Assembly: GCA_017480785.1 (NCBI GenBank)
Contig: JAFURZ010000016.1
Location: forward strand, 1-64,000
DNA from: Bacteroidales bacterium
Lineage (GTDB): Bacteria > Bacteroidota > Bacteroidia > Bacteroidales > P3
Length of the DNA: 64,000 nt
Direction: 5' to 3'
Position numbers and translations under genes: made by a program. The notes under the pieces are model-generated. The model made no database searches, was not told where the DNA came from, and was given only the letters and a program-made list of their open reading frames with translations. Shown here piece after piece: positions 1 to 64,000 of the stretch; position 1 is the stretch's first letter; each line of letters starts with the position of its first letter.

Positions 1-922
<922 letters not shown>

Positions 923-940
923 AAGAATTGCTTGCGGAAA

Positions 941-972
941 TCGAAAATTGAAAGCTGAAAATTGAAAATTCA
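941..972. repeat. Family C repeat (AAAATTGAA type) in the rRNA leader
   Basis: Direct iterations of GAAAATTGAAA lie only 19 bases upstream of the 16S 5' end. The same unit occurs at 21106-21212 and 56623-56657. It is transcribed as part of the rRNA leader if the promoter at 1141-1171 is used. Confidence 0.7.
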
Positions 973-1140
973 TAGCTTCCGCTTTCCTCTTCCCTTTACC
1001 TTTTGACTCGTCTTCGTGTCCTCCCTTTACCTTTTATAAAGGGATTGACACACGCTATCTCTTCCTTCTCATCCGTTTCAAATTACTCTCTCTTTCATCC
1101 CGAGGTTTTCAACACCTCGTTTTTTCGACGAAAGCGGATG

Positions 1141-1171
1141 CAAAGATACAACCTTTTTTCAAACTAGCAAA
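1141..1171 (-). promoter_or_regulatory. Bacteroidota-type promoter for the 16S operon
   Basis: On the minus strand the sequence reads TTTG, 19 bases, TATCTTTG, which matches the primary sigma consensus of Bacteroidota (TTTG at -33, TAnnTTTG at -7). It lies about 220 bases upstream of the 16S 5' end. Confidence 0.75.
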
Positions 1172-1393
1172 ATATTTTTTCAAAAAAAAACTTATTATAT
1201 AATCTATCACAATGTAAATCACCGCAATAAAAAAACAAACTTTTTTCCGGCGCAACCCCAGAAATGCGGCGCAAAAGGTCCCTCCGACGTCACGGAGGAG
1301 CACGAAAAAGCCTCCGCATGACCAAAAAAATCGAAAAAACAACGAAAAACGACATATCGCACTGCGATACAATAGGTTAAATAAGAAAAATAT

Positions 1394-1423
1394 CGGGGCG
1401 GGTCGCTTTTGCAACCCGCCCCG
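1394..1423 (-). terminator. Rho-independent terminator of the barrel gene
   Basis: A 10-bp GC stem (CGGGGCGGGT / ACCCGCCCCG) is followed on the minus strand by a T-rich tail (atatttttctt). It lies 22 bases after the stop of the gene at 1446-2198. Confidence 0.85.
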
Positions 1424-1445
1424 GTGTAGCCTTTAAACAATTACG

Positions 1446-2198
1446 TCAAAAATTAATACCAAAACGCAGGGCCACATTTGTTCCGGTAATCTTACCTCCC
1501 TTGAAATTCTGTGTACCAGACTGTGTCACGCCGTTGACCTCTCTTGTCTCTTCTCCGGTGGCTTTTGCTGTGCCGTGATTGTAGAAATCGATGCCAAGCG
1601 AATATTTCTTACCGAAAACCACGCCAGCGCCGACCTTGAACGCAAACGTTGTGGCGATGTCGTATCCCAACGTATTAATTTGTTCCTGTGTGGCCGTTGC
1701 CTGGTACAATTCAAAATCCGTGAGAATACGGACGTTTGCGCCGATTCCGCCTTCGCCATAAATGGCTATGTTGTCTTTCAGGTCGTATGTATAATTAAGA
1801 CCTACCAGAAGCGGTATTTGGAAATACACGGGCGTTGTGACACTGATTTCGCGGGTAGAACTCTCATTATCGTCCACAAAATCCTCAAAATAGTCGGAAA
1901 CGTCCGAATTTGTGGAATTAAAGAACACGTCTCCCGACACGATAATTCCGAGGCCACTGACACTTTTTACTCCGAACCGGGCCTGCACACCGGCAGTAAG
2001 GCCCATGCCTGCACCACCTTTCTTCGCGTTGTCTACCAGGCCGTAGCGAAGCACGTCATTGGAATAGTCGGCCATGACATCGGCATAGTCTGATGTGGGC
2101 ATTATTCCGCCAAATCGAAGCGAGATTGTGTTCTGGGCCTGTAATGCACCACAGCTCAGCAGCGTGAGCATCGCAATTGTGAATGTTGCTTTTTTCAT
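1446..2198 (-). CDS. Outer membrane beta-barrel protein (porin-like)
   Basis: A 250-residue protein with a clear signal peptide (MKKATFTIAMLTLLSCGALQ, then AQ) followed by alternating hydrophobic and polar strands and a C-terminal aromatic (FGINF), as is usual for an outer-membrane beta-barrel exported through BamA. I recognise the general OmpW/PorT-like fold class but no specific family. The start is set at the ATG before the signal peptide; the open frame extends upstream without a credible protein. It lies 34 bases downstream of the lipoprotein gene on the same strand, so the two probably share a transcript, and a strong terminator follows. Function is unknown; small barrels of this kind are often channels or assembly factors. 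Confidence 0.8.
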   Translation of the reverse strand: MKKATFTIAMLTLLSCGALQAQNTISLRFGGIMPTSDYADVMADYSNDVLRYGLVDNAKKGGAGMGLTAGVQARFGVKSVSGLGIIVSGDVFFNSTNSDVSDYFEDFVDDNESSTREISVTTPVYFQIPLLVGLNYTYDLKDNIAIYGEGGIGANVRILTDFELYQATATQEQINTLGYDIATTFAFKVGAGVVFGKKYSLGIDFYNHGTAKATGEETREVNGVTQSGTQNFKGGKITGTNVALRFGINF

Positions 2199-2232
2199 TG
2201 TTGAATATGTTTTAATAAATATAAAAAAAGTT

Positions 2233-3954
2233 TTATCTATTATTATGTATCCTATGAGAGAGATGGCGACCAAAGCGGTCGCGAATGCGGCTTGCTTGTG
2301 GCTTGCCACCCTTGGTGTCCGGTACATCCACCCTGTCGGAAGCCGAGGGGGTGCCCTTGGCGGAATACCAGGAGAAGTGGTAGCTACTCAATGTGCCGCT
2401 GAGGGTGTACTGCGTGCCGTAGCTGTTACCGTTGTTGTTGATGTAGTTCTCGAGATCGAATAGTTTCTCGCTCCAGGTGGCACTGATGGTGAGCGTATTG
2501 AGGTCGATGGCGGTGATGGTCTCCGAGAAGGATGATGGGATGGCATTATAGCGATAGTAGGTTCCTGCGGCAATGGTGTCGCCAGTGGCAAGGACTCGTG
2601 TGCTGCTGACGGTGAAGGTCTGGTTCGGGTCACGATATACCATATAGGAGCTATAATCGCTATACGTGTACGACCCCGTGAACGATTCCAGCCAACCATA
2701 GACCATGACGTCATTAGTTGGGTTTTGCAATCCCGCATCAGCAGAGTTTTTGTAGGCGTACACCGTCATATAACCGTCGCTGGTATGATCATAAAATCTC
2801 GTTGCATTGGCGTACCAACTGCTTCCGTTAAAGGTGATGCGGTAGGTGCCGGAGTTGCCGCCACCCCCGCCTGCGTTGCTGCTGAACTGTGCCACATAAC
2901 TGGCATTGCCGTTCACCGTGAGGGTGCGCGGGTTCTGCGTGCTGCCGTCGCTCCACTGTTGGAAATAGCCACCATTGCCTGCATCAGCGTAGATTACGGC
3001 CGTGCTTCCCGCGGCATATTCGCCGCCGCCGGTTGCATAGCCATAGCTGCTGTTGTTTTCGTCGACAGTCAGGGAATAGATAGTCGGCATCTGTTCCTTT
3101 GTACCGTCGGCATATTCGTAGTAAGTGGTGTATGTCTCTTGGCTGTAGTACGAACTATAGTCGTCGTTGTCGGTTCGCACACACTTCACGGGATAGTCAC
3201 CGTCGTAGGTATAGGCATAGGAGGTACTGTAGCTGTCGCCGTCAGAATCATTTCTATTCCACAAAATGACATTGTTTGCCGAAAGCATTTCAAAGTCACT
3301 TCTCATTAAGGCATACCATTCAGGCATCTCGGAGTAGGCCGACTTCTTGTTGTCATAGGTATAGTTTTCTCTATAGTCCAATGACCCATTACAATAGCAT
3401 TGCACCGTGACAATGTTGTCACCACCCCACACAAACTGATATCTGTAGCTGTAGCCTTCATTACTTAACGACATTACTTCCTGCAGGTGGCCGTCAGTCG
3501 AGTAGGTCATGGTCTTCCTGTACCATCCAGAGTAACTGCCATCAACATAGGTATTGTATATCTCTGTCAAATGCCCACCGCTATAGGTCAGATAATAGTT
3601 ATACTGGTAGCCGCCGTCACTATAACGGATTTCAGTAAGGTTGTCACCATCGTAGACATATTGCTCAGCATAAGACTCTTCTATCGGGTAGCCGTTTTCG
3701 TATCCTCCGGCAAAGACGTCTACCAACTGGTTGCCCGACCATACCATCCTATCCCACTCCAATGAGCCACTGGTGTGCTGAAGGCTATAATCCACATAAG
3801 TTTTTCTGTAGCTCACATGGTTTATCTTTACCAGCTTCTTCCCCGAGGCGCCGTTGCCTCCTTGGTACATTCCGCCCCTTTCCTTTTCGCACGAGGTCGC
3901 GAACAGTACCACAACCACCATCATTGCCGTCATGATAGGTAATCTTACTTTCAT
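2233..3954 (-). CDS. Lipoprotein with YD-like strand repeats and an InlB-type repeat
   Basis: A 573-residue lipoprotein. The signal ends in FATSCEK, so Cys about 20 is the lipidated residue. Residues about 60-290 are Tyr/Gly/Asp-rich strands of the form YxYDGDNLTEIxY, similar to RHS/YD-like beta-structures. A segment near 330-375 (GGGEYAAGSTAVIYADAGNG) resembles the divergent InlB B-repeat / bacterial repeat domain, followed by a Gly linker and a C-terminal beta domain. The last 40 residues turn basic and low in strand character and overlap a small palindrome (2268-2284), so the native end may have been altered. The start is the ATG before the lipoprotein signal. It probably forms an operon with the barrel gene at 1446-2198. 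Likely surface or periplasmic; no enzyme motif is seen. Confidence 0.75.
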   Translation of the reverse strand: MKVRLPIMTAMMVVVVLFATSCEKERGGMYQGGNGASGKKLVKINHVSYRKTYVDYSLQHTSGSLEWDRMVWSGNQLVDVFAGGYENGYPIEESYAEQYVYDGDNLTEIRYSDGGYQYNYYLTYSGGHLTEIYNTYVDGSYSGWYRKTMTYSTDGHLQEVMSLSNEGYSYRYQFVWGGDNIVTVQCYCNGSLDYRENYTYDNKKSAYSEMPEWYALMRSDFEMLSANNVILWNRNDSDGDSYSTSYAYTYDGDYPVKCVRTDNDDYSSYYSQETYTTYYEYADGTKEQMPTIYSLTVDENNSSYGYATGGGEYAAGSTAVIYADAGNGGYFQQWSDGSTQNPRTLTVNGNASYVAQFSSNAGGGGGNSGTYRITFNGSSWYANATRFYDHTSDGYMTVYAYKNSADAGLQNPTNDVMVYGWLESFTGSYTYSDYSSYMVYRDPNQTFTVSSTRVLATGDTIAAGTYYRYNAIPSSFSETITAIDLNTLTISATWSEKLFDLENYINNNGNSYGTQYTLSGTLSSYHFSWYSAKGTPSASDRVDVPDTKGGKPQASRIRDRFGRHLSHRIHNNR

Positions 3955-4271
3955 TGTCAAGAACCCTGATACGTGTCGGGCGCAACTGTTGTTTTCCGAC
4001 CCTCCAACGGAACAAAAACATAGCAAAAAGAAAAGGCATGAGGTTATGTGCTCATGTCCGTCTTCTTATCAGGTATCGCCAAACACCTATGTGGGTACGG
4101 GGTCGTGGGGAACATATCTCACGCCTGACGGATATGCCATAGGAACAGCATACACAATCAAGCGAAAGCATTAAATGCTCTGTCCACCCACTGAACTTTG
4201 GCGAAATTCGATAAGAAGGGACTATATTGCAATGCTTTTCTTGCATACGCTTTCGCTCTCGAAAGCGAGTG

Positions 4272-4302
4272 CAAAGATACGAACAAAAAACGGACTGGCA
4301 AA
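4272..4302 (-). promoter_or_regulatory. Promoter for the lipoprotein / barrel operon
   Basis: On the minus strand: TTTG, 19 bases, TATCTTTG, an exact match to the Bacteroidota consensus. The spacer contains the T-run of the upstream gene's terminator. Confidence 0.75.
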
Positions 4303-4321
4303 ATATTTTTTTACCAGTCCG
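4285..4321 (-). terminator. Terminator overlapping the next promoter
   Basis: On the minus strand the stem CGGACTGG / CCAGTCCG with an A/T-rich loop is followed by TTTTTT. It follows the coiled-coil gene (stop at 4366). The T-run and one stem arm fall between the -33 and -7 boxes of the promoter at 4272-4302. Confidence 0.75.
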
Positions 4322-4365
4322 GAAATGAAGGCCCCGGGGAGGTTCCGGCGTCACGGCTTAATACT

Positions 4366-6171
4366 CTATAGTCCAATAACCAACTTGATATTCTCTATGT
4401 TGCTCTCCTTCTTGAGTTTCGAGTCGCTGTCGGCGGCCGTACTGGAACGCTGTGTGTCGATGAAAGCCTCCTGCATTTCAAGGATATAGTCGCACTGGCG
4501 GTCGTAGCGGCGGAGGTCCTCGGTATTGGTAATCTCGTCAACGCCCTGGTAGGCCTTGAGCATGCGGCTGTAGGCCTTGCGTATGTTGGAATACGGGATG
4601 TCCTTGTCCTTAATCTTGCGGTCGTTGGCGTTGATGCGCTCAAGCTTGTGCAGGGTGGTGAGGCCCAGCTGCTGCATCTCGATGTAGTTGCGCAGAATCT
4701 CGATGAAGCTGCGTCCGCGCTCGACGGTGGCGAAGGAGGGCCGCAGGTCGGTCTGCTTGCGGAGGAGCTTGTATCCGTTGGTGAGGATGCGGTCGGTCTT
4801 CTTGCCTGCCAGGAGGCTGTCGTCGTTGACGACGATGGCCTGCCGGAACTCAATCACGTCGAGATAGCACTGCTGGACGGCGGTCACCTCGGCCAGCTGG
4901 TTGTCGTAGACGACGGCCCCGTCGGGGTCGCGGAAGCCGGGCATGGGCTTGAGCGAGGGCATCGCGTCGCGATAGGCGGACACCACATCGGAGAACTCCT
5001 TGTGGCTGAGGATGGTGTCGGCTCGGTGGGAGATATCCTCCATCACGGGGTAGAAGTCGAGGTAGAGCTGCTGGGCGGCGATGAAGTCCTCCAGGTAGCG
5101 GATGAAGAGGAGGCTCTCGGCATCGGTAGTGAACGTCGGGAGCTGGTTGACGCCCTTGAGCACCTCCTTGTAGGCGTTGGCATTGTCGCGATACTTCTTG
5201 CCGTAGAGCGACGTGATGGCGTCGGTCCCCTGCGCGATGGTGGCGCGCAGCTCGAGGGTGTGCAGGTAGCGCTGCTGCACGTTGATGATGGTGCGGAGGC
5301 GGACGATGTAGTCCTCATACTCCTTGATGTCGGCGAACGAGATGGGCACCTTGGTGTGCTTGAACACCTTGGAGTAGCTGCGATAGACGTCGCCGTTCTC
5401 TTTCTCGCAACGCACCTTGAGCACGTTCTTGAAGTTGTCAATCTGGTTGGGCAGCGAGTTGTTGCCCAGCACGTTCTCCAGCAGGTCGTTCTGGAAGGAG
5501 TTGAGCTGGTCCAGACGGGCGATGCTCTCGTCGGTGGCGTTGCCTTCGGAGAGGTCGTACTTGTTGTAGACCATCAGGTAACTGTAGTAGAGGTCCTTGA
5601 GGTCTTTGAGTCGGTTCTTGTCGGTCACGCCCACGGCGTCGCAGGCCGTCTTGATGGCGCGGTCGTGCACGCCGATGCTGCCGCGCAGGTCGTCGGCAAT
5701 GCGGTTGCGTTCCTCCTGCTGGCGTCGGGCCTCCTCCTCGGCGCGGCGGCGGGCGGCTTCGCGCTCGGCCTCGATGCGCTGTTGCTCCAGGCGGCTGTAT
5801 TTGATACTCATACGCCCCATCATGTCGGCCAGGTTGCGCAGGCGGTACTCATAGATGGGGTAGTCGGCCAGGATGGTGTTGGAGTCGAGCCAGATGAGGC
5901 TGTCGCGGAACTGGTAGTCGTGCTCTATCGAGGCCAGCGCCTTCTGGGCGCGCGTCCTGATGGTGACACAGAGGTTGGTCAGCTCCACATAGTTCTGCGG
6001 CTGCTCGTCCAGGTAGCGTACCATGGCGGCGGTGTCGTTGACCCATGCCGTGTCGAGGCCGTAGTTGCCCATCAGCTCGGCGACGCTGAGCACCGTGGGG
6101 GTCGTGGCCGGCACCTGCGCCGCTGCCGTCAGGGGCAGCACCATCATCAGTGCGAGGAGGTATTTCTTCAT
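4366..6171 (-). CDS. Secreted coiled-coil protein of unknown function
   Basis: A 601-residue protein with a signal peptide (about residues 1-18, ending AAAQ). Residues about 125-165 are a highly charged Arg/Glu/Ala helix (EREAARRRAEEEARRQQEER) typical of a coiled coil, and the rest is predicted mostly helical with repeated modules containing L(R)xYIExQQLxL-like stretches at roughly 100-residue spacing (near 285, 355, 430, 500 and 560). No catalytic motif was recognised. It starts 28 bases after the purF-like gene on the same strand, so co-transcription is likely although no shared function is apparent. A terminator follows. Probably periplasmic. Confidence 0.75.
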   Translation of the reverse strand: MKKYLLALMMVLPLTAAAQVPATTPTVLSVAELMGNYGLDTAWVNDTAAMVRYLDEQPQNYVELTNLCVTIRTRAQKALASIEHDYQFRDSLIWLDSNTILADYPIYEYRLRNLADMMGRMSIKYSRLEQQRIEAEREAARRRAEEEARRQQEERNRIADDLRGSIGVHDRAIKTACDAVGVTDKNRLKDLKDLYYSYLMVYNKYDLSEGNATDESIARLDQLNSFQNDLLENVLGNNSLPNQIDNFKNVLKVRCEKENGDVYRSYSKVFKHTKVPISFADIKEYEDYIVRLRTIINVQQRYLHTLELRATIAQGTDAITSLYGKKYRDNANAYKEVLKGVNQLPTFTTDAESLLFIRYLEDFIAAQQLYLDFYPVMEDISHRADTILSHKEFSDVVSAYRDAMPSLKPMPGFRDPDGAVVYDNQLAEVTAVQQCYLDVIEFRQAIVVNDDSLLAGKKTDRILTNGYKLLRKQTDLRPSFATVERGRSFIEILRNYIEMQQLGLTTLHKLERINANDRKIKDKDIPYSNIRKAYSRMLKAYQGVDEITNTEDLRRYDRQCDYILEMQEAFIDTQRSSTAADSDSKLKKESNIENIKLVIGL

Positions 6172-6199
6172 CTTCCGTTTGTTATGTGTTTCCTAAATC

Positions 6200-7624
6200 T
6201 TAGTCACCATACGACGAAGCATCGAAGCAGTGGGTGCAGAAGCGCTCCTTGGGCAGGCCGATGGCCTCGCTGATGTCGTCGATGGTGTTGAACTTGAGCG
6301 TGTCGACGCCCACATGCTGGCGTATGACCTCGACCATGCGGCCGTACTCGGGCGAGGTGTGGTCGTGGTAGCGGCGCAGCCGGTCGGGGACGAGGCTGGC
6401 GGCGGGCGTGCCTTCCAGTTCCTCGATGACGCGGCGCGTGATGAGCTCGCGGTCGGTCTTGCTCTCGCTGAAGTTGAGGAACGTGCACCCGTGGACCAGC
6501 GGCGGGCAGCTGATGCGCACGTGGACGCTCTTGGCGCCGTAGTCGTAGAGCATCTTCACATTGTCGCGCAGCTGGGTGCCGCGGACGATGGAGTCGTCGC
6601 AGAACACCACATCCTTGCCCTGCAGCACCGCCCGGCTGGGGATGAGCTTCATCTTGGCCACCAGGTTGCGGTCGGTCTGGCTGACGGGCATGAACGAGCG
6701 GCTCCAGGTGGGGGTGTACTTGAGCAGTCCGCGCTTGTAGGGAATCTGGCGCCCGTTGGAGTAGCCCAGGGCCATGCCGATGCCGCTGTCGGGGATGGGG
6801 CTCACGAAGTCGGCCTGCACATCGTCGCGCTGCCCCATCAGGCGACCCAGGTTGTAGCGCACCTCCTCGGTGTTGATGCCCTCGTACTCGGTGCAGGGGT
6901 AGCCGTAGTAAATCCACAGGAAGGAGCAAATCTGGTTGCGCTCCTCGGCGGGCCGCAGCACCTTGATGCCGCCGTCGACGGTGACCTTGACCACCTCGCC
7001 GGGACCCACGAAGCGGCAGGTCTCGTAGCCGAGGTTGACATAGGAGTGGCTTTCGCTGGCCACGGCATAGTCGTTGCCGCGGCGGCCGATGACGATGGGG
7101 GTGCGGCCGTAGCGGTCGCGGGCGGCGATGATGCCGTCGGGCGTGAGGATGAGCATGGTGCAGCTACCCTTCACGTTGTTGTAGACATTCTCGATGCCGT
7201 CCACAAAGTCCTTGCCCTGCGAGATGAGCAGCGCCACCAGCTCGGTGGGGTTGGTGCGGCCGATGGAGAGGTCGGTGAACTGCTGGTGCTTGGCCAGACA
7301 GTCGGCCTCAAGCTCGGCCACATTGTTGATTTTCGACACCGTGGCGATAGCGAAGCGCCCGAGGTGCGAGTTGACCATTACCGGCTGCGCCTCGGTGTCG
7401 CTGATGACGCCGATACCCACATTGCCCGTCATCTCGCCCAGGTCCTTCGAGAACTTGGGGCGGAAGTGCGAGTTCTGGATATTGTGGATGTTCTGGTGGG
7501 CTTGCATACCGTCGAAGGTAGCCATGCCGGCACGCTTGGTGCCCAAATGCGAATGATAATCCGTTCCGTAGAACAAATCGGTGATACAGGGACGTTCGGA
7601 GACCACTCCAAAGAAACCGCTCAT
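6200..7624 (-). CDS. Amidophosphoribosyltransferase-like protein lacking the N-terminal Cys
   Basis: A 474-residue PurF-type protein. It has an N-terminal class II glutamine amidotransferase fold (residues about 1-220, with GTKRAGMATFDG, DRYGRTPIVIGRR and ASESHSY) and a C-terminal phosphoribosyltransferase domain with the PRPP loop VVFCDDSIVRGTQLRDNV near 345-362. PurF makes phosphoribosylamine from PRPP and glutamine. Here the expected start MCGI is MSGF: the Cys nucleophile of the glutaminase site aligns with Ser2. The protein may therefore use ammonia, use Ser in an atypical way, or do something else. The C-terminus has a CTHCFD motif. I recall similar extra PurF-like proteins in Bacteroides, so it is probably a paralogue rather than the main PurF. 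The start at 7624 is the only reasonable one. Confidence 0.85.
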   Translation of the reverse strand: MSGFFGVVSERPCITDLFYGTDYHSHLGTKRAGMATFDGMQAHQNIHNIQNSHFRPKFSKDLGEMTGNVGIGVISDTEAQPVMVNSHLGRFAIATVSKINNVAELEADCLAKHQQFTDLSIGRTNPTELVALLISQGKDFVDGIENVYNNVKGSCTMLILTPDGIIAARDRYGRTPIVIGRRGNDYAVASESHSYVNLGYETCRFVGPGEVVKVTVDGGIKVLRPAEERNQICSFLWIYYGYPCTEYEGINTEEVRYNLGRLMGQRDDVQADFVSPIPDSGIGMALGYSNGRQIPYKRGLLKYTPTWSRSFMPVSQTDRNLVAKMKLIPSRAVLQGKDVVFCDDSIVRGTQLRDNVKMLYDYGAKSVHVRISCPPLVHGCTFLNFSESKTDRELITRRVIEELEGTPAASLVPDRLRRYHDHTSPEYGRMVEVIRQHVGVDTLKFNTIDDISEAIGLPKERFCTHCFDASSYGD

Positions 7625-8005
7625 ACTGTTGTAATTTTAAATGATGAATATTATATTGGTTTTTAAAATCTTACCGCGATAGTCACACTGATAAATAAAG
7701 CGCAAATTTACATAAAAATTTTTGATTTAAGCATAGATGCATGAAAAAAAATATTAAAACACGAATGCCCACGAATTTACCATTAATGATTATCCGCAAT
7801 TCACCGAAAACCCTGAAAGGACGGCAATCGACAGCCGTGGGCGGGCGGTTGCAACGGGCTGGAAACAAGGGTCTCGCAAGGTCAACTCTTACCTAACTCT
7901 TTATGAACTCCTGATGCACGCTTGATGAAAATTTTCGGCGGTAGGCAATAATCAGGAGAAAGTGACGTTAGAGTAGGTGGATTATGAATTGAAAAAAGCA
8001 GGAAT
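7625..8005. other. Divergent intergenic region
   Basis: This AT-rich gap of 381 bases lies between the divergent purF-like and DUF6266 genes. A TAAATTTG box on the minus strand (7703-7710) is a likely -7 element for the purF-like gene; its -33 box is unclear. I see no gene and no recognised riboswitch. Confidence 0.5.
7703..7710 (-). promoter_or_regulatory. Candidate -7 box for the purF-like gene
   Basis: TAAATTTG on the minus strand fits TAnnTTTG, about 80 bases upstream of the start. No TTTG at -33 was found, so this is weak. Confidence 0.4.
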
Positions 8006-8839
8006 ATGGCTAAGATTGTACAAGGAATTACGGGCGGATTCAGCGGTTCGGTGGGTCCGGTGGTGGGCTACCAGTGGCGTGGCCGGTGGTGCATGCGGAG
8101 CAATCCGCGGATGGTGCGCAATCCGCGCACGGAGCGCCAGCAGGCGCACCGCATGATGTTCAAGGAGGAGGTGCAGCTGGCGTCGCGGCTGAACTGGGTG
8201 CTGCGCGAGACGTTCGACGAGCTGTCGCTGGCCGAGGGGCTGACGCCGTGCAACTACTTCATACGCGAGAACCAGCATGCCTTCGCGTGGAGCGAGGAGC
8301 AGCTGGCGGTCGACTGGGGCGCGCTGCGCCTCTCGACGGGGCCGGTGGCACCGGTGGCCTTCGGTGTGCCCGAGGTGACGGAGGAGACGGTGCTGACGAT
8401 AGCATTCGAAAAGAACCCGCTGCACGTGAGGGCGGACGCGCACGACAAGGTGTATCTGTATGTCTACTGCCCTGAGGTACAGAACGGTTACCTGGCGGCG
8501 CCGGTGTATCGCCACACGCAGAAAGTGAGCGTGGTGCTGCCGCAGATGTATGCCGGCAAGGAGGTGCACCTGTGGGGCCTGGTGCAGGACCAGCAGGGGC
8601 GGTGGTCGGAGAGTGTATATATTGGGTATGGAAGTCTCACCCCCGAAAGCCTCGACAGCCCGGACAGCCCGGACAGCCTCACAAGCCTCACCCCCAGCCC
8701 CTCTCCGATTGGAGAGGGGAGTGAATACCTCAGCCTCAACAATATCTCCCCCAATGGCCTCACCCCCAGCTCTTCGGGGAGCCACTCCCCCAGCCCATCG
8801 CCGAGTGGAGAGGGGGGATTGGAGGAGGTGCCGTTGTGA
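8006..8839 (+). CDS. DUF6266 family protein with a repeat-derived C-terminal tail
   Basis: A 277-residue protein. Its start, MAKIVQGITGGFSGSVGPVV, followed by a YQWRGRWCMRS-type segment and NPRTERQQAHRMMF, is what I recall of DUF6266, a Bacteroidota family of unknown function. The family part ends near residue 210. The last 65 residues are composed of a short SPDSPDS iteration and two copies of the family A palindromic repeat (LTPSPSPIGEG and a degenerate copy), so the native stop was probably lost or pushed downstream. No signal peptide is seen. It is the first gene of a plus-strand run; TamB follows after 60 bases. No function is inferred. Confidence 0.75.
   Translation: MAKIVQGITGGFSGSVGPVVGYQWRGRWCMRSNPRMVRNPRTERQQAHRMMFKEEVQLASRLNWVLRETFDELSLAEGLTPCNYFIRENQHAFAWSEEQLAVDWGALRLSTGPVAPVAFGVPEVTEETVLTIAFEKNPLHVRADAHDKVYLYVYCPEVQNGYLAAPVYRHTQKVSVVLPQMYAGKEVHLWGLVQDQQGRWSESVYIGYGSLTPESLDSPDSPDSLTSLTPSPSPIGEGSEYLSLNNISPNGLTPSSSGSHSPSPSPSGEGGLEEVPL
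8685..8721. repeat. Family A palindromic repeat (copy 1)
   Basis: Sequence CCTCACCCCC followed by the palindrome CCCCTCTCC-GATT-GGAGAGGGG. It is read in frame as LTPSPSPIGEG in the tail of the DUF6266 gene. Confidence 0.85.
8757..8817. repeat. Family A palindromic repeat, degenerate (copy 2)
   Basis: A diverged, interrupted version of the same unit (CCTCACCCCCAGC ... GAGTGGAGAGGGG), also read in frame in the DUF6266 tail. Confidence 0.6.
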
Positions 8840-8899
8840 CGGGATTTTATTTTCTTCCCTAAATAATAAAATAGGTTTTGCGGCGTTTATGAGGTTGCG

Positions 8900-11800
8900 A
8901 TGAGAACGGCATGGAAGATACTGTGGCGCGTATTGGCGGGGCTGCTGCTGACGGTGTATGTGGCGGTGGCGCTGCTGAACTATTCGCTGGTGCAGTCGTA
9001 CCTGGGCACGGCGGCGGGGCACCGCCTGTCGCGCGAATGGGGCGGCACGGTGAAGATAGGGGCGCTGCATGCCATGCCGTGGGACCACCTGGTGCTGAAC
9101 AACTTCCTGCTTGTATCGCCCGACAACGACACCATCTTCGACGTGGAGCGGCTGAGCGTGCACTTCAAGCGGTTCCCCTACGAGGAGCGGCACCTGTCGC
9201 TGGACCGTGTGTACATGCGCAACGGCTACTACCACCTGGCCATACGCCACGACAGCGTGGCCGACCGGAACAGGATTAACATGCACTACATTTTCGAGCA
9301 CTATGCGAGCGACAAGCCCAAGGAGCGCAAGAAGCACGGGCCGTTCACGGTCGACGTGGGGACGCTGACGCTGAACCACGTGCACTACAAGATGGACCTG
9401 CCCGAGATACCGGCCATGACGTTCCCCTACGGCGTGTCGATAGCGCACATGGAGTTTGTCGACATCGTGAGCCGCATCAAGGACATCCACGTGGTGAACG
9501 ACGACGTGACCTGCCGCCTGGTGAAGATGACCGCCGAGGAGCGGAGCGGCTTCAAGGTGAACCAGATAGAAGGCAACGTGCATGTGGGGCGCGACGACAT
9601 CACGGTGACCGACTTCGAGTTGCGCACCGAGCGCACCACGGTGAGGGCCGATGTGGAGATGCTGTATCGCCACTGGTTCTCGGGCAACTACTGCGACAGC
9701 GTGCGGCACGACATCAGGCTGAAGGAAGGCACCACGGTGGCGCTGGGCGACGCGGCCTACTGGGCGCCGTGGCTGTGGGGCGCCGAGACGCAGGTGGAGG
9801 CCGTGGGCTACATGAAAGGCACCATCAACGACATGCAGACAAGGATGTCGCTATACTGGGGCGAACAGTCGGGCCTGCTGGTGGCCGGCAACCTGACGGA
9901 CATCTCGCATCCCGACACGGCCACGGTGGATGTCGACATCGAGCGCCTGTGGACCAACCTCGACGACCTGGAGCCGCTGACCACACTGCTACACATCGAG
10001 CCCGGCATCCTGTCGCTGGCGCGGCAGGTGGACTATATCGACCTGTGCGGTCGTCTGCGCGGAGGCCTGCATACTTTGACGACGGCCAACCTGAACCTGA
10101 ACAGCGGCCTTGGCAACCTGCACGCCGACGCGCTCCTCTCCCCTATCGCCTCGGGCGGCATGCACTTCAACGCCGAGGTGGGCAGCCACGGGATGGGTCT
10201 CAGGCTGCTGCACAGCGACTGGCTGACCCACACGGGCTTCGCGCTGAGCGCCGTGGGCGACATCGGCGACCCGAAGGACCTCACCACCCTCTACGGCACC
10301 GTGGAGGGGCAGCTGATGAACAGCGTGGTGCGCGGCCAACGGCTGGCACCCATCGACCTGGCCTGCAAGGTGGAGGGCGGCGCCGGCAGCGTGAACATAG
10401 AGTCGACCGACAGCCTGGCCCTGTTGACCCTGCAGGCCGACTTCGACCTGGGCGACTCGCTGAAGCGGGCCCACTGCCTGGTGGATATTGAACAACTGAA
10501 CACCCTGGCCCTCAACCTGCTCCCCGAGAAGTACGGAGAGTTGAAGACCTCGGTGGAGATGGAATACGAGGGCTACGACCTGGAGACGATGCAGGGCGGC
10601 GTGGCGCTGCACGGCACACGGCTGGGGCCGTTGCAGATGGACCGTCTGGCGGTGAGTGCCGACGCCCGCGAGGGCTTCAAGGAGCTGCGCCTGCGGAGCG
10701 ATGCGGTGGACCTGTCGGTCGACGGGCGCTTCGACTATGCCGACCTGCCCCTCATCGTGCGCCAGATGGGTGCCGAGATGCTGCCGGCCGACCTCTTCCC
10801 CGCCGACAGCCTGACCGAGGAGGAGCTGGAAGAACTCAAGCAGAGCAACCTGCAGCTGCACCTGCTGTGGCGGGACGACGGCCGCTTCCTGTCGGCCCTG
10901 AGCGACGGGCTGACGATAGCGCGCAACACGCGCCTGACCGGCAGCTACAACAGCTCGGAGCAGATGAAGCTGGTGCTGCGGAGCGACTCGATACGCCTGG
11001 GTCCGGCCCTGCTGGGCGATGTGGGCCTCGACAGCCGCAAGGAGGGTACGGACTATGTGATGCGCCTGCTGTCGCAGGAGGTGAACATCGGCAGCGTGGA
11101 GCTGCTGCAACGGGCCGACCTGCAGCTGACGAGCAATCCGACCCGCAGCCTGCTGGAGCTGGCCTGGGGCTACGAGGACGCCCCGTCGCAGGGCGACGTG
11201 GAGCTGCGCCTGCAGGAGGGGCGCATCGACGTGCTCAAGCCGGGTTTCACCATCGGCGGCACGCCGTGGGAGCTGCAGGTGGCGAACCTGAGCGTGCAGA
11301 ATGCCGACGGCAGGCTGAGGCTGAACGGCGACGGCATCACGGTGCACAGCGACCGGCAGTCGGTCGACGCACGCCTGAGCCTGCAACAAGAGGCGGACGA
11401 CCTGCTGGAGCTGACCTTCAAACACTTTGCCCTGGGCGGCCTCACCGAGATAGTGCTGCAAGACAGCCCCGTGAGCCTCAGCGGCGACATTGACGGCCTC
11501 TTCTCGCTCTACGGCCTCAACGAGACTCCCTTCTTCAACGCCAACCTACAGATTGACAGCTGTGTGGTGAACCGTCAGCCACTGGGCAATGTGAAGCTGC
11601 GGAGCAACTGGAACGCGGAGCTGAACATACTGAACCTGCAGCTGGCCGGCAACCAGGTGGACGCCGACGGATGGGTGGCGCTGGGGAGCGACAACGCGGA
11701 GATGAACTTCAACGTTGGTTTCGATAGTCTGGAGCTGGCCCTGATAGCCCCCCTGCTGAGCAGCTTCTCGAGCCGCTTCGAGGGGCGGCTGCACGGCACG

Positions 11801-13261
11801 TTCGACGTGGCCGGCACCCTGTCGCGGCCGGTCATCGTGGGCGAGGCCTTGGTGGAGGACGGCGCCTTGCAGGTGGATATGACCAACGTCACCTACTACT
11901 TCAACGACAGCCTCCGGTTCACCCAAAAGCAGGTGGTGCTCGACGACTTCCGAGTGCGCGACCCGCGGGGCAACACGGCCTATGTGGACGGCACCATCGC
12001 CTATGAGGACCTGAGCGACGTGCGGCTCGACCTGGCGATGCACACCGACAACCTGCTGGTGCTGGACCGCCGCGGCGGTGACGACTTCTACGGCACGGTG
12101 CTGGCCTCGGCCGAGGGGACGGTGCGGGGTCCTGTCGACCGGCTGGCCGTGAACGTCAGCGCCCGCACCACCCCCGGATGCATCCTGACGGTGCCGGTGA
12201 ACGACCAGCGGCACGTGAAGGCGCAGAACTACATACACTTCACCAGCGAGCAGCCCGTGGCGACAAGCCGCCAAAGCGCGCCCCGCAAGGAGCAGAAGAT
12301 GAACCTGGAGCTGGACCTCGCCATCACGCCCGACGTGCAGCTCAACCTGCCGATGGACTTCTCCGAGATAGGAGCCACGGTGAGTGCCAACGGCACCGGC
12401 GACCTGCACCTGACCCTAGCGGGGTCGGACGGTCCCCAGGTGCTGGGCAACTACGAGTTCACCTCGGGGACGATGAAGTTCAGCGCCCTCTCGCTCATCT
12501 CGAAGGAGTTCACCATCGAGAGCGGCAGCAACCTGAATTTCCAGGGCTCGCTGCCCGATGCCCGCTTCGACCTGCAGGCCGTGTACTCGCAGCGTGTCAA
12601 TCTGTCGACCCTCACGGGTGGAATGACCGACGTGGGCGGCTCGCAGAAATACATCCAGGTGGAGAACGTGATAGCCATTGCCGGCACCCTGCAGGAGCCT
12701 ACCATCGGCTTCGACATACGCCTGCCCAATGCCGACCCGAGCGTCGAGGAGGAGGTGTTCGCCTTCATCGACCGCAACAGCGAGCGCGACATGCTGAACC
12801 AGACCCTCTCCCTGCTGGCCATGGGTCACTTCTACAACGCCAACAGCACGTCGGTGGGTGGCAACATAGCCACCTCGGGAAGCATCAGTGCGCTGAACAG
12901 CATCCTGTCTGACATGACGGGCATCGACATCGGCGTGGACTACAAGATGGGCAACGAGCTCACCAAAGACCAGGTGGATGTGAACATCAGCAAAGACTGG
13001 GGACGCTGGTACCTGGAGAGCACGCTGGGCTATGGCGGCGAAAGCCGCGAGCTGCAGACCAGCGACGCGGGAAGCGCCATCATCGACGCTCTCGTAGGCT
13101 ACAGGCTCAGCCCGCTCGTCCACCTCTTTGCCTATAACCGCACCAACACCAACGACTATACCCGCATGGACCTGCCGTACAAGCAGGGCGTGGGGCTGAA
13201 ACTCACGAAAGACTTCGACCACTGGGGTGAACTCTTCAAATTGAAACCTAAAAAGAAATAA
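8900..13261 (+). CDS. tamB: Translocation and assembly module protein TamB (DUF490)
   Basis: A 1453-residue protein. Residues about 7-28 form a single N-terminal membrane anchor (ILWRVLAGLLLTVYVAVALL), followed by an AsmA/TamB-like start and about 1300 residues of beta-strand repeats. The last about 400 residues contain the DUF490 hallmarks (LGNYEFTSGTMKFS, EFTIESGSNLNFQG, DARFDLQAVY and a C-terminal VDYKMG region). TamB-like proteins span the periplasm as a long beta-taco groove and are linked to outer-membrane assembly or lipid transport between the membranes. The length fits the family. The ATG at 8900 precedes the anchor. It runs directly into the LytTR gene with no gap, which implies translational coupling. 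The gene is strongly GC-rich, so the antisense frames are long but spurious. Confidence 0.9.
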   Translation: MRTAWKILWRVLAGLLLTVYVAVALLNYSLVQSYLGTAAGHRLSREWGGTVKIGALHAMPWDHLVLNNFLLVSPDNDTIFDVERLSVHFKRFPYEERHLSLDRVYMRNGYYHLAIRHDSVADRNRINMHYIFEHYASDKPKERKKHGPFTVDVGTLTLNHVHYKMDLPEIPAMTFPYGVSIAHMEFVDIVSRIKDIHVVNDDVTCRLVKMTAEERSGFKVNQIEGNVHVGRDDITVTDFELRTERTTVRADVEMLYRHWFSGNYCDSVRHDIRLKEGTTVALGDAAYWAPWLWGAETQVEAVGYMKGTINDMQTRMSLYWGEQSGLLVAGNLTDISHPDTATVDVDIERLWTNLDDLEPLTTLLHIEPGILSLARQVDYIDLCGRLRGGLHTLTTANLNLNSGLGNLHADALLSPIASGGMHFNAEVGSHGMGLRLLHSDWLTHTGFALSAVGDIGDPKDLTTLYGTVEGQLMNSVVRGQRLAPIDLACKVEGGAGSVNIESTDSLALLTLQADFDLGDSLKRAHCLVDIEQLNTLALNLLPEKYGELKTSVEMEYEGYDLETMQGGVALHGTRLGPLQMDRLAVSADAREGFKELRLRSDAVDLSVDGRFDYADLPLIVRQMGAEMLPADLFPADSLTEEELEELKQSNLQLHLLWRDDGRFLSALSDGLTIARNTRLTGSYNSSEQMKLVLRSDSIRLGPALLGDVGLDSRKEGTDYVMRLLSQEVNIGSVELLQRADLQLTSNPTRSLLELAWGYEDAPSQGDVELRLQEGRIDVLKPGFTIGGTPWELQVANLSVQNADGRLRLNGDGITVHSDRQSVDARLSLQQEADDLLELTFKHFALGGLTEIVLQDSPVSLSGDIDGLFSLYGLNETPFFNANLQIDSCVVNRQPLGNVKLRSNWNAELNILNLQLAGNQVDADGWVALGSDNAEMNFNVGFDSLELALIAPLLSSFSSRFEGRLHGTFDVAGTLSRPVIVGEALVEDGALQVDMTNVTYYFNDSLRFTQKQVVLDDFRVRDPRGNTAYVDGTIAYEDLSDVRLDLAMHTDNLLVLDRRGGDDFYGTVLASAEGTVRGPVDRLAVNVSARTTPGCILTVPVNDQRHVKAQNYIHFTSEQPVATSRQSAPRKEQKMNLELDLAITPDVQLNLPMDFSEIGATVSANGTGDLHLTLAGSDGPQVLGNYEFTSGTMKFSALSLISKEFTIESGSNLNFQGSLPDARFDLQAVYSQRVNLSTLTGGMTDVGGSQKYIQVENVIAIAGTLQEPTIGFDIRLPNADPSVEEEVFAFIDRNSERDMLNQTLSLLAMGHFYNANSTSVGGNIATSGSISALNSILSDMTGIDIGVDYKMGNELTKDQVDVNISKDWGRWYLESTLGYGGESRELQTSDAGSAIIDALVGYRLSPLVHLFAYNRTNTNDYTRMDLPYKQGVGLKLTKDFDHWGELFKLKPKKK

Positions 13262-14146
13262 ATGAAGATACCGAAGACGATATACTCGCTGAGGAGCAAC
13301 ATCATGTTCGTTGCAGGGCTGACGCTGTTCGTGATGTTCTTCACCATCATCTACACTCCCAACTATGGAATCAGCGAAGAAGCCACGAGCCTGAGCGACA
13401 TGGGCGAGATGGGTACCGTCATCCTGCTCTGGTACCGCCACCAGGCCTTGTGCCTGCCGGTGACGTGTGCCATCATCCTGGGCGTGACGGCGCTGTCGCG
13501 CACACTGCTGCTCCTGCTCACCCGCACGGCCCGCCTTGGGGAGGGCGAATACCTGCTGTGGCAACTGGGTGAAGTCATCGCCACGGCACTCTTTATCCAC
13601 CTCTTCCTCTCGCTCCATCTGCACCTTGGCTACCTTGAGAACCTGCCGCTGGTGTTGCTCGTCTATGTCTCGGTAGCCATCTACCCCTATACCTTCTACT
13701 GGCTGCTGTCCGAGCGGATGGACCGCGACATACGCATTGCCGAGGCACAGCGCACCATTGTGCGGCTGCGGCAAGGACAGGAGAAGGCCGACAAGAACAT
13801 ACTCCGCTTTGCCGACGACAAGGCGACCGTCAGGCTGGTGGTCAGCAGCGACATGGTGGTCAGCATCGAAGGGGCGGGCAATTACGTCACCATCCTTTAT
13901 ATCGGCGGCAACCGCCTGATGCGCTACAGCCTGCGCAACACGCTGAAAGGCATCGAGAACCTCTGCAGCGGCGGGCCGCTGGTCCGTTGCCACCGCAGCT
14001 ACTACATCAACCTGGATAAGGTGAAACTGCTGCGCAAGACCGCCGACGGGCTCTATGCCGAGATGGACTGCGAGGGCGTGGACGACATCCCCGTCTCGAA
14101 GAGTTATGCCGCCGAGGTGACCCAACGTTTTGCCGAGAAAAACTGA
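13262..14146 (+). CDS. Membrane-anchored LytTR-domain DNA-binding regulator
   Basis: A 294-residue protein with four predicted membrane helices in residues about 12-145 (including FVAGLTLFVMFFTIIY and LPLVLLVYVSVAIYPYTFYW), a short helical linker, then a LytTR domain at about 190-290. LytTR landmarks are SDMVVSIEGAGNYVTI, LVRCHRSYYINLDKV and IPVSKSYAAEV. LytTR domains bind direct repeats in promoters; most are response regulators, but Bacteroidota also carry membrane-bound forms without a receiver, as here. The ATG immediately follows the TamB stop, and the next gene starts 3 bases after its stop, so the three form one operon. It probably senses an envelope or membrane state, and its targets are unknown. 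Confidence 0.85.
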   Translation: MKIPKTIYSLRSNIMFVAGLTLFVMFFTIIYTPNYGISEEATSLSDMGEMGTVILLWYRHQALCLPVTCAIILGVTALSRTLLLLLTRTARLGEGEYLLWQLGEVIATALFIHLFLSLHLHLGYLENLPLVLLVYVSVAIYPYTFYWLLSERMDRDIRIAEAQRTIVRLRQGQEKADKNILRFADDKATVRLVVSSDMVVSIEGAGNYVTILYIGGNRLMRYSLRNTLKGIENLCSGGPLVRCHRSYYINLDKVKLLRKTADGLYAEMDCEGVDDIPVSKSYAAEVTQRFAEKN

Positions 14147-14149
14147 CGC

Positions 14150-15019
14150 ATGAAGAGAATATTCATCACACTCACCCTCCTTGCTTGCCTGACAGGTTGC
14201 CACGCACAGGTGGACTACAGTGTCGACTCGCTGCGTGTCGCCACCGCCGAGTGGAGCATCGACACGCTGGAAGGGTTCTACCTGAAGCGGTACCAGTTCG
14301 GCGAAGGGGAACTCTTCTGCTCGGCCCAGCACCTGTGCGTCATCGAGATACCGGCCCGCTCACACAGGAAGCTCGCCTTCGCCCACGACAGCGTGCTGAC
14401 CGTGGTGTCGGAGCTTGCCAGCCGGAACAACGCATACGCTGCCGTCAACGGGTCATTCTTCGACATGGACTACGGTCACCCCATCTGCTACCTGCGCATC
14501 AACGGCACCCCGCTGGGAGAGAACACGCCCGGCAAAACCGACTCGGTGAACCGCAAATACTACCAGTATGCCAGCATCGCCCTACATGAAGGGCGCGCAC
14601 GCCTGGTGGTCCCCGACAGCAACCGGATGTGGGAAGACGCCCTGACCGACAGCAACGTGATGACGGCGGGGCCGATGCTGCTGGTGGACGGGCAGGCCAC
14701 CCCTCAGCGCGACGACCGCTCCTTTGTCACCAAACGCCATAACCGTACCGCCCTGGGGTTGAAACCCGACGGGACCACCCTGCTGGTGGCGGTCGACGGG
14801 CGGTTCAAGCATCAAGCAGAAGGATTGACGCTGCCGGAGCTGCAACGGGTGATGCGGTGGCTGGGGTGCCAGGAGGCCATCAACCTTGACGGCGGCGGCA
14901 GCACCACCATGTACATCCATGACCGACCCCACGAAGGGGTGGTCAACTATCCCTCCGACAACCACCGCTACGACCACGAAGGACAGCGGCCGGTATCGAA
15001 CGTCATCCTGATTCTCTAG
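14150..15019 (+). CDS. Phosphodiester glycosidase (NAGPA-like) lipoprotein
   Basis: A 289-residue protein with a lipoprotein-like signal (LLACLTGCHAQ, Cys about 17). The NAGPA-type domain is marked by AAVNGSFFDM near 100, MTAGPMLLVDG near 172, TALGLKPDG near 200 and the C-terminal LDGGGSTTM near 250. Family members remove GlcNAc from phosphodiesters or process exopolysaccharide and wall-teichoic-like linkages; the substrate here is unknown. It starts 3 bases after the LytTR gene. Its stop lies 4 bases from that of the convergent small lipoprotein gene, and no terminator separates them. Confidence 0.85.
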   Translation: MKRIFITLTLLACLTGCHAQVDYSVDSLRVATAEWSIDTLEGFYLKRYQFGEGELFCSAQHLCVIEIPARSHRKLAFAHDSVLTVVSELASRNNAYAAVNGSFFDMDYGHPICYLRINGTPLGENTPGKTDSVNRKYYQYASIALHEGRARLVVPDSNRMWEDALTDSNVMTAGPMLLVDGQATPQRDDRSFVTKRHNRTALGLKPDGTTLLVAVDGRFKHQAEGLTLPELQRVMRWLGCQEAINLDGGGSTTMYIHDRPHEGVVNYPSDNHRYDHEGQRPVSNVILIL

Positions 15020-15023
15020 ACTG

Positions 15024-15245
15024 TTACTTGTAAGCGATGTCGCCTACAGGCATTCGCTCATTGCTCTCCACACATCCACGTGTGGAAGTAGACATGGCAT
15101 TGCAGGGCGAATCGGTGTTGGTGTACACCTCGCTCTCATACACTCCCTGTGAGGTGCTCTCGTAGCAGTAGCACAGCTTGGAGTCGCACGAGACAAAAGC
15201 CAGTGCGACAATAGCCGAAAGCGGTAGCAAATATTTCTTTTTCAT
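15024..15245 (-). CDS. Small Cys-rich lipoprotein
   Basis: A 73-residue protein with a lipobox (LAFVSCDS, Cys about 20), then CYCYE and further Cys residues at about 47 and 57; these could form disulfides in the periplasm. It starts one base after the TGA of the GH92 gene, which suggests translational coupling. I do not recognise the family. The position suggests an accessory role for the mannosidase, which is inference only. Confidence 0.65.
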   Translation of the reverse strand: MKKKYLLPLSAIVALAFVSCDSKLCYCYESTSQGVYESEVYTNTDSPCNAMSTSTRGCVESNERMPVGDIAYK

Positions 15246-15246
15246 A

Positions 15247-17883
15247 TCACTTAATTATTATTTCATCTGCAAACAGCCAAGCCTGCTCGCCAGCGCTGAC
15301 ATGCCAGTCGGGCAGCTTGCCAAAGTTGGTGGCCGTCACACGGATATACTTGGCACGGACGGTACGCTCGGCGCTGAAGATATGGGTGACGCTCTCCTCC
15401 TGGCGGTAGTGCTCGGTGGGGAACTGGGTGGTGCTCACCTCGCTCATACGCTGCCACTGCTGCCCGTCGAGGCTGTACTCGAAGAGCACGTCGCTTGGGA
15501 AGAATATCCACGAACGCATGTGCTCCAGGCAGTCGAGGCCCACGTAGTGGATGGTCTGTTCCTTATCCAATTCCACGGTGGCAACCATGTCGCCCTGCCA
15601 GCCCTGCCAGCCACCGATGCGGTAGTTGGCCGTGCCGCGGATGTTATCCACCATGCCCTCGGGACCGTTCTCGGTGTACTGTGGCGCGGGCTGCGTCTGG
15701 TAGGTAACGTGCTTGTCGGTCGAGGTTTTCACCTCCACGTGGCGCACCGTCTGCGACCGCAGGCGGCCCTCCCACTGGGCAGTGGTGTCGGTCACCTTGT
15801 CGCGTGAGCTCTGCATACGCCAGTCGGCGAAGACTGGGCAGGGGGTGATGCGCAGCGAGTCGGGGCAGCAGAGCGGCTCGCCAAGCGGGTCGGAAGCCAA
15901 TGCCCAGTCGAGGTCGTTTTCAAAGATAGGTTCGGTGCGCACCCAGATGCCGCTGCCGGGGCATATCTCATACATGCCCAGCGAGGCCAGCACATACCAG
16001 GCGCTCATCTGGCCGCAGTCCTCGTTGCCGCAGAGGCCGTCGGGCTGGCTGGTATAGAAGTGGTCGAGGATATAGTGCACATACTTCTGCGTCTTCTTGG
16101 GCTGACCCAGATAGGTGTAGAGCCAGGCGGCATGGTGGCTCGGCTCGTTGCCGTGGGCATACATGCCAATGAGGCCGGTGACGTCGACCTGGTCGCGGCC
16201 GCTCAAAGCGTTCTTCCCCTCGAAGAGGCTGTCGAGGAAGGCCAAGGCGTTCTCCTTGCCGCCGAGACGTTCCACCCAGGCGTCGATGTCGTGCGGCACA
16301 TAGGTGCTGTACTGCCACGAGTTGGCCTCGGTGAAGTGGTTGTTCACCTCGGTGGGGTCGAAGGGCGTCACCCAACCGCCGTTGCGACGGGCGTGGGCAA
16401 AGCCGTTGCTGTCGATGACGTTCTGCCAGCTCTGGCTGCGAACCCAGTAGGTGCGGGCCGTGGCGGTATCGCCGGCAATGGTGGCCATCTGGGCAATGCA
16501 CCAGTCGTCGTAGGCATATTCCAGAGTCTTACTGACGCTCTCATTGTCAATCTCGGACGAGAGATAACCCTGCGCGGCATAGGCGCGGTGCTCGGGGGTG
16601 CGGTTGCTGGTGGCCACCATGGCCTCGAGCAGCTGCTGGGACGTGTAGCCGGCGATAGTACCGTCCTCCTCGTGCAGGTAGTTGTAGGCCTCGAGCAGCA
16701 TCGGCGCGGCGTGGTAGCCAATCATGCAGTGGGTCTCGTGCGCCGCCAGCTCCCACATGGGCAGCTCACCGCCCTGCTCGTACTGCTTCATGGCGCTGTA
16801 GACGAAGTCGACCGTGCGCTCGGGCTCTATCTGCGTCAGCAGGGGGTGCAGGGCGCGGTAGGTGTCCCACAGCGAGAAGACGGTGTACACCTCCCTACCC
16901 TCGTCGGCGACATGTATCTGGTTGTCGGTACCGCGGTAGCGGCCGTCCTCGTCGCTCCACAGGTAGGGCGAGGTCATGCAGTGGTAGAGGGCCGTGTAGA
17001 AGCAGCGCTTCTGCTCCGTGTTGCCGTCATCCACCCTCAACTTGGCCAACGCCTCTTCCCATGTGCGGTCGGCGGCCTGACGGGCACTCTCGAAGTCCTT
17101 ATACCTGGCCGTAATCAGGTTGCCTATGGCGCCGTTGATATCCACCCCACTGATGGCCACCTGCAGCTCGGCCTGCTTGGCAGTGGCGAACTGGACGAAG
17201 GCCTGCGACGAGTCGTCGCTGACCACCACGCGCTCGAAAGGCACGTTGCTGCGGATGGCGAAGTAGAGCCGCTGGTCGGGGTTCCAGGCCGAGCTGTGGC
17301 GGTAGCCCACCAGGAGGCCGTCGTCGGTGAGGCGTATGTTGCCGTCGAGCAGCACGTCGCGGTGGCGCAGGTCGATGACGAAGCTGTTGTGCTGGTCCTG
17401 CACATAGGTGTAGCGGTGATAGGCCACACGGCGGTCGGCCGTCAGCTCCACGATGGTGCAGGGCAGCCCCCCGTCGTCGAGCATCACCTTGTAGTAGCCC
17501 GCCCGGGCCGTCTCGTTCTTGTGCTGGAAGTGGTGCTTGTAGCCCTCACGCATGGCGCTGCCGAAGCGCACCTCACGCATCTCCTGCTCGTCGATGGGCA
17601 TCAGCAGCACGTCGCCATAGTCCTCGCAGCCCGTGCCGCTGAGGTGGGTGTGGCTGAAGCCGAAGATGGTGTCGTCCGAGTAGTGGTAGCCGCTGCAGCC
17701 GTCCCACCCACTGAGGCGTGTGTCGGGGCCGGGCTGTATCTGGCCGAAGGGCACGATGGCACCCGGGAACGTGTGGCCGTGGCCGTCGGTACCCACCATG
17801 GGGTTGACATACGACGTGAGGGACTTGTTGCCGCAACCTACAAGCAACACCACCGACATTATCAAAAGAACCTGTTGCTTCAT
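15247..17883 (-). CDS. GH92 family alpha-mannosidase, lipoprotein, with C-terminal discoidin-like domain
   Basis: An 878-residue protein with a lipoprotein signal (MSVVLLVGCGNKS). GH92 landmarks: SYVNPMVGTDGHGHTFPGA near 25, SGWDGCSGYHYSDD near 60, FGFSHTHLSGTGC near 74, ETHCMIGYHAAPMLLEAYNY near 380, the MYAHGNEPSHHAAWLY segment near 575 and GNEDCGQMSAWYVLASLGMY near 625. GH92 enzymes are calcium-dependent exo-mannosidases, mostly acting on alpha-1,2/1,3 mannose of N-glycans. After the catalytic part, about residues 735-878 form an F5/8 type C (discoidin)-like beta domain (LEHMRSWIFFPSDVLFEYSL) likely to bind glycan. It sits between a ROK kinase gene (72 bases upstream) and a small lipoprotein, so this may be a mannose-use operon. 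A family E palindrome fills the upstream gap. Confidence 0.9.
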   Translation of the reverse strand: MKQQVLLIMSVVLLVGCGNKSLTSYVNPMVGTDGHGHTFPGAIVPFGQIQPGPDTRLSGWDGCSGYHYSDDTIFGFSHTHLSGTGCEDYGDVLLMPIDEQEMREVRFGSAMREGYKHHFQHKNETARAGYYKVMLDDGGLPCTIVELTADRRVAYHRYTYVQDQHNSFVIDLRHRDVLLDGNIRLTDDGLLVGYRHSSAWNPDQRLYFAIRSNVPFERVVVSDDSSQAFVQFATAKQAELQVAISGVDINGAIGNLITARYKDFESARQAADRTWEEALAKLRVDDGNTEQKRCFYTALYHCMTSPYLWSDEDGRYRGTDNQIHVADEGREVYTVFSLWDTYRALHPLLTQIEPERTVDFVYSAMKQYEQGGELPMWELAAHETHCMIGYHAAPMLLEAYNYLHEEDGTIAGYTSQQLLEAMVATSNRTPEHRAYAAQGYLSSEIDNESVSKTLEYAYDDWCIAQMATIAGDTATARTYWVRSQSWQNVIDSNGFAHARRNGGWVTPFDPTEVNNHFTEANSWQYSTYVPHDIDAWVERLGGKENALAFLDSLFEGKNALSGRDQVDVTGLIGMYAHGNEPSHHAAWLYTYLGQPKKTQKYVHYILDHFYTSQPDGLCGNEDCGQMSAWYVLASLGMYEICPGSGIWVRTEPIFENDLDWALASDPLGEPLCCPDSLRITPCPVFADWRMQSSRDKVTDTTAQWEGRLRSQTVRHVEVKTSTDKHVTYQTQPAPQYTENGPEGMVDNIRGTANYRIGGWQGWQGDMVATVELDKEQTIHYVGLDCLEHMRSWIFFPSDVLFEYSLDGQQWQRMSEVSTTQFPTEHYRQEESVTHIFSAERTVRAKYIRVTATNFGKLPDWHVSAGEQAWLFADEIIIK

Positions 17884-17893
17884 ATTCTTTTTT

Positions 17894-17947
17894 TCTCAAT
17901 CAGAACTAAAAGAACCATCAGATATTCTTTTAGTCCTGATTGAGATT
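17894..17947. repeat. Family E palindromic repeat, solitary copy
   Basis: Near-perfect inverted arms (CTCAATCAGAACTAAAAGAAC / ATTCTTTTAGTCCTGATTGAG) with an 8-12 base loop, between the ROK and GH92 genes. It shares its arms with 52163-52236 and with the six-unit array at 55981-56610. It could fold in the intercistronic mRNA. Confidence 0.8.
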
Positions 17948-17955
17948 TATTCTAA

Positions 17956-18891
17956 TCATTGTTTCATTTTCAACAGAGCCGCTGCGCCGAGGATGGCCAC
18001 CTCGTTGGCACGCAGCTCGCTCATGCGTATCTGGCAGGTGCCGCTGAAGATATTGAGCAGGTACTTGTCGAAGGCGGCACGCAGCGGACGCAGCAGCGGC
18101 TCGCCCACCTGTGCCGGGCCACCCATGAGGAAGATGGCCTCGGGGGCCGAGAAGGTGACGGCGTTGGCCATGGCCAGACCCAGCTGGTCACCCACCACCT
18201 CCCACGTCTTCAAGGCTACGGGGTCGCCCTGGTGGGCCAGCTCGCCTATCATCTTGCTGGTGATGTCAGGACTGACGGGGATATCCTTCAGCTCGCAATA
18301 GGTCTGCACGATGCCGCGGGCCGAGGTGTAGGTCTCCAGGCAGCCCTCGCGGCCGCAGGAGCACTTGCGGCCATGCTGGTAGAGGATGGCGTGGCCCAGC
18401 TCGCCGGCGGCGCCGGTGGAGCCGTGCACCAGCCGGCCGTCGACGACGATGCCGCTGCCCACGCCGGTACCCAGCGTGAACATGATGAAGTGCTTCATAC
18501 CCCGCGCGCCGCCATAGACATACTCGCCGTAGGCCGCCGCATTGGCGTCGTTGCTGAGCACCACCGGCACGTCGCGGTACTTGTGTATCTCCTTCTCGAA
18601 ATTGAGGTTGCCCTTGATGGTGAGGTTGGGGGCATTATCCACACAGCCGGTGTAGAAATTACCGTTGGGGGCGCCGATACCGATGCCTTCCAGCTGCACC
18701 GTCATGCCGTCGATGGCCGACTGGTCGGCCACCATGGACTCTATCTCGCGCATCATGTCGCGCACGTAGGGTTCCAACTCGGTATAGGCGTTGGTCGGTA
18801 TGTTCCGACGCTGCACAATGTTGCCGTTCTCGGTCACCAGCCCCATGTCGGTGTTGGTGCCACCCATATCAACTCCAATAGAATACTTCAT
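17956..18891 (-). CDS. ROK family sugar kinase (glucokinase-like)
   Basis: A 311-residue ROK protein. It has the N-terminal ATP site DMGGTNTDMG, the sugar-binding region GIGIGAPNGN and VVLSNDANAAAYGE, FTLGTGVGSGIVVDGRLVHG, the active-site GELGHAI and the zinc site CSCGREGCLE. There is no DNA-binding helix at the N-terminus, so it is an enzyme rather than a ROK repressor. Glucose is the default substrate for this subgroup, but N-acetylmannosamine or mannose are possible given the GH92 gene directly downstream. Preceded by a good promoter at 18915-18945. The length is normal for the family. Confidence 0.88.
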   Translation of the reverse strand: MKYSIGVDMGGTNTDMGLVTENGNIVQRRNIPTNAYTELEPYVRDMMREIESMVADQSAIDGMTVQLEGIGIGAPNGNFYTGCVDNAPNLTIKGNLNFEKEIHKYRDVPVVLSNDANAAAYGEYVYGGARGMKHFIMFTLGTGVGSGIVVDGRLVHGSTGAAGELGHAILYQHGRKCSCGREGCLETYTSARGIVQTYCELKDIPVSPDITSKMIGELAHQGDPVALKTWEVVGDQLGLAMANAVTFSAPEAIFLMGGPAQVGEPLLRPLRAAFDKYLLNIFSGTCQIRMSELRANEVAILGAAALLKMKQ

Positions 18892-18914
18892 AATATATTA
18901 TCTTTTTTAAAGTG

Positions 18915-18945
18915 CAAAGATACACACTTTTCCAGATATGGCAAA
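18915..18945 (-). promoter_or_regulatory. Promoter for the ROK / GH92 operon
   Basis: TTTG, 19 bases, TATCTTTG on the minus strand, 24 bases before the ROK start codon. Confidence 0.75.
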
Positions 18946-18996
18946 AAAAAGTTTCGTTCCTTGGCGAAACATGCCGCCCAGAATGGGCGACCCTCT

Positions 18997-19108
18997 GAGT
19001 AACCCCACACGGGAGTGTGGGGCAGTCACGTCAATAATGTTAGCATCTCATATCTGGGTCCCCACACTTCCGTGTGGGGTTACTGAAAGGCCCTGCCTTC
19101 GGCAGGGG
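18997..19108. repeat. Family G palindromic block (TAACCCCACAC type)
   Basis: Outer arms GAGTAACCCCACACGGGAGT... and its complement (CCACACTTCCGTGTGGGGTTACT) enclose about 37 bases. Each arm is itself a small palindrome. It is followed by a CCCTGCC-TTC-GGCAGGG hairpin that may terminate the barrel gene. A related block lies at 58758-58970. Confidence 0.75.
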
Positions 19109-19194
19109 GCGACAGGAAAGAATGATAAGGAAACGGTTGCCCTTCCGCAATGGGACGAGCAACCGTGTCTCTGTCAACTAATCGCTACCTGTTA

Positions 19195-19665
19195 TTAGAA
19201 GGTGTAGCGGATACCGAGGGCGATGTCACCCCAGTGGAAGTTGGTCTCGGGAATCAGGTAGAAGCAAGGACGGATGTCGAGGCTCAGCTGAATGGGGATG
19301 GCGCTGAACTGATACTCCAGACCAAGCTGACCGGCCAGACCAAGGGCCACGTCGCTGTCGCTGTCACCGTAGCCGTTCTCCCAGCTCCAGTAGGCCACGC
19401 GGGCACCGACACCGGCGAACCAGCCGAAGCCGCTGCCGATTTCACCCTGCCACTGGTAGATGCCAGTCAGCGAGAAGTCGGTGTGGTGGTCGCCACTGCT
19501 GTAGCCGAGGTCGATTTCCACGCGGTTGCCGAAGTTCCACAGGGTGGAGAGCTCGGCACCGTAACCCTGGCCGCCACCGAGGCGGACACCAATACCGGAA
19601 AGCTGTGCGTTGGCCGCAGTGCTCATGGCAAAAACGGCGACGATTGCGATGATGATTTTCTTCAT
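19195..19665 (-). CDS. Small outer membrane beta-barrel protein
   Basis: A 156-residue protein with a classic signal peptide (ending STAANAQ), eight or so amphipathic strands and a terminal LGIRYTF, which matches the C-terminal aromatic signal for BAM insertion. The length fits an eight-stranded OmpX/OmpA-like barrel. Function is unknown. The start is the ATG before the signal peptide; the promoter lies at 19730-19760. It is monocistronic by spacing, with a possible hairpin terminator at 19090-19108. Confidence 0.8.
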   Translation of the reverse strand: MKKIIIAIVAVFAMSTAANAQLSGIGVRLGGGQGYGAELSTLWNFGNRVEIDLGYSSGDHHTDFSLTGIYQWQGEIGSGFGWFAGVGARVAYWSWENGYGDSDSDVALGLAGQLGLEYQFSAIPIQLSLDIRPCFYLIPETNFHWGDIALGIRYTF

Positions 19666-19729
19666 TTTGTGTTGGTTTTTAATGTGTTATTTAAAAATTA
19701 ACTGACGTTTTCCTCAAATATTCCAAATG

Positions 19730-19760
19730 CAAAGATAAGTTAATTTTTCCAAACAGCCAA
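19730..19760 (-). promoter_or_regulatory. Promoter for the small barrel gene
   Basis: A TATCTTTG box on the minus strand (19730-19737) with TTG 20 bases upstream; 65 bases before the start codon. Confidence 0.65.
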
Positions 19761-19821
19761 GAAAAAAATCATTTTTAACATTTACAACACCCCTTCCCGC
19801 CGCTCGTCCTCCTCCCCGTCA

Positions 19822-19930
19822 CCTCCGCCATTTTAACGGTAGTATTACGGTAGTATTACGGTAGTATTACGCTTTAAAAGCGTAATACTACCGTAATACT
19901 ACCGTAATACTACCGTTAAAATGGCGGAGG
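19822..19930. repeat. Family H: perfect 109-bp palindrome with internal triplicate
   Basis: Two 50-base arms are exact complements around a 9-base centre (CTTTAAAAG). Each arm contains three copies of ACGGTAGTATT and ends in CCTCCGCCATTTTA. It would form a very long hairpin or cruciform. A shorter, diverged relative lies at 37945-38030. Confidence 0.95.
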
Positions 19931-20013
19931 ATGTAGGGGGAATGGAGGGGGTAGAAATGGGGGTGGTCGGGGGCATTTTCCACTTCGATGGCGTGCAATT
20001 GAAAAAAATTGTG

Positions 20014-20021
20014 TAATTTTG
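20014..20021 (+). promoter_or_regulatory. Candidate -7 box of tsaD, almost leaderless
   Basis: TAATTTTG ends 9 bases before the tsaD ATG. No clear -33 box is present. If used, the mRNA leader is only a few bases long. Confidence 0.5.
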
Positions 20022-20030
20022 CAGCCGATT

Positions 20031-21113
20031 ATGACTACAATCCTAGCTATAGAATCCAGTTGCGACGACACGTCGGCAGCGGTGCTGCGCGACGACTGCC
20101 TGCTCTCCAATGTCATTGCGAGCCAGAAGGTTCACGAGCAATATGGTGGCGTGGTGCCCGAGTTGGCCTCGCGCGCGCACCAACAGAATATCATTCCCGT
20201 GGTCGACGCCGCCATCCGCCAGGCGGGCATCGGCAAGGAGGACATCGACGCGGTGGGCTTCACCCGCGGCCCGGGCCTGCTGGGCTCGCTGCTGGTGGGT
20301 GTGAGCTTTGCCAAGAGTTTCGCCACGGCCCTGGGCGTCCCCCTCATCGAGGTGAACCACCTGCAGGCGCACGTGCTGAGCCACTTTATACAGCCTCACC
20401 CCCTTACCCCTCTCCGATTGGAGAGGGGGGCAGATAGTACCGGCAATCCACTCCCCTCTCCAATCGGAGAGGGGCTGGGGGTGAGGCCGCAATTCCCATT
20501 CATCTGCCTGCTGGTGAGCGGAGGCCACACACAGATACTGCTGCTGCGCGACCATTTCGACATCGAGTGCCTCGGCACCACCATCGACGACGCGGCGGGC
20601 GAGGCCATCGACAAGGCGGCCAAGATTATGGACCTCGGCTATCCCGGCGGCCCCGTCATCGACCGGCTGGCCAAGGAGGGCGATGCCGACGCCTTCCACT
20701 TCGCCACCCCCCACATCGAGGGCTACAACTACTCGTTCAGCGGCATCAAGACGTCGTTCCTCTACTTCCTGCGCGACCGGCTGAAGGAGGAGCCCGACTT
20801 CATCGAGCGGCACAAGGCCGACCTCTGCGCCTCTATCCAGAAGACCATCGTCAGCTTCCTGCTGAAGAAGGTGGAGCGCGCCGCCCTGGACCACCACGTG
20901 CGCCAGGTGGCCATCGCCGGCGGCGTGAGCGCCAACAGCTACCTGCGCAGCGAGTTGCAGCGCATCTGCCACAAGCACCACTGGCAGGCCCTCGTCCCGC
21001 CGTTCCAGTTCTGCACCGACAATGCCGCCATGGTGGGCATCGCGGCCTATTTCAAATACCAGCGCGGCGAGTTCGCCGACATCAGCCTGCCCCCCTATAC
21101 CCGATCAAATTGA
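20031..21113 (+). CDS. tsaD: tRNA N6-adenosine threonylcarbamoyltransferase TsaD with an in-frame repeat insertion
   Basis: A 360-residue TsaD (Kae1/Gcp family), which transfers threonylcarbamoyl to A37 of ANN-decoding tRNAs, an essential modification in most bacteria. Seen: LAIESSCDDTSAAVL at the start, the metal site NHLQAHVLSH near 107-116, LVSGGHTQILLL, GEAIDKAAKI, YPGGPVIDRLA, FSGIKTSFL and AIAGGVSANSYLR. Between HFI (about 119) and FPFICLLVSGG (about 154) lies a 30-odd residue segment encoded by an inverted pair of family A repeats (20393-20487), where the family normally has about ten variable residues; the reading frame is preserved. The start at the ATG 20031 matches the family; the stop codon falls in the family C repeat that follows. 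Confidence 0.95.
   Translation: MTTILAIESSCDDTSAAVLRDDCLLSNVIASQKVHEQYGGVVPELASRAHQQNIIPVVDAAIRQAGIGKEDIDAVGFTRGPGLLGSLLVGVSFAKSFATALGVPLIEVNHLQAHVLSHFIQPHPLTPLRLERGADSTGNPLPSPIGEGLGVRPQFPFICLLVSGGHTQILLLRDHFDIECLGTTIDDAAGEAIDKAAKIMDLGYPGGPVIDRLAKEGDADAFHFATPHIEGYNYSFSGIKTSFLYFLRDRLKEEPDFIERHKADLCASIQKTIVSFLLKKVERAALDHHVRQVAIAGGVSANSYLRSELQRICHKHHWQALVPPFQFCTDNAAMVGIAAYFKYQRGEFADISLPPYTRSN
20393..20487. repeat. Family A composite element (inverted pair) inside tsaD
   Basis: A left copy (20393-20428) and an inverted right copy (20450-20487) around 21 bases. It is translated in frame as PHPLTPLRLERGA ... LPSPIGEGLGVRP. Confidence 0.9.
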
Positions 21114-21212
21114 AAATTGAAAATTGAAATTATCATATCACGAAAAACCCTCCGGCTAGTGTTTTGCGCCAGCCTGTTTTTCATTTTTCAATTTTCAATA
21201 TTCAATTCGCTG
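21106..21212. repeat. Family C composite element at the tsaD / porP junction
   Basis: A left arm of AAATTGAAAATTGAAA units (21106-21131) and an inverted right arm (21177-21212) around about 45 bases. It provides the tsaD stop codon (TGA in ATTGAA) and overlaps the start and signal peptide of the PorP-like gene. Confidence 0.8.
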
Positions 21213-22133
21213 AAGGCGCAGGACATCCACTTCTCGATGCTCGACCTGGACCCGCTGCTGTTCAACCCCGCCTACAGCGGTTTCTTCGACGGCACGGGGC
21301 GCTTCGGCGTGGTCTACCGCAACCAGTGGGCGTCGGTGAGCACCCCGTTCCAGACCCTCACGGCCACGGCCGAGGTGGGCCTGATGCGCAGCACGCGCAA
21401 CCGCAACGGGCTGAGCGCAGGCCTGTGGCTCACGGGCGACCGCGCCGGCTCGCTTGACTACGGCGCCACCACCACCAGCGCCATCGCCTCCTACTTCCAG
21501 GCCCTGGGCGACGGCAGCAACCTAGTCTCCCTGGGCGTGGAGGGCGGCATCGGGCAGGTTGGGTTCAATCCCGACAACATAGCGTTGCCCGAGACCGAAG
21601 AGCACTTCACGTCGACCCACGCCTTCTACCCCACCTTGGGGGCCGGCGTGGCCTGGTTCTGCCAGTGGAGCGAGACCCTCTACACCAAGGCGGGCTTCTC
21701 GATGCGCAACATCAACGAGCCCGACGTGAGCTATCTGGAGACCGGCGACTCGCGGCTGGCACGGCGGTGGAACCTCTATGCCCGCGGCGAATGGCGCGGC
21801 TGGCCGCGGCTGGGCCTGCTGCCGGTGGTGGGATTCCAACACCAAGGGGCCTACAGCGAACTGGTCTACGGGTGCGACGTGCGGTGGTATCTCAACGAGC
21901 GGCCGCGCGACTACCTGGTGCTCAGCGCCGGCGTTACAGGCCGCCATGCCGACGCCGCCAGCATCAACCTGGCCGTGCTGTGGCACGAGTGGACCTTCGC
22001 CTTCAGCTACGACGCCAACCTCTCGCGCCTGGCCGAGGCCAGCCACACCCTCGGCGCCTTCGAGCTCGGCGTACTCTACATGATTGGCAAGAAAGACAAG
22101 AAACACAAGGCCATGCCGTGCCCCATATTCTGA
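21117..22133 (+). CDS. PorP/SprF family type IX secretion outer membrane protein
   Basis: About 320-338 residues. After the signal come QDIHFSMLDLDPLLFNPAYS, the YRNQWASVSTPFQT motif and a barrel-like remainder ending KAMPCPIF, all typical of PorP/SprF proteins that associate with T9SS and gliding machinery. There is no in-frame ATG before the mature part: the frame opens at TTG 21117, with GTG 21156 as the alternative. The signal peptide (VFCASLFFIFQFSIFNSLKA) is largely encoded by the right arm of a family C repeat, so the original start has probably been overwritten. The gene ends in a TGATG overlap with the OmpA-type gene, which suggests coupling. As is common, the PorP gene sits beside a partner gene for the T9SS envelope complex. 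Confidence 0.85.
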   Translation: MKIEIIISRKTLRLVFCASLFFIFQFSIFNSLKAQDIHFSMLDLDPLLFNPAYSGFFDGTGRFGVVYRNQWASVSTPFQTLTATAEVGLMRSTRNRNGLSAGLWLTGDRAGSLDYGATTTSAIASYFQALGDGSNLVSLGVEGGIGQVGFNPDNIALPETEEHFTSTHAFYPTLGAGVAWFCQWSETLYTKAGFSMRNINEPDVSYLETGDSRLARRWNLYARGEWRGWPRLGLLPVVGFQHQGAYSELVYGCDVRWYLNERPRDYLVLSAGVTGRHADAASINLAVLWHEWTFAFSYDANLSRLAEASHTLGAFELGVLYMIGKKDKKHKAMPCPIF

Positions 22134-23698
22134 TGGAGATGAGAAGGATGAACGGAAAGACAAGGAAGGTGGTCATGCTGGTTTGCGTCAGCATGGTCTT
22201 TCACCTTCCTCTTTTCTCTTTCCACTCGCTCCAAGCCCAATACAAGGTGACCCACCTGGAGAAGCCCTACAACACCTCGGGCAGCGAGACGGGGGCCTTG
22301 CAGCTGGGCGACACGGTGCTGGTCTACTCGGCCATGCCGCCCAAGGTATCGAAAGGGAGCACCTTCGACTACAGCGACGCCCTGATGCAGCTCTATCAGG
22401 TGCGCATAGCCAAGAGCGGCAAGCTGGCGCGCCCCAAGCCCTGCCGCTGGGGTTTCAACGGCAAGCGCGACCACACGGGCAACCTAGCCATCGACCCAGC
22501 GAACCGCGACGCCTACTTCACGCGTGGCGACGTGGAGACCCTGCGGTGCGACATCTGGTGGGCCCGCGGCCTGAAGCGGCGCGGATGGGAGAAGCCGCAG
22601 CGCCTGCGCGGTCCCGTGAACGACAAGCAGTACACCGCCACCCACCCCGCCGTGGGGCGGCTGGACGACACGACGGCCATCCTCTACTTCGTCAGCGACC
22701 GGCCGGGGGGCATGGGCGGCATGGATATATGGTATGCGCTGGTGCGCGACGGGGTCGCCTCCGAGCCTGTCAACCTGGGACCGCAGGTGAACAGCGCCAG
22801 CGACGAGATGACCCCGTTCTACGACCAGCTGAACGGCGTGCTCTATTTCAGCAGCGACCGTGCGGGCGGCAAAGGGGGCTTTGACATCTATTGTGCCGTG
22901 GGCGGGCGCAACACCTGGCAGCAGGCCGAGGCGGTGTGCGGATGCCTCAACAGCGAACAGAACGACCTCTACTTCACCATCGCCGCGCACGACGCGGCCA
23001 GCGGCATCCCCATCGCCGGCTACCTCAGCTCCAACCGCAAGGACAGCTACTTCCTCAGCGACTCGATGTGCTGCAACGACCTATACAAGTGGGTAGTGGA
23101 TAGTGGGCAGTGGGTAGCACCAGAGCCACCTGCACCCGATACACTACCCACTACACACTATCCACTACCCACTACCCACTTCCCGTTGCCCCTCTACTTC
23201 CACAACGACGACCCCGACCCGGGGAGCCACGACACCGCCACGGCGGCCGACTATGCCGACTGCCAGCTGCGCTATGCCCTGCTGCGCAGCCAGTACATGG
23301 CCCACCAGCCGACGGCCGCCGACTCGGCCGCCATGCAGCAGTTCTTCGACAGCTGCGTGGTGGGGCACTACGACCGCATGCTCGGGTTGCTGGAGCACCT
23401 GCGGCAGGTGCTGGCCGACGGGCGCCGGGTGGAGCTCACGGTGACGGGCTACGCCTCGCCGTTGCATACCGACCGCTACAACCACGCCCTCTCGCAGCGC
23501 CGCATCGGCTCGCTGGAGAATATGATACGCGCGTGGCGGGGCGGCACGCTGGCCGCGGCGCTGGACGACGGCCGCCTGCGCATCGTGCAGCAGCCTATGG
23601 GCATCGACAAGTCACGCCCCTCGTCCACCGACCCCGTCTACAGCCTGTCGGCCGCCATGGCACGACGCATCGAGGTGGTCGGTTGCGAAATTTTTTGA
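22133..23698 (+). CDS. OmpA-domain envelope protein with PD40-like repeats (PorP partner)
   Basis: 521 residues from the ATG that overlaps the PorP stop (ATG at 22148 is also possible). A signal peptide (about 1-35, ending HSLQAQ) is followed by PD40/WD40-like blades (LYFVSDRPGGMGGMDIWYA and LYFSSDRAGGKGGFDIYCA) near 205-265, then a C-terminal OmpA-like peptidoglycan-binding domain (about 360-521) with VTGYASPLHTDRYN and LSQRRIGSLENM. The arrangement resembles PorE/SprE-type proteins but without the TPR part. Between the blades and the OmpA domain, residues about 320-351 are encoded by a family B repeat (WVVDSGQWVAP ... LPTTHYPLPTTHFPLP). It probably links the T9SS outer-membrane complex to peptidoglycan. 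Confidence 0.8.
   Translation: MEMRRMNGKTRKVVMLVCVSMVFHLPLFSFHSLQAQYKVTHLEKPYNTSGSETGALQLGDTVLVYSAMPPKVSKGSTFDYSDALMQLYQVRIAKSGKLARPKPCRWGFNGKRDHTGNLAIDPANRDAYFTRGDVETLRCDIWWARGLKRRGWEKPQRLRGPVNDKQYTATHPAVGRLDDTTAILYFVSDRPGGMGGMDIWYALVRDGVASEPVNLGPQVNSASDEMTPFYDQLNGVLYFSSDRAGGKGGFDIYCAVGGRNTWQQAEAVCGCLNSEQNDLYFTIAAHDAASGIPIAGYLSSNRKDSYFLSDSMCCNDLYKWVVDSGQWVAPEPPAPDTLPTTHYPLPTTHFPLPLYFHNDDPDPGSHDTATAADYADCQLRYALLRSQYMAHQPTAADSAAMQQFFDSCVVGHYDRMLGLLEHLRQVLADGRRVELTVTGYASPLHTDRYNHALSQRRIGSLENMIRAWRGGTLAAALDDGRLRIVQQPMGIDKSRPSSTDPVYSLSAAMARRIEVVGCEIF
23089..23183. repeat. Family B palindromic repeat inside the OmpA-type gene
   Basis: GTGGGTAGTGG-type units on the left and CCACTACCCAC-type units on the right around about 40 bases with TAGCACC. 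In frame with the host gene. Related copies: 31303-31377 and 36014-36097. Confidence 0.85.
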
Positions 23699-23762
23699 TT
23701 TTTTTTTGTAAGATTCGGCACCCCTATGCGTCATTAGAGTGTACGACACGGAAAAAAGGACA

Positions 23763-24248
23763 ATGGATACCTTCCTCGATACACTGATGCACCTGCAACC
23801 CGCCATGCAAGTCATGGCCGAACGACTGCTTCACTCCGTCACCGACGCGGAAGACGCCGTGCAGGAGACCGTCGTCGAGCTGTGGGAGAAGCGCACCGGC
23901 CTGGTGAAGGTGCAGAACCTCGAAGGCTACGCCATGCAGGCCGTCAAATACCGCTGCCTGTCGCTGCTGCGCCGCAGCAAGACCCTCTCGCTCGACGAGA
24001 TGGGCGAGATGGAGAGCCTGAGCGACGAGGATGCCGTGGCCGAAGCCGCCCTCATGGAAGAACGGGCCGCCGCGCTGGACCGTATGATGGACCGCCTGCC
24101 CGAGAAGCAACGCCAGGCCATACAGCTGCGCTACATCGACCAGCTGAGCCACGAGGAGATGCAGCAACGCCTGCAGATGAGCAGCACCCACGTCTACGCC
24201 ACCCTCTCGCGCGCCGTAAGCGCACTGAAAACAATGATAAAACAATGA
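23763..24248 (+). CDS. ECF-type RNA polymerase sigma factor
   Basis: 161 residues: region 2 (about 10-80, with DAEDAVQETVVELWEK and YAMQAVKYRCLSLLRR) and region 4 (about 105-158, with LPEKQRQAIQLRYIDQLSHE and a helix-turn-helix MQQRLQMSSTHVYATLSRAV). This is the usual sigma-70 family group IV layout. The start is the ATG at 23763; the upstream GTG at 23739 is less likely. The stop overlaps the next start by 4 bases (ATGA), the classic sigma/anti-sigma coupling. It probably controls its own operon and envelope genes. Confidence 0.88.
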   Translation: MDTFLDTLMHLQPAMQVMAERLLHSVTDAEDAVQETVVELWEKRTGLVKVQNLEGYAMQAVKYRCLSLLRRSKTLSLDEMGEMESLSDEDAVAEAALMEERAAALDRMMDRLPEKQRQAIQLRYIDQLSHEEMQQRLQMSSTHVYATLSRAVSALKTMIKQ

Positions 24249-24904
24249 ACACCATGGAAGATAAAGAACTCCAAGAGCTATTCGCCGCCAAGCGCACCGT
24301 CGAGGCCAACCGTCGCCGGCAGGAGGCCCTGCGCCGGATGCTCGAAGCCGACGGCGAGGCCACCGCACCGCGCCGCAAGGTGCGGCCCCTCTGGCCCGTG
24401 TGGACCGGTGCGGCCGCCGCCGTAGTGGCACTGCTGCTGATGACGCTGCCGGCCCTCTTCGTCCAAGAGGAGAGCGCCCCGATGCTGGTGGCCGAAGCCG
24501 AAGTGCCCGAGGTGCAGCCGGCCCCCGCCCGGGAGGTGACCGTCCCCACGGCCCCCGCCGCCCCGCAACACACCAAACCGGCAAAGGCAGAGAAGACAGA
24601 GACTATAGGAACTATAGATACTATAGGGGCTATAGGAACTATAGGAACTATAGATACTATAGGAACTATAGATACTATAGGAACTATAATACTAGAAGAA
24701 GCGGCGCCGGCGGTGACAGTGCCGGCCGACGTGGCCCCCACCCCCCGCGTCATGCGCCGCACCAGCACCCTCATCGCCTGCACCGAAGGCTGCAAGGCCC
24801 CCGAAGGCACCCCCGAGACCTCGTCGCGCAACCTGCAGATAAACTTCTTCAACAACGACAACTACGCCGACGCCACCATCTATTCGATTCCCATCAATAA
24901 ATAA
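24245..24904 (+). CDS. Membrane anti-sigma-like protein with low-complexity insert
   Basis: 219 residues. An acidic/basic cytoplasmic N-terminal part (about 1-48) is followed by one membrane helix (about 53-75, WTGAAAAVVALLLMTLPALF), then a Pro/Ala/Glu-rich periplasmic part. Position (ATGA overlap with the sigma gene) and topology indicate an anti-sigma factor, although no zinc-binding HxxxC motif is visible. Residues about 118-147 are an iteration of T-I-G and T-I-D-T-I-G units encoded by a near-exact ACTATAGGA / ACTATAGAT repeat, probably a neutral expansion in a linker. A second in-frame ATG at 24254 is an alternative start. Confidence 0.65.
   Translation: MNTMEDKELQELFAAKRTVEANRRRQEALRRMLEADGEATAPRRKVRPLWPVWTGAAAAVVALLLMTLPALFVQEESAPMLVAEAEVPEVQPAPAREVTVPTAPAAPQHTKPAKAEKTETIGTIDTIGAIGTIGTIDTIGTIDTIGTIILEEAAPAVTVPADVAPTPRVMRRTSTLIACTEGCKAPEGTPETSSRNLQINFFNNDNYADATIYSIPINK
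24596..24692. repeat. Short tandem repeat ACTATAGGA / ACTATAGAT
   Basis: Ten or so 9-base units (ggaactata, gatactata) in the periplasmic linker of the anti-sigma-like gene; the unit length keeps the frame, and the peptide is GTIDTIGTI-like. Confidence 0.85.
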
Positions 24905-24912
24905 TCACCGAT

Positions 24913-26211
24913 ATGAGAACATTCACCTTCGTTTCCATCTTCGCCCTGGGACTTTTCCTCTGTTCGTTCGAGACACAAGGGCAGACCGAATACCGCATCG
25001 ACCAGCCGCTGAACGGCAAAATCGACAAAGTGCAAGTATACGCCGGCTGGAACGTGCGCCTGATGCACGACACGGTCAACTACATCAGCATCGCCACCCC
25101 CTGCGAGTACTACTTCGCCGAGGGCAACGAGCCCCAAATCAGCCGCCAGCACTCCGACGGATGGCTCAGCATCTGGAAGAACACCTCGATGCCCCAAGGC
25201 ACCCTGGTGGAGGTGCACTACCGCGACTCCCTGCAGCGGCTCGACGTGCACCCCGGCGCCACCGTCAGGGTCGACACCCTGCTGATGCTCGACACCAAAG
25301 AGGATTACGGCGACATCAATGTCCGCCGCGGCGCCACGCTGCGTGCGGATGAGCTCCGCTGCAACGGCTTCCTCAGCCTCGACGCAGACACCGCCGCCAC
25401 CGTGCACATCGGCATCGTACACGCACGCTACCTGATGCTCTGGAGCAAGCAGGACGCCACCCTGATGCTTGACAGTATCGACGCCCGTGAGGTCGACTAC
25501 CGTCGCGACCCCTTGGCCCACGACAACCTCTGGGCCAGCAACCCCGACCGCAACATCAAGGTAAAGACCGTCAACCGCTGGTTTATGAAGGGCCTGAAAC
25601 AGTTGGACAACACCATCGGATTTGTCTTCAACACGCCGTACGAGCAAAAATACAACAATCCTTTCGCCTCCACCTACGACCTGACCTTGATTGTCGGCCT
25701 GAAGACCAACGTTATCCCCATGAGCCAACGTTGGGGCCTCTCGCTCGGCATCGACTTCGGCATGCCCTTCATCGGATTGCAGAACAACGTCACCCTCAAC
25801 AACCGTATCCTGACCCTCGACACCGTCAGCCCAGGCGTGAACCGGCAGCATGCACTGATGCAGATGTATCTTGGCCTACCCGTGAAACTGCACTATATGC
25901 CCAAAGGAGAATTTGCCAAAGTCTACTTCAACGACCTGCATATCGGGCTGGAGCCCCGCTGGAACTTCTTCCAACGCTATTACGGAAGCATCTTCGAGGA
26001 CAGCCGCGTCCAAGCCAATAACCAACATAAACCCGGTTTCGGCGAGAAGCTCAACGCCTACAATCCCCTGCAGCTACGAGCCGAGATAGGCTACCGCATC
26101 AACCCCTTCTCAAACATTGAGTTCGACTTCTACGTCGACCTGCTGCCCACCTACCGCAAGGAGACCGGCATGGGCAAGGTGCACGCCTTCGGCTTACAGA
26201 TAAAGTTCTAA
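24913..26211 (+). CDS. Surface protein with GIN-like head and outer membrane barrel
   Basis: 432 residues: signal peptide (ending ETQGQ), then a right-handed beta-helix-like part (about 25-200) with the DUF2807/GIN pattern (KVQVYAGWNVRLMHDT..., DVHPGATVRVDTLL), then a barrel-like C-terminal part (about 235-432) ending in FGLQIKF, an aromatic terminus fit for BAM. GIN-domain proteins are thought to be putative adhesin heads. It starts 8 bases after the anti-sigma-like gene, so it is the likely target of the sigma factor. It could act as a stress-inducible adhesin or as part of a surface sensing loop. Confidence 0.7.
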   Translation: MRTFTFVSIFALGLFLCSFETQGQTEYRIDQPLNGKIDKVQVYAGWNVRLMHDTVNYISIATPCEYYFAEGNEPQISRQHSDGWLSIWKNTSMPQGTLVEVHYRDSLQRLDVHPGATVRVDTLLMLDTKEDYGDINVRRGATLRADELRCNGFLSLDADTAATVHIGIVHARYLMLWSKQDATLMLDSIDAREVDYRRDPLAHDNLWASNPDRNIKVKTVNRWFMKGLKQLDNTIGFVFNTPYEQKYNNPFASTYDLTLIVGLKTNVIPMSQRWGLSLGIDFGMPFIGLQNNVTLNNRILTLDTVSPGVNRQHALMQMYLGLPVKLHYMPKGEFAKVYFNDLHIGLEPRWNFFQRYYGSIFEDSRVQANNQHKPGFGEKLNAYNPLQLRAEIGYRINPFSNIEFDFYVDLLPTYRKETGMGKVHAFGLQIKF

Positions 26212-26235
26212 CAAAAGAGTGGTTCAATAAGTTCC

Positions 26236-26444
26236 GCAGCCCCGTAGGGGCGCAAGAATTTAGCCGGGGGCGCAAGCCCCCGGTGTCGTATTACATAGGT
26301 AAACACAAGCCCCGTAGGGGCGACAGAATAATCACAATCACATTCTGCCGCCCCTACGGGGCTTGTTTTTTCTTGTTGTTGCCTTTCCGGGGGTTACGCT
26401 TCGCTTCACCCCCGGCTAAATTCTTGCGTCCCCGACGGGGACTG
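26236..26444. repeat. Family F nested palindromic block (GCCCCGTAGGGGCG type)
   Basis: Outer arms (CCCCGTAGGGGCGCAAGAAT... and ...ATTCTTGCGTCCCCGACGGGG) enclose an inner inverted pair AGCCCCGTAGGGGCGACAGA / TCTGCCGCCCCTACGGGGCT. It fills the gap between two convergent genes, and the right part, followed by TTTTTT, may end transcription of the plus-strand operon. A shorter relative lies at 58230-58325. Confidence 0.85.
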
Positions 26445-26459
26445 ACGGGACACCTCCAA

Positions 26460-27317
26460 TCAGCCCTGGAAGTGCGCTTTCAGGGCGTCGAGTTTCTTCT
26501 GCTTGCGGCGGTCCCAGATTTGGGCGATGAGTTTCTTGGTCGAAAGGGGGAAGTCGCTCTTCATCATCCAGTCGTAGTAGGAAGGCTCCTGCTCGAAGAC
26601 CCGCTCGACAGGCACGCCCTTGTGCTTGCCGAAGTTGAAGACCTCACGGTGCTGGACGTCGAAGCCTATGTGGCCCACCAGGTCGGCCCACTGGCTGTTG
26701 CAGGTGAAGCGGCTGAGGGCGTCGATGTCGTTGACCACTGGCTGGGAGACCTTGCCGCTGCGGTCTTTGTAGTCCACGCCTTGGTAGCGGTCGAGCTGCG
26801 CCTTGAGCACCTCGTAGGTGGCGATGGTGTCGGCGGCGGCACTGTGGGCGTTCTCGAGGTCTTTGTGGCAGTAGAACTTGTAGGCGGCCACGAGGGTGCG
26901 CTGTTCCATCTGGTGGAAGATGTTCTGCACGTCGACCAGGCGGCGCTGCGAGAGGTCGAAGTCGATGCCGGCGCGGAGGAACTCCTCGACCAGCAGGGGC
27001 ACGTCGAACTTGTTGCTGTTGTAGCCTGCCAGGTCGGCGTCGCCGATGTATTCGAGCAGACTGTTGGCCAGTTCCTTGAAGGAGGGCTTGTCGGCCACGT
27101 CGGCATCGGTGATGCCATGCACGGCGGTGGTCACTTCGGGGATGTGGACGGTGTTGCCGTCGGCGTCGACGGGGCGCACGCGCTCCACGCGGGTGTCGGT
27201 CGAGCCGTCGGGCATCACCTTGTGGAGGCATATCTCGACAATGTGGTCGTGGCCCACCTGCACGCCGGTGGTCTCGAGGTCGAAGAAAATGATGGGTTTA
27301 GTGAGGTTGAGTTGCAT
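26460..27317 (-). CDS. DEDDh 3'-5' exonuclease (DnaQ-like)
   Basis: 285 residues. Exo I FFDLETTG (Asp13, Glu15), Exo II YNSNKFDVPLL near 98-108 and Exo III HSAAADTIAT near 157-166 give the complete DEDDh set, so a metal-dependent 3'-5' exonuclease is well supported. The C-terminal 100 residues carry a small domain (FNFGKHKGVPVERVFEQEPS) seen in DnaQ-like exonucleases of Bacteroidota. It could be a stand-alone proofreader or an RNase T-like enzyme. It is downstream of kdsA by 40 bases that hold short CTAGAT iterations. Confidence 0.88.
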   Translation of the reverse strand: MQLNLTKPIIFFDLETTGVQVGHDHIVEICLHKVMPDGSTDTRVERVRPVDADGNTVHIPEVTTAVHGITDADVADKPSFKELANSLLEYIGDADLAGYNSNKFDVPLLVEEFLRAGIDFDLSQRRLVDVQNIFHQMEQRTLVAAYKFYCHKDLENAHSAAADTIATYEVLKAQLDRYQGVDYKDRSGKVSQPVVNDIDALSRFTCNSQWADLVGHIGFDVQHREVFNFGKHKGVPVERVFEQEPSYYDWMMKSDFPLSTKKLIAQIWDRRKQKKLDALKAHFQG

Positions 27318-27323
27318 GGTTTA

Positions 27324-27368
27324 TTTCTAGATATTCTAGATTACCTAGATGCTCTAGTCAATCTAGTT
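27324..27368. repeat. Short CTAGAT-type iteration between kdsA and the exonuclease gene
   Basis: Units of (T)CTAGAT / TCTAGA / CTAGTC recur 5 times in 45 bases, and the first overlaps the kdsA stop codon. Self-complementary at each unit. Confidence 0.6.
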
Positions 27369-28179
27369 TGTTTATTGTCTGACGGATTGCTACGAGGTGT
27401 TCCAGCAGGCCCTCGGCGAGGTCGAGGCGCAGCATGTTGGCGCCGTCGCTCTTGGCGCGGGCGGGGTCGGGGTGGGTTTCCATGAAGATGCCGTCGGCGC
27501 CCACGGCGATGGCGGCGCGAGCGACGGTCTCAATCATGTCGGGCCGTCCGCCGGTGACGCCGGCGGGCTGGTTGGGCTGCTGGAGCGAATGGGTGATGTC
27601 GACCACCACGGGCACGCCGTTGCGCTGCATGGTGGGCACGCCGCGGAAGTCGACCACGAGGTCCTGGTATCCGAAGGTGGTGCCGCGTTCGGTGAGCATG
27701 AAGTTGTCGCACCCGAAGGCGCGCAGCTTGCCGGCCACCTGGTCCATGGCCTCGGGCGAGAGGAACTGGCCTTTCTTGACGTTGACGCAGCGGCCGGTGC
27801 GTGCGGCCGCTTCCAGCAGGTCGGTCTGCCGGCAGAGGAAGGCGGGAATCTGCAGCACGTCGGCATAGTCGGCGGCCATGGCGGCCTCGGCGGCGGTGTG
27901 GATATCGGTCACCACGGGCACGCCGAAGCGCTCGCCGACGCCCCGCAACACCTGCAGCGCCTCACGGTCACCGATACCGGTGAAGGAGGTGATGCTGGAG
28001 CGGTTGGCCTTGCGGTAGCTGGCCTTGAAGGCAAAGGGGATGTGCAGACGGTCGCAGATGGCAACCAAACGCTCGCAGACCACGTAAGGGTTTTCGTGGT
28101 CCTCGACGACACACGGGCCGGCGATGAGGAGGAAGTTGCCCGAATCAGTATGGTGCAGTTGGGGAAGCGAAGGAATCAT
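27358..28179 (-). CDS. kdsA: 3-deoxy-8-phosphooctulonate synthase (KdsA)
   Basis: 273 residues. KdsA condenses phosphoenolpyruvate and arabinose 5-phosphate to Kdo-8-phosphate for lipopolysaccharide. Seen: LLIAGPCVVEDHE near 17, AFKASYRKANRSS near 50, VTDIHTAAEA near 90, LQIPAFLCRQTDLL near 110, VNVKKGQFLSP near 133 and VVVDITHSLQ near 190. The Cys in AGPC indicates the metal-dependent form of the enzyme. The ATG at 28179 shares a base with the TGA of the four-helix-bundle gene (TGATG), so it is coupled to it; the preceding TTG is less likely. Confidence 0.93.
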   Translation of the reverse strand: MIPSLPQLHHTDSGNFLLIAGPCVVEDHENPYVVCERLVAICDRLHIPFAFKASYRKANRSSITSFTGIGDREALQVLRGVGERFGVPVVTDIHTAAEAAMAADYADVLQIPAFLCRQTDLLEAAARTGRCVNVKKGQFLSPEAMDQVAGKLRAFGCDNFMLTERGTTFGYQDLVVDFRGVPTMQRNGVPVVVDITHSLQQPNQPAGVTGGRPDMIETVARAAIAVGADGIFMETHPDPARAKSDGANMLRLDLAEGLLEHLVAIRQTINKLD

Positions 28180-28634
28180 CAATAGGACATTTCGTCGTTG
28201 GCGTAGGGGTCGGCCTCCTGCTCTTCATCGACATGCTGCTGGCGCCGGTCGGCGTTGCGCTGCAGGCTGATGATGAGGGCGCCGAGCATGCGGGTGAGCT
28301 CCATCAGGTACTCGCGCGACTGCTCGTACTGGCCGTCGGCGAGCATGCCCAGATTGTGCGCCACCTCGGAGTAGACGACGCACTCGCGGATGGCGGTCTT
28401 GGCAATCTTCAGGTAGTGGTCGAATTGCGACTTGCTGCGACTCGAGCCCTCGGCGATGTTGAGGGCGATGTCGTAGGCCGAGTGGCAAAACGAGTTGACG
28501 AGCACCCGCTCGCTGTCGTTGCGCGGCGTGCCGAGCTGCTGCATAACCCATGAGGAATAATCGGTGGCCTTGGCGTACACCCGTAAGTCTTCAAAGCGGA
28601 AGAAACTTACAACCTTCTCTTCTGTCTGTTCCAT
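28179..28634 (-). CDS. Four-helix-bundle protein (23S rRNA intervening-sequence protein family)
   Basis: 151 residues. RFEDLRVYAKATDYSSWVM at the start, then FCHSAYDIALNIAEGSSRSK and FDHYLKIAKTAIRECVVYSE are the family hallmarks (TIGR02436-like). The family was first found inside 23S rRNA intervening sequences and includes Avd-like accessory proteins; the biochemical role is unclear. Here it is translationally coupled to kdsA. A second member lies at 34628-34993. Confidence 0.85.
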   Translation of the reverse strand: MEQTEEKVVSFFRFEDLRVYAKATDYSSWVMQQLGTPRNDSERVLVNSFCHSAYDIALNIAEGSSRSKSQFDHYLKIAKTAIRECVVYSEVAHNLGMLADGQYEQSREYLMELTRMLGALIISLQRNADRRQQHVDEEQEADPYANDEMSY

Positions 28635-28645
28635 AATTTATTGTA

Positions 28646-29629
28646 TTATACTATATCGGCGAAGTATTTCATGAATTGCGTACGCATAGCCACCGAGGCC
28701 TTGTCGGCGGGCATGACGGCCAGTTTGCCGCGGAAGTCGGCGAGGGAGTTGTAGCCTTTGCGCTGCATCCAGTCGCAGAGGCCGTTGTTGAGGTCGCGGA
28801 GGGTGTCGATGCCGTGCTTGTAGAGGCAGCTGACCACCTGCACGGTGGTGGCGCCGGCGAGGAGCATCTTCACCACGTCGGCGGCGGTGTAGACACCGGT
28901 CGAGGCGCTCAGGTCGCAGCGCATCTTCTTGCTGAGGATGGCCACCCATCGCAGGGTCTTGTAGATATCCTCCGGGTTGGAGAGGTAGGAGGCGTTCTTC
29001 AGGGTCTCGCTCTCGATGTCAATATCCACCTCGACGTTCTTGTTGAACATCGTCACCCCCTGGATGCCCATCCAGCTGAGCTGCTGCATCTGCTTGGCCA
29101 TGTCGGTGAAATAGGAGCCCACCTTGATGCTGATGGGGATGGACACCGACTTGCGGAGGGTGGTGATAATCTGGTTGAAGGTGCGCTCCACGTCGTCGGC
29201 CGAGAGGGTGGTCTCGTAGGGCAGGATGGCCATGTTGAGCTCCAAGGCGTCGCAGCCCGCTTCCTCGAACTTCTTGGCATAGGTGAGCCAGTTCTCGTAG
29301 GAGAAGCAGTTGATGGAGCCGATGACCGGGATGGTCAGGCGGCTCTTGGCCTCGCGAATCATGGAGAAGTGGCGCTCCAACGAGTTGTCGGCCACATGCT
29401 GGGCGATGTACTCGTAGCTGTCGCCATAGCTGTCGGTCGGGGCCACCATGTGCGTGTTGCGCTTGATATCATGGATAATCTGTTCCTCGAAGACCGACTT
29501 TACCACCACTGCGCCGGCACCGGCACGCTCCATCTGCACCATATTGTCGACATCGGCGGTCAGGCCGCAGCTTCCGACAATGACAGGACTCTTCAGTTCG
29601 AGACCCAAATATTTGGTTTCTGTATTCAT
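28646..29629 (-). CDS. Dihydroorotate dehydrogenase-like FMN protein
   Basis: 327 residues with a TIM-barrel of the class I DHODH / dihydropyrimidine dehydrogenase type: LGLELKSPVIVGSCGLTADV at the start, IPVIGSINCFSYENW, CDALELNMAI, PISIKVGSYFTDM, GVTMFNKN and LAGATTVQVVSCLYKHG (phosphate/FMN binding). This subgroup is usually annotated as dihydroorotate dehydrogenase-like; its substrate is not established. The ATG at 29629 begins MNTETKYLGLE; the upstream extension is less likely. The next gene follows after 11 bases on the same strand. Confidence 0.8.
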   Translation of the reverse strand: MNTETKYLGLELKSPVIVGSCGLTADVDNMVQMERAGAGAVVVKSVFEEQIIHDIKRNTHMVAPTDSYGDSYEYIAQHVADNSLERHFSMIREAKSRLTIPVIGSINCFSYENWLTYAKKFEEAGCDALELNMAILPYETTLSADDVERTFNQIITTLRKSVSIPISIKVGSYFTDMAKQMQQLSWMGIQGVTMFNKNVEVDIDIESETLKNASYLSNPEDIYKTLRWVAILSKKMRCDLSASTGVYTAADVVKMLLAGATTVQVVSCLYKHGIDTLRDLNNGLCDWMQRKGYNSLADFRGKLAVMPADKASVAMRTQFMKYFADIV

Positions 29630-29664
29630 ATTTTGATACTTTTTTCGTCGTTTGATAAGCATTG

Positions 29665-29672
29665 CAAAATTA
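29665..29672 (-). promoter_or_regulatory. Candidate -7 box for the DHODH-like / kdsA operon
   Basis: TAATTTTG on the minus strand, 36 bases upstream of the start; no clear -33 box. Confidence 0.4.
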
Positions 29673-29831
29673 TGTAAAATATATTTATAAAAAAAATTTT
29701 TCTTCCTTTTTTATTGATATTTTTATCTACTTCACTGATATTCAACCCTATTTTTTTACCAACAAAAGGATAAAAACACCTCCTGTTGAACACTTTTTTC
29801 TTTTTCGGGCATGCAATTAATAAAAAAGTTG

Positions 29832-29839
29832 TATCTTTG
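29832..29839 (+). promoter_or_regulatory. Candidate -7 box for the TPR gene
   Basis: TATCTTTG on the plus strand, 46 bases before the ATG; the -33 region is not a good match. Confidence 0.5.
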
Positions 29840-29884
29840 CACGCGATTTTTTGAGCATAAACGGAATAAAAAGAAACAAACATA

Positions 29885-30559
29885 ATGGAAAAGAAAATTG
29901 AAGAGAAGAACACCGAGATGGGCAGCGTCATCACCCGTTCGGAAGAGTTCATCCAGAAGAATCAGAAGACCCTCATCATCATTGTCGTGGCCATCCTGGT
30001 GGTCATCCTGGCCATTTTCGGCCTGCGCAAGTGGTATTTCCAGCCCCGCGAGGTGCGCGCCGCCGAGGAGATGTTCGCCGCCGAGCAGTGGTTTGCCCAG
30101 GGCGACTTTGACAAAGCCCTCAACGGCGACGACACCTACCGTGGCTTCCTCGGCGTGGCCGACAGCTACAAGGGCACCAAGGCCGGCCGCTTGGCCCGCT
30201 ACTATGCCGGTGCCGCCTACCTGCAGCAGGGCAACTTCGACGAGGCCATCCACTGGCTCAAGAAGTACAACGGCAAAGACACCTTCACCCGTCCGCTGGC
30301 CGAGATGATGCTGGGCGACGCCTACATCGAGCAGGGCAACGCCAAAGAAGCCGCCTCGTGCTACACCCACGCCGCCGCCATGGCCGACAACTTCGTCACC
30401 GCCCCCACGGCCCTCTTCAAGGCCGGCATGGCCTACCTCATGCTTGAGGACAACGCCAAGGCCCTGGAGTGCTTCCAGAAGGTGAAGAACAACTACCCCG
30501 AGAGTACCGAGTGGAGCGAAATTGACAAGTACATCGCCCTCGCCGAGGTCGGCAAATAA
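29885..30559 (+). CDS. Membrane-anchored TPR protein (YfgM-like)
   Basis: 224 residues with a cytoplasmic N-terminal tail, one membrane helix (about 30-47, IIIVVAILVVILAIFGL) and a periplasmic C-terminal part of TPR repeats (YYAGAAYLQQGNFDEAIHWL, MLGDAYIEQGNAKEAASCY, GMAYLMLEDNAKALECFQ). It resembles YfgM/BamD-like scaffold proteins that assist secreted proteins. Alone on its strand between divergent and convergent neighbours, and closed by a strong terminator. Confidence 0.8.
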   Translation: MEKKIEEKNTEMGSVITRSEEFIQKNQKTLIIIVVAILVVILAIFGLRKWYFQPREVRAAEEMFAAEQWFAQGDFDKALNGDDTYRGFLGVADSYKGTKAGRLARYYAGAAYLQQGNFDEAIHWLKKYNGKDTFTRPLAEMMLGDAYIEQGNAKEAASCYTHAAAMADNFVTAPTALFKAGMAYLMLEDNAKALECFQKVKNNYPESTEWSEIDKYIALAEVGK

Positions 30560-30579
30560 GAACGACAACTGAAAACGAA

Positions 30580-30610
30580 AGAGGCTGCCCTGCGGGCAGC
30601 CTCTTTTTTT
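30580..30610. terminator. Bidirectional terminator between TPR gene and elbB
   Basis: Stem GAGGCTGCCC / GGGCAGCCTC with a 3-base loop, T-run on the plus strand (CTTTTTTT) and A/T-rich flank on the other. It serves the TPR gene and probably the convergent elbB. Confidence 0.85.
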
Positions 30611-30612
30611 GT

Positions 30613-31293
30613 TTAGCCCAGCATCTGGGCCAGGGCTTCGACGAGGTGTTGGGCGCCGTCGAATATCTCGCTGATGCGGGTGGCGGCCATGTAGGCCGGG
30701 GTGGTGAGCACCTTGTGCTCGCTGTCGACGCACACATCGGTGGGGCCGCAGGCCTGCACCTTGCAGCCGAAGCCAGCGGCTACCTGCGAGGCCTGGTTGT
30801 CGGCGGGGCCGAGGGTGAGCTCCACCTCGTAGCGCCCCAGCACCTTGGCCACCACCATGGGGGCTATGCACATGGCCACCACGGGCTTGTGGGCGCGGTA
30901 GGTCTCGAGGATGGCGTCGGCCACGCTGTCGACCACCTCCATGCGGGGGCCGTCGAAGGCGAAGGTCGAGAGGTTGCGGGCGGCACCCATGCCGCCGGGC
31001 AGGGCCAAGGCATCGTAGTCGGCGGGCTTGTAGTCCTCGAGGGGCAGCAGGTTGCCGCGGGCGATGCGGGCGCTCTCGACGAAGATGTCGCGCTGCTCGA
31101 TGTCGAGGATGGTGCCCTCCTCCTCGGTGTCCTCCACGTCGATGTGGGGCACCACCTCGAAGAAGCCCTCGGGGGCGAAGCACTGGTACTGCCAGCCGTG
31201 GCGGTCGATGGCCAGCATCAGGGAAAGGCTCTCCTGCAACTCGCTGCCGTCGCGGTTGCCGCAGCCGCTGAGAATAACTGCTATCTTTTTCAT
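30613..31293 (-). CDS. elbB: ElbB-type DJ-1/PfpI family glyoxalase-like protein
   Basis: About 226 residues. MKKIAVILSGCGNRDGSELQ at the start, FAPEG..., ARGNLLPL, ALALPGGMGAARNLSTFAF and VAMCIAPMVVAKVL (nucleophile elbow Cys) match ElbB (isoprenoid biosynthesis glyoxalase ElbB), a DJ-1-like protein of the class I amidotransferase superfamily. The function is not well settled; glyoxalase activity has been reported for the family. The start MKK at 31293 matches E. coli ElbB; an in-frame ATG at 31302 lies next to a family B repeat. Confidence 0.85.
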   Translation of the reverse strand: MKKIAVILSGCGNRDGSELQESLSLMLAIDRHGWQYQCFAPEGFFEVVPHIDVEDTEEEGTILDIEQRDIFVESARIARGNLLPLEDYKPADYDALALPGGMGAARNLSTFAFDGPRMEVVDSVADAILETYRAHKPVVAMCIAPMVVAKVLGRYEVELTLGPADNQASQVAAGFGCKVQACGPTDVCVDSEHKVLTTPAYMAATRISEIFDGAQHLVEALAQMLG

Positions 31294-31302
31294 TTCATTC
31301 AA

Positions 31303-31377
31303 GTTGGTAGTGGGTAGTGAATAGTGGGTAGCATTCTCGGCAAGTGCTACCCACTACCAACTACCCACTATCCACTA
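31303..31377. repeat. Family B palindromic repeat, intergenic
   Basis: GTTGGTAGTGGGTAGTG units, then a centre GGTAGCATTC...AGTGCTACC, then CCACTACC units. It fills the gap between the PLP enzyme gene and elbB. Confidence 0.85.
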
Positions 31378-31382
31378 AATAA

Positions 31383-32588
31383 TTACTTGTTGAAGGCGTC
31401 CACGCTCTCCTTGATGAGCTGGAAGGTGGCCTCGATGTCGTTGTCCAGACCCATGCTGAAGCGGATGAGGCCTTCGCTCATGCCCATCTCCTTCTGGATG
31501 TCCTCGGGCACCTCGCTGGAGGTCGACTTGCCGCTGTTGCTGAAGAGGGTCTTGAAGTAGCCGAGGCTGACGGCCAGGTAGCCGACACCCTTCTGCTGCA
31601 TGAGCTCCATAATCTTGCTGGCGCGGTCGGCCGTATCCATGTCGATGCTGATCATGCCGCCGAAGCCGTAGCCCTCGTTCATCATCGAGCAGAAGAGTTC
31701 GTAGTCGGGGTGCTCGGGCAGGCCGGGGTAGTTGTACTTGAAGCCCACCTCTTTGAAGCGCTTGGCCAGGTACATGGCGTTCTCGCCGTGCTTCTTCATG
31801 CGGATGTGCAGGGTGTGGAGGTTCTTGTTGATGGAGGCGGAGCGCATGGGGTCGAGCACGGGGCCGAGGAGCATGCAGGTGCCGTTGTTCACGTCAATCA
31901 GGCTGTTGATGTATTCGGCGCTGCCGCAGATGGCACCGGCCACGCAGTCGTTGGTGCCGTTGATGTACTTGGTCATCGAGTAGACGGTGACGTCGGCGCC
32001 CAGACGGCAAGGGCTGAAAATCATGGGGGTGAAGGTGTTATCGACGATGAGTTTGGCACCGTGGGCGTGGGCCATCTTGCTCAGCTCGGGAATGTTGGCG
32101 ATACGGAGCAGGGGGTTGTTCATGGTCTCGGTGTAGACCACCTTGGTGTTGGGATGCTCGTCGAGGGCTTTCTTCACGGCGCCCAGGTCCTGCATGTTGA
32201 CAAAGGTGCACTCGACGTTGAACTTCTTGATGTAGTTGGCCATGAAGGCGAAGGTGCCGCCGTATGTGGTCATGGAGGCCACGATGTGATCGCCGGCGCT
32301 GACTTCGTGGAGCAGGGCGCTGGTGATGGCGGCCAGGCCGGAGCCCGTCACCCAGGCAGCCTCGGTGCCTTCCATGGCGGCCAGGTTCTGGCAGAGGGCC
32401 AGATTGGAGGGATTCCAGTGGCGGCTGTAGAGGAAGTAGCCCTCGGTTTCGCCGTGGAAGGTCTCGGTCATCAGGTGGGCCTCAGGGAAGGTGAAGGTGG
32501 CGCTGTCGCAGATGGCGGGGTTCACGCCACGGTTGGCGTCGCGGCCATCAATGCGCTGAATGGCGGTTGCGGGATCGAATTTGTTCAT
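31383..32588 (-). CDS. Cys/Met metabolism PLP-dependent enzyme (methionine gamma-lyase / homocysteine-forming type)
   Basis: 401 residues of the gamma-family fold-type I enzymes: YSRHWNPSNLALCQNLAAME near 55, VTGSGLAAITSALL near 80, the stacking Tyr in TTYGGTF (about 109), IVDNTF with Asp183, and SMTKYINGTND with the PLP lysine at about 207. C-terminal GLIRFSMGLDND is typical. Candidates are methionine gamma-lyase, O-acetylhomoserine sulfhydrylase or cystathionine gamma-lyase; the sequence alone does not decide. A TATCTTTG box lies 46 bases upstream (32634-32641). No overlap with neighbours. Confidence 0.85.
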   Translation of the reverse strand: MNKFDPATAIQRIDGRDANRGVNPAICDSATFTFPEAHLMTETFHGETEGYFLYSRHWNPSNLALCQNLAAMEGTEAAWVTGSGLAAITSALLHEVSAGDHIVASMTTYGGTFAFMANYIKKFNVECTFVNMQDLGAVKKALDEHPNTKVVYTETMNNPLLRIANIPELSKMAHAHGAKLIVDNTFTPMIFSPCRLGADVTVYSMTKYINGTNDCVAGAICGSAEYINSLIDVNNGTCMLLGPVLDPMRSASINKNLHTLHIRMKKHGENAMYLAKRFKEVGFKYNYPGLPEHPDYELFCSMMNEGYGFGGMISIDMDTADRASKIMELMQQKGVGYLAVSLGYFKTLFSNSGKSTSSEVPEDIQKEMGMSEGLIRFSMGLDNDIEATFQLIKESVDAFNK

Positions 32589-32633
32589 TGTTACAAGTAT
32601 TTAATTATTGTTTTTTAACTGAGTTTTGGACTG

Positions 32634-32641
32634 CAAAGATA
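32634..32641 (-). promoter_or_regulatory. Candidate -7 box for the PLP enzyme gene
   Basis: TATCTTTG on the minus strand; no TTTG at the normal -33 distance. Confidence 0.5.
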
Positions 32642-32671
32642 CAACTTTTTCCACATATAGAGAAAAAAACT

Positions 32672-33046
32672 TTATGCCCATGCGTCGTAACGCCCGTCGT
32701 CGTCGGGATACTCGTCCTCCTCCAGCAGGGAATCCTCGTCGTAGGAGGGCTCCAATTTGGCGTAGAGGCCGAAGTTGGTGTAGTCGCGGCCCCCGCTGTC
32801 GAGCTTCAACTCCTCGGCGGGCCACAGGCGCACCTTGCCGGCCACGCCCACCTGCAGGGTCACCCCGTTCTCGTCCATCGCCGTCACTGTCAGCGAGGCC
32901 AGGATGCCGCTCGGGTCTTTATAACGCACCTTCTCCCCCACCTTCAACTGGTCGGGCTCCAGCTCGGTGGTCGTCCGACTGCTGTGCACGATGCCGGGAT
33001 CCATCGCATCGGCATCCACATAGATAAAAAGTTTCTTCCATTCCAT
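32672..33046 (-). CDS. Hypothetical acidic protein
   Basis: 124 residues with no signal peptide. A small beta domain (about 35-80, with VGEKVRYKDPSGILASL and GVTLQVGVAGKVRLW) is followed by an acidic tail (SYDEDSLLEEDEYPDDD). It looks like a cytosolic protein with a hydrophobic-core barrel. I do not recognise the family. The ATG precedes a good coding pattern, and the gene is isolated between the PLP gene and the divergent WG-repeat gene. Confidence 0.6.
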   Translation of the reverse strand: MEWKKLFIYVDADAMDPGIVHSSRTTTELEPDQLKVGEKVRYKDPSGILASLTVTAMDENGVTLQVGVAGKVRLWPAEELKLDSGGRDYTNFGLYAKLEPSYDEDSLLEEDEYPDDDGRYDAWA

Positions 33047-33187
33047 AAGCGTCGTTTTTTTCTACCCATAACGTCAGCCGTCCGGTTTTATTGTATGCCC
33101 CACCCTCTTCACTCCGTTTGCGGACCGTGCCGGCACGAGGCAGACACGATGCAGACACGAAAAAAGCAGGCCGCCGAGAAAAATAAT

Positions 33188-33218
33188 TTTGCCATGTTGG
33201 CGGAGTTTTGTATCTTTG
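33188..33218 (+). promoter_or_regulatory. Promoter for the WG-repeat gene
   Basis: TTTG, 19 bases, TATCTTTG on the plus strand: an exact consensus match, 27 bases before the ATG. Confidence 0.8.
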
Positions 33219-33245
33219 CATTTTGAACAATTACATAATAAAACG

Positions 33246-34598
33246 ATGAAAAGACTCGCTATATTCCTCTTATTCACCCTGTTGGCTACCATCGGAGCCG
33301 TAGCGCAGAAGCCCGTCTACGAGAGTGCCATGAAGAGTTTCGGCTACAAGAACGCCAACGGCACGTGGCGCATCATGCCGCAATACCAGCGCGCGGGCGA
33401 CTTCCAGGGCACCACGCGCAAGTGGGCTGTGGTGAAGCTCGACGGCCACTGGGGCTGCATCGACGTGGACGGCAACCTCATCTGCCGCAACATCTTCGAC
33501 GAGCGCGACATCGCCGAGCAGGCGGGCCGCGAATGGGAGGCGCAGAGCGAGCCGGGCAAGTGGGTCTACCCCGCCCGCAACCAGAGCGACGGCCGCTGGG
33601 GCTACGTGGACTACTACGGCCGCTGGAAATACCAGCCGGTCTACGAGCGCGCCAACGTGCACAAGGGGAAAGACCCAAAGAGCTATGCCGCCGTGCGCAA
33701 GGACGGCCGCTGGGGCTGCATCGACGGCCGTGGCATACTGGTGATACAGAACATCTTCCTCACCGCCGAGCAGGCCGAAGACGCCGGCAAACAGTGGGCC
33801 ATCGGGCGCAACTACTACACGTGGCGCGTGCCGGTGACCAACCCCAAGACCGACCTCTGGGGCTTCGTCGACTACCTGGGCCGCTGGGCCGTGCAGCCCA
33901 ACTACCAGGAGGTACGCCCCTTCGGCGAGGACAACACCTACCAGTACACGCAGGTGAAGCAGGATGACCGGTGGGCCAATATCGACCGCGACGGCGAGGT
34001 GGTCAGCCAGGCCATCTTCTTCTCGGCCGCCGACGCCGCCTATGCCCTGCGCCAGATGGAACACGGCCGCTCGCTCGAGGAGTGGCGCCTGCCGGTGACC
34101 AACCCCGCCAGCGGCAAATGGGGCTGGGTGGACTGGAGCGGCGAATGGCGTATAGCGCCCATCTTCGAGGACGTGAGCCACTTCGCCAACGACACGGGCC
34201 GCTTCGCCACCGCCAAACTCGACGGCTTCTGGATGGCCATCAGCGACACGGGCGAATACCTCTCGCGCAACGTCTTCACCCTCAGCAGCGAGGCCTGGTT
34301 GGCGGGCGACCAGCGCGACCGCGACGAAGAGCTGGGCCACTGGCTCTACCCCATCATGGACCAGGGCACGCAGGCCTGGGGCTATGTCGACTACACAGGC
34401 CAGTGGGTCATCAAGCCCACCTTCGAGGACGCCAAGCTCTTCACCTACGTGTGGAACGACCGCGTGGCACCGGCCAAGATGGACGGCCGCTGGGGCTGCA
34501 TCGACCACACAGGCCAGTTCGTGGTGAAGAACCAATACCTCACCTCGGCCGAAGCCCAGATAGCCGGCCGCCGCTGGGCCGAAGGAAGGAAGTTCTGA
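33246..34598 (+). CDS. Secreted WG-repeat protein
   Basis: 450 residues from the ATG at 33246: a signal peptide (ending AVAQ), then about ten WG repeats of the form DGRWGCIDxxGxxVIQ / WGYVDYxGRWxxxPxYE across the full length. The WG repeat is a beta-type module common in Bacteroidota with no assigned enzyme activity; it probably forms an extended binding surface. The exact promoter precedes it. A small AT-rich family D repeat follows the stop codon. Confidence 0.85.
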   Translation: MKRLAIFLLFTLLATIGAVAQKPVYESAMKSFGYKNANGTWRIMPQYQRAGDFQGTTRKWAVVKLDGHWGCIDVDGNLICRNIFDERDIAEQAGREWEAQSEPGKWVYPARNQSDGRWGYVDYYGRWKYQPVYERANVHKGKDPKSYAAVRKDGRWGCIDGRGILVIQNIFLTAEQAEDAGKQWAIGRNYYTWRVPVTNPKTDLWGFVDYLGRWAVQPNYQEVRPFGEDNTYQYTQVKQDDRWANIDRDGEVVSQAIFFSAADAAYALRQMEHGRSLEEWRLPVTNPASGKWGWVDWSGEWRIAPIFEDVSHFANDTGRFATAKLDGFWMAISDTGEYLSRNVFTLSSEAWLAGDQRDRDEELGHWLYPIMDQGTQAWGYVDYTGQWVIKPTFEDAKLFTYVWNDRVAPAKMDGRWGCIDHTGQFVVKNQYLTSAEAQIAGRRWAEGRKF

Positions 34599-34599
34599 G

Positions 34600-34631
34600 T
34601 TGAAAGTGGAAAGATGAAAGTGGAAAGATGA
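34600..34631. repeat. Family D repeat, left copy (GAAAGTGGAAAG)
   Basis: TTGAAAGTGGAAAGATG units; the right, inverted copy is at 35079-35111. The start codon of the second four-helix-bundle gene lies in it. Confidence 0.7.
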
Positions 34632-34993
34632 AAGAAAGTCCACTTCACGAAAAAAGCAAACAATTCGCCAAAAGAATTGTGAGGCTATACCATTTCCTGC
34701 GAAATGACAAAAACGAGTTTATCCTTAGCAAACAAGTGGTCCGAAGCGGGACAAGTATAGGGGCAAACATCAGCGAGTCCAGAAACGCACAAAGTACAGC
34801 CGATTTCGTCAGCAAGTTATCAATTGCCCTGAAAGAAGCAGACGAAACCCACTACTGGATAGAAATACTGATGCATGGCGAGTTCATCTCCGAATATCAG
34901 TTCCTCTCTCTGAACAACGATCTGAAGGAGATAATCGCCATGTTGACTTCCTCCATAAAAACAATGAGAAACCATGAAAACGCTAATTCATAA
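34628..34993 (+). CDS. Four-helix-bundle protein, second copy
   Basis: 121 residues. LHEKSKQFAKRIVRLYHFL, then FILSKQVVRSGTSIGANISE and FVSKLSIALKEADETHYWI are the family core (TIGR02436-like). The start ATG lies in a family D repeat, and the 3' end overlaps pyrC by 20 bases. It sits between the two inverted family D copies. It is more AT-rich than its neighbours, which fits acquisition by transfer. Confidence 0.85.
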   Translation: MKESPLHEKSKQFAKRIVRLYHFLRNDKNEFILSKQVVRSGTSIGANISESRNAQSTADFVSKLSIALKEADETHYWIEILMHGEFISEYQFLSLNNDLKEIIAMLTSSIKTMRNHENANS

Positions 34994-36353
34994 CGCGACC
35001 ATCATAAACGAAGGTCGTATATTCGTTGGCTCAGTAATAATCAATGGCGATATTATTGAAGATGTTGTGGAAGGCGAAACTTTCCACTTTCCACTTTCCA
35101 CTTTCCACTTACAAGAAGCCGATGGCCTCTTGCTGCTGCCGGGTGTCATCGACACGCATGTGCACTTCCGCGACGGAGGCCTGAGCGAAAACCCGGCCGG
35201 GACGTTCTACAGCGAGAGCCGGGCGGCGCGGGCCGGCGGGGTGACGTCGGTCGTCGACATGCCCAACACCCAGCCGCAGACCGTCAGCCTGGAGGCCCTC
35301 GAAGCCAAAGAGGCGATGGCGGCACGCAACTCGGCCGTCAACTACGGTTTCATGCTCGGCGCCACCAACGACAATATCGACACCCTGCTGGCCATCGAAC
35401 CCACACGCTATGCCGCCATCAAGCTCTTCCTCGGCTCCAGCACGGGCAACATGCTGGTGAACAACCCCGAGCAGCTGGACCGCCTCTTCCGCGACGCCCG
35501 CAAGCTCATCGTGGCTCACTGCGAAGAGGAGCGCGTGGTGCAAGCCAACCTGGCCAACGCCAAGCGCGAATACCAGGGCACCCCCGGCGAGACCGCCGCC
35601 CTGCATCCCAAGATACGCAACACCGAGGCCTGCTTCCTCAGCACCTACCACGCCATCGAACGCGCCCGCCGCTACGGCACCCGCTTCCACGTGGCCCATA
35701 TCAGCACCGCCACCGAGCTGTCGCTGCTGAGCAATTTCGACCTGGATAAGAAGCATATCACCGCCGAGGTGACGCCCAACCACCTGTGGTTCGACGACCG
35801 CGACTATGCCGAGCTGGGCAACCTCATCAAGTGCAACCCCGCCATCAAGAGCAACGACGACCGGCTGGCCCTGTGGGCGGCGCTGGAAGACGGCCTCATC
35901 GACACCATCGCCACCGACCATGCCCCCCACCCCCTCGAAGCCAAGCAGCGCCCCTACTTCGACGCCCCCAGCGGCATACCCTCCATCCAGCACTCGCTGC
36001 AGATGATGCTGGAAGTAGCAGTGGGTAGTGGGGAGTGGATAGTGGATAGCACTCGTGGTCAAATGCTACCCACTACCCACTATCCACTACCCACTATTGT
36101 GCAGAAGATGTGCCACAACCCCGCCCTGCTCTTCGGCATCGAGGGACGCGGCTTCATCCGCCAGGGCTACAAGGCCGACCTGGTGCTGGTGCGCCCGGGC
36201 GTGGAAGAGACCGTCACCCGGGAGAGCCTGCGCTACCGCTGCGGCTGGAGCCCCCTCGTGGGGCAGACCTTCCACACCCGCATCGAGCACGTGTGGGTGA
36301 ACGGCGACGACGGCGACGCGTCAGGCGCCGAGGCGCTGCGCTTCTGCCGATAA
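34974..36353 (+). CDS. pyrC: Dihydroorotase with two in-frame repeat insertions
   Basis: 459 residues. Pyrimidine synthesis enzyme of the amidohydrolase fold. Zn site HVHFRDGG (about 60-67), MPNTQPQT (about 102-109), the Lys region AAIKLFLGSSTGNM (Lys about 147), VAHCEEE, FHVAHIST, and the Asp of ATDHAPHPLE (about 310). Two segments look foreign: FHFPLSTFHL near residues 37-46 (family D, 35079-35111) in the N-terminal sheet, and VGSGEWIVDS...LPTTHYPLPT near 348-374 (family B, 36014-36097) before the helix that contains PALLFGIEGRG. Both keep the frame. The remaining sequence is a complete dihydroorotase, so the enzyme should be active. It overlaps the four-helix-bundle gene by 20 bases. Confidence 0.9.
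   Translation: MKTLIHNATIINEGRIFVGSVIINGDIIEDVVEGETFHFPLSTFHLQEADGLLLLPGVIDTHVHFRDGGLSENPAGTFYSESRAARAGGVTSVVDMPNTQPQTVSLEALEAKEAMAARNSAVNYGFMLGATNDNIDTLLAIEPTRYAAIKLFLGSSTGNMLVNNPEQLDRLFRDARKLIVAHCEEERVVQANLANAKREYQGTPGETAALHPKIRNTEACFLSTYHAIERARRYGTRFHVAHISTATELSLLSNFDLDKKHITAEVTPNHLWFDDRDYAELGNLIKCNPAIKSNDDRLALWAALEDGLIDTIATDHAPHPLEAKQRPYFDAPSGIPSIQHSLQMMLEVAVGSGEWIVDSTRGQMLPTTHYPLPTIVQKMCHNPALLFGIEGRGFIRQGYKADLVLVRPGVEETVTRESLRYRCGWSPLVGQTFHTRIEHVWVNGDDGDASGAEALRFCR
35079..35111. repeat. Family D repeat, right copy, inside pyrC
   Basis: CTTTCCACTTTCCACTTTCCAC units, the inverse of 34600-34631; read in frame as FHFPLSTFHL. Confidence 0.75.
36014..36097. repeat. Family B palindromic repeat inside pyrC
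   Basis: GTAGCAGTGGGTAGTGGGGAG units, centre GATAGCACTC...AAATGCTACC, then CCACTACCCAC units. Shares its centre with 31303-31377. Confidence 0.85.
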
Positions 36354-36407
36354 CTCGGCAAAAAGAAGACGACCCTGTGTGGGGGCCGCCTTTTTTTCAA
36401 AGGGAAG

Positions 36408-37766
36408 TCACTCCACCAGGAGGCGCCGCGTGGTGATGCCCCGGGCAGTAATCAACTTGAGGAGGTAGGCTCCGGCAGGGCAGCCTTCGGTGTCGAAGTC
36501 CACCTTTGTGCTACCGGCGGCCACCGTCATGCGGCGCACTTCGCGGCCACCGAGGTCGTAGAGCGTGAGCACACCCTCCTCGGACAGCGGCTGCATGAAC
36601 GACACCACCAGTGTCCCATGCACCGGGTTGGGGCTGACCGAGAAGTCGGCCCCGCCAACCATGACAACGGCCGTGTGCGAGGAGTCGCCACCACCGCTAC
36701 CGCCGCCGGTGCCGGTGCTATCAATACCGCTACCGCCGCCCGTGCCGGTGGTGTCGGTGCCACCCGTGCCGGTGGTGTCGACGCCCAGGGTGAAATTGGT
36801 ATTGACCACGGTCCAGGGGCTATAGACGGTCGTGTCGTAGCTCGCGGTGGCATAGTAGCATTGCTTGCGCACCCGCACCTGGTAGCGGTGGTTGGTCGGC
36901 AAGCCGTAGAAGGCGTAGCTGCTGTCGGAGGTGACCACGGTCGAGTCGATGCTTCCGTCGGCCGAGGTCAGCCGCACATTATAGGTGGCCCCATCCTCCA
37001 CACTGTACCAATGGACGGTGGCACCGTTGTCGTTGATGTCTGTCAGCAGCAGCGAATGGCTTTCCTCGTCCAGAGGCTTGCAATGGAAACCGATAATCGG
37101 GAATGCAAAGCCCCAGAAAACTTTACCAATATAATCATTAAATACTAAATCCCCCGATGGACTATACCCAAAACAAGGAAACATGTTCGTAATTCTTCTC
37201 ACCCCCCCATACTCCCTTGGAGAGGGAGGCACTGACATAAATTTTCTTCCTACATAGAACGTATCTGTCATCACACGTGGCTCATCGAAATATATCTCAT
37301 AGCAGGGGACAATTCCATACGAGAATTTGGGGCGGCTGAATTCGTAACGAAACTTTGTAAAATTAATTGAGCACTGTGTTGTATCCAGCGCAAGACTATC
37401 GAGATACCGTAAAGTTCTAAGGGTTACTGAGAATTCTACACTATCCGGCACAAATGGGGAACAACGCTGCATCAACACTGCATAATAATCTGGATTTTGA
37501 AAAATACTGTCTCTGCTTTCCCAACCAGAGAGCGTCAACGCAATGCCATATACAATCGTTTGACCATGTGGCGCATACCTTGACACCAGAGAGCCCAAAG
37601 GCAGTGTAGACGCAAGATGGCCGAACGCATCACTTGCTTCAAGAGAATCCGGCACCGGATTAAACATATAGACATCGGTGTCCTGCAATGTCACTAAATC
37701 CCTGAATTGCGCTGATACAGAGACCACAGACAATACCAATGCAAACAAACAAACAACTTTTTTCAT
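36408..37766 (-). CDS. T9SS-sorted secreted protein of unknown function
   Basis: 452 residues: signal peptide (ending VSVSAQ), an N-terminal region of unknown fold (about 20-215), a fibronectin III-like module (about 235-325, with SLLLTDINDNGATVHWYSVE and YQVRVRKQC), a Gly/Thr/Asp linker (TTGTGGTDTTGTGGGSG), then a type A T9SS sorting domain (about 375-452: FSVSPNPVHGTLVVSF ... GAYLLKLITARG). The protein should be exported to the surface or cell exterior by T9SS. DNA for the N-terminal half (about 37130-37766) is much more AT-rich than for the rest. Confidence 0.8.
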   Translation of the reverse strand: MKKVVCLFALVLSVVSVSAQFRDLVTLQDTDVYMFNPVPDSLEASDAFGHLASTLPLGSLVSRYAPHGQTIVYGIALTLSGWESRDSIFQNPDYYAVLMQRCSPFVPDSVEFSVTLRTLRYLDSLALDTTQCSINFTKFRYEFSRPKFSYGIVPCYEIYFDEPRVMTDTFYVGRKFMSVPPSPREYGGVRRITNMFPCFGYSPSGDLVFNDYIGKVFWGFAFPIIGFHCKPLDEESHSLLLTDINDNGATVHWYSVEDGATYNVRLTSADGSIDSTVVTSDSSYAFYGLPTNHRYQVRVRKQCYYATASYDTTVYSPWTVVNTNFTLGVDTTGTGGTDTTGTGGGSGIDSTGTGGGSGGGDSSHTAVVMVGGADFSVSPNPVHGTLVVSFMQPLSEEGVLTLYDLGGREVRRMTVAAGSTKVDFDTEGCPAGAYLLKLITARGITTRRLLVE

Positions 37767-37868
37767 ATCCTATTTATTTAAGGTTCTTGTTTCTTCAATA
37801 ATGCAATTACTCATTACAGGGCTAATAATCAATATATTCACTGTAAATAACACCATAATTACTTGCTG

Positions 37869-37876
37869 CAAATATA
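37869..37876 (-). promoter_or_regulatory. Candidate promoter of the T9SS cargo gene
   Basis: TATATTTG on the minus strand with TTG about 17 bases upstream. It lies 103 bases before the start. Confidence 0.5.
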
Positions 37877-37944
37877 CATTTTTTTCTATATTGCAAGAAA
37901 AAAAATATCGTCTCTCTCCCCCACATCTTCAGGGTTTTCCTTAA

Positions 37945-38030
37945 CTGTTCTTTTACCGTTTTACGGTAGTATTACGCTTTTTTCCCGAAGAACAGCCGAA
38001 GAACAACCGTAATACTACCGTAGAAATGGC
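37945..38030. repeat. Family H relative (ACGGTAGTATTACG arms)
   Basis: TTTACGGTAGTATTACG on the left and CGTAATACTACCGTAG on the right flank about 35 bases with two GAAGAACA units. It shares arms with the 109-bp palindrome at 19822-19930. Confidence 0.8.
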
Positions 38031-38060
38031 AGAGGGCAAAAGTGCCGGAAAGGGGGTATT

Positions 38061-38164
38061 CCGGGAAGTGGGCGCAATGGGAAAGTTGGGTACTTTTGTG
38101 GGAAAGTTGGGTACTTTCGTGGGTCGATTTTGGCCTTTTCGCCAAAACGGCCTTATATTGGACG
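38061..38164. repeat. Family I dispersed repeat, copy 1
   Basis: Contains two AAAGTTGGGTACTTT units, GTGGGTCGATTTTGGCCTTTT and GGCCTTATATTG. An inverted, diverged copy of the whole block lies at 48889-48992. Confidence 0.85.
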
Positions 38165-38189
38165 GCATGGAACGGATGCCAGACGACAT

Positions 38190-38226
38190 AAAAAGGGACG
38201 GCCCCGCAAGGTGTGCGGAGCCGTCG
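38190..38226 (-). terminator. Terminator of the barrel gene at 38251
   Basis: Stem GACGGCNCCGC / GCGGNGCCGTC followed by TTTTT on the minus strand. Confidence 0.8.
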
Positions 38227-38250
38227 CAAGAGGGACTATCCGGCAAGCGA

Positions 38251-38889
38251 TTAGAGGGCGTAGCCGACACCGACAAAGAAGTTGTTGACCTTCTCGGTGG
38301 TGTTGTCGCTCTTGGTGCGATCCATGAAGCCCATCTGGTAGCCCAACTGGAGGCGCAGCTGATGGTACTGGATGCCGGCGCCGATGGTGCCGAAGACGTT
38401 GAGCTGGCTGTGGCTGGGGTTGTCGCCGCCATAGTAGTCGGTGGTGGGGTCCTCGGGCTCGTTGTCACCCATCCAGGCGGTGAAGGTCTTGGTCAGGCCA
38501 TAGGTGACGTTGGGACCGATGAAGCCGAAGAGCTTGACGCCCTGGTTCAGCTCGATGCCATAGTTGAAGAGGATGGGGATGGCGATAGCCTGCTCGATGC
38601 TCTTGGTGTGGAGCGTGCCAAGGATAACGTCGGTCGAGGTGTTGTGACCCAGACGCTGGTAGTAGATACCAGGGGCCACGCTGAGACCGCCGGTGATGGG
38701 CAGGTTGTAGCTGACGCCAAGGAAGAAACCGGTCATGTTGGTGTCGCGGTCGGTGTAGGTTCCGAAGACAGGGACGTTGCCCGTGAAGGTCTTGGCCTGG
38801 GTGGCCAGACCGGCGTTGATGCTCACCTGAGCATTGGCGACACCGGCGAAGAGCACGGCAGCGGCCAGAATTGCAAATACTTTTTTCAT
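38251..38889 (-). CDS. Outer membrane beta-barrel protein
   Basis: 212 residues with a signal peptide (ending AGVANAQ), barrel-like strands (FFLGVSYNLPITGGLSVAPG, LRLQLGYQMGFMD) and a C-terminal VGVGYAL. It resembles the PorT/OmpW-like small barrels of Bacteroidota (outer membrane protein beta-barrel family). It is separated from its upstream neighbour by 98 bases that include a hairpin. No specific function. Confidence 0.8.
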   Translation of the reverse strand: MKKVFAILAAAVLFAGVANAQVSINAGLATQAKTFTGNVPVFGTYTDRDTNMTGFFLGVSYNLPITGGLSVAPGIYYQRLGHNTSTDVILGTLHTKSIEQAIAIPILFNYGIELNQGVKLFGFIGPNVTYGLTKTFTAWMGDNEPEDPTTDYYGGDNPSHSQLNVFGTIGAGIQYHQLRLQLGYQMGFMDRTKSDNTTEKVNNFFVGVGYAL

Positions 38890-38946
38890 GTTTTTTTAGA
38901 ATTAGTTAAACAATGGTATTACTTATGTTATGTTTCCCTTAACGAA

Positions 38947-38978
38947 AGGCGACACGGTTTATTGTGTCCGTGTCGCCT
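38947..38978. terminator. Hairpin downstream of the acyl-CoA synthetase gene
   Basis: Perfect 11-bp stem AGGCGACACGG / CCGTGTCGCCT; the T-run is short on the minus strand, so it may be a weak terminator or a processing site. Confidence 0.6.
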
Positions 38979-38987
38979 TAAAAAATG

Positions 38988-41060
38988 TTATTTTTCGAGT
39001 CGTATGCGGGCGTCGACTGCCGTCACGTAGCGTGGGTTGCCGAGCAGCGGGTTGAGGTCCATCTCGGCTATCTCGGGCGCTGCCTGGACCAGGGCGCTGA
39101 CGCGCGCAATCTGGTCGGCGTAGAGGTCGAGGTTGACTCCTTCCTGGCCACGCACTCCCTGGAGGATTTTGTAGCCCTTGAGCTGGGTGAGCATCTCCTT
39201 GGCCTCGGCCGCGGTGATGGGTGCGAGGGCGCTTTGGACGTCCTTGAGGACCTCGATGAAGATGCCGCCCAGGCCGAAGAATATCTGATGGCCGAACTTG
39301 GGGTCGCGGATGGCGCCGATGTAGACGTCGGTACCGTCGAGCATGGGGTACATCTCGACGGCGTAGGTCTCGGGGATGACGATGAGGCGGTCGAACTCGC
39401 GGGCCACGGTGTCGAGGTCCTTCACGCCGAGGGTGACGCCGCCCACGTCGCTCTTATGCAGCGGGCCGACGACCTTCATCACGAGGGGCACGTCCTTGGA
39501 GCACCCCACCTCGCGGGCGAAGGCGAGGGCGTCCTCCTTCTTGGAGACTTCGACGCTCTTCTTGCGGCTGATGCCGGCGGCATCGAGGAGCTCGTTGTAG
39601 TCAGCTATCTCCATGTAGCCGTCCTTGCAGCGCTCGACGGTGCGGCGGATGCGGGCCACGTCGACGGCGGGCTGTTCCACGTGTTCGGGCTGCGGCTTGG
39701 GGGTGTTGTAGACCTTGCAGAGGGCATTGCCCAGCACGCACTCCTCGGGGAAATTGATGTTGCCCATGGCGATGAACTCCTCTATCTCGTCCTTGACATT
39801 GATGATGGAGGGCAGGACCGGGAAGATGGGTTTCTTGCAGGTGTGCATCTTTTCGTCGAGCAGCTTGTAGACCTCGCGGTTGCTGAAGAGTCCGGGGCTG
39901 CCGAAGATAACCACCGAGAAGTCGATGTCGGTGTACTCGTTCTCGACGGTGTCGAGGATGTGGCCCAGCTGCTCGGCGGTGCCGGTGGCGAGGAAGTCGA
40001 TGGGGTTGCCCACCGAGGAGCCGCCGAAGAGCTTGGCGAGCAGGGCGGGGCTGGCGGGGTGTTCCTTGAGCGAAGGGACTTCCATGCCGCCGTTGCTGAG
40101 CACGTCGGTCAGCATCACGGCGGGGCCGCCGGCGTGGGTGATGACGGCGCAGCGCTTGCCCTTCAGCTCGGGGTACATGAAGACGGCGCAGACGGTGGTC
40201 AGCTCCTGACGGTTCTGGCAGCGGACGATGCCGGCCTTGCGGAAGAGGGCGTCGACGGCGGCGTCGTTGGTGGCCAGGGCACCGGTGTGGCTCGAGGCGG
40301 CACGGCTGCCGGCAGCGGAGCCGCCGCTCTTGATGGCGGCAATGTGGCAGCCCTTGTTGATGAGGCTGCGCGAGTGCTTGAGCAGGCGCTGCGGGTCGCC
40401 GATTTTCTCCATGTAGAGCATGATGACGTGGCTGGACTTCTCGGGGTCGAAGGTCTCGTCGAGGTGCTCCAGGACGTCCTCGATGCCCAGCTGGGCGCTG
40501 TTACCCACAGCCCACACGCTATTGAACTTGAGGCCATTGCTGATGCCGTACTCCTTGATGAACACGGCCGTGGCGCCGCTGCCGGTGATGAAGTCCACAC
40601 CCTTGGGGTCGAGCGTGGGGATGGGGGTGTCGAAGCAACCGGCATAGTTGGTGTTGAGGAAGCCGGTGCAGTTGGGGCCGATGAGAGAGCCGCCGACGCT
40701 GTTGATGGTGTCGACGATATGCTTCTCGATGGCGGCGCCTTCGGCATTCTCCTCGCTGAAGCCCGCACTGACGATGATGAAGCCCTTGCATCCCTTCTCC
40801 TTGGCCAGCACGTCGACCGTCTGGGCACAGAACTTGGCGGCGATGCAGAGGATGGCGCAGTCGACCTGCGGCAGGTCGTCGACCTTGGCATAGCATTTCA
40901 CGCCCTGTACCTCGGTCTCCTTGGGGTTGACGGCGTAAATCTGACCCTTGAAGGGGCTCTCCAGCAGGTTCTTCAGCGACTTGCCGCCGGGTTTATGCAC
41001 ATCGGACGAAGCACCGCAAATGACGATGCTGCGGGGATTGAGTAATTCTTTTGCTATCAT
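38988..41060 (-). CDS. ADP-forming acetate/acyl-CoA synthetase (CoA ligase, fused subunits)
   Basis: 690 residues. Alpha-type part: CoA-binding Rossmann domain (SIVICGASSD near 11) and ligase-CoA domains with the phospho-accepting His258 in ASSHTGALATND. Beta-type part (about 470-690): an ATP-grasp domain (VVGPLHKSDVGGVTLGV, KFGHQIFFGLGG, EMDLNPLL). The order alpha then beta in one chain is known for bacterial and archaeal ADP-forming acyl-CoA synthetases, which convert acyl-CoA, ADP and phosphate to acid and ATP. It could be for acetate or for branched or aryl acids. It lies downstream of the transglutaminase gene, with ACAD/ETF genes further upstream, so a pathway link is possible. Confidence 0.88.
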   Translation of the reverse strand: MIAKELLNPRSIVICGASSDVHKPGGKSLKNLLESPFKGQIYAVNPKETEVQGVKCYAKVDDLPQVDCAILCIAAKFCAQTVDVLAKEKGCKGFIIVSAGFSEENAEGAAIEKHIVDTINSVGGSLIGPNCTGFLNTNYAGCFDTPIPTLDPKGVDFITGSGATAVFIKEYGISNGLKFNSVWAVGNSAQLGIEDVLEHLDETFDPEKSSHVIMLYMEKIGDPQRLLKHSRSLINKGCHIAAIKSGGSAAGSRAASSHTGALATNDAAVDALFRKAGIVRCQNRQELTTVCAVFMYPELKGKRCAVITHAGGPAVMLTDVLSNGGMEVPSLKEHPASPALLAKLFGGSSVGNPIDFLATGTAEQLGHILDTVENEYTDIDFSVVIFGSPGLFSNREVYKLLDEKMHTCKKPIFPVLPSIINVKDEIEEFIAMGNINFPEECVLGNALCKVYNTPKPQPEHVEQPAVDVARIRRTVERCKDGYMEIADYNELLDAAGISRKKSVEVSKKEDALAFAREVGCSKDVPLVMKVVGPLHKSDVGGVTLGVKDLDTVAREFDRLIVIPETYAVEMYPMLDGTDVYIGAIRDPKFGHQIFFGLGGIFIEVLKDVQSALAPITAAEAKEMLTQLKGYKILQGVRGQEGVNLDLYADQIARVSALVQAAPEIAEMDLNPLLGNPRYVTAVDARIRLEK

Positions 41061-41132
41061 ATCTTATCTGTTTTTTTATTTGCTATTATGATGTAACGTA
41101 TTTATATGAACTATATTGTACACACAATGAAA

Positions 41133-43913
41133 TTATTTGGCCTGAACGGATTTAGCGGTGGCTTTGAGTACCTGTTCCACGACTCCTATCTTGTAGCCCT
41201 CGCTGTAGTAAAGGAGGCGTCCGTCTTTGTCAATCAGTGCGACAAGGGGATACTGAGGATTGGAAGCAGACTTGGTGGCTTCCAGGATACGTTGTTCCAA
41301 GGTACCGGCACGGTAGGCAAAGTCGGTATTCGTCAGCCCCCATGAGGGCATGCCGATGGAGGTGGGACCGACCATGAAGGTCATGCCGCCCCACTGCTTC
41401 ATCTCCTTCTGCAGCTGCTTTAGTTCCACGACGAGATGCTTCGAGGGCTCGCTGTAGACGCCGAGGTTGACATAGAGCATACCGGCGTCGCCGGCATAGT
41501 CCCACAGCTCGATGCCATCGAAGAGTTCGAGGTCCTTTTCAATGACGCCCAGCTCGTCGGTGCGTGCCAGGAGGGGCAGGATGACGATTTCCTTGATGAC
41601 CTTCTCGCCTGCCTTGACCTCGAAGAACTCTAATCGCGAGCGTACTGCCCCGTCGGGATAGCGGTTGCCGGTGCTTAGACAGTAGGTGCCAGGCTCGAGA
41701 CTGATGGTGGCGGGGAAGGAAGCCATGCGCGGGTCGTCCTCGAAGTCGAAGGTGCGCAGGTCGCCGTTCTCCAGCTTGGCTAGGGTGAAGTGGGACCAAT
41801 AGGTAGGAGCCTCACCCCCGAGTCCTCCGGCCTCACCCCCGACCCTTCTCCGATTGGAGAGGGGAGTAGTTAGTGTCAGGCTCCCCGATTGCTTGTTTGT
41901 AGCATTATTGTTGTTAAAATGGATTGCCCCCCAGCGGTTCCCACTCCCCTCTCCAATCGGAGAGGGGTCGGGGGTGAGGCTATAGATGGTATTGGTAGCA
42001 TTGTCCAGGTAGGCGGGCACGCCGGCGGCGCGACAGGCGGCCACGAAGAAGATGTCGCGGCTGTGGCTGTCGGCGCGGCGCAGCTTATAGACGCCCACGG
42101 GCGAGATGGGGCAGTTGTAGTAGTTGCTGCTGTCGTCGACCGTGATGCTGTCGACCACCCAACGGCGGATTTCCTCGGCGGTCATGCCCTTAAAGCAGGC
42201 TAGTTTCGCACGATAGGGACGCACCATCTCGTTGCTGATTCTTGCAGGCATAATTCCCTTCTTGTATGGAGAATATTCTTTTGCCAATTGATTCATCGGT
42301 GGCACCGCCCAATGTGCTTCCAACACCTCGGAGGTGATGTCGCGCAGGTCTTTGTCGCTGAAGCTGCATAAATAATCATAAAGGGAACTATACCTCTCCG
42401 ACGGTATTTGTTCACGGTGGCCATCTTCATATACAATGATACCTGTGTAATATTCCGTCTCTACCAAATCTTCCCCGGCATGATTATTAAGGAACTTGAT
42501 AATCTCGGCGTAATTGCCCTCGCTCTTACGGATAACCGCCCAAGCCTGCTCGTCGGTGAGGTTGGGGTTGGGTTTCACCAGCTGCCTATAGTTCTCCTTG
42601 GAGGGGAATGTGGTGGTATAGGCGCCTCGCAGCGAGTCCTCATAGGCCAGGCGGCGGGCGTTGGCGGAGGTCTCCTCCTCGGTGGCAACAACCTTAGGGG
42701 CACCGGCCACGGGGGGCACCATCTCAAACAGCCTCACCCCCGCCCCCTCTCCGTCTGGAGAGGGGAGTAGAATGTCTTTGTTAGCATTCTTTCTCAGAAC
42801 AAGGGTCAAGGTGCTATCTTTTCTTACGTCAATCCTCTCGAAAGCGAATAGGTATTCACCCCCCTCTCCAATCGGAGAGGGGTTGGGGGTGAGGCTCCAG
42901 ATTAATAAATCGCCCAGACCTGTGGTCAGAGAGGCCTTGCCCTCGGCATCGGTAGTCTGCGTGCTGAGGGTGTAGTATTCGGCATAGTTGTAGAGCTTGT
43001 ACTTCACCTGTGCACCCTCGACAGGCTGGCCGTCAGGGTCCTTGACGGTGACGGTGACGCGGCGCGTAGGGGCATAGTGGCTCAGCAGATTCAGCTCGGA
43101 ATACAATTCTGTATGCTTTACCACCTCCTCGTCACCCTTGTATTTGCCGAAGGCCTTCGAGTGCACCATCATGCAACGTGTGCTAGGCACGGAGAACCAG
43201 CCCATATCCAACCGCGGGTCGGGCTCGCAGGCCCCGAGGAACTTCCACTGACCATTGACATACACTTCTACCCAGGCGTGGTTATCGTCGCAATGCGCCC
43301 ATCGTGGCGTGTAGCACTGGCGGGCGGGGATGCCGACAGCACGCAGGGCGGTGACGGTGAAGGTGCTCTCCTCGCCGCAGCGGCCCAGCGAGGTGCGCAT
43401 GGTGGCCAAGGGGGCCGACGTGCGGCCGTCGCTGGCGCGGTAGGCCACATGCTCGTGGCACCAGTGGTTCACCTCCAAGGCTGCCTCCTCGATGTTCATG
43501 CCCATTACCCTCTCCTTCAGCTCGCGGTAGAACACCATGCGGGCGGTGTCGAGGTTCTCATTATTCACCCTGTACACCAACACGAAGTGACGGAACTCGT
43601 CCTCCGGCACCTCCTTGCCCCACGGCATCTCCCCGCGGGCCTTGAAGGCGGTACGCACCTGCTGCAGGAAGAACGACGGCTCATAGTCGGCCAAGTCGCT
43701 CAACGGCATGTAGGCATAGAGGAACTCCATGGCTTCACGTTCGGCACGGCAAAGGGTATCGAGCCGGACATCCAACATCGGGAACTCCGCCATGCGAACC
43801 TCGAAGTCAGAGTGCACCTCGGCACGATAAGCCTTGTCTGTAATAAAATGAGGATTACGCTGGCATGCTGCCAATAAAAGCATTGCTCCAGCCAACAGGT
43901 ATAGCTTCTTCAT
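41133..43913 (-). CDS. Transglutaminase-like lipoprotein carrying four repeat insertions
   Basis: 926 residues. Lipoprotein signal (LLLLAACQRN, Cys about 17). A transglutaminase/protease-like core lies at about 150-245: GRCGEESTF (Cys179), HCDDNHAWVEVYVNG (His212) and FLGACEPDP with Asp232. Beyond come beta domains and a second helical region (about 540-640, with SHSRDIFFVAACRAAGVPAY), and a C-terminal thioredoxin-like segment (LVALIDKDGRLLYYSEGY). Four stretches match family A elements: LTPNPSPIGEGGEY, LPSPDGEGAGVRL, LTPDPSPIGEGSGN, and TTPLSNRRRVGGEAGG. Without them the host reads as a continuous protein. It follows the 306-residue gene by 7 bases, so one transcript is likely. Substrate unknown; probably periplasmic or surface. 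Confidence 0.8.
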   Translation of the reverse strand: MKKLYLLAGAMLLLAACQRNPHFITDKAYRAEVHSDFEVRMAEFPMLDVRLDTLCRAEREAMEFLYAYMPLSDLADYEPSFFLQQVRTAFKARGEMPWGKEVPEDEFRHFVLVYRVNNENLDTARMVFYRELKERVMGMNIEEAALEVNHWCHEHVAYRASDGRTSAPLATMRTSLGRCGEESTFTVTALRAVGIPARQCYTPRWAHCDDNHAWVEVYVNGQWKFLGACEPDPRLDMGWFSVPSTRCMMVHSKAFGKYKGDEEVVKHTELYSELNLLSHYAPTRRVTVTVKDPDGQPVEGAQVKYKLYNYAEYYTLSTQTTDAEGKASLTTGLGDLLIWSLTPNPSPIGEGGEYLFAFERIDVRKDSTLTLVLRKNANKDILLPSPDGEGAGVRLFEMVPPVAGAPKVVATEEETSANARRLAYEDSLRGAYTTTFPSKENYRQLVKPNPNLTDEQAWAVIRKSEGNYAEIIKFLNNHAGEDLVETEYYTGIIVYEDGHREQIPSERYSSLYDYLCSFSDKDLRDITSEVLEAHWAVPPMNQLAKEYSPYKKGIMPARISNEMVRPYRAKLACFKGMTAEEIRRWVVDSITVDDSSNYYNCPISPVGVYKLRRADSHSRDIFFVAACRAAGVPAYLDNATNTIYSLTPDPSPIGEGSGNRWGAIHFNNNNATNKQSGSLTLTTPLSNRRRVGGEAGGLGGEAPTYWSHFTLAKLENGDLRTFDFEDDPRMASFPATISLEPGTYCLSTGNRYPDGAVRSRLEFFEVKAGEKVIKEIVILPLLARTDELGVIEKDLELFDGIELWDYAGDAGMLYVNLGVYSEPSKHLVVELKQLQKEMKQWGGMTFMVGPTSIGMPSWGLTNTDFAYRAGTLEQRILEATKSASNPQYPLVALIDKDGRLLYYSEGYKIGVVEQVLKATAKSVQAK
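41808..41866. repeat. Family A repeat (copy in the transglutaminase-like gene)
   Basis: Two adjacent partial and full CCTCACCCCC tails and one palindrome core (ctctccgattggagagggg), left orientation. Confidence 0.85.
41943..41981. repeat. Family A repeat, inverted partner
   Basis: CTCCCCTCTCCAATCGGAGAG core and GTGAGG tail; inverted relative to 41808-41866. Confidence 0.88.
42731..42766. repeat. Family A repeat (third in the same gene)
   Basis: Left orientation with one substitution in the loop (CCGTCTGG). Confidence 0.88.
42858..42896. repeat. Family A repeat (fourth in the same gene)
   Basis: Right orientation; core CCCCTCTCCAATCGGAGAGG; translated LTPNPSPIGEG. Confidence 0.88.
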
Positions 43914-43920
43914 AGATTAT

Positions 43921-44841
43921 TCAACGAGGGTCAGACAGCGTCGTGAGGCGTGCCGCGTCACTCACATAGGCAGTCGCGCAGATACCACCCTGATTGTAGA
44001 ATCCGGCGTATATCTCTTTGGGATGTAGCTTGGCAAGCTTCTGCACATACTCGTCCATCTGCTTGGCGATTGGTAGCTGGCGGGCCTTACGTATCTTCAT
44101 CGCATCGATGACAGACTTGTATTGCATAGGAACCGCCGCCCTGAAGTACTCGCACATGTCGCTCTCCGAAGGGTTCTCTTTGGCACCATAGTTCTGCTTC
44201 CACAGCTCCCGACAGAGGGAATCCGATTCGTCGTATTTCTTCTGTATCTCATTCTCTATTGCGGTGTACTGATCTATCAACTTGTTATACTCTTTGTCCG
44301 CGGCCAGTTTCTCCGCAGTACTCAAGTACCGGTCCTGCAGCTCGGCGGCAAATTTGGTGGCCAGCTCGTGCTGTTCTTCCTCACTCATCGCGTCATATTC
44401 CTCCTTGCTGATTCCAAACTCCTTGAGTAACTGCTCATCGAAGCTATAGACACTTCCAGCATTAGAGCCTCCCATCATAACCACATACCCCGATGCCGTG
44501 GCCACAACCATCTGCGTGAGAAATGTGGTGGTCGGATTGGTGAGCATCTTCAGCGTACGTGGATTGGCACGATGCTGTTCGCACGCATAATCGGCCAGCT
44601 GTTGCGGCTGGGGAATCTGAGGGACCATGGCCATCACCTCCTCAGGGGTCGGCATTCGGTCCTCGTCTGTCCTGTCCTCTGGCTGGTTCTTATCCACCTT
44701 CAATTCTTTGGACTGGTCTTTCTTGATACCGAGCTTTTGTTCAACACCGGATTTGACAGCCTGACGAACCAAGCCGCCCAACTGTGCCTGTGAGCCGACC
44801 GACAATGCGACAGCCACAACAAAGATAACAATCTTTTTCAT
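43921..44841 (-). CDS. Secreted protein of unknown function
   Basis: 306 residues, signal peptide (ending GSQAQ). The middle part (about 60-230) is helical and charged, with a short hydrophobic stretch near 105-125 (FLTQMVVATASGYVVMMGGS), and contains EEQHELATKFAAELQDRYL. No recognised domain. It is between the acyl-CoA dehydrogenase gene (17 bases upstream) and the transglutaminase gene (7 bases downstream), so it is probably co-transcribed and envelope-located. Confidence 0.65.
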   Translation of the reverse strand: MKKIVIFVVAVALSVGSQAQLGGLVRQAVKSGVEQKLGIKKDQSKELKVDKNQPEDRTDEDRMPTPEEVMAMVPQIPQPQQLADYACEQHRANPRTLKMLTNPTTTFLTQMVVATASGYVVMMGGSNAGSVYSFDEQLLKEFGISKEEYDAMSEEEQHELATKFAAELQDRYLSTAEKLAADKEYNKLIDQYTAIENEIQKKYDESDSLCRELWKQNYGAKENPSESDMCEYFRAAVPMQYKSVIDAMKIRKARQLPIAKQMDEYVQKLAKLHPKEIYAGFYNQGGICATAYVSDAARLTTLSDPR

Positions 44842-44858
44842 ACTATTTAATATTAAAA

Positions 44859-46568
44859 TTATTCAGCACGGAACGATGCCAAATCAGCTTCGGTGAAGTG
44901 CATGACATAGTAGGCTTTGGCGCATACATCCTCTTCGGTCATACGGACGTAAACATTGGCACTCTTGGCAAAGAGCTCAGGAGCCCGTGTGGCATCGTCC
45001 ATAATAAGGAGGCTCATAATGATTTCGGCGGTCATGTCATAAAGTCGGCGGGCCAGGAAGTCATGCACGTCCTGACTCCCCTGCTCTTTCACATAGTTGA
45101 CGGCTTTTTCATAGAGGTCCACCAGCGGGGCAATACGGGCCTTCAACGGTTTCATCTCTTCACTCACCTCACTCTGCATCATATCCTTAATCACCTGTAG
45201 ATATGTGCCGTTAGTCACATAACGGATAGCCGCCACCACCTGCAACTGCGTGGTGCCCTCATAGATGGAGAAGATGCGAGCGTCACGATAGAGGCGCTGG
45301 CTCTTGTACTCCATGATGAATCCCGAGCCTCCGTGAATGCTGATGGCGTCGTAGGCGTTCTGGCTGGCATACTCCGAGTTCATGCCCTTGGCCAGCGGCG
45401 TGAAAGCGTCGGCCAGCTTGCTGTACTGCTTCATCTCGGCACGCTCGTCGGCTTCCAGCTTACGGTCACGGCTGATGTCCTCAAGACTCTTGTATATGTC
45501 TACATAGCGGGCTGTCTGGTAGAGCAGCGAGCGACCGGCATCGAGCTTGGCCTTCATGCGGCTGAGCATATCGTAGACCGCCGGGAAGGTGATAATCTTC
45601 TCACCGAACTGTGCACGCTCACGGGCATACGCCAGTCCCTCGTTATAGGCTTCCTGTTCCACACCGACGCTCTGGGCGGCAATGCCGAGACGGGCACCGT
45701 TCATCAGGGCCATCACATACTTGATAAGGCCCAGCTTACGGTCGCCGCAAAGCTCGGCTTTGGCGTTCTTGTAAGTCAACTCGCAAGTGGGCGAGCCATG
45801 TATGCCGAGTTTGTGTTCAATGTGTCGCACGTCGACACCACCGTCGCGTTTGTCATAGATGAACATCGACAATCCGCGGCCGTCCTTGGTACCCTCTTCC
45901 GAACGGGCCAGCACCAGGTGGATGTCTGAGTCGCCGTTGGTGATAAAACGCTTCACACCGTTGAGCCTCCAGCAGTTCTCTTTCTCGTCGAAGGTAGCCT
46001 TCAGCATCACACGCTGCAAGTCGCTGCCCGCGTCGGGCTCGGTGAGGTCCATGCTCATGGTCTCGCCGGCGCAGATGCGGGGGATATACTTGGCTCGCTG
46101 CTCCTCGTTGGCGAACTCATAGAGGGTGTCGATGCAGCTCTGCAAGCTCCAGATGTTCTGGAAACCCGCATCGGCGGCACTGATAACCTCGCTCATCATC
46201 GAGAAGACCACCATGGGCAGGTTCAGTCCGCCGTAGCGGCGCGGCATGCTCACACCGTAGAGGCCGGCCTTGCGGGTCACGTCGAGGTTCTCGAAGGTCT
46301 TGCTCGCATACACCATGCGCCCGTTCTCCAGGTGCGGTCCCTCCAGGTCCACACTCTCCGCATTGGGCTCGATGGTGTTGGCCGCCACATCGCCCGTAAT
46401 GTCGAGGATGCGACGGTAGTTCTCTATCGCATCTTCATAGTCTACCGGCGCGTCGGCATGTGCCGCGGCATCGGCATAGTTCTTCTCTTTCAGCTCCACC
46501 AGCCGCTTCATCAGCGGATGCTCCAGGTGGAACGCTATCTCAGGATGGTCGGTATAATAGTTTGCCAT
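44859..46568 (-). CDS. Acyl-CoA dehydrogenase (large form)
   Basis: 569 residues from MANYYTDHPE. FAD enzyme domains are seen: LTEPDAGSDLQRV (about 190-202, substrate/FAD binding), ITNGDSDIHLVLAR, the ARERAQFGEKI helix and the catalytic-Glu segment IYEGTTQLQ near 450. The C-terminal extension of about 100 residues is typical of the roughly 600-residue class that couples to electron-transfer flavoprotein. EtfA and EtfB are encoded directly upstream, so the electron acceptor is probably that flavoprotein. The substrate (short-chain or branched) is not determined. An alternative ATG six codons upstream is less likely. Confidence 0.9.
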   Translation of the reverse strand: MANYYTDHPEIAFHLEHPLMKRLVELKEKNYADAAAHADAPVDYEDAIENYRRILDITGDVAANTIEPNAESVDLEGPHLENGRMVYASKTFENLDVTRKAGLYGVSMPRRYGGLNLPMVVFSMMSEVISAADAGFQNIWSLQSCIDTLYEFANEEQRAKYIPRICAGETMSMDLTEPDAGSDLQRVMLKATFDEKENCWRLNGVKRFITNGDSDIHLVLARSEEGTKDGRGLSMFIYDKRDGGVDVRHIEHKLGIHGSPTCELTYKNAKAELCGDRKLGLIKYVMALMNGARLGIAAQSVGVEQEAYNEGLAYARERAQFGEKIITFPAVYDMLSRMKAKLDAGRSLLYQTARYVDIYKSLEDISRDRKLEADERAEMKQYSKLADAFTPLAKGMNSEYASQNAYDAISIHGGSGFIMEYKSQRLYRDARIFSIYEGTTQLQVVAAIRYVTNGTYLQVIKDMMQSEVSEEMKPLKARIAPLVDLYEKAVNYVKEQGSQDVHDFLARRLYDMTAEIIMSLLIMDDATRAPELFAKSANVYVRMTEEDVCAKAYYVMHFTEADLASFRAE

Positions 46569-46605
46569 ATTCCTTATGTTCTTCAATTATTATTGTTTTG
46601 CACGT

Positions 46606-46779
46606 CTACTTCCCTGCCTCTTCAGACGACTTGGCAGCCTTCTCGGCTTCGCGGCGACGCAGGGCCTCCCGCATGGCCTCAAGTTCAAGGTTGTTGTGGT
46701 CATCAGTGTGGTAGCTGTGGCCGTAGCCTTCCTCCCACGCGTCGTGGTCTATCTGCTGCATGGTACGTGTGTCACTCAT
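46606..46779 (-). CDS. Small charged protein between etfA and the acyl-CoA dehydrogenase gene
   Basis: 57 residues, MSDTRTMQQIDHDAWEEGYG at the start then HSYHTDDHNNLELEAMREAL, ending in a charged helix (RRREAEKAAKSSEEAGK). The ATG lies 2 bases after the etfA stop, and the stop lies 37 bases before the acyl-CoA dehydrogenase start. The codon usage is GC-rich in the third position like its neighbours, and there is no overlap, so it is a plausible real gene. No family was recognised; a small partner of the ETF/ACAD complex is a guess. Confidence 0.6.
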   Translation of the reverse strand: MSDTRTMQQIDHDAWEEGYGHSYHTDDHNNLELEAMREALRRREAEKAAKSSEEAGK

Positions 46780-46781
46780 CT

Positions 46782-47819
46782 CTATTTGCTGTTTTGGCGG
46801 TAATACTTTATCAGTTTCGGTACCACGTCCTCCACCGTGCCGGTGATGACGTAGTCGGCAATCTTGTTGATGGGGGCCTCGGGGTCGCTGTTGATGCTGA
46901 TGATGATGCCACTGTCCTGCATACCTGCAATGTGCTGTATCTGGCCGCTGATGCCGCAGGCGATGTACACCTTCGGGTGCACCGTGACGCCCGTCTGGCC
47001 AATCTGGCGGTCGTTGTCAATCCAGCCTGCATCGACGGCGGCGCGACTGCCACCCACCTCACCGTGGAGCACCTTGGCCAGCTCGAAGAGCATGTCAAAA
47101 CCCTCCTTCGAGCCCACTCCGTAGCCACCGCTGACCACGATGGGGGCCCCTTTCAGGTTGTGCTTGGCAGCCTCCACGTGGTGGTCCAGCACCTTCACCA
47201 CATACGCCTCGGGCGACACATACTTGCCCACCTCGGGATACACCACAAGCCCCTGTGCAACGGGGTTCTCCCCGTTGGGCTCATACAGTGCCTTCTGCAT
47301 GACGCCCGAGCGCACCGTGGCCATCTGCGGCCGGTGGTCGGGATTGACGATGGTGGCCACAATGTTGCCGCCGAAGGCGGGACGTATCTGGTAGAGCAGG
47401 TTCTCATACACCTTGCCCGTCTTCTTGTCCTCATAGGGGCCAATCTCCAGCTGCGTGCAGTCGGCCGTCAAGCCGCTGGTGAGGCTGCTCGACACACGCG
47501 GCCCCAGGTCGCGGCCAATCACCGTGGCACCCATCAGGCATATCTGCGGCTGCTCCTCCTTGAAGAGGTTCACCACAATGTCGGTATGCGGTGCCGACGT
47601 GTAGGGGAACAGACCCGCACCGTCGAAGACAAAAAGCTTGTCCACCCCGTAAGGCAGTATCTGCTCCTCCACCTTGCCCTTGATGCCGGTACCGATAACG
47701 ACAGCCTCCAGTTCCACCTTCAACTCATTGGCCAGCTTGCGGCCTTTGGTCAGGAGTTCCTGGCTCACCTCGCGCACCTCGGTGCCTTCAATCTCTATAT
47801 ATACAAAAACGTTATTCAT
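46782..47819 (-). CDS. etfA: Electron transfer flavoprotein subunit alpha
   Basis: 345 residues from MNNVFVYIEIEG. N-terminal domain I (about 1-200) and a C-terminal FAD-binding domain with VSGGYGVGSKEGFDML, SRAAVDAGWIDNDRQIGQTG, YIACGISGQIQHIAGM and IISINSDPEAPI. With EtfB it forms the heterodimer that passes electrons from acyl-CoA dehydrogenases to the quinone pool or, in bifurcating forms, to ferredoxin. An upstream start (47846) would add a Lys-rich stretch next to a family A repeat; MNN is the family-like start. Confidence 0.93.
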   Translation of the reverse strand: MNNVFVYIEIEGTEVREVSQELLTKGRKLANELKVELEAVVIGTGIKGKVEEQILPYGVDKLFVFDGAGLFPYTSAPHTDIVVNLFKEEQPQICLMGATVIGRDLGPRVSSSLTSGLTADCTQLEIGPYEDKKTGKVYENLLYQIRPAFGGNIVATIVNPDHRPQMATVRSGVMQKALYEPNGENPVAQGLVVYPEVGKYVSPEAYVVKVLDHHVEAAKHNLKGAPIVVSGGYGVGSKEGFDMLFELAKVLHGEVGGSRAAVDAGWIDNDRQIGQTGVTVHPKVYIACGISGQIQHIAGMQDSGIIISINSDPEAPINKIADYVITGTVEDVVPKLIKYYRQNSK

Positions 47820-47848
47820 AATCTCTTTTTTGTCTTTTTTAGCCATCT

Positions 47849-47886
47849 ACTCCCCTCGCCAATCGGAGAGGGGTTGGGGGTGAGGC
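47849..47886. repeat. Family A repeat between etfB and etfA
   Basis: Right orientation; fills almost the entire gap of about 40 bases between the etfB stop and the alternative etfA start, and abuts the etfB stop region. Confidence 0.85.
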
Positions 47887-47888
47887 CG

Positions 47889-48785
47889 TTATCCAATTAT
47901 CTTGTCGTTCAACAATTCTTTGATGAGGGCCTCGATGTCGGCATCGCTGGCCGTGAGGGTCTTGCTCTCCTTGGCCTGGAAGGCTATGCTCTGCACCTCC
48001 TTCACCTTGGTCGGCGAGCCACTCATGCCGCACTGGCTGGGGTCGCCGTCCACGTCGGCCACGCTCCACTGCGTGAGGTTGAGGTATGGCCTTTCCTCAT
48101 AGAGGTGAGAGTATCTACTCCCCTCTCCAATCGGAGAGGGGTTGGGGGTGAGGCTCCTTTCCAGCGGGCAGGCGGCATACTTGTACTTCATCACCAGCTT
48201 GGCATTGGCGGGGCGGCACTCGGCGGCACTGCCATTGACGGTGACCACCAGCGGCAGCGGGGCCTCCACCACCTCCACGCCGCCGTCAATCATGCGGCGG
48301 ATGGTCGCCTTACCGTTCTCTATCTTGAGTATCTCTTCTGCATAGGTCACCTGATTCAGTCCCAGCTTCTGTGCCACCTGCGGACCCACCTGGGCCGTGT
48401 CGCCGTCAATAGCCTGACGACCACCAATCACAAGGTCCACATCGCCAATCTTCTGGATTGCCGTAGCCAGCGCATAGCTCGTAGCCAAGGTGTCGGCACC
48501 GGCAAACAGGCGGTCGGTCAGCAGCCAGCCCGTGTCGGCACCGCGGTAGAGACCCTCACGGATAATCTCGCCGGCCCGCGGCGGACCCATCGTCAGCACC
48601 CCCACCGTCACGTCGGGCTGCTGCTCCTTGATGCGGAGCGCCTGCTCCAGCGCATTCAGGTCTTCGGGATTGAAAATGGCGGGCAGCGCGGCACGGTTCA
48701 CCGTCCCCTCCGCCGTCATGGCATCCTTGCCAACATTTCGTGTATCAGGTACTTGCTTGGCAAGTACAACAATCTTCAAACTCAT
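47889..48785 (-). CDS. etfB: Electron transfer flavoprotein subunit beta with repeat insertion
   Basis: 298 residues. Typical start MSLKIVVLAKQVPDTRNVG, then INPEDLNALEQAL-like NPEDLNALEQALRIKE, VLTMGPPRA, LVIGGRQAIDGDTAQVGPQV and PTKVKEVQSI, which mark EtfB. Near residues 211-224 the peptide SLTPNPSPIGEGSRYS is encoded by a family A repeat (48117-48155), between KYKYAACPLER and HLYEERPYLNLTQW, where the family has a surface segment. The frame is intact, so the insertion is probably tolerated. Promoter at 48808-48838; etfB is the first gene of the etf/ACAD operon. Confidence 0.93.
   Translation of the reverse strand: MSLKIVVLAKQVPDTRNVGKDAMTAEGTVNRAALPAIFNPEDLNALEQALRIKEQQPDVTVGVLTMGPPRAGEIIREGLYRGADTGWLLTDRLFAGADTLATSYALATAIQKIGDVDLVIGGRQAIDGDTAQVGPQVAQKLGLNQVTYAEEILKIENGKATIRRMIDGGVEVVEAPLPLVVTVNGSAAECRPANAKLVMKYKYAACPLERSLTPNPSPIGEGSRYSHLYEERPYLNLTQWSVADVDGDPSQCGMSGSPTKVKEVQSIAFQAKESKTLTASDADIEALIKELLNDKIIG
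48117..48155. repeat. Family A repeat inside etfB
   Basis: Right orientation; core CCCCTCTCCAATCGGAGAGG, tail GGGGTGAGGC; translated LTPNPSPIGEG. Confidence 0.9.
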
Positions 48786-48807
48786 ATTTTAATACAATTT
48801 AACAATG

Positions 48808-48838
48808 CAAAGATACAAACTTTTCGCGACATGGCAAT
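48808..48838 (-). promoter_or_regulatory. Promoter for the etf / ACAD operon
   Basis: TATCTTTG at -7 and ATTG at -33 with a 19-base spacer on the minus strand; 23 bases before the etfB start. Confidence 0.65.
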
Positions 48839-48888
48839 AAAAAAAGTCTCATAAGGTCATTTTTTTAACTTTGCAATCTGCCGTGCAA

Positions 48889-48992
48889 TATAAGGCCATT
48901 TTGCCGAAAAGGCGAAAATCGACCCACAAAAGTACCCAACTTTCCCACCATAGTACACAACTTTCCCATTGCGCCCACTTCCTGACGCAATG
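48889..48992. repeat. Family I dispersed repeat, copy 2 (inverted)
   Basis: Reads GCAATATAAGGCCATTTTGCC, CGACCCACAAAAGTACCCAA, CAACTTTCCCATTGCGCC: the inverse of 38061-38164 with scattered changes. Lies between etfB and a T9SS cargo gene. Confidence 0.85.
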
Positions 48993-49032
48993 GGAAAGTC
49001 ACCGTTTTGGGGCATAGGAGAGCCCCTGTATT

Positions 49033-52000
49033 TTATCTCACCACCACCACGCGGCGGGCCGGCAGGCCGTCCACCTTCACCAGGTAGACCCCCGAGGCCG
49101 GCACCTCGAACTCAGGGCTCTCGCCGCGGCGGCGCACCGCCAGACGGCGGCCGACAGCGTCATACACCGCCACCTCGCGGCCCTGCGGGTCGTCCACCAC
49201 GATGCGGCCTTCCTGCTGGTACACCTTCACCTGCGCCGTCTCCACATCGTCCACTCCCTGCTCGGTGATATAGATGGTGTCGTGCAGATACACCGTATCC
49301 GTCAGCCACAGCGTGTCGGTCTGGTAGATATAGGTCGTGTCGTGCACAGGCAAATACTCCGTCACCACCGTGGTGTCATGCACACTGATATAGGTCGTGT
49401 CGTGCACCGGATAAGGCACGTTGATATAAGTCGTGTCATGCACCGCATACGGCACCAGCGTGGTGTCGTGCACAATGGTCGTGTCATGCACCGCGTAGGG
49501 CACCAGCGTGGTATCGTGCACGATGGTCGTGTCATGCACCGCGTAGGGTACCAGCGTGGTATCGTGCACAATGGTCGTGTCATGCACCGCATACGGCACC
49601 AGCGTGGTGTCGTGCACTTCCACTACGGTAGTGTCATGCACCACCCGCGTGGCAAACCAGCCCGTGCTCTGCACGCTGCTCAGGCGGTCCACCCCGTCGG
49701 GGCTGCCGCTGGTGACGTTGAGCAACGTTATCGGGTAGCTGTTCCCGTCCAGCGTATCCTGCGCATGCAGCCTCATGCTGACCACGCTGCCGCTGTTCCC
49801 TGCGAAGGGGCCGTTCTGCATCGAGAGCACCAGCACACGCAGCGTGGAGTCGTTCTGCCGCGCCGCGCTGACGATATGGCTGCTGGCTCGCTCGCCGAGG
49901 GTGATGTCCTGCGGCTCCAGCCCGAAGTGGCGGTGCGGGTACTGCACGTCCAGCTGCAAGGCGGTGACCTCCGAGTAGTTGTCAAGCATGATGCTCACCT
50001 CCGGCATGGCGGCCGGAGCCTCGGCGTTGCCCTCCAGGTAGAGGGCGTTGGGCTCGTAGCGCTGGGCCGTCAGGCCGATGCGCTTCAACTCGTTGCGCGG
50101 GTCGTTGGTGTAGAGCAGCAACTCGGCGCTATGGCTGCCCTCGGCGGTGCCGCTGTAGACGATGTGCAGCGTGTCGCGCCCGCTGTTGGCGATGGTCAGG
50201 GGAAGGCTGTTCTCCAGCTGCCAGCCGTCCTGGGTGAACACCACGCGGTCCACCACCAGCGGCGCATTGCCGGTGTTGCGCAGCGGCAGGGTGGCTGTCG
50301 CCGGCTCGGTGACCGGCGTATTGCCCAGGTCCACGCTGCTGTTGCAGCTCAGGTAGGGACTGTAGATGCTCACCGTGCCGGTATAGACGGCCGAGAGCAC
50401 GTTGCGTCCCGCGCTGTCGCTCAAGGCGGTCTGACGCAACTGCAGCGTGTAGCTTCCGTAGCCGTGCAGCCGCACCCGGAAGCGCGCCACCACGCCGTCG
50501 GAGCCATGCAGCGGGTGGTTGCCCAGGCTGGTGACCAGCAGGGTCAGCGTGTCGCCCTGCAGGCCCGCCGTGGCCACGTGGTCGTTGGCGCGCGTGGCGT
50601 CGACGGCGAAGCTGCCCATCTCATAGGTGAGGGCTGTCGGCAGCACCAGGCTGGTCTGCAGGCCCACGATGCTGTCCATGTTGTTCATCCGCAGTTCCAC
50701 GGTCACCACGCTGTCGGTGTAGCCGCTCACGTTCAGCGGCCGCAGCTCGTTCACGGCGTAGGGATCGGCGGCGATGGTCACCACGCTGTCACCCACCGTG
50801 GCATTGGTGCGGAAGACCGCCGTCATCGTCGTGGCGCCGGCCGTCACGGGACTGTAGGTGAGGGTGATGCTACAGCTGCCGCCAGCGGCAAGGGTCGCCG
50901 TGGCGGGCGAAGCTGTTATGTGTGCGTCGTCAATGACGACGCCACTCAGCGTCAGCGGCTCGTTGCCGGTGTTCCTCACCGTCACGCTGCGCGTATAGCT
51001 GCTGCGTATCGGCACGTGGCCGTAGTCCAATGCCGCCGGCGTCACCTGCACCTTCGGGGCCAGCACGGTCACCGTGCCGGTCGCGGTACCGGTCGCGACC
51101 GATGTGCCGTTGGCGGCCGAGAGCACAGGCGACGTTATCCTCAACGGGTGGTTGCCGGGCTCGCGTCCCAGCACCACACGGAACGAGAGCACCTCGCCAC
51201 TGTCGCCCGCGAAGGAATTCAGTGCCAGCGAGTAGCTGTACAGGCGCAGCGTGTCGCGCAGCACCGTAGCTGTCAACTGGTGGCCGTTGCTGCGGCTGCT
51301 GTTCAACACCGCACTGCCCGCCACGTAGGTCATCTGGTTGCCCATGGGAACAAAGGCCTGCAGGGCCGTCACGGCAGTGTTGTTGGTCATGCCGAGACTC
51401 ACGGTCACCGTGTCGCCCGCATGCCCGCTGCCGCCCGCCAACGCGAGGCACACATCACCGTTGCAGCCCCCGGTCCCATAGCCGAAGGTGCACTTGGGCA
51501 GGAAGGATAGCGCGTTGCTGTAGGTACTGGGCGGATTGCTGCCCGTCTGGTGGCGCCGCACGCTTTGAAGGTCAGTCGTGTTGACTCCCAAATAGGTAGC
51601 CGATTGGTACTGCGGCCCTCCGAGGCTCACCACCTTCACGCAGAGGTTACCGCCCTCGTAGCGGTAGGGGGTGTCGAAGGTAATATGTGTCTCGTGGTTG
51701 GCAACACCCACACTGCCGCTATACACCAGCGTCATATCGGTGCCCAGATAGCTGCCGCTCGACGCAGTGTAGTGGTCGGCCGCCACCTCTGAGAGGTACA
51801 CCTTCACCGTGGCATCGGCCCATTTGGTGCTGATGTCGGCTTGCGAGGCCGGGGTGTGGAACGTCACCGACTGTATATCAGCACCGAACATCTCTTCCAG
51901 CATCCCGGCGGGGTAAATCATCTCGTTGCAGAAACCCTCGTCGATGTAGAGTCCGTAGATGGGCACATAGGACGACGTGGCCGTACCGTCGGCCACAATC

Positions 52001-52065
52001 AGCGTGTTCTGCCCCTGCGCCGCCAGCCCCGCGGCTATCATTATCAGTATTATCAGTCTTTTCAT
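49033..52065 (-). CDS. Giant T9SS-sorted surface protein with Ig-like domains and HDTT repeats
   Basis: 1010 residues from the ATG at 52065: signal peptide (ending AAQGQ), an N-terminal lectin-like or adhesion-type domain (about 25-210), several choice-of-anchor/Ig-like modules (YGHVPIRSSYTRSVTVRNTG, LGNTPVTEPATATLPLRNTG and similar strand-rich modules), a low-complexity HDTT linker (about 810-930) and a T9SS type A C-terminal domain (about 940-1010, VKVYQQEGRIVVDDPQGREV ... GVYLVKVDG). It should be exported to the cell surface or medium by T9SS. No catalytic site was recognised; an adhesin-like role is inference. It is flanked by family E and J elements upstream. Confidence 0.75.
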   Translation of the reverse strand: MKRLIILIMIAAGLAAQGQNTLIVADGTATSSYVPIYGLYIDEGFCNEMIYPAGMLEEMFGADIQSVTFHTPASQADISTKWADATVKVYLSEVAADHYTASSGSYLGTDMTLVYSGSVGVANHETHITFDTPYRYEGGNLCVKVVSLGGPQYQSATYLGVNTTDLQSVRRHQTGSNPPSTYSNALSFLPKCTFGYGTGGCNGDVCLALAGGSGHAGDTVTVSLGMTNNTAVTALQAFVPMGNQMTYVAGSAVLNSSRSNGHQLTATVLRDTLRLYSYSLALNSFAGDSGEVLSFRVVLGREPGNHPLRITSPVLSAANGTSVATGTATGTVTVLAPKVQVTPAALDYGHVPIRSSYTRSVTVRNTGNEPLTLSGVVIDDAHITASPATATLAAGGSCSITLTYSPVTAGATTMTAVFRTNATVGDSVVTIAADPYAVNELRPLNVSGYTDSVVTVELRMNNMDSIVGLQTSLVLPTALTYEMGSFAVDATRANDHVATAGLQGDTLTLLVTSLGNHPLHGSDGVVARFRVRLHGYGSYTLQLRQTALSDSAGRNVLSAVYTGTVSIYSPYLSCNSSVDLGNTPVTEPATATLPLRNTGNAPLVVDRVVFTQDGWQLENSLPLTIANSGRDTLHIVYSGTAEGSHSAELLLYTNDPRNELKRIGLTAQRYEPNALYLEGNAEAPAAMPEVSIMLDNYSEVTALQLDVQYPHRHFGLEPQDITLGERASSHIVSAARQNDSTLRVLVLSMQNGPFAGNSGSVVSMRLHAQDTLDGNSYPITLLNVTSGSPDGVDRLSSVQSTGWFATRVVHDTTVVEVHDTTLVPYAVHDTTIVHDTTLVPYAVHDTTIVHDTTLVPYAVHDTTIVHDTTLVPYAVHDTTYINVPYPVHDTTYISVHDTTVVTEYLPVHDTTYIYQTDTLWLTDTVYLHDTIYITEQGVDDVETAQVKVYQQEGRIVVDDPQGREVAVYDAVGRRLAVRRRGESPEFEVPASGVYLVKVDGLPARRVVVVR
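49270..49645. repeat. HDTT coding repeat (48-bp units)
   Basis: The coding strand has near-identical 48-base units encoding VHDTTIVHDTTLVPYA, four copies in a row, with diverged HDTT elements on both sides. Total about 375 bases in a linker just before the C-terminal sorting domain. Confidence 0.9.
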
Positions 52066-52080
52066 ATCTTTCTTTCTTTT

Positions 52081-52154
52081 TCTCCCGCTTCGCGCAATCC
52101 ATATATCCAAAAGATGATTTCCAGGATTTCCGGATTTCGCCCGCAGGGCGGGAG
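52081..52154. repeat. Family J element, intergenic copy
   Basis: CTCCCGCTTCGCGCAATCCA ... CCAGGATTTCCGGATTTCGC... GGCGGGAG, about 75 bases, palindromic ends. Copies: 55932-55973 (short) and 56926-56998. Confidence 0.75.
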
Positions 52155-52162
52155 TATTTTTT

Positions 52163-52236
52163 TCTCAATCAGAACGAAAAGAACAAAAAGAAAGGATGTC
52201 TGTTTCTGATAGTTCTTTTAGTTCTGATTGAGATTT
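52163..52236. repeat. Family E palindromic repeat, intergenic copy
   Basis: Arms CTCAATCAGAACGAAAAGAAC and GTTCTTTTAGTTCTGATTGAG flank about 30 bases (agaaaggatgtctgtttctg). Lies between the subtilase stop and the next gene start. Confidence 0.85.
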
Positions 52237-52241
52237 AAGTT

Positions 52242-55200
52242 CTATTTGACAACGAGTTTGATAGTGTGAGCCTTCTGTCCGTCGGCATAGAGGGTGGCGA
52301 AGTAGATGCCGCGGGGGCACCCCGTGGCGTCCCACTCCATGCTGTAGCGTCCCGCCGTCGGCGTGCTCAGGCTCCGCGTCTCCACCGTCCGGCCCGTCAG
52401 GTCGGTGAAGACCACCGTGGCCGTGCGGTAGTCGCCCACCGTCAGCTCCAGCCGCACCCGCTCGCAGAAGGGGTTGGGATAGGCCGTGGCGAACTGCGCC
52501 TGCACGGCCTCGGTGATGCCCACCTGGTTGCCGTTCAGCGGCACCACGTTCTGTCCCTGTGCGTCGCTCAGCGCGATGTTCTCCACTCCCCACTCTCCGT
52601 TCCCCACTCGCAGCAGGGCGGTCTTCCCTGCCGGCACCGTGGCGCCGCTCATGCTGTAGAAGAGCATCGTCAGGTTGCCGTTCTCTTCCACGGTGGCGCA
52701 CTCGAAGGGCCGCAGGGCCTCCAGCACCTCCACCTGGCTGCGCGTGCAGCCGCCCAGGGTGAACTGCAAGCCCGCCAAGGCCACGGGCGTCTCCACCCAC
52801 AGCGTGTCGTTCTCCACGCTGTAGACGGCCGTCTGCTGGTCGTGGATGCCCTTGCTGCCCTGGTCGCCGTAGAGGATGATGTTGATGATGCCCACGATGT
52901 CGAGCACGTTAATCTGGCCGTCGCCGTTCACGTCGGCTGCCTCGAAGAGGAAGGGCTGCGGGTGCTGGCCGGTGACGTAGCCGATGGTGGCGATGACGTC
53001 GGCTACGTCGACGGCATAGCTGCCGTTGGCGTCGCCGCGGATGCTGCTGTGCGGCACGCAGCTGACGGTCTTGCTCGGCGAGTTCTCCGTCAGCGAGGTG
53101 CTCAGTATCTTGTAGTAATAGTAGTAGCGCTCGCCGGGCACTACGTCGAAGTCGGTGAACATGGTATCCTGCACCAGCGTCTGGTTCAGGCGGATGGTGT
53201 CGGTCGGACCCCACACGGTGTCGTAGACATACCCCACACCGCTCTCATAGTGGCGGTTGGTCAAAAGGCTGTCGTATTGGTAGCGGTAGATGTTGAATCC
53301 GAGAAAGTCGGCGTAGTTCACCTCTTGGTCGTTCCACTCGAGGTCCACCTTGCCGATGCCCGGCGTGGCCTGGAAGCCCGCACTCATTGAGCCGCTGCTG
53401 GCCACGTAGACGTTGAAACGCTGGTTCTCGTAAGGAATTTCAAAATGCTCGTCGTCCTGCGCCCCATTCACATAGATACGGTTCAGGCCGTCAATGGCAC
53501 TACGGCCGGTGAGGGTGAGGTAGGCGGTGTAGATGGTCGAGTCATCGCTCCACGAGGCGTTCTCGCCGATGGCCGTCTGCGTATAGGGCGGCCGCACACC
53601 CATGGCCACCATCGGCGTGATGCTGGTATCCATGGCGCGGTTGAAGTAAACCTTAAACTCGTGCGTCCCCACACCGAGCGGGATAATGCTGTCGAACTCA
53701 TCCTGCGCGTCGTAGCCGTTCACCTCCACCTTCCAGACGATACCATGAGCATCTGAGGATGGATGATTCTGACGTCGGCTAAGATCTAAAAAACCATAGG
53801 TATTAATATAGTTTGGCGAGTTAAAATCATAGACTCCTTGTCGTATTATTTCTTCCTTGAATGAGCCGTGATAATTAGAATCCAAAACAGTTACTTCAGG
53901 ATTGTAGTTAGCACATCTATAGTTAAATACAGTGTTATTGCTAAAAACATTGTTATTTAAATAGCTCCCATCAAAGGAATAAGTGTTAGGATAGACATTA
54001 TAGTTTCTTTCAAGGCCCAACTTGCTACCATCATAATCCGCATCGAAAATACGACTTATCATTCCGTTGTAGGCTGATGAGTAATTATCTATAAGGTTTG
54101 CATTCATACATTTTGGCCTGGGGTATCCGAGTAATTGAATGGCGGGGCCAGTATAAACATCGGAATAAAAAATATTTAATGCATCAATAGAATCACATCT
54201 ATGTATAAGTTCCCCTCGTCCGCAATTTTTTATCAGGGTATTTTTGATTGAATGAGCAGTAGCTATTACATAACTGCCCACCATTGAATATTCCAATACA
54301 CAATAGTCAAAGCAACCTTTTTCACGCATATTAGATAGACTACCCCATGGCTGTCCAAGGTCGGTTTTTGTAAACGTAATCACACTGTCTGGTTTGCCAA
54401 TAGCCATGATGGTGGCGTTGATTGAACAACTATCTTTAATCTTCAATGTGGTGCCTGGTTTGATGAAAAGGGTGTCGTCACTGGGTAGGGCCACATTACT
54501 TGTGACGATATATTGCACATTGGGGTAAAGTGTGTAGTTGCCTACTATCATGCCGTGCAGCTTCACACCATTAGTGACATTCATCACAAAAGAATGCCTT
54601 AACGTATCGGCACAATACCTGGATGCTGCACATAGTACAAGACGAATATGCCTTCCGTCCACCACATTACTGTCAATACGGATATCTATAGGGTTAACGG
54701 ATTTTGCCTTGGCGTAGGCGGAAATGGGACGTCCCAGCTGTACGTGGTTTTGCAGGATTTGGAGGGTGTTGGTGTCCTCAAACTCCTGGAATTCCAGCCA
54801 CAGCTCCACACTGTCGGTAGGCCCCCACACGGTACGGACGGTGGGGTAGAGCTGCAACCGTTCGCCGGCATCGGCATACATGCTGCTGTCACCGTAGGCG
54901 GTATCGTTGATTTCCATGGCCACCAACTGAAGAATGGCAGGTGCCACGCTGTCGGCATTGTAAACCGTCCAGAAGTCGACAGGTTGGAACTCTTGGCTGT
55001 AGTTTATCAGGTCGCCAAAAAGTATCTCCTTGGTCAGGTACTCGCGGCGTTGCATCAGTGAGGCGATGCCGCCCGCCACTAGCGGGCAGGCCATGCTGGT
55101 ACCGTTATAGCTACGATACCCACCATTCGGTACTGTACTTATTATTCCTACACCTGGGGCTGAGAGTTCGTAGTTGTAAAATTGTTCCTCACTATAATAT

Positions 55201-57185
55201 AGAGAGATTGATGGACCATCGCAGTCGTAGTTAGAGAAACTAGCCAGACGACCGCCTTGTTGGGTAGCTTGCACACCCAGCACGAAGGTGAATGCCCCAG
55301 GAAACTGAGGTGGAGCTAAACAACCACCGCAACACATAGTATGAATTGCAAAACCATCATTCCCTGCCGACGCCACCAGCACAGCAGTCTGGTAGGCCAC
55401 AGCCAGGGCTTGCTCCATAGCAATAGAATATGCATAGGTCCCAATACTCATACTGATGACGTCGGCGCCGTTCTGGGCAGCGTAGTTGATGCCGCGCACG
55501 ACGGTGGCAATGTCGCCGCTGCCGTCGCTCTGCATCACCGTGACGGGCATAATCAGTGCGTCGGGGCAAGCACCGGCGATGCCGATGCCGTTATTGGTGA
55601 CAGCTCCCGCGATGCCGGCACAGTGGGTGCCGTGGCTGTTGAAGTCGTGCATCTCGGCCGTCTGGTTGACGAAGTCCCAGCCGTGCACGTCGTCGGCGAA
55701 GCCATTGGCGTCGTCATCCTGGCCCGCGGCGCCACCCTCTTCGGCGGGGTTGGTCCAGATATTTTCGGCCAGGTCAGGGTGGTCGATGTCCACACCCGTG
55801 TCGATGATGGCGATGATGGGTCGCCACGTGCTGTCACGCTTCGGCGCCGTCAGCAGGCTGTCGATGCCGCAGGCGGGGATGCCCCACTGGAGGGAGTACA
55901 TCGGGTCGTTCGGCTGCCCGGCAGCGTCTTTTCTCCCGCCCTGCGGGCGTAATCCGGAAATCCTATCCGGAGCAGTATAGGTTGCGTCGGCAACATTCAA
56001 AGCGCAATCAGAACTAAAAGAACCAAAAGAAAGTTCTGATAGTTCTTTTCGTTCTGTTTGAGACATAATATCTGATTGAAGATAAGTTGCGTCGGCCACA
56101 TTCAATGCGCAATCAGAACTAAAAGAACCAAAAGAAAGTTCTGATAGTTCTTTTCGTTCTGTTTGAGACATAATATCTGATTGAAGATAAGTTGCGTCAG
56201 CCACACTCAATGCGCAATCAGAACTAAAAGAACCAAAAGAAAGTTCTGATAGTTCTTTTCGTTCTGTTTGAGACATAATATCTGATTGAAGATAAGTTGC
56301 GTCGGCAACATTCAAAGCGCAATCAGAACTAAAAGAACCAAAAGAAAGTTCTGATAGTTCTTTTCGTTCTGTTTGAGACATAATATCTGATTGAAGATCA
56401 GTTGCGTCGGCAACATTCAAAGCGCAATCAGAACTAAAAGAACCAATAGAAAGTTCTGATAGTTCTTTTCGTTCTGTTTGAGACATAATATCTGATTGAA
56501 GATCAGTTGCGTCAGCGACATTCAAAGCGCAATCAGAACTAAAAGAACCAAAAGAAAGTTCTGATAGTTCTTTTCGTTCTGTTTGAGACATAATATCTGA
56601 TTGAAGATAAGTTGCGTCAGCCGAATTTTCAATTTTCAATTTTGAATTTTCAATTTCACCCAATGCGAAGCAGCGGTAGTTCGGCTCGGCGTATTCCACC
56701 TCGTCCAGCGCCGCGAGGGCCTCTATCAGCTCGTATTCGTTGTGTGCGCTCTCGGCCGAGAGGGTGATGAGGTAGAGCTGCGACAGGTCGTGGTCGCGCA
56801 CCTCGCCGCCGCCGTAGCTGGCGCTGCGGCGCGGCTCACGCGGCATCACGAAGGTCGGGCACAGCTGCTCCACGCGCTCCACGACAAAGCTGTCCAGCAC
56901 CGCCTGTATGGCCGGGCATTCTATCCTCCCGCTCGCCTTGCTCGCGTAATCCAGAGATCCATTTCCAGGATTTACGGATTTCGGCCCCTGGCCGGGAGAT
57001 TTAATCGTGTACTGGCTGTAGTCCTGCAACTTGACGATGGCCTGCAGCGGCACGGCGGCGTGGCGTTGCCATTGTTCGAGGTGCACCACCTCGTCCTCGT
57101 TGTTCACCGCCGCATCGAACGGCGTCTGCGCCGCCAGCGGCATCACCGCCAGCAGCAGCGCGAAAAGGATACTGATGTGTTTCAT
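52242..57185 (-). CDS. T9SS-sorted subtilase with tandem-repeat propeptide and dockerin-like module
   Basis: 1647 residues. Signal peptide (ending MPLAAQ), an N-terminal propeptide-like part (to about 180), then 210 residues of six exact-length 35-residue repeats (family E, about 189-398), then the S8 peptidase: Asp462 (AIIDTGVDIDHPDL), His518 (SHGTHCAGI), Asn609 (ASAGNDG) and Ser697 (NGTSMACPLVAGG), a complete catalytic triad. Beyond are beta and Ig-like modules, an EF-hand-like dockerin pair (GDANGSYAVDVADVI and ADVNGDGQINVLDIVGI, about 1410-1460) and a T9SS type A sorting domain (about 1570-1647, ATAYPNPFCERVRLEL ... GIYFATLYADGQ). It also holds family J insertions (TIKSPGQGPKSVNPG and ISGLRPQGGRK) and a family C piece (ENSKLKIENS). 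The region 53750-54650 is AT-rich. Likely a secreted or surface protease; the propeptide inserts may delay maturation or be neutral. Confidence 0.88.
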   Translation of the reverse strand: MKHISILFALLLAVMPLAAQTPFDAAVNNEDEVVHLEQWQRHAAVPLQAIVKLQDYSQYTIKSPGQGPKSVNPGNGSLDYASKASGRIECPAIQAVLDSFVVERVEQLCPTFVMPREPRRSASYGGGEVRDHDLSQLYLITLSAESAHNEYELIEALAALDEVEYAEPNYRCFALGEIENSKLKIENSADATYLQSDIMSQTERKELSELSFGSFSSDCALNVADATDLQSDIMSQTERKELSELSIGSFSSDCALNVADATDLQSDIMSQTERKELSELSFGSFSSDCALNVADATYLQSDIMSQTERKELSELSFGSFSSDCALSVADATYLQSDIMSQTERKELSELSFGSFSSDCALNVADATYLQSDIMSQTERKELSELSFGSFSSDCALNVADATYTAPDRISGLRPQGGRKDAAGQPNDPMYSLQWGIPACGIDSLLTAPKRDSTWRPIIAIIDTGVDIDHPDLAENIWTNPAEEGGAAGQDDDANGFADDVHGWDFVNQTAEMHDFNSHGTHCAGIAGAVTNNGIGIAGACPDALIMPVTVMQSDGSGDIATVVRGINYAAQNGADVISMSIGTYAYSIAMEQALAVAYQTAVLVASAGNDGFAIHTMCCGGCLAPPQFPGAFTFVLGVQATQQGGRLASFSNYDCDGPSISLYYSEEQFYNYELSAPGVGIISTVPNGGYRSYNGTSMACPLVAGGIASLMQRREYLTKEILFGDLINYSQEFQPVDFWTVYNADSVAPAILQLVAMEINDTAYGDSSMYADAGERLQLYPTVRTVWGPTDSVELWLEFQEFEDTNTLQILQNHVQLGRPISAYAKAKSVNPIDIRIDSNVVDGRHIRLVLCAASRYCADTLRHSFVMNVTNGVKLHGMIVGNYTLYPNVQYIVTSNVALPSDDTLFIKPGTTLKIKDSCSINATIMAIGKPDSVITFTKTDLGQPWGSLSNMREKGCFDYCVLEYSMVGSYVIATAHSIKNTLIKNCGRGELIHRCDSIDALNIFYSDVYTGPAIQLLGYPRPKCMNANLIDNYSSAYNGMISRIFDADYDGSKLGLERNYNVYPNTYSFDGSYLNNNVFSNNTVFNYRCANYNPEVTVLDSNYHGSFKEEIIRQGVYDFNSPNYINTYGFLDLSRRQNHPSSDAHGIVWKVEVNGYDAQDEFDSIIPLGVGTHEFKVYFNRAMDTSITPMVAMGVRPPYTQTAIGENASWSDDSTIYTAYLTLTGRSAIDGLNRIYVNGAQDDEHFEIPYENQRFNVYVASSGSMSAGFQATPGIGKVDLEWNDQEVNYADFLGFNIYRYQYDSLLTNRHYESGVGYVYDTVWGPTDTIRLNQTLVQDTMFTDFDVVPGERYYYYYKILSTSLTENSPSKTVSCVPHSSIRGDANGSYAVDVADVIATIGYVTGQHPQPFLFEAADVNGDGQINVLDIVGIINIILYGDQGSKGIHDQQTAVYSVENDTLWVETPVALAGLQFTLGGCTRSQVEVLEALRPFECATVEENGNLTMLFYSMSGATVPAGKTALLRVGNGEWGVENIALSDAQGQNVVPLNGNQVGITEAVQAQFATAYPNPFCERVRLELTVGDYRTATVVFTDLTGRTVETRSLSTPTAGRYSMEWDATGCPRGIYFATLYADGQKAHTIKLVVK
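55932..55973. repeat. Family J element, short copy inside the subtilase gene
   Basis: TCTCCCGCCCTGCGGGCGTAATCCGGAAATCC; read in frame as ISGLRPQGGRK, at the 3' end of the family E array in coding order. Confidence 0.7.
55981..56610. repeat. Family E tandem array, six 105-bp units inside the subtilase gene
   Basis: Six copies of a 105-base unit, each holding the CAGAAC(T)AAAAGAAC / GTTCTTTTCGTTCTG inverted arms. Units differ by only a few bases (for example TTTGG to ATTGG, and AACAT to CACAC). It is in frame (35 codons) and free of stops on the coding strand. Confidence 0.97.
56623..56657. repeat. Family C repeat inside the subtilase gene
   Basis: AATTTTCAATTTTCAATTTTG units at the 5' boundary of the family E array; peptide ENSKLKIENS. 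Confidence 0.75.
56926..56998. repeat. Family J element inside the subtilase gene (N-terminal side)
   Basis: CTCCCGCTCGCC...GCGTAATCCAGAGATCC ... CCAGGATTTACGGATTTCGG ... GGCCGGGAG; read in frame as IKSPGQGPKSVNPGNGSLDY. Confidence 0.75.
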
Positions 57186-57655
57186 AATATAATTGTATTA
57201 AGTTTATTTTGATTCCTGTCTTTATTTTAACGGCGAATTACGCTAATTACGCTAAGCTTGCGCAGTCTTGAATGATTGGCGAATTACTCGAATCATCACA
57301 GTCGATGATATTGCGCAAGCATTCGAGTAATTCGCTCCCAAATTGACCTGCGCAAGCATTCGCATAATTCGTATCATTCGCCGTTAAAAAGTAATTCGCG
57401 TCATTCGTACAATTCTCCGTTTCCATATCATCGCTGTTTCATATTCTTCAAAAAACGTGGGCCTTGCTCACTAGCCTTAAGGTGTTCCACGACCTTCCAT
57501 TCTATAAGTAAAGCCCACGATTGTCATCGCAGGCGTTTACCGCTTTACCTGAATGGAATTGAATGTGGAACTTCAAGGCTATCCGTAAGCGCAAACGCTT
57601 TTCTCTTCTATGTCCTAATTATCTATTGTATTGTCGCTATTCTCATAGAATTAAA
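57186..57655. other. Intergenic region with large inverted repeats
   Basis: This 470-base gap holds an outer inverted pair (TTTTAACGGCGAAT at 57226 and ATTCGCCGTTAAAA near 57377), an inner pair GCGAATTACTCGAAT / ATTCGAGTAATTCGC, and a second imperfect pair (GCCTTAAGGTGTTCCAC near 57473 and GTGGAACTTCAAGGC near 57569). No gene or known RNA was recognised. It could fold as structured RNA. Confidence 0.6.
57226..57390. repeat. AATTCG-type nested inverted repeat
   Basis: Arms TTTTAACGGCGAATTACG and its complement flank smaller arms; the motif TTGCGCA(A)GC recurs three times inside. Confidence 0.8.
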
Positions 57656-57964
57656 TTATTTAGTAATCAGTTTTGCACTAATAATCCTATCTACCACCAC
57701 CCTGTCCTCTTCGATATGAAATATGTAAGCCCACTTCTTGTTGTGGGATACCATGCGACGGGCTTTGGGATGGAAGCGTCGTATGTCGGCATAGTGGCTA
57801 AGTTGATAGAGGTCTGCATAGACAGACAAGGTATTGATTTCGCTCTTCATAGCATCCAGATACCTGTCCCCACCAACACTCGACATGTTATTCCGTATCC
57901 AGGTGGTGAGGTCTTCAATATCTCCTCTGGCCGAAGAATCTATTTCAACCCTGTACGTCCTCAT
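57656..57964 (-). CDS. RelE/ParE family toxin
   Basis: 102 residues with the ParE/RelE-like pattern: YRVEIDSSARGDIEDLTTWI at the start, a middle helix, and FHPKARRMVSHNKKWAYIFH then VVVDRIISAKLI at the end. It probably inhibits gyrase or cleaves ribosome-bound mRNA. It overlaps the upstream antitoxin gene by 20 bases, the usual antitoxin-first arrangement. Confidence 0.88.
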   Translation of the reverse strand: MRTYRVEIDSSARGDIEDLTTWIRNNMSSVGGDRYLDAMKSEINTLSVYADLYQLSHYADIRRFHPKARRMVSHNKKWAYIFHIEEDRVVVDRIISAKLITK

Positions 57965-58151
57965 ATTTCCTGTGCAAGGCTTTTTTTACCTCGTCGAAAT
58001 ACTCATCTACCGTCATACGTCTGCTGACATTCTGCAATGTCGAGAGGATTCCGTCGTCACTGCTGGGAGAATACCCGTAAACAGCAGCATGCTCGGCAGC
58101 TGTCGGCAGGGCTTGTTCCTCTGTATTGTACGGTTTTGGTTTCTCTTTCAT
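57945..58151 (-). CDS. Antitoxin of the RelE/ParE module
   Basis: 68 residues from MKEKPKPYNTEEQALPTAAE (start at 58151). The first half contains AVYGYSPSSDDG and the end MTVDEYFDEVKKALHRKYED, a typical toxin-binding helix. No classical DNA-binding fold is evident to me. Located directly upstream of the toxin and overlapping it. Confidence 0.8.
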   Translation of the reverse strand: MKEKPKPYNTEEQALPTAAEHAAVYGYSPSSDDGILSTLQNVSRRMTVDEYFDEVKKALHRKYEDVQG

Positions 58152-58181
58152 TATATCATAATTATTATGTATTTCGCGGTG

Positions 58182-58209
58182 CAAAGATACACATTTTTTT
58201 CTATTGCAA
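58182..58209 (-). promoter_or_regulatory. Promoter of the toxin-antitoxin module
   Basis: TATCTTTG at -7 on the minus strand with TTG 17 bases upstream. The surrounding bases (CGCGGTGCAAAGATACACAT) recur exactly at 58689-58708 upstream of the nucleotidyltransferase gene. Confidence 0.65.
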
Positions 58210-58229
58210 CATAAAAATGACAAAAAAAA

Positions 58230-58325
58230 GAGCCGCGTAGCGGCGACAGATAATAGCCGTGGGCGCAAGCCCACGGAAAACAGTCACCCCGAACCCATGA
58301 GCCCCGGCGGGGCGACACATAATAG
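58230..58325. repeat. Family F palindromic block truncating the HEPN gene
   Basis: AGCCGCGTAGCGGCGACAGA, CCGTGGGCGCAAGCCCACGG and AGCCCCGGCGGGGCGACA units; related to 26236-26444. Its right end lies just before the stop of the broken HEPN frame. Confidence 0.8.
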
Positions 58326-58400
58326 CTATGGAGTTTCAATATGTTCGATGGCAGACATGATGTGTTCCAACCGCCCTCTGTCTCTAATAGGCTCTCTCAT
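58326..58400 (-). pseudogene. Truncated HEPN (DUF86-type) toxin gene
   Basis: A 24-codon frame starting 17 bases inside the nucleotidyltransferase gene: MREPIRDRGRLEHIMSAIEH then IETP and a stop. The first 18 residues closely resemble the N-terminus of HepT-like DUF86 proteins (MREP-RD-GRLEHI---I). The rest of the HEPN domain, including the RNase motif RxxxxxH, is missing, and a family F palindromic block occupies the position where it should continue. No remnant is seen downstream. Confidence 0.75.
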
Positions 58401-58686
58401 ATATCAGGTATTTATCTTGGTTCGCTGAACGTTCCGCAAAGGGCAGCAGTGTTCCCTCCTCGACCAGGTCCACCTTTCGACCAAGCCGTTTGGACAAATC
58501 ATTTATCATGTGCACATACTCCATCAACCCGATATCGGCATTGTTGTGGTCGAGGCTGACAAGTATGTCGACATCGCTGTCGTCACGTTGTTCGCCGCGG
58601 GCATAGGAGCCGAACAGCCAAGCCTTCACCACGGGTTGCGTGGCAAAGTAGTCGGCGATGATTTTTGATAGTTCTTGTGTACTCAT
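58384..58686 (-). CDS. Nucleotidyltransferase (MntA-like) antitoxin, orphan
   Basis: 100 residues from MSTQELSKIIADYF. The motif LFGSYARGEQRDDSDVDILV near 42-61 has the GSxxRGxxxxxSDxDL pattern of minimal nucleotidyltransferases (MNT), which in MNT/HEPN modules modify and inactivate the HEPN toxin. The HEPN partner overlaps the 3' end and is truncated (58326-58400). The start follows the family; a longer in-frame start has no support. Confidence 0.85.
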   Translation of the reverse strand: MSTQELSKIIADYFATQPVVKAWLFGSYARGEQRDDSDVDILVSLDHNNADIGLMEYVHMINDLSKRLGRKVDLVEEGTLLPFAERSANQDKYLIYERAY

Positions 58687-58757
58687 TTCGCGGTGCAAAG
58701 ATACACATTTTTTTTCAATTACGATACATAAAACAATAAAAAAAACAGACGGGAGAT

Positions 58758-58970
58758 TGGTAGCGTCTCTCCGAGACGCGGTACACACAGGAGCTCCCTC
58801 CACCCCACACTGCCGTGTGGGGTTATTGAGATTGAGTCTCTCCGAGACTCACGCTTCTACACGGATAAAGCAGGATAGCCTCGGAGAGGCTTTATCTCAA
58901 TAACCCCAGACAAGCAAAGAGCAGTCTGGGGTCTGAGAACGGGAGCACCGATGCGTCTCGGAGAGACGCG
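58758..58970. repeat. Family G nested palindromic block
   Basis: Outer arms GCGTCTCTCCGAGACGC / GCGTCTCGGAGAGACGC, then CCCCACACTGCCGTGTGGGG, TTATTGAGATTGAGTCTCTC and its inverted partner GAGGCTTTATCTCAATAACC. Shares the GTGTGGGGTTA piece with 18997-19085. Confidence 0.8.
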
Positions 58971-59170
58971 ACACTGAGGAACAACGTATATATTGCCCAA
59001 ATAATCTACTGTCCCAAACCAAGCCAAATCTTACTAGAGAAACGGTTGTAAAAGGGATGGTAAATAGTTGGTAAGGAGTTGGTAAAGAGTTGATACTTCT
59101 TAGACGTTGGTTGACAAGCAGTTGCGCAGGGGGTATTTTTGAGGTTTTTAGGGCGTTTTTTCAAAAAAAG

Positions 59171-59199
59171 AACGGGGACGCCCGAAAGGGGTCCCCGTT
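59171..59199 (-). terminator. Terminator of the nitroreductase gene
   Basis: Stem AACGGGGAC / GTCCCCGTT; on the minus strand followed by CTTTTTTT. Also ends the fab operon. Confidence 0.85.
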
Positions 59200-59224
59200 A
59201 CGGTAAACAGCTGTATGCCAGTGA

Positions 59225-60034
59225 CTAGAAGTCCCACATGCCGCTATCCTTGAGGAATTGCAGCAGGTCGCGGCTGACGCTCTCGTTCATCGCACGCGGA
59301 TAGCGTTTGGTAGTGAAGATTTCGCAGTAGTTGCGGGTGCCGTTCTCCTCGACCATCCGGCGGTTGAAGGGGTCGTCGTCGCGCACACGGTGGCTCTCGA
59401 TGAGCTCGTCGTCGGAGGGCACATGGTAGGTCTCGCGGTGCAGGATGGCGTCGGTGGCGAGTCGTTCGCTGCGGCGGGGCTCCTCGGCGGGGTGACCCAT
59501 GGCCAGGGCGATGACGGGCACCACCCCTTTGGGGCATTGCAGGAGGTCGGCTATCTGGCGCGTGTTGTAGTTGACGGTGCCGAGGTAGCAGAAGCCGAGG
59601 CCGCGGTCTTCGGCGGCGAGGCAGATGTTCTGTGCACAGAGCGACGCGTCGACCAGGGCCGAGGTGAACCAGAGGAGGTTGCCGTAGGGCTCGTCGCACT
59701 GGTTGAGGCGGCAGTAGTGGTGGTAGCGGGCCACGTCGACGCAGACGGTGAGCCACAGCGGGGCCGTGGCGCACTGGCCGAAGTGGAGCTTGCAGAGCTC
59801 GGAGCGCAGAGGCTCCTGCGTGGTGGCTATAACGCTGTATAGCTGCATGTTGCCCGTGTTGGAGGCACGGATGCCGCATGCGAGCATCTCCTGCAGCAGG
59901 GCTTCGTCGACGGCCTCGTCGGTGAAACGGCGCACCGAGCGGTGGGCCAGCATCAGGGGCCTCACCCCCGACCCCTCTCCTGCAAGGCGAGGGGAGCAGG
60001 TAGCGAGACCATCGTTTCTTTCGTTATTATCCAT
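59225..60034 (-). CDS. Nitroreductase family protein, N-terminus from a repeat
   Basis: 269 residues. Nitroreductase core: HRSVRRFTDEAVDEALLQEM, CGIRASNTGNMQLYSVI, SLCAQNICLAAEDRGLGFCY and VIALAMGHPAEEP (FMN-binding). FMN-dependent oxidoreductase of unknown substrate. Residues 1-26 (MDNNERND..., then SPRLAGEGSGVRP) are encoded by the interior and one arm of a family A inverted pair (59959-60097), so the start codon lies inside the mobile element; an ATG at codon 28 (59953) may be the ancestral start. Last gene of the fab operon, followed by a strong terminator. Confidence 0.85.
   Translation of the reverse strand: MDNNERNDGLATCSPRLAGEGSGVRPLMLAHRSVRRFTDEAVDEALLQEMLACGIRASNTGNMQLYSVIATTQEPLRSELCKLHFGQCATAPLWLTVCVDVARYHHYCRLNQCDEPYGNLLWFTSALVDASLCAQNICLAAEDRGLGFCYLGTVNYNTRQIADLLQCPKGVVPVIALAMGHPAEEPRRSERLATDAILHRETYHVPSDDELIESHRVRDDDPFNRRMVEENGTRNYCEIFTTKRYPRAMNESVSRDLLQFLKDSGMWDF
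59959..59996. repeat. Family A repeat, left arm, in the nitroreductase N-terminus
   Basis: CCTCACCCCCGACCCCTCTCCTGCAAGGCGAGGGG: a diverged core. Confidence 0.8.
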
Positions 60035-60056
60035 ACTACGTTATTTTTCCTATATG

Positions 60057-60097
60057 CTCCCCCTCTCCAATCGGAGAGGGGGCCGGGGGGGGAGGCT
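60057..60097. repeat. Family A repeat, right arm, abutting the fabG stop
   Basis: CTCCCCCTCTCCAATCGGAG core; its last bases are next to the fabG TAA. Forms an inverted pair with 59959-59996. Confidence 0.88.
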
Positions 60098-60840
60098 TAC
60101 AGCGACACCCCGCCGTCGATGCAGATGCACTGGCCGGTGATGTACTCGCTGAGGTCGCTGGCCAGGAAGAGCGAGGTGCGGGCGATGTCGAGGTCGGTGC
60201 CGGGGCGGCGCAGGGGTATCTCGGCGAGCCACTTCTCGCGGGCTTCCTTGGGCATGGCCTGGGTCATGGCCGACTCGATGAGGCCGGGGGCGATGGCGTT
60301 GCAGCGGATGCCGCGCGAGCCCAGCTCCTTGGCGAGGCTCTTGGTGAAGCCGATGATGCCGGCCTTGGAGGCGGAGTAGTTGCACTGGCCCGCGTTGCCG
60401 TTGACGCCCACCACCGACGAGGTGTTGATGATGGAGCCCGAGCGCTGCTTGAGCATCATGGGGGCGAAGGCCTTGCAGTAGTTGAAGACCGAGCGCAGGT
60501 TGACTTCGAGGACGAGGTCCCAGTCCTTGGGGCTCATGCGGAGCAGGAGGGTGTCGCGTGTGATGCCGGCGTTGTTGACGAGGGCGTCGAGGCGGCCATA
60601 CTCTTTCTGCACCTGCTCGGCCACCTTGACGGTCTCGTCATAGTCGGCGGCATTGCTGGCGATGAAGGAGCTGCGGGGGCTTACCTTCTGCAGTTCAGCG
60701 AGGAGTTCACGGCTGGCGTCGTTCTCCTGCAAATCGGTGAAAATCACGGTGGCACCGTGCTCGGCGAAGAGCTGGGCGGTGCGCTTGCCGATGCCGCGCG
60801 AGGCACCGGTGACGAGGGCTATTTTGTTTTCTAATAACAT
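60097..60840 (-). CDS. fabG: 3-oxoacyl-[acyl-carrier-protein] reductase
   Basis: 247 residues from MLLENKIALV. Short-chain dehydrogenase: TGASRGIGKRTAQLF (NADPH site), LVNNAGITRDTLLLRM, the catalytic set with SVVGVNGNAGQCNYSASKAG (Ser, Tyr, Lys), PGLIESAMTQAMP and CICIDGGVSL. Reduces 3-oxoacyl-ACP in type II fatty acid synthesis. Part of the fab operon. Family A repeats flank it on both sides: 60057-60097 and 60851-60885. An upstream ATG at 60846 is possible. Confidence 0.93.
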   Translation of the reverse strand: MLLENKIALVTGASRGIGKRTAQLFAEHGATVIFTDLQENDASRELLAELQKVSPRSSFIASNAADYDETVKVAEQVQKEYGRLDALVNNAGITRDTLLLRMSPKDWDLVLEVNLRSVFNYCKAFAPMMLKQRSGSIINTSSVVGVNGNAGQCNYSASKAGIIGFTKSLAKELGSRGIRCNAIAPGLIESAMTQAMPKEAREKWLAEIPLRRPGTDLDIARTSLFLASDLSEYITGQCICIDGGVSL

Positions 60841-60850
60841 AACCATAAGG

Positions 60851-60885
60851 GCCTCACCCCCTGCCCCTCTCCGATTGGAGAGGGG
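60851..60885. repeat. Family A repeat upstream of fabG
   Basis: Left orientation, CCTCACCCCCTGCCCCTCTCC core, 11 bases upstream of the fabG start. Confidence 0.88.
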
Positions 60886-60910
60886 TGTTGATCGAGGACT
60901 TTTTTAATTG

Positions 60911-61348
60911 TTAGTTAAGCCTCACCCCTTGCCCCTCTCCGACTGGAGAGGGGAGGAAATGAGTGTTTTGTTTATTCTCTTTTAATTTGTTTTTTATTTC
61001 TGTCATTACTGCTGATAAATCGTATTCAACATCCTCGTTGGAAAATCTCATAACCAAATAACCCATCTTTTCTATGTCAACACTTCTCATTTGGTCGTCT
61101 TGCCGCTGTTCCATGGTGTTGTGATATCCACCGTCAACCTCAATAACCAACCGTTTCTCTATACATACAAAGTCTGCAATATAGTCACCTATCGGATGTT
61201 GTCTTCTGAATTTACATCCAGTTTTACCGTTTCTCAACTCATCCCACAATAGCTGTTCTGCAACGGTCATGTTGTGTCGGTTAACCTTTGCATAGCCCTT
61301 CAGCACATCGTACCTATCGGGAGATGAGGTGGCGTACCATGATTCCAT
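60911..61348 (-). CDS. DUF559 domain protein (Vsr-like PD-(D/E)XK nuclease) enclosed by inverted repeats
   Basis: 145 residues: MTVAEQLLWDELRNGKTGCK, FRRQHPIGDYIADFVC, EKRLVIEVDGGYH then MGYLVMRFSNEDV. The pattern D-(18)-E-x-D is that of DUF559, which is related to the Vsr/very short patch repair endonucleases. It is inserted among fab genes with which it has no metabolic relation. The C-terminal residues (LPSPVGEGQGVRLN and stop) are encoded by the family A repeat at 60919-60956; the inverted partner is at 61363-61401, so the gene sits exactly where the short spacer of a composite family A element normally is. This suggests it is either the enzyme that moves such elements or a passenger. Confidence 0.85.
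   Translation of the reverse strand: MESWYATSSPDRYDVLKGYAKVNRHNMTVAEQLLWDELRNGKTGCKFRRQHPIGDYIADFVCIEKRLVIEVDGGYHNTMEQRQDDQMRSVDIEKMGYLVMRFSNEDVEYDLSAVMTEIKNKLKENKQNTHFLPSPVGEGQGVRLN
60919..60956. repeat. Family A repeat, arm at the 3' end of the DUF559 gene
   Basis: Left orientation; core CCCCTCTCCGACTGGAGAGG. Encodes the last residues of the DUF559 protein. Confidence 0.88.
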
Positions 61349-61362
61349 GTTGCGACAGCATT

Positions 61363-61401
61363 ACTCCCCTCTCCAATCGGAGAGGGGCCGGGGGTGAGGC
61401 T
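61363..61401. repeat. Family A repeat, arm between fabZ and the DUF559 gene
   Basis: Right orientation; CTCCCCTCTCCAATCGGAGA core; abuts the fabZ stop codon. Confidence 0.9.
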
Positions 61402-61826
61402 TACTTATTATCAATCAACGCAAACGTCAGTTCTCCTTGGCAGCAAGGTTTGCCATTGACGGTGGCTTTGGCGTCGACGAAGAATATCATGCCACGGCGG
61501 CTGGTGATGCGGGCACGTACCTCGATGGTGTCGCCGGGGCGCACCGGCTGGCGGAAACGCACGTTGTTGATGCCGCTGTAGAGCGGGGTGCGGCCGATGA
61601 GTTCGTCGCGCACCAGGATACAGCTCGACTGGGCCATGATTTCGCACTGGATGACTCCCGGCACCACGGGGTTGCCGGGGAAGTGGCCCTGGAGGAAGAA
61701 CTCGTCGCCTCGCACATGGTAGTGGGCGATGGCGGTGTCGCCTTCCATCGTCACGTCGTCGATGAGCAGCATCGGCTCACGATGCGGCAGGAAGGTCTTG
61801 ATTTCGTCTCTGTTCAACACGTTCAT
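61401..61826 (-). CDS. fabZ: 3-hydroxyacyl-[acyl-carrier-protein] dehydratase, FabZ type
   Basis: 141 residues from MNVLNRDEIKTFLPHREPML. Hotdog fold with PHREPMLLIDDV and the active-site helix GHFPGNPVVPGVIQCEIMAQ (catalytic His and Glu), then VRFRQPVRPGDTIEV. Dehydrates 3-hydroxyacyl-ACP. It lies between fabF and the DUF559 gene; the gaps on both sides are filled by family A repeats. The ATG at 61832 is the alternative. Confidence 0.92.
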   Translation of the reverse strand: MNVLNRDEIKTFLPHREPMLLIDDVTMEGDTAIAHYHVRGDEFFLQGHFPGNPVVPGVIQCEIMAQSSCILVRDELIGRTPLYSGINNVRFRQPVRPGDTIEVRARITSRRGMIFFVDAKATVNGKPCCQGELTFALIDNK

Positions 61827-61835
61827 AATCATTTG

Positions 61836-61872
61836 GCCTCACCCCCAGCCCCTCTCCGATTGGAGAGGGGAG
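61836..61872. repeat. Family A repeat, left arm, before fabZ
   Basis: CCTCACCCCCAGCCCCTCTCC core; inverted partner at 61932-61976. Confidence 0.88.
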
Positions 61873-61931
61873 TTGGTCGAGGGCTTTTTTTGGTTATTTA
61901 TTTCGTTTTAAATGCTCAATACTACAGCACT

Positions 61932-61976
61932 CCTCCCCTCCCTCTCCCATCGGAGAGGGGGCCGGGGGGTGAGGCT
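61932..61976. repeat. Family A repeat, right arm, after fabF
   Basis: CTCCCCTCCCTCTCCCATCGG core, 3 bases from the fabF stop. The pair spans 61836-61976, about 140 bases in a fab intergenic gap. Confidence 0.88.
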
Positions 61977-61979
61977 TTT

Positions 61980-63218
61980 TTATATCTTCCTCAGCGCCAC
62001 GCTGGCGTTGTTGCCGCCGAAGCCGAAGGTGTTGCTCAGGGCGATGTCGGCCTGCCACTGGCGGGCGGTGTGGGGCGTGTAGTCGAGGTCGCACTCGGGG
62101 TCGGGCTGGTCGAGGTGGATGGTGGGCGGGATGATGCCGTTCTGCAGCGCCAAGGCGCTGATGATGAGCTCGACAGCTCCCGTGGCACCCAGCATGTGGC
62201 CATGCATCGACTTGGTGCTGCTGATGACGGCACGACGGGCGCCCTCCTCGCCGAGGGTGGTCTTGATGGCGCGGGTCTCGCCCTTGTCGTTGAGGGGCGT
62301 GCCGGTGCCGTGGGCATTGATATAGAGGTGCTCGTCGGCCTGGAAGCCGGCCTCTTGCAGGGCCAGCGTCATAGCCTGGGCAGCACCACGGCCCTCGGGA
62401 TGCGGGGCGGTGTAGTGGTGGGCGTCGCAGGTGTTGCCGTAGCCGCATACCTCGGCATAGATTTTGGCACCACGACGCTTGGCAAGTTCCTCGCTCTCAA
62501 GGATAAGGATACCGCATCCCTCGCCCAGCACGAAGCCCTTGCGGCGGGCGTCGAAAGGCAGTGAGGCGGCCATGGGGTCCTCGGCCTGCGTGAGGGCTTT
62601 CATGTTGTTGAAGCCGCCGACGGCCATCTCGCAGATGGCAGCCTCGGTGCCGCCGGTGATGACGGCGTCGGCACGTCCCTCGCGGATGAGGCGGTAGGCC
62701 TCGCCGACGGAATGGGTACCGGTGGCGCAGGCTGTCACAACCGGGATGTTGGGGCCCTGGGCGTTGTAGGTGATGGCCACGTTGCCGCCGGCGATGTTCG
62801 ATATCATCTCCGGGATGAAGAGGGGCGAGATGCGGCGCAGACCATACTGGAGCTTGTTGGAGTGCTCGCGTTCAAAGGTCTTGATGCCGCCGATGCCGCT
62901 GCCGATGGCGGTGCCGAAACGGGTGGGATCGACATCCTCGCCGACACGCAGACCGCTGTCGGCCATGGCCTGGGCGGCAGCCGCCAGGGCGAAGAGGGCG
63001 AATCGGTCGTTGTGGCGTATCATGGTCTTGTCGATGCCGTAGTCCTCGGGGTTGAAGCCCTTCACCTCGGCGGCGATTTTGACGGGTAGGTTCTCGCGGT
63101 CAATCTGCTGAATATAGTCGATGCCGCAGACTCCGTTGATGACGCTGTCCCACAGCGCATTGATATTGTTTCCAAGTGGGGTTATGCAGCCCACGCCTGT
63201 TATGACTACTCTGTTCAT
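61980..63218 (-). CDS. fabF: 3-oxoacyl-[acyl-carrier-protein] synthase II
   Basis: 412 residues. KAS II: MNRVVITGVGCITPLGNNIN at the start, the catalytic Cys in VVTACATGTHS, His in INAHGTGTPLND and KSMHGHMLGATGA, and the terminal FGFGGNNASVALR. Condenses malonyl-ACP with acyl-ACP in elongation. It follows fabH by about 25 bases and precedes fabZ. Length and motifs are normal, and no insertion is seen inside. Confidence 0.95.
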   Translation of the reverse strand: MNRVVITGVGCITPLGNNINALWDSVINGVCGIDYIQQIDRENLPVKIAAEVKGFNPEDYGIDKTMIRHNDRFALFALAAAAQAMADSGLRVGEDVDPTRFGTAIGSGIGGIKTFEREHSNKLQYGLRRISPLFIPEMISNIAGGNVAITYNAQGPNIPVVTACATGTHSVGEAYRLIREGRADAVITGGTEAAICEMAVGGFNNMKALTQAEDPMAASLPFDARRKGFVLGEGCGILILESEELAKRRGAKIYAEVCGYGNTCDAHHYTAPHPEGRGAAQAMTLALQEAGFQADEHLYINAHGTGTPLNDKGETRAIKTTLGEEGARRAVISSTKSMHGHMLGATGAVELIISALALQNGIIPPTIHLDQPDPECDLDYTPHTARQWQADIALSNTFGFGGNNASVALRKI

Positions 63219-63244
63219 AGTATATTATATTATTGATTACATAA

Positions 63245-64000
63245 TTAATAACGAACCACGGCGGCACTGGTGACGAAACCAGCGCCGAACCCGTTGAATA
63301 CCATCAGGTCGCCACGCTTGACCTTGCCTTCACGGACTATCTCGTCGAGGAGGACGGGGATGCTGGCCGACGAGGTGTTTCCGCGACGCTGGATGTTGGT
63401 GTGGAAACGCTCCTCGGGCAGGTCGAAGCTCTGCTTGATGGCATCGACAATGCGGAGGTTGGCCTGGTGCAGGAGGTAGTGGTCGATGTCCTCGAGCTGG
63501 AGGCCTGCCTTGGCCACCACGTCCTTGATATCGCGCTGGGCCGAGGTCACCGCCATGCGGAACACCTCGCGGCCTTTCAGCTGCATAGCCATGTGGGTAT
63601 CAATGCCTTCACCCGTCTCGAAGGGGGTCGGCTCGCAGGGCAGGCGATAATAGATGACGTCGGGCATGGAGACGGAGGTCAGCTTGCTGGCCAGGTAGTT
63701 ATCGCCCTTGCCAAGGACCATGGCACCGGCTGCATCGCCGAAGAGGACACAGGTCTCGCGCTGCGTCCAGTCGACCATACGTGTCACCTCCTCGGCACAG
63801 ACGTAGAGGATGTGGTTGGCTCGGCCCGTCTGAAGGAAAGCGTCGCAGATGTCGAGGCCATAGACGAATCCGGCACAGGCCGAGTTGATATCCATGGTAG
63901 GACAGCCGGGGCCCTTGATTCCGAGGGCTCCCTGGACGAGGCTTGCCAGCGACGGCGTCACATATACGTTGCAGACATTGTGACAGATAATAAAGTCTAT
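63245..64000 (-). CDS. fabH: 3-oxoacyl-[acyl-carrier-protein] synthase III, partial
   Basis: 251 or more residues, open to the window edge (its 5' end is missing). Catalytic Cys in MDINSACAGFVYGL, His in HYLLHQANLRIVDA, Asn in RRGNTSSASIPVLL, and MVFNGFGAGFVTSAAVV near the end. Starts fatty acid synthesis with acetyl-CoA and malonyl-ACP. The GTG near 63961 is internal: the frame continues to base 64000 with FabH-like residues (IDFIICHNVCNVYVTPSLAS). First visible gene of the fab operon. Confidence 0.93.
   Translation of the reverse strand: MDFIICHNVCNVYVTPSLASLVQGALGIKGPGCPTMDINSACAGFVYGLDICDAFLQTGRANHILYVCAEEVTRMVDWTQRETCVLFGDAAGAMVLGKGDNYLASKLTSVSMPDVIYYRLPCEPTPFETGEGIDTHMAMQLKGREVFRMAVTSAQRDIKDVVAKAGLQLEDIDHYLLHQANLRIVDAIKQSFDLPEERFHTNIQRRGNTSSASIPVLLDEIVREGKVKRGDLMVFNGFGAGFVTSAAVVRY

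Follow-up and report, generated by a model that had tools for sequence, protein, structure and literature searches.

The window, a 64-kb stretch of Bacteroidales DNA, carries conserved genes and copies of a short palindromic repeat, here called Family A. A sequence-only reading had proposed a palindromic element with at least 15 copies, and the element is real: the window holds 17 distinct units at no more than nine mismatches to GCCTCACCCCCNNCCCCTCTCCNNNNGGAGAGGGGAGT (22 matching rows, reduced to 17 since palindromes match on both strands), and each of five first-order Markov shuffles of the window held none. The unit of 38 bases comprises a C-rich tail (GCCTCACCCCC) and a 9-4-9 hairpin; units are denoted F on the + strand and R on the − strand.

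Positions were determined by the unit search, combined with Pfam and the comparison with relatives. Pfam confirmed DUF6266, TsaD, transglutaminase, the etf pair, nitroreductase, DUF559 and a dehydrogenase of fabG type. A complete 94-bp dimer, F then R, lies in frame inside tsaD (dimer, 20394..20487; gene, 20019-21113, +; orthologues compared). The transglutaminase gene (41133-43913, −) harbors two pairs, namely F at 41830..41867 (+) with its partner R at 41943..41980 (−), where several relatives have other repeats, and F at 42731..42768 (+) with R at 42858..42895 (−); the relative G001 has Family A at the same site as the F unit of this second pair. An R unit is in frame in etfB (unit, 48117..48154, −; gene, 47889-48785, −), and a solo R unit occupies the etfA-etfB gap (47849..47886, −), where G001 has a full REP-DUF559-REP element. 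The two F units assigned to the DUF6266 gene, at 8685..8722 (+) and, degenerate with six mismatches, at 8781..8818 (+), are in the ORF, but both lie 3' of the Pfam domain, which spans residues 12-207 of 277. An F unit (59959..59996, +) is likewise in the nitroreductase ORF (59225-60034, −), covering about codons 13-26 at its 5' end; similarity to two relatives begins downstream of it, at residue 27-28, and the unit may therefore lie outside the protein.

The remaining units flank the fab genes. An R unit (60057..60094, −) lies between the fabG-type and nitroreductase genes. Between the fabG-type and fabA-like genes is a REP-DUF559-REP element (60851..61400, −; compared with relatives), with an F unit at its outer left end (60851..60888, +; also found by the inverted-repeat test), a second F unit that encodes the C-terminal tail of DUF559 (60919..60956, +; alignment), the DUF559 gene itself (60914..61348, −) and an R unit at the right end (61363..61400, −). 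In the fabA-KAS gap, an F unit (61836..61873, +), similar in its inner flank to the DUF559 element, and an R unit (61938..61975, −) delimit an element at 61836-61975, a possible deletion derivative by flank comparison.

Anatomy and distribution of Family A

The whole genome contains 73 Family A places at three mismatches or fewer, at least two of which (C7:18535 and C8:61849) are the opposite strand of a unit already counted, and the reversed control gave none. Relatives also carry Family A. An assembly artefact is unlikely, because other genomes hold insertions at the same places.

The natural form of Family A is two facing units in inverted order. Among neighboring units within 650 bp, 91 pairs face each other and 11 face away. 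Dimers of exactly 94 bp account for 14 of the 56 elements in the genome, all 14 inside ORFs, and the one dimer that was folded as DNA formed a strong hairpin (z −14). The dimer form had been missed in the earlier reading. The loop is GATT in 57 of 77 units of the genome and differs elsewhere, giving genome-specific versions. A 5' GTRG tag within 6 nt of the hairpin was present in 0/77 units of the genome and 0/211 units of others; GTRG within 6 nt on the 3' side was found in 37/77 and 69/211, respectively. CGTC was absent from the commonest bases adjoining the hairpin. A known RNA family was rejected as the identity of Family A: in Rfam searches of the window and three loci (L372, L374 and L039), the matches at gathering scores numbered three, each in the window and away from every Family A unit.

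Family A was found in at least 115 stretches, with 80 among the matches listed, and is not confined to its own lineage: the matches listed include Prevotella, Hoylesella, Hymenobacter, Cytophagales, Flavobacteriales and one Xanthomonas record. For a repeat of S. meliloti, we take the RIME elements of Rhizobium to be possible relatives. Literature matched by the palindrome letters was unrelated by title among the matches listed.

In-frame insertion into host proteins

Orthologues without Family A exist, and their comparison reveals in-frame insertion in conserved proteins. In TsaD, CinA and an ABC-F ATPase, comparison with sister species placed the insertion in short variable segments, which are presumably surface loops. 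TruB, NqrA and CobW, as well as proteins that have UvrA or RadA-like domains, are further in-frame hosts. At four insertion sites, every spacing, filled or empty, equals 1 modulo 3; at two single-unit sites, agreement with the unit modulo 3 holds in 13 of 14 rows; and for the two sites in the transglutaminase gene and the one in etfB, it holds in all rows except one that is partly aligned. The GH2 orthologue set (12 of 18 loci under the coverage limit) and locus L238 were excluded for coverage. By eye, no target-site duplication was evident at the inspected sites, where the flanks are too diverged for base-exact calls.

Agents other than Family A also fill these segments, because unrelated repeats occur at the same places of tsaD, CinA, ABC-F and transglutaminase in several sister species. 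Such recurrently filled segments had likewise escaped the earlier reading. A single ancestral insertion followed by losses is not favored: filled and empty species are interspersed (the support of some nodes is only 50-65). Palindromic elements are inserted in frame in proteins of Rickettsia and Wolbachia (RPE), and the likeness to them suggested earlier was borne out for in-frame insertion and for absence from some orthologues.

Reading frames of the intragenic copies

The unit was described earlier as stop-free, and it is open in five of six frames. This openness is not a special property, because shuffles of the unit's own letters average 4.55 open frames, with 54% having five or more; stop-freeness as an adaptation was thus rejected, since base composition alone yields similar openness. 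By contrast with chance, one frame (F1) is preferred: it was used by 33 of 65 placed units in the named records (five ambiguous units left out), as against 1 in 5 expected, by 28/56 when one unit was taken per locus (p 5e-7), and by 32/66 units in the genome itself. The own-genome frame data gave a dimer count of 12 to 1, which includes a 103-bp copy in CinA and leaves out mixed-phase copies in TsaD and GH2.

The position relative to genes varied with the data set. In the genome itself, 45 of 58 elements (56 from the dimer/element count and two added by hand), or 41 after subtraction of four judged spurious, lie in a long open frame, and random window places do so in 78% and 74%. Family A as an extragenic REP was therefore rejected for this genome, since most copies are in ORFs at a rate near that of random places. 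In the named records, 65/151 units are in genes versus 618/920 random places, i.e., genes are avoided.

A DUF559 gene bracketed by facing units

By sequence, the DUF559 protein of the window is a member of the Vsr-like PD-(D/E)XK nuclease family. It scores 110.4 bits with PF04480 (cut-off, 20.6) and matches PDB 3hrl (E 5e-20), and each of E31, Q50, D59, E70, D72 and H76 is conserved in 39-41 of 41 sequences (three sequences duplicate others). Among genuine DUF559 genes met by chance in the available loci, six of seven are bracketed by facing units, and the remaining gene is truncated where its stretch ends. Units upstream of DUF559 mirror the downstream units. In the fabG-fabA gap, DUF559 is present in the window, G004 and G007, and the gap is short and without the gene in G022 and G010. 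The earlier reading had counted DUF559 as a host gene; it is probably the Family A element's own gene.

Long inverted repeats flank 26 of 34 DUF559 genes, compared with 2/341 and 0/56 random ORFs. The 34 genes were drawn from 40 matches, with six weak or partial ones left out. From the set met by chance, matches at L001-L003, L007-L009, L038 and L040 (E 1e-5 to 1e-11) were omitted, being judged to align a REP-coded peptide with the REP-coded tail of the query, and L025-L028 were omitted as repeats of the window. In a plasmid set from cyanobacteria, Deinococcus and proteobacteria (16 places, from among the 30 listed of 45 records, picked by organism before the flanks were viewed), inverted repeats occur at 9/16 DUF559 genes versus 5/228 cross pairs. 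The genes scoring below 40 in this test numbered 8/34 in the main set and 7/16 in the plasmid set; other ORFs in the DUF559 loci scored 40 or more in 3/26 cases. Among the near matches to the Azospirillum DUF559 neighbors, no empty site was found. In a side test, palindromes with CGTC bracketed GIY-YIG nuclease genes (11 of 34 records examined, one of them the A. lipoferum case from which the test arose).

The association varies among genomes. DUF559 is missing from G014, G021 and G097, each with 6-8 Family A copies, and H. shahii has a partial match only. A sister hairpin family, and not Family A, supplies the DUF559 flanks in P. jejuni, P. veroralis and P. multiformis. A clear identity between the flank loop and the main loop among dispersed copies was found only in G000 (the others being comparable in part); the loops at the G089 flanks are of types that are minor in that genome. 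The inner ends of DUF559 elements resemble dimer cores (12/26 at 8 of 12; random, 2.3%), as do other Family A units nearly as strongly (85/256), and so this likeness was rejected as proving that DUF559 elements gave rise to the dimers. This comparison used all 26 ends and a harder control; an earlier one had used 19/26.

Proposed mechanism

We consider it fairly probable that Family A is a REPIN-like selfish element, with REP-DUF559-REP as the autonomous form, dimers as its miniature copies and DUF559 as the agent that spreads them. The autonomous form would be a unit, DUF559 and an inverted unit; the 94-bp dimers would be non-autonomous miniature copies, and the single units remnants. The DUF559 protein would cut either the target or the ends of the hairpin (or a site close to them), and repair or copying after the cut would then place new dimers elsewhere. 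Copies in genes would last only if they preserve the frame and if the host protein can bear the peptide (preferably ...LTPxPSPxGEG...), which would limit them to a small number of its variable segments. That DUF559 is an active enzyme, that it performs the cutting step and that the dimers descend from the DUF559 form are what we infer. The gene could also be cargo.

Alternative explanations

In REPINs, the partner is a RAYT, and Family A might be a classical REPIN whose movement depends on a RAYT or another Y1 (HUH) transposase acting in trans, whether present or lost. The architecture is the same as that of REPINs (in the accessible part of PMC3116915), the genome has three Y1 genes, Y1 genes here often have inverted repeats (12/30), and the tail GGGGTGAG fits the GGGGWSAS motif of some TIRYT repeats (PMC3733652, in part). 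However, the three Y1 genes are flanked by other hairpins, and no clear Family A unit was found within 1.5 kb of these or of the Y1 genes in the available loci (about one third of the matching rows), with one weak look-alike 1.2 kb from the Y1 gene in L197. Twenty-three further Y1 loci also had no clear unit, with weak look-alikes in L282, L289 and L294. Furthermore, seven cultured Prevotella/Hoylesella genomes with 17-92 Family A copies had no match to PF01797 (Y1 transposase), and the 5' GTRG tag is absent from all units scored. The RAYT partner was therefore rejected as the main reading, and we regard this explanation as quite unlikely.

Alternatively, Family A may not be a mobile element in its own right: slippage, template switching or recombination would build up inverted and tandem repeats in insertion-prone segments, with DUF559 as cargo or a neighbor. 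The unrelated repeats at the tsaD, CinA, ABC-F and transglutaminase sites of sister species fit this explanation, but the same 94-bp build recurs at 14 places of one genome, and the bracketing of DUF559 far exceeds that of random ORFs and recurs in other phyla; we consider it unlikely. A regulatory role, in which the palindromes would terminate transcription or govern RNA stability at DUF559 and other genes and the bracketing would not be due to transposition, seems very improbable. The strong hairpin of the folded dimer and the T runs after some units in gaps agree with such a role, whereas the location of most copies inside ORFs and the mirrored units upstream of DUF559 argue against it.

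Comparison with known systems

The REP-DUF559-REP reading places Family A beside REPINs/BIMEs with RAYTs, which share short GC-rich palindromes, inverted doublets, dispersal within one genome and a DNA-processing enzyme gene bracketed by the same palindrome. Unlike GTAG-tagged REPs, Family A lacks the 5' GTRG tag and lies mostly inside ORFs in its own genome; unlike RAYT-linked REPs, its partner is the Vsr-like DUF559, not HUH-Y1, and the seven carriers lack PF01797. IS/MITE pairs include an autonomous relative with the same ends; REP-DUF559-REP has Family A ends and is a candidate for such a relative, its mobility and its parentage of the dimers being putative. RPE and intragenic REPs are alike in their in-frame palindromic insertions in unrelated proteins (PMC3733652, in part). 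As known here by description, RPE differ in phylum; Family A adds a nuclease-family partner gene and segments reused by unrelated repeats.

The earlier reading knew of no description of this repeat, but REPs inside genes are already in print: the available part of PMC3733652 describes CGTC-tagged REPs as palindromes with dimers, also in genes and not tied to transposase genes. Dimers and in-gene copies are shared with Family A, and the CGTC tag is not. The same source, as far as accessible, describes TIRtrons (TIRYT) with a small enzyme gene and long terminal inverted repeats, sometimes dispersed, whose motif GGGGWSAS fits GGGGTGAG; TIRYTs, however, are tyrosine transposases, and the gene here is DUF559. 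Caulobacter VsrA, a DUF559-domain protein linked to the DNA damage response, is discussed as a possible mismatch-repair enzyme, and the word 'palindrom' is absent from the accessible text (PMC12907096). A literature search, mostly short of full text (PMC3733652, PMC6006769, PMC12907096 and PMC3116915), found no DUF559-REP link.

A wider reading, to which we give slightly under an even chance, is that small single-domain nucleases, not HUH transposases, propagate whole palindrome classes: DUF559 for GGGGTGAGG-type tails in Bacteroidota, Cyanobacteria, Deinococcus and proteobacteria, and GIY-YIG for CGTC-tagged REPs. In the genus of the window, the same protein segments would be entered repeatedly, giving new peptides for housekeeping enzymes. 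The natural in-frame insertions in TsaD, CinA, TruB, NqrA, CobW and the proteins that carry UvrA or RadA-like domains, some with sister-species controls, could serve to study how old proteins acquire new segments. If true, the proposed mechanism would offer a candidate job for DUF559, a domain whose name marks its function as unknown and which occurs here in several phyla, and would supply palindromic repeats that lack an engine with a candidate one. It also opens the spread of such repeats in the absence of a RAYT to testing.

Copy number and architecture of Family A

Family A is a genuine repeat in the style of a mobile element, and proteins tolerate it. Scanning the window with GCCTCACCCCCNNCCCCTCTCCNNNNGGAGAGGGGAGT, allowing up to 9 mismatches, yielded 17 distinct units (22 rows), and none in the five shuffles used as a control. 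In its own genome (2.25 Mb in 19 contigs, the window being positions 1-64000 of contig 8), the repeat occupied 73 places at ≤3 mismatches (37 forward, 36 reverse), at least two of which are the opposite strand of a unit already counted; the control gave 0. The stretches around these places contained 82 units, which group into 56 elements. Many units faced each other at a distance of exactly 58 bp and so form a 94-bp dimer, laid out as tail, hairpin, 24-base core of the AGTGGATACCCCTTGCATTCTACT type, hairpin and tail; exact 94-mers accounted for 14 of the 56 elements. One dimer, folded as single-stranded DNA, was paired along its length (−49 kcal/mol versus −17 in shuffles). Across the own-genome loci, the 115 named loci and sampled stretches of two further genomes, neighbors within 650 bp faced each other in 91 cases, faced away in 11 and pointed in the same direction in 24.

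The window also contains a perfect inverted repeat with 54-base arms of 11-base tandem copies (19822-19930), 9-base tandem repeats of ACTATAGGA type (24575-24697), a 104-base inverted repeat pair with 92% complementarity, 10.7 kb apart (38064-38167 and 48879-48982), two Acido-Lenti-1 RNA matches (26238-26283 and 58231-58276) and, at the edge of the contig, a partial 16S rRNA gene (1-922).

Spread of Family A and its relation to Y1 transposases

Matches to Family A, some of them weak, were found in 10 of 37 genomes of the genus and 3 of 24 of the order. The carriers among the matches listed included Prevotella veroralis, P. jejuni, P. vespertina, P. multiformis and P. conceptionensis, as well as Hoylesella, Hymenobacter, Cytophagales and Xanthomonas cannabis. 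The loop tends to be genome-specific: GATT in 57 of 77 own units, and elsewhere mostly GAAT (P. jejuni, among the matches listed), AAGG (P. conceptionensis) or CGTG (the relative G004), which points to amplification within each lineage.

We considered whether Family A is a RAYT element, mobilized by a Y1 transposase (PF01797). The three Y1 genes of the own genome (L031, L032 and L033) have their own flanking hairpins, such as GCCCCGTAGGGGC, other than Family A. No clear Family A unit adjoined the Y1 genes in the loci examined, about one-third of the Y1 matches, or at a further 23 Y1 loci, and seven cultured genomes with 92, 64, 74, 17, 54, 17 and 90 Family A places had no PF01797 match. In addition, PMC6006769 describes a 5′ GTRG tag as a feature of REPs, whereas this tag was present in 0 of 77 own and 0 of 211 other Family A units; GTRG was sometimes on the opposite, 3′ side of the hairpin (37 of 77 and 69 of 211, respectively). 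We therefore rejected a RAYT partner as the main reading, on the Y1 loci and carrier genomes examined.

Family A within genes and its reading frame

An element was scored as in-ORF if an open frame ran across it with at least 50 codons on either side. By this mechanical rule, 45 of 58 own-genome elements were inside ORFs, or 41 after four host ORFs were judged spurious. Since random window places satisfied the rule equally often (78% for 38 bp, 74% for 94 bp), Family A neither avoids nor seeks ORFs in its own genome. Under a 60-codon limit, it avoids them in the named records of other genomes (65 of 151 units, compared with 618 of 920 random places). All 14 exact dimers were in ORFs, three of them in one ORF without a Pfam match. 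The hosts with Pfam matches include TsaD, EtfB, transglutaminase, DUF6266, TruB, NqrA, CobW, CinA, glycosyltransferases and one protein with Radical_SAM_N; two dimers are in an ABC-F type ATPase and four units in a protein with UvrA domains, and another host we read as RadA.

The sequence-only reading had stressed that the unit is nearly stop-free. It is indeed open in five frames, but this openness is not special, as shuffles of its own letters average 4.55. The frame bias within genes, which that reading proposed to compare with chance, was real: one frame was preferred. In the own genome, where the two halves of one dimer are not independent, 32 of 66 units translate as LTPxPSPxGEG and 18 as PLSxxRGxGGEA. 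In the named records, at least one of which (L058) may belong to the window's genus, the five open frames held 33, 13, 10, 7 and 2 of 65 placed units after five ambiguous units were dropped; with one unit per locus, the first frame was used in 28 of 56 (p = 5e-7 against one-fifth). Because insertion cannot see the frame, the simplest reading is selection on the peptide.

Filled and empty sites in orthologues

The comparison of orthologues with and without the repeat, also proposed from the sequence, recovered both kinds. Of 17 sister species, 12 show a gap just a few codons long at the site of the window's tsaD dimer, and the gap in G002 is somewhat wider. The site is occupied in G004 and G007 by their own version of the dimer and in G001 and G024 by unrelated repeats. 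At two ABC-F sites, CinA and one GH2 site, every flank-to-flank length was 1 modulo 3 (1, 10, 13, 22, 25, 28, 31, 34, 37, 49, 58, 61, 64, 73, 85, 91, 94 and 103, the 91 being due to a misplaced flank). Each of the two GH2 sites with a single unit had 13 of 14 rows in agreement with the 38-base unit modulo 3. The two transglutaminase sites (ten sister species) gave 1 and 0 modulo 3, respectively, the latter bar one partly aligned row, and all ten relatives agreed modulo 3 at etfB.

In protein alignments, in which only insertions of at least six residues were counted, five of 18 TsaD sequences had insertions, all at columns 126-128 (335 core columns); five of six CinA insertions were at column 140 of 411 (17 sequences), and six of 15 ABC-F insertions at column 305 of 602 (20 sequences). 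We infer that the filled segments are surface loops. In a tree of 19 species built from the three proteins, in which several nodes are weak, filled species were scattered among empty ones.

At these protein segments, sister species (L221, L228, L254, L265, L272 and L242) carry inverted or tandem repeats of unrelated kinds (GTGGAAA, GAATTTTG, GCGTTATTG and CTAG types), whose lengths keep the frame. A second dispersed family (AATCAGAACTAAAAGAACC / TTCTTTTAGTTCTGATTGAG) occurs in the window (17888-17949, 52157-52237 and 55872-56696) and also in G018 (transglutaminase segment, L209) and G010 (a GH2 segment, L244).

DUF559 genes bracketed by palindromes

In the etfB-etfA gap of the relative G001, a DUF559 gene lies between two facing Family A units, and the window's DUF559 gene (60914..61348, minus strand) is likewise bracketed. 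Seven genuine DUF559 genes were met unsought in the loci; six lie between facing units, and the remaining one is truncated by the end of its stretch. A PF04480 search gave 40 matches in 22 of 30 genomes. We aligned the 300 bp to the left of each gene with the reverse complement of the 300 bp to its right, and 26 of 34 DUF559 genes reached the threshold score of 40. Among random control ORFs (100-200 codons), this score was reached by 2 of 341 from repeat-rich loci and by 0 of 56 from the relatives' loci; flanks paired across genomes can score equally high where both share one palindrome family. The threshold was also reached by 3 of 26 other ORFs of the DUF559 loci and by 12 of 30 Y1 genes. 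We read Family A type ends in eleven of the 26; others have sister hairpins, as in three Prevotella genomes. Eight sister ends were sought in samples of 100-160 kb from the respective genomes, where six recurred (9, 5, 5, 3, 2 and 1 matches; shuffles, 0 to 0.1) and two did not.

The same arrangement was found among 16 DUF559 genes on plasmids of cyanobacteria, Deinococcus and proteobacteria, nine of which scored at least 40 (cross pairs, 5 of 228). The Pseudanabaena and S. meliloti ends likewise have a CTCACCC-plus-hairpin build. The 2.4-kb S. meliloti stretch, which includes an IS4 transposase, has matches at 475 places, spread over 150 records from Rhizobiaceae plus a few others; among the weaker matches, many cover the 45-base ends alone. 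In Sphingomonas, DUF559 lies between sufB and sufC, beside dnaG and inside the transhydrogenase gene row, as it lies inside the etf and fab gene rows in the window's genus. The sufB-sufC gap of Xanthomonas sacchari contains two hairpins, and no gene is annotated there. At L374 (Pseudanabaena), L143, L309, L330 and L334, the DUF559 domain is within a longer open frame or a longer annotated protein, which looks like read-through of the element.

Measured between match ends, the fabG-fabA gap is short in G022 and G010 (about 25 and 18 bp, respectively). The window, G004 and G007 have a DUF559 gene in this gap, and G001 has one in the next. In that next gap, the window itself carries two facing units, and their inner flank is similar to the inner flank of the window's DUF559 element (score 29, reached by 0 of 1000 shuffles). 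Fourteen DUF559 elements of the Family A type supplied 26 inner ends, of which 12 matched the dimer half-cores at ≥8/12 (random, 2.3%). Since other Family A units share this likeness (85 of 256), it is a trait of the unit, and we discarded it as proof that the dimers descend from DUF559 elements.

The window's protein matches Pfam DUF559 at 110 bits. Among solved chains, the endonuclease-like protein 3hrl is nearest to it in sequence, and PvuRts1I follows as a weak second match. E31, Q50, D59, E70, D72 and H76, which we take from Vsr to be the catalytic residues, are conserved in 39 to 41 of 41 DUF559 sequences, three of which repeat others. The Caulobacter protein VsrA, which has a DUF559 domain, is required for a DNA damage response in cells without a methyltransferase, according to PMC12907096.

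The bracketing would link DUF559 to the movement of Family A, although no movement itself was seen. DUF559 was absent from three low-copy carriers (G014, G021 and G097), H. shahii had only a partial match, and the loop of the DUF559 flanks was clearly the main loop of the dispersed copies in the own genome only. DUF559 may be cargo.

GIY-YIG genes and CGTC palindromes

In the sufB-sufC gap of A. lipoferum, a GIY-YIG nuclease gene is bracketed by palindromes with CGTC. The inverted-repeat test, applied to plasmid records, scored at least 40 at 8 of 11 GIY-YIG genes (L376, L378-L380 and L382-L385; 7 of 10 without A. lipoferum) versus 8 of 108 cross pairs, and CGTC stood beside the palindrome in seven of the eight. 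CGTC REPs were reported without association with a transposase gene in PMC3733652, the text of which mentions neither "GIY" nor "DUF559". This association deserves a study of its own. The interest of Family A itself lies not in its openness, but in a nuclease-family gene bracketed by palindromes across phyla and in the reuse of the same protein segments.
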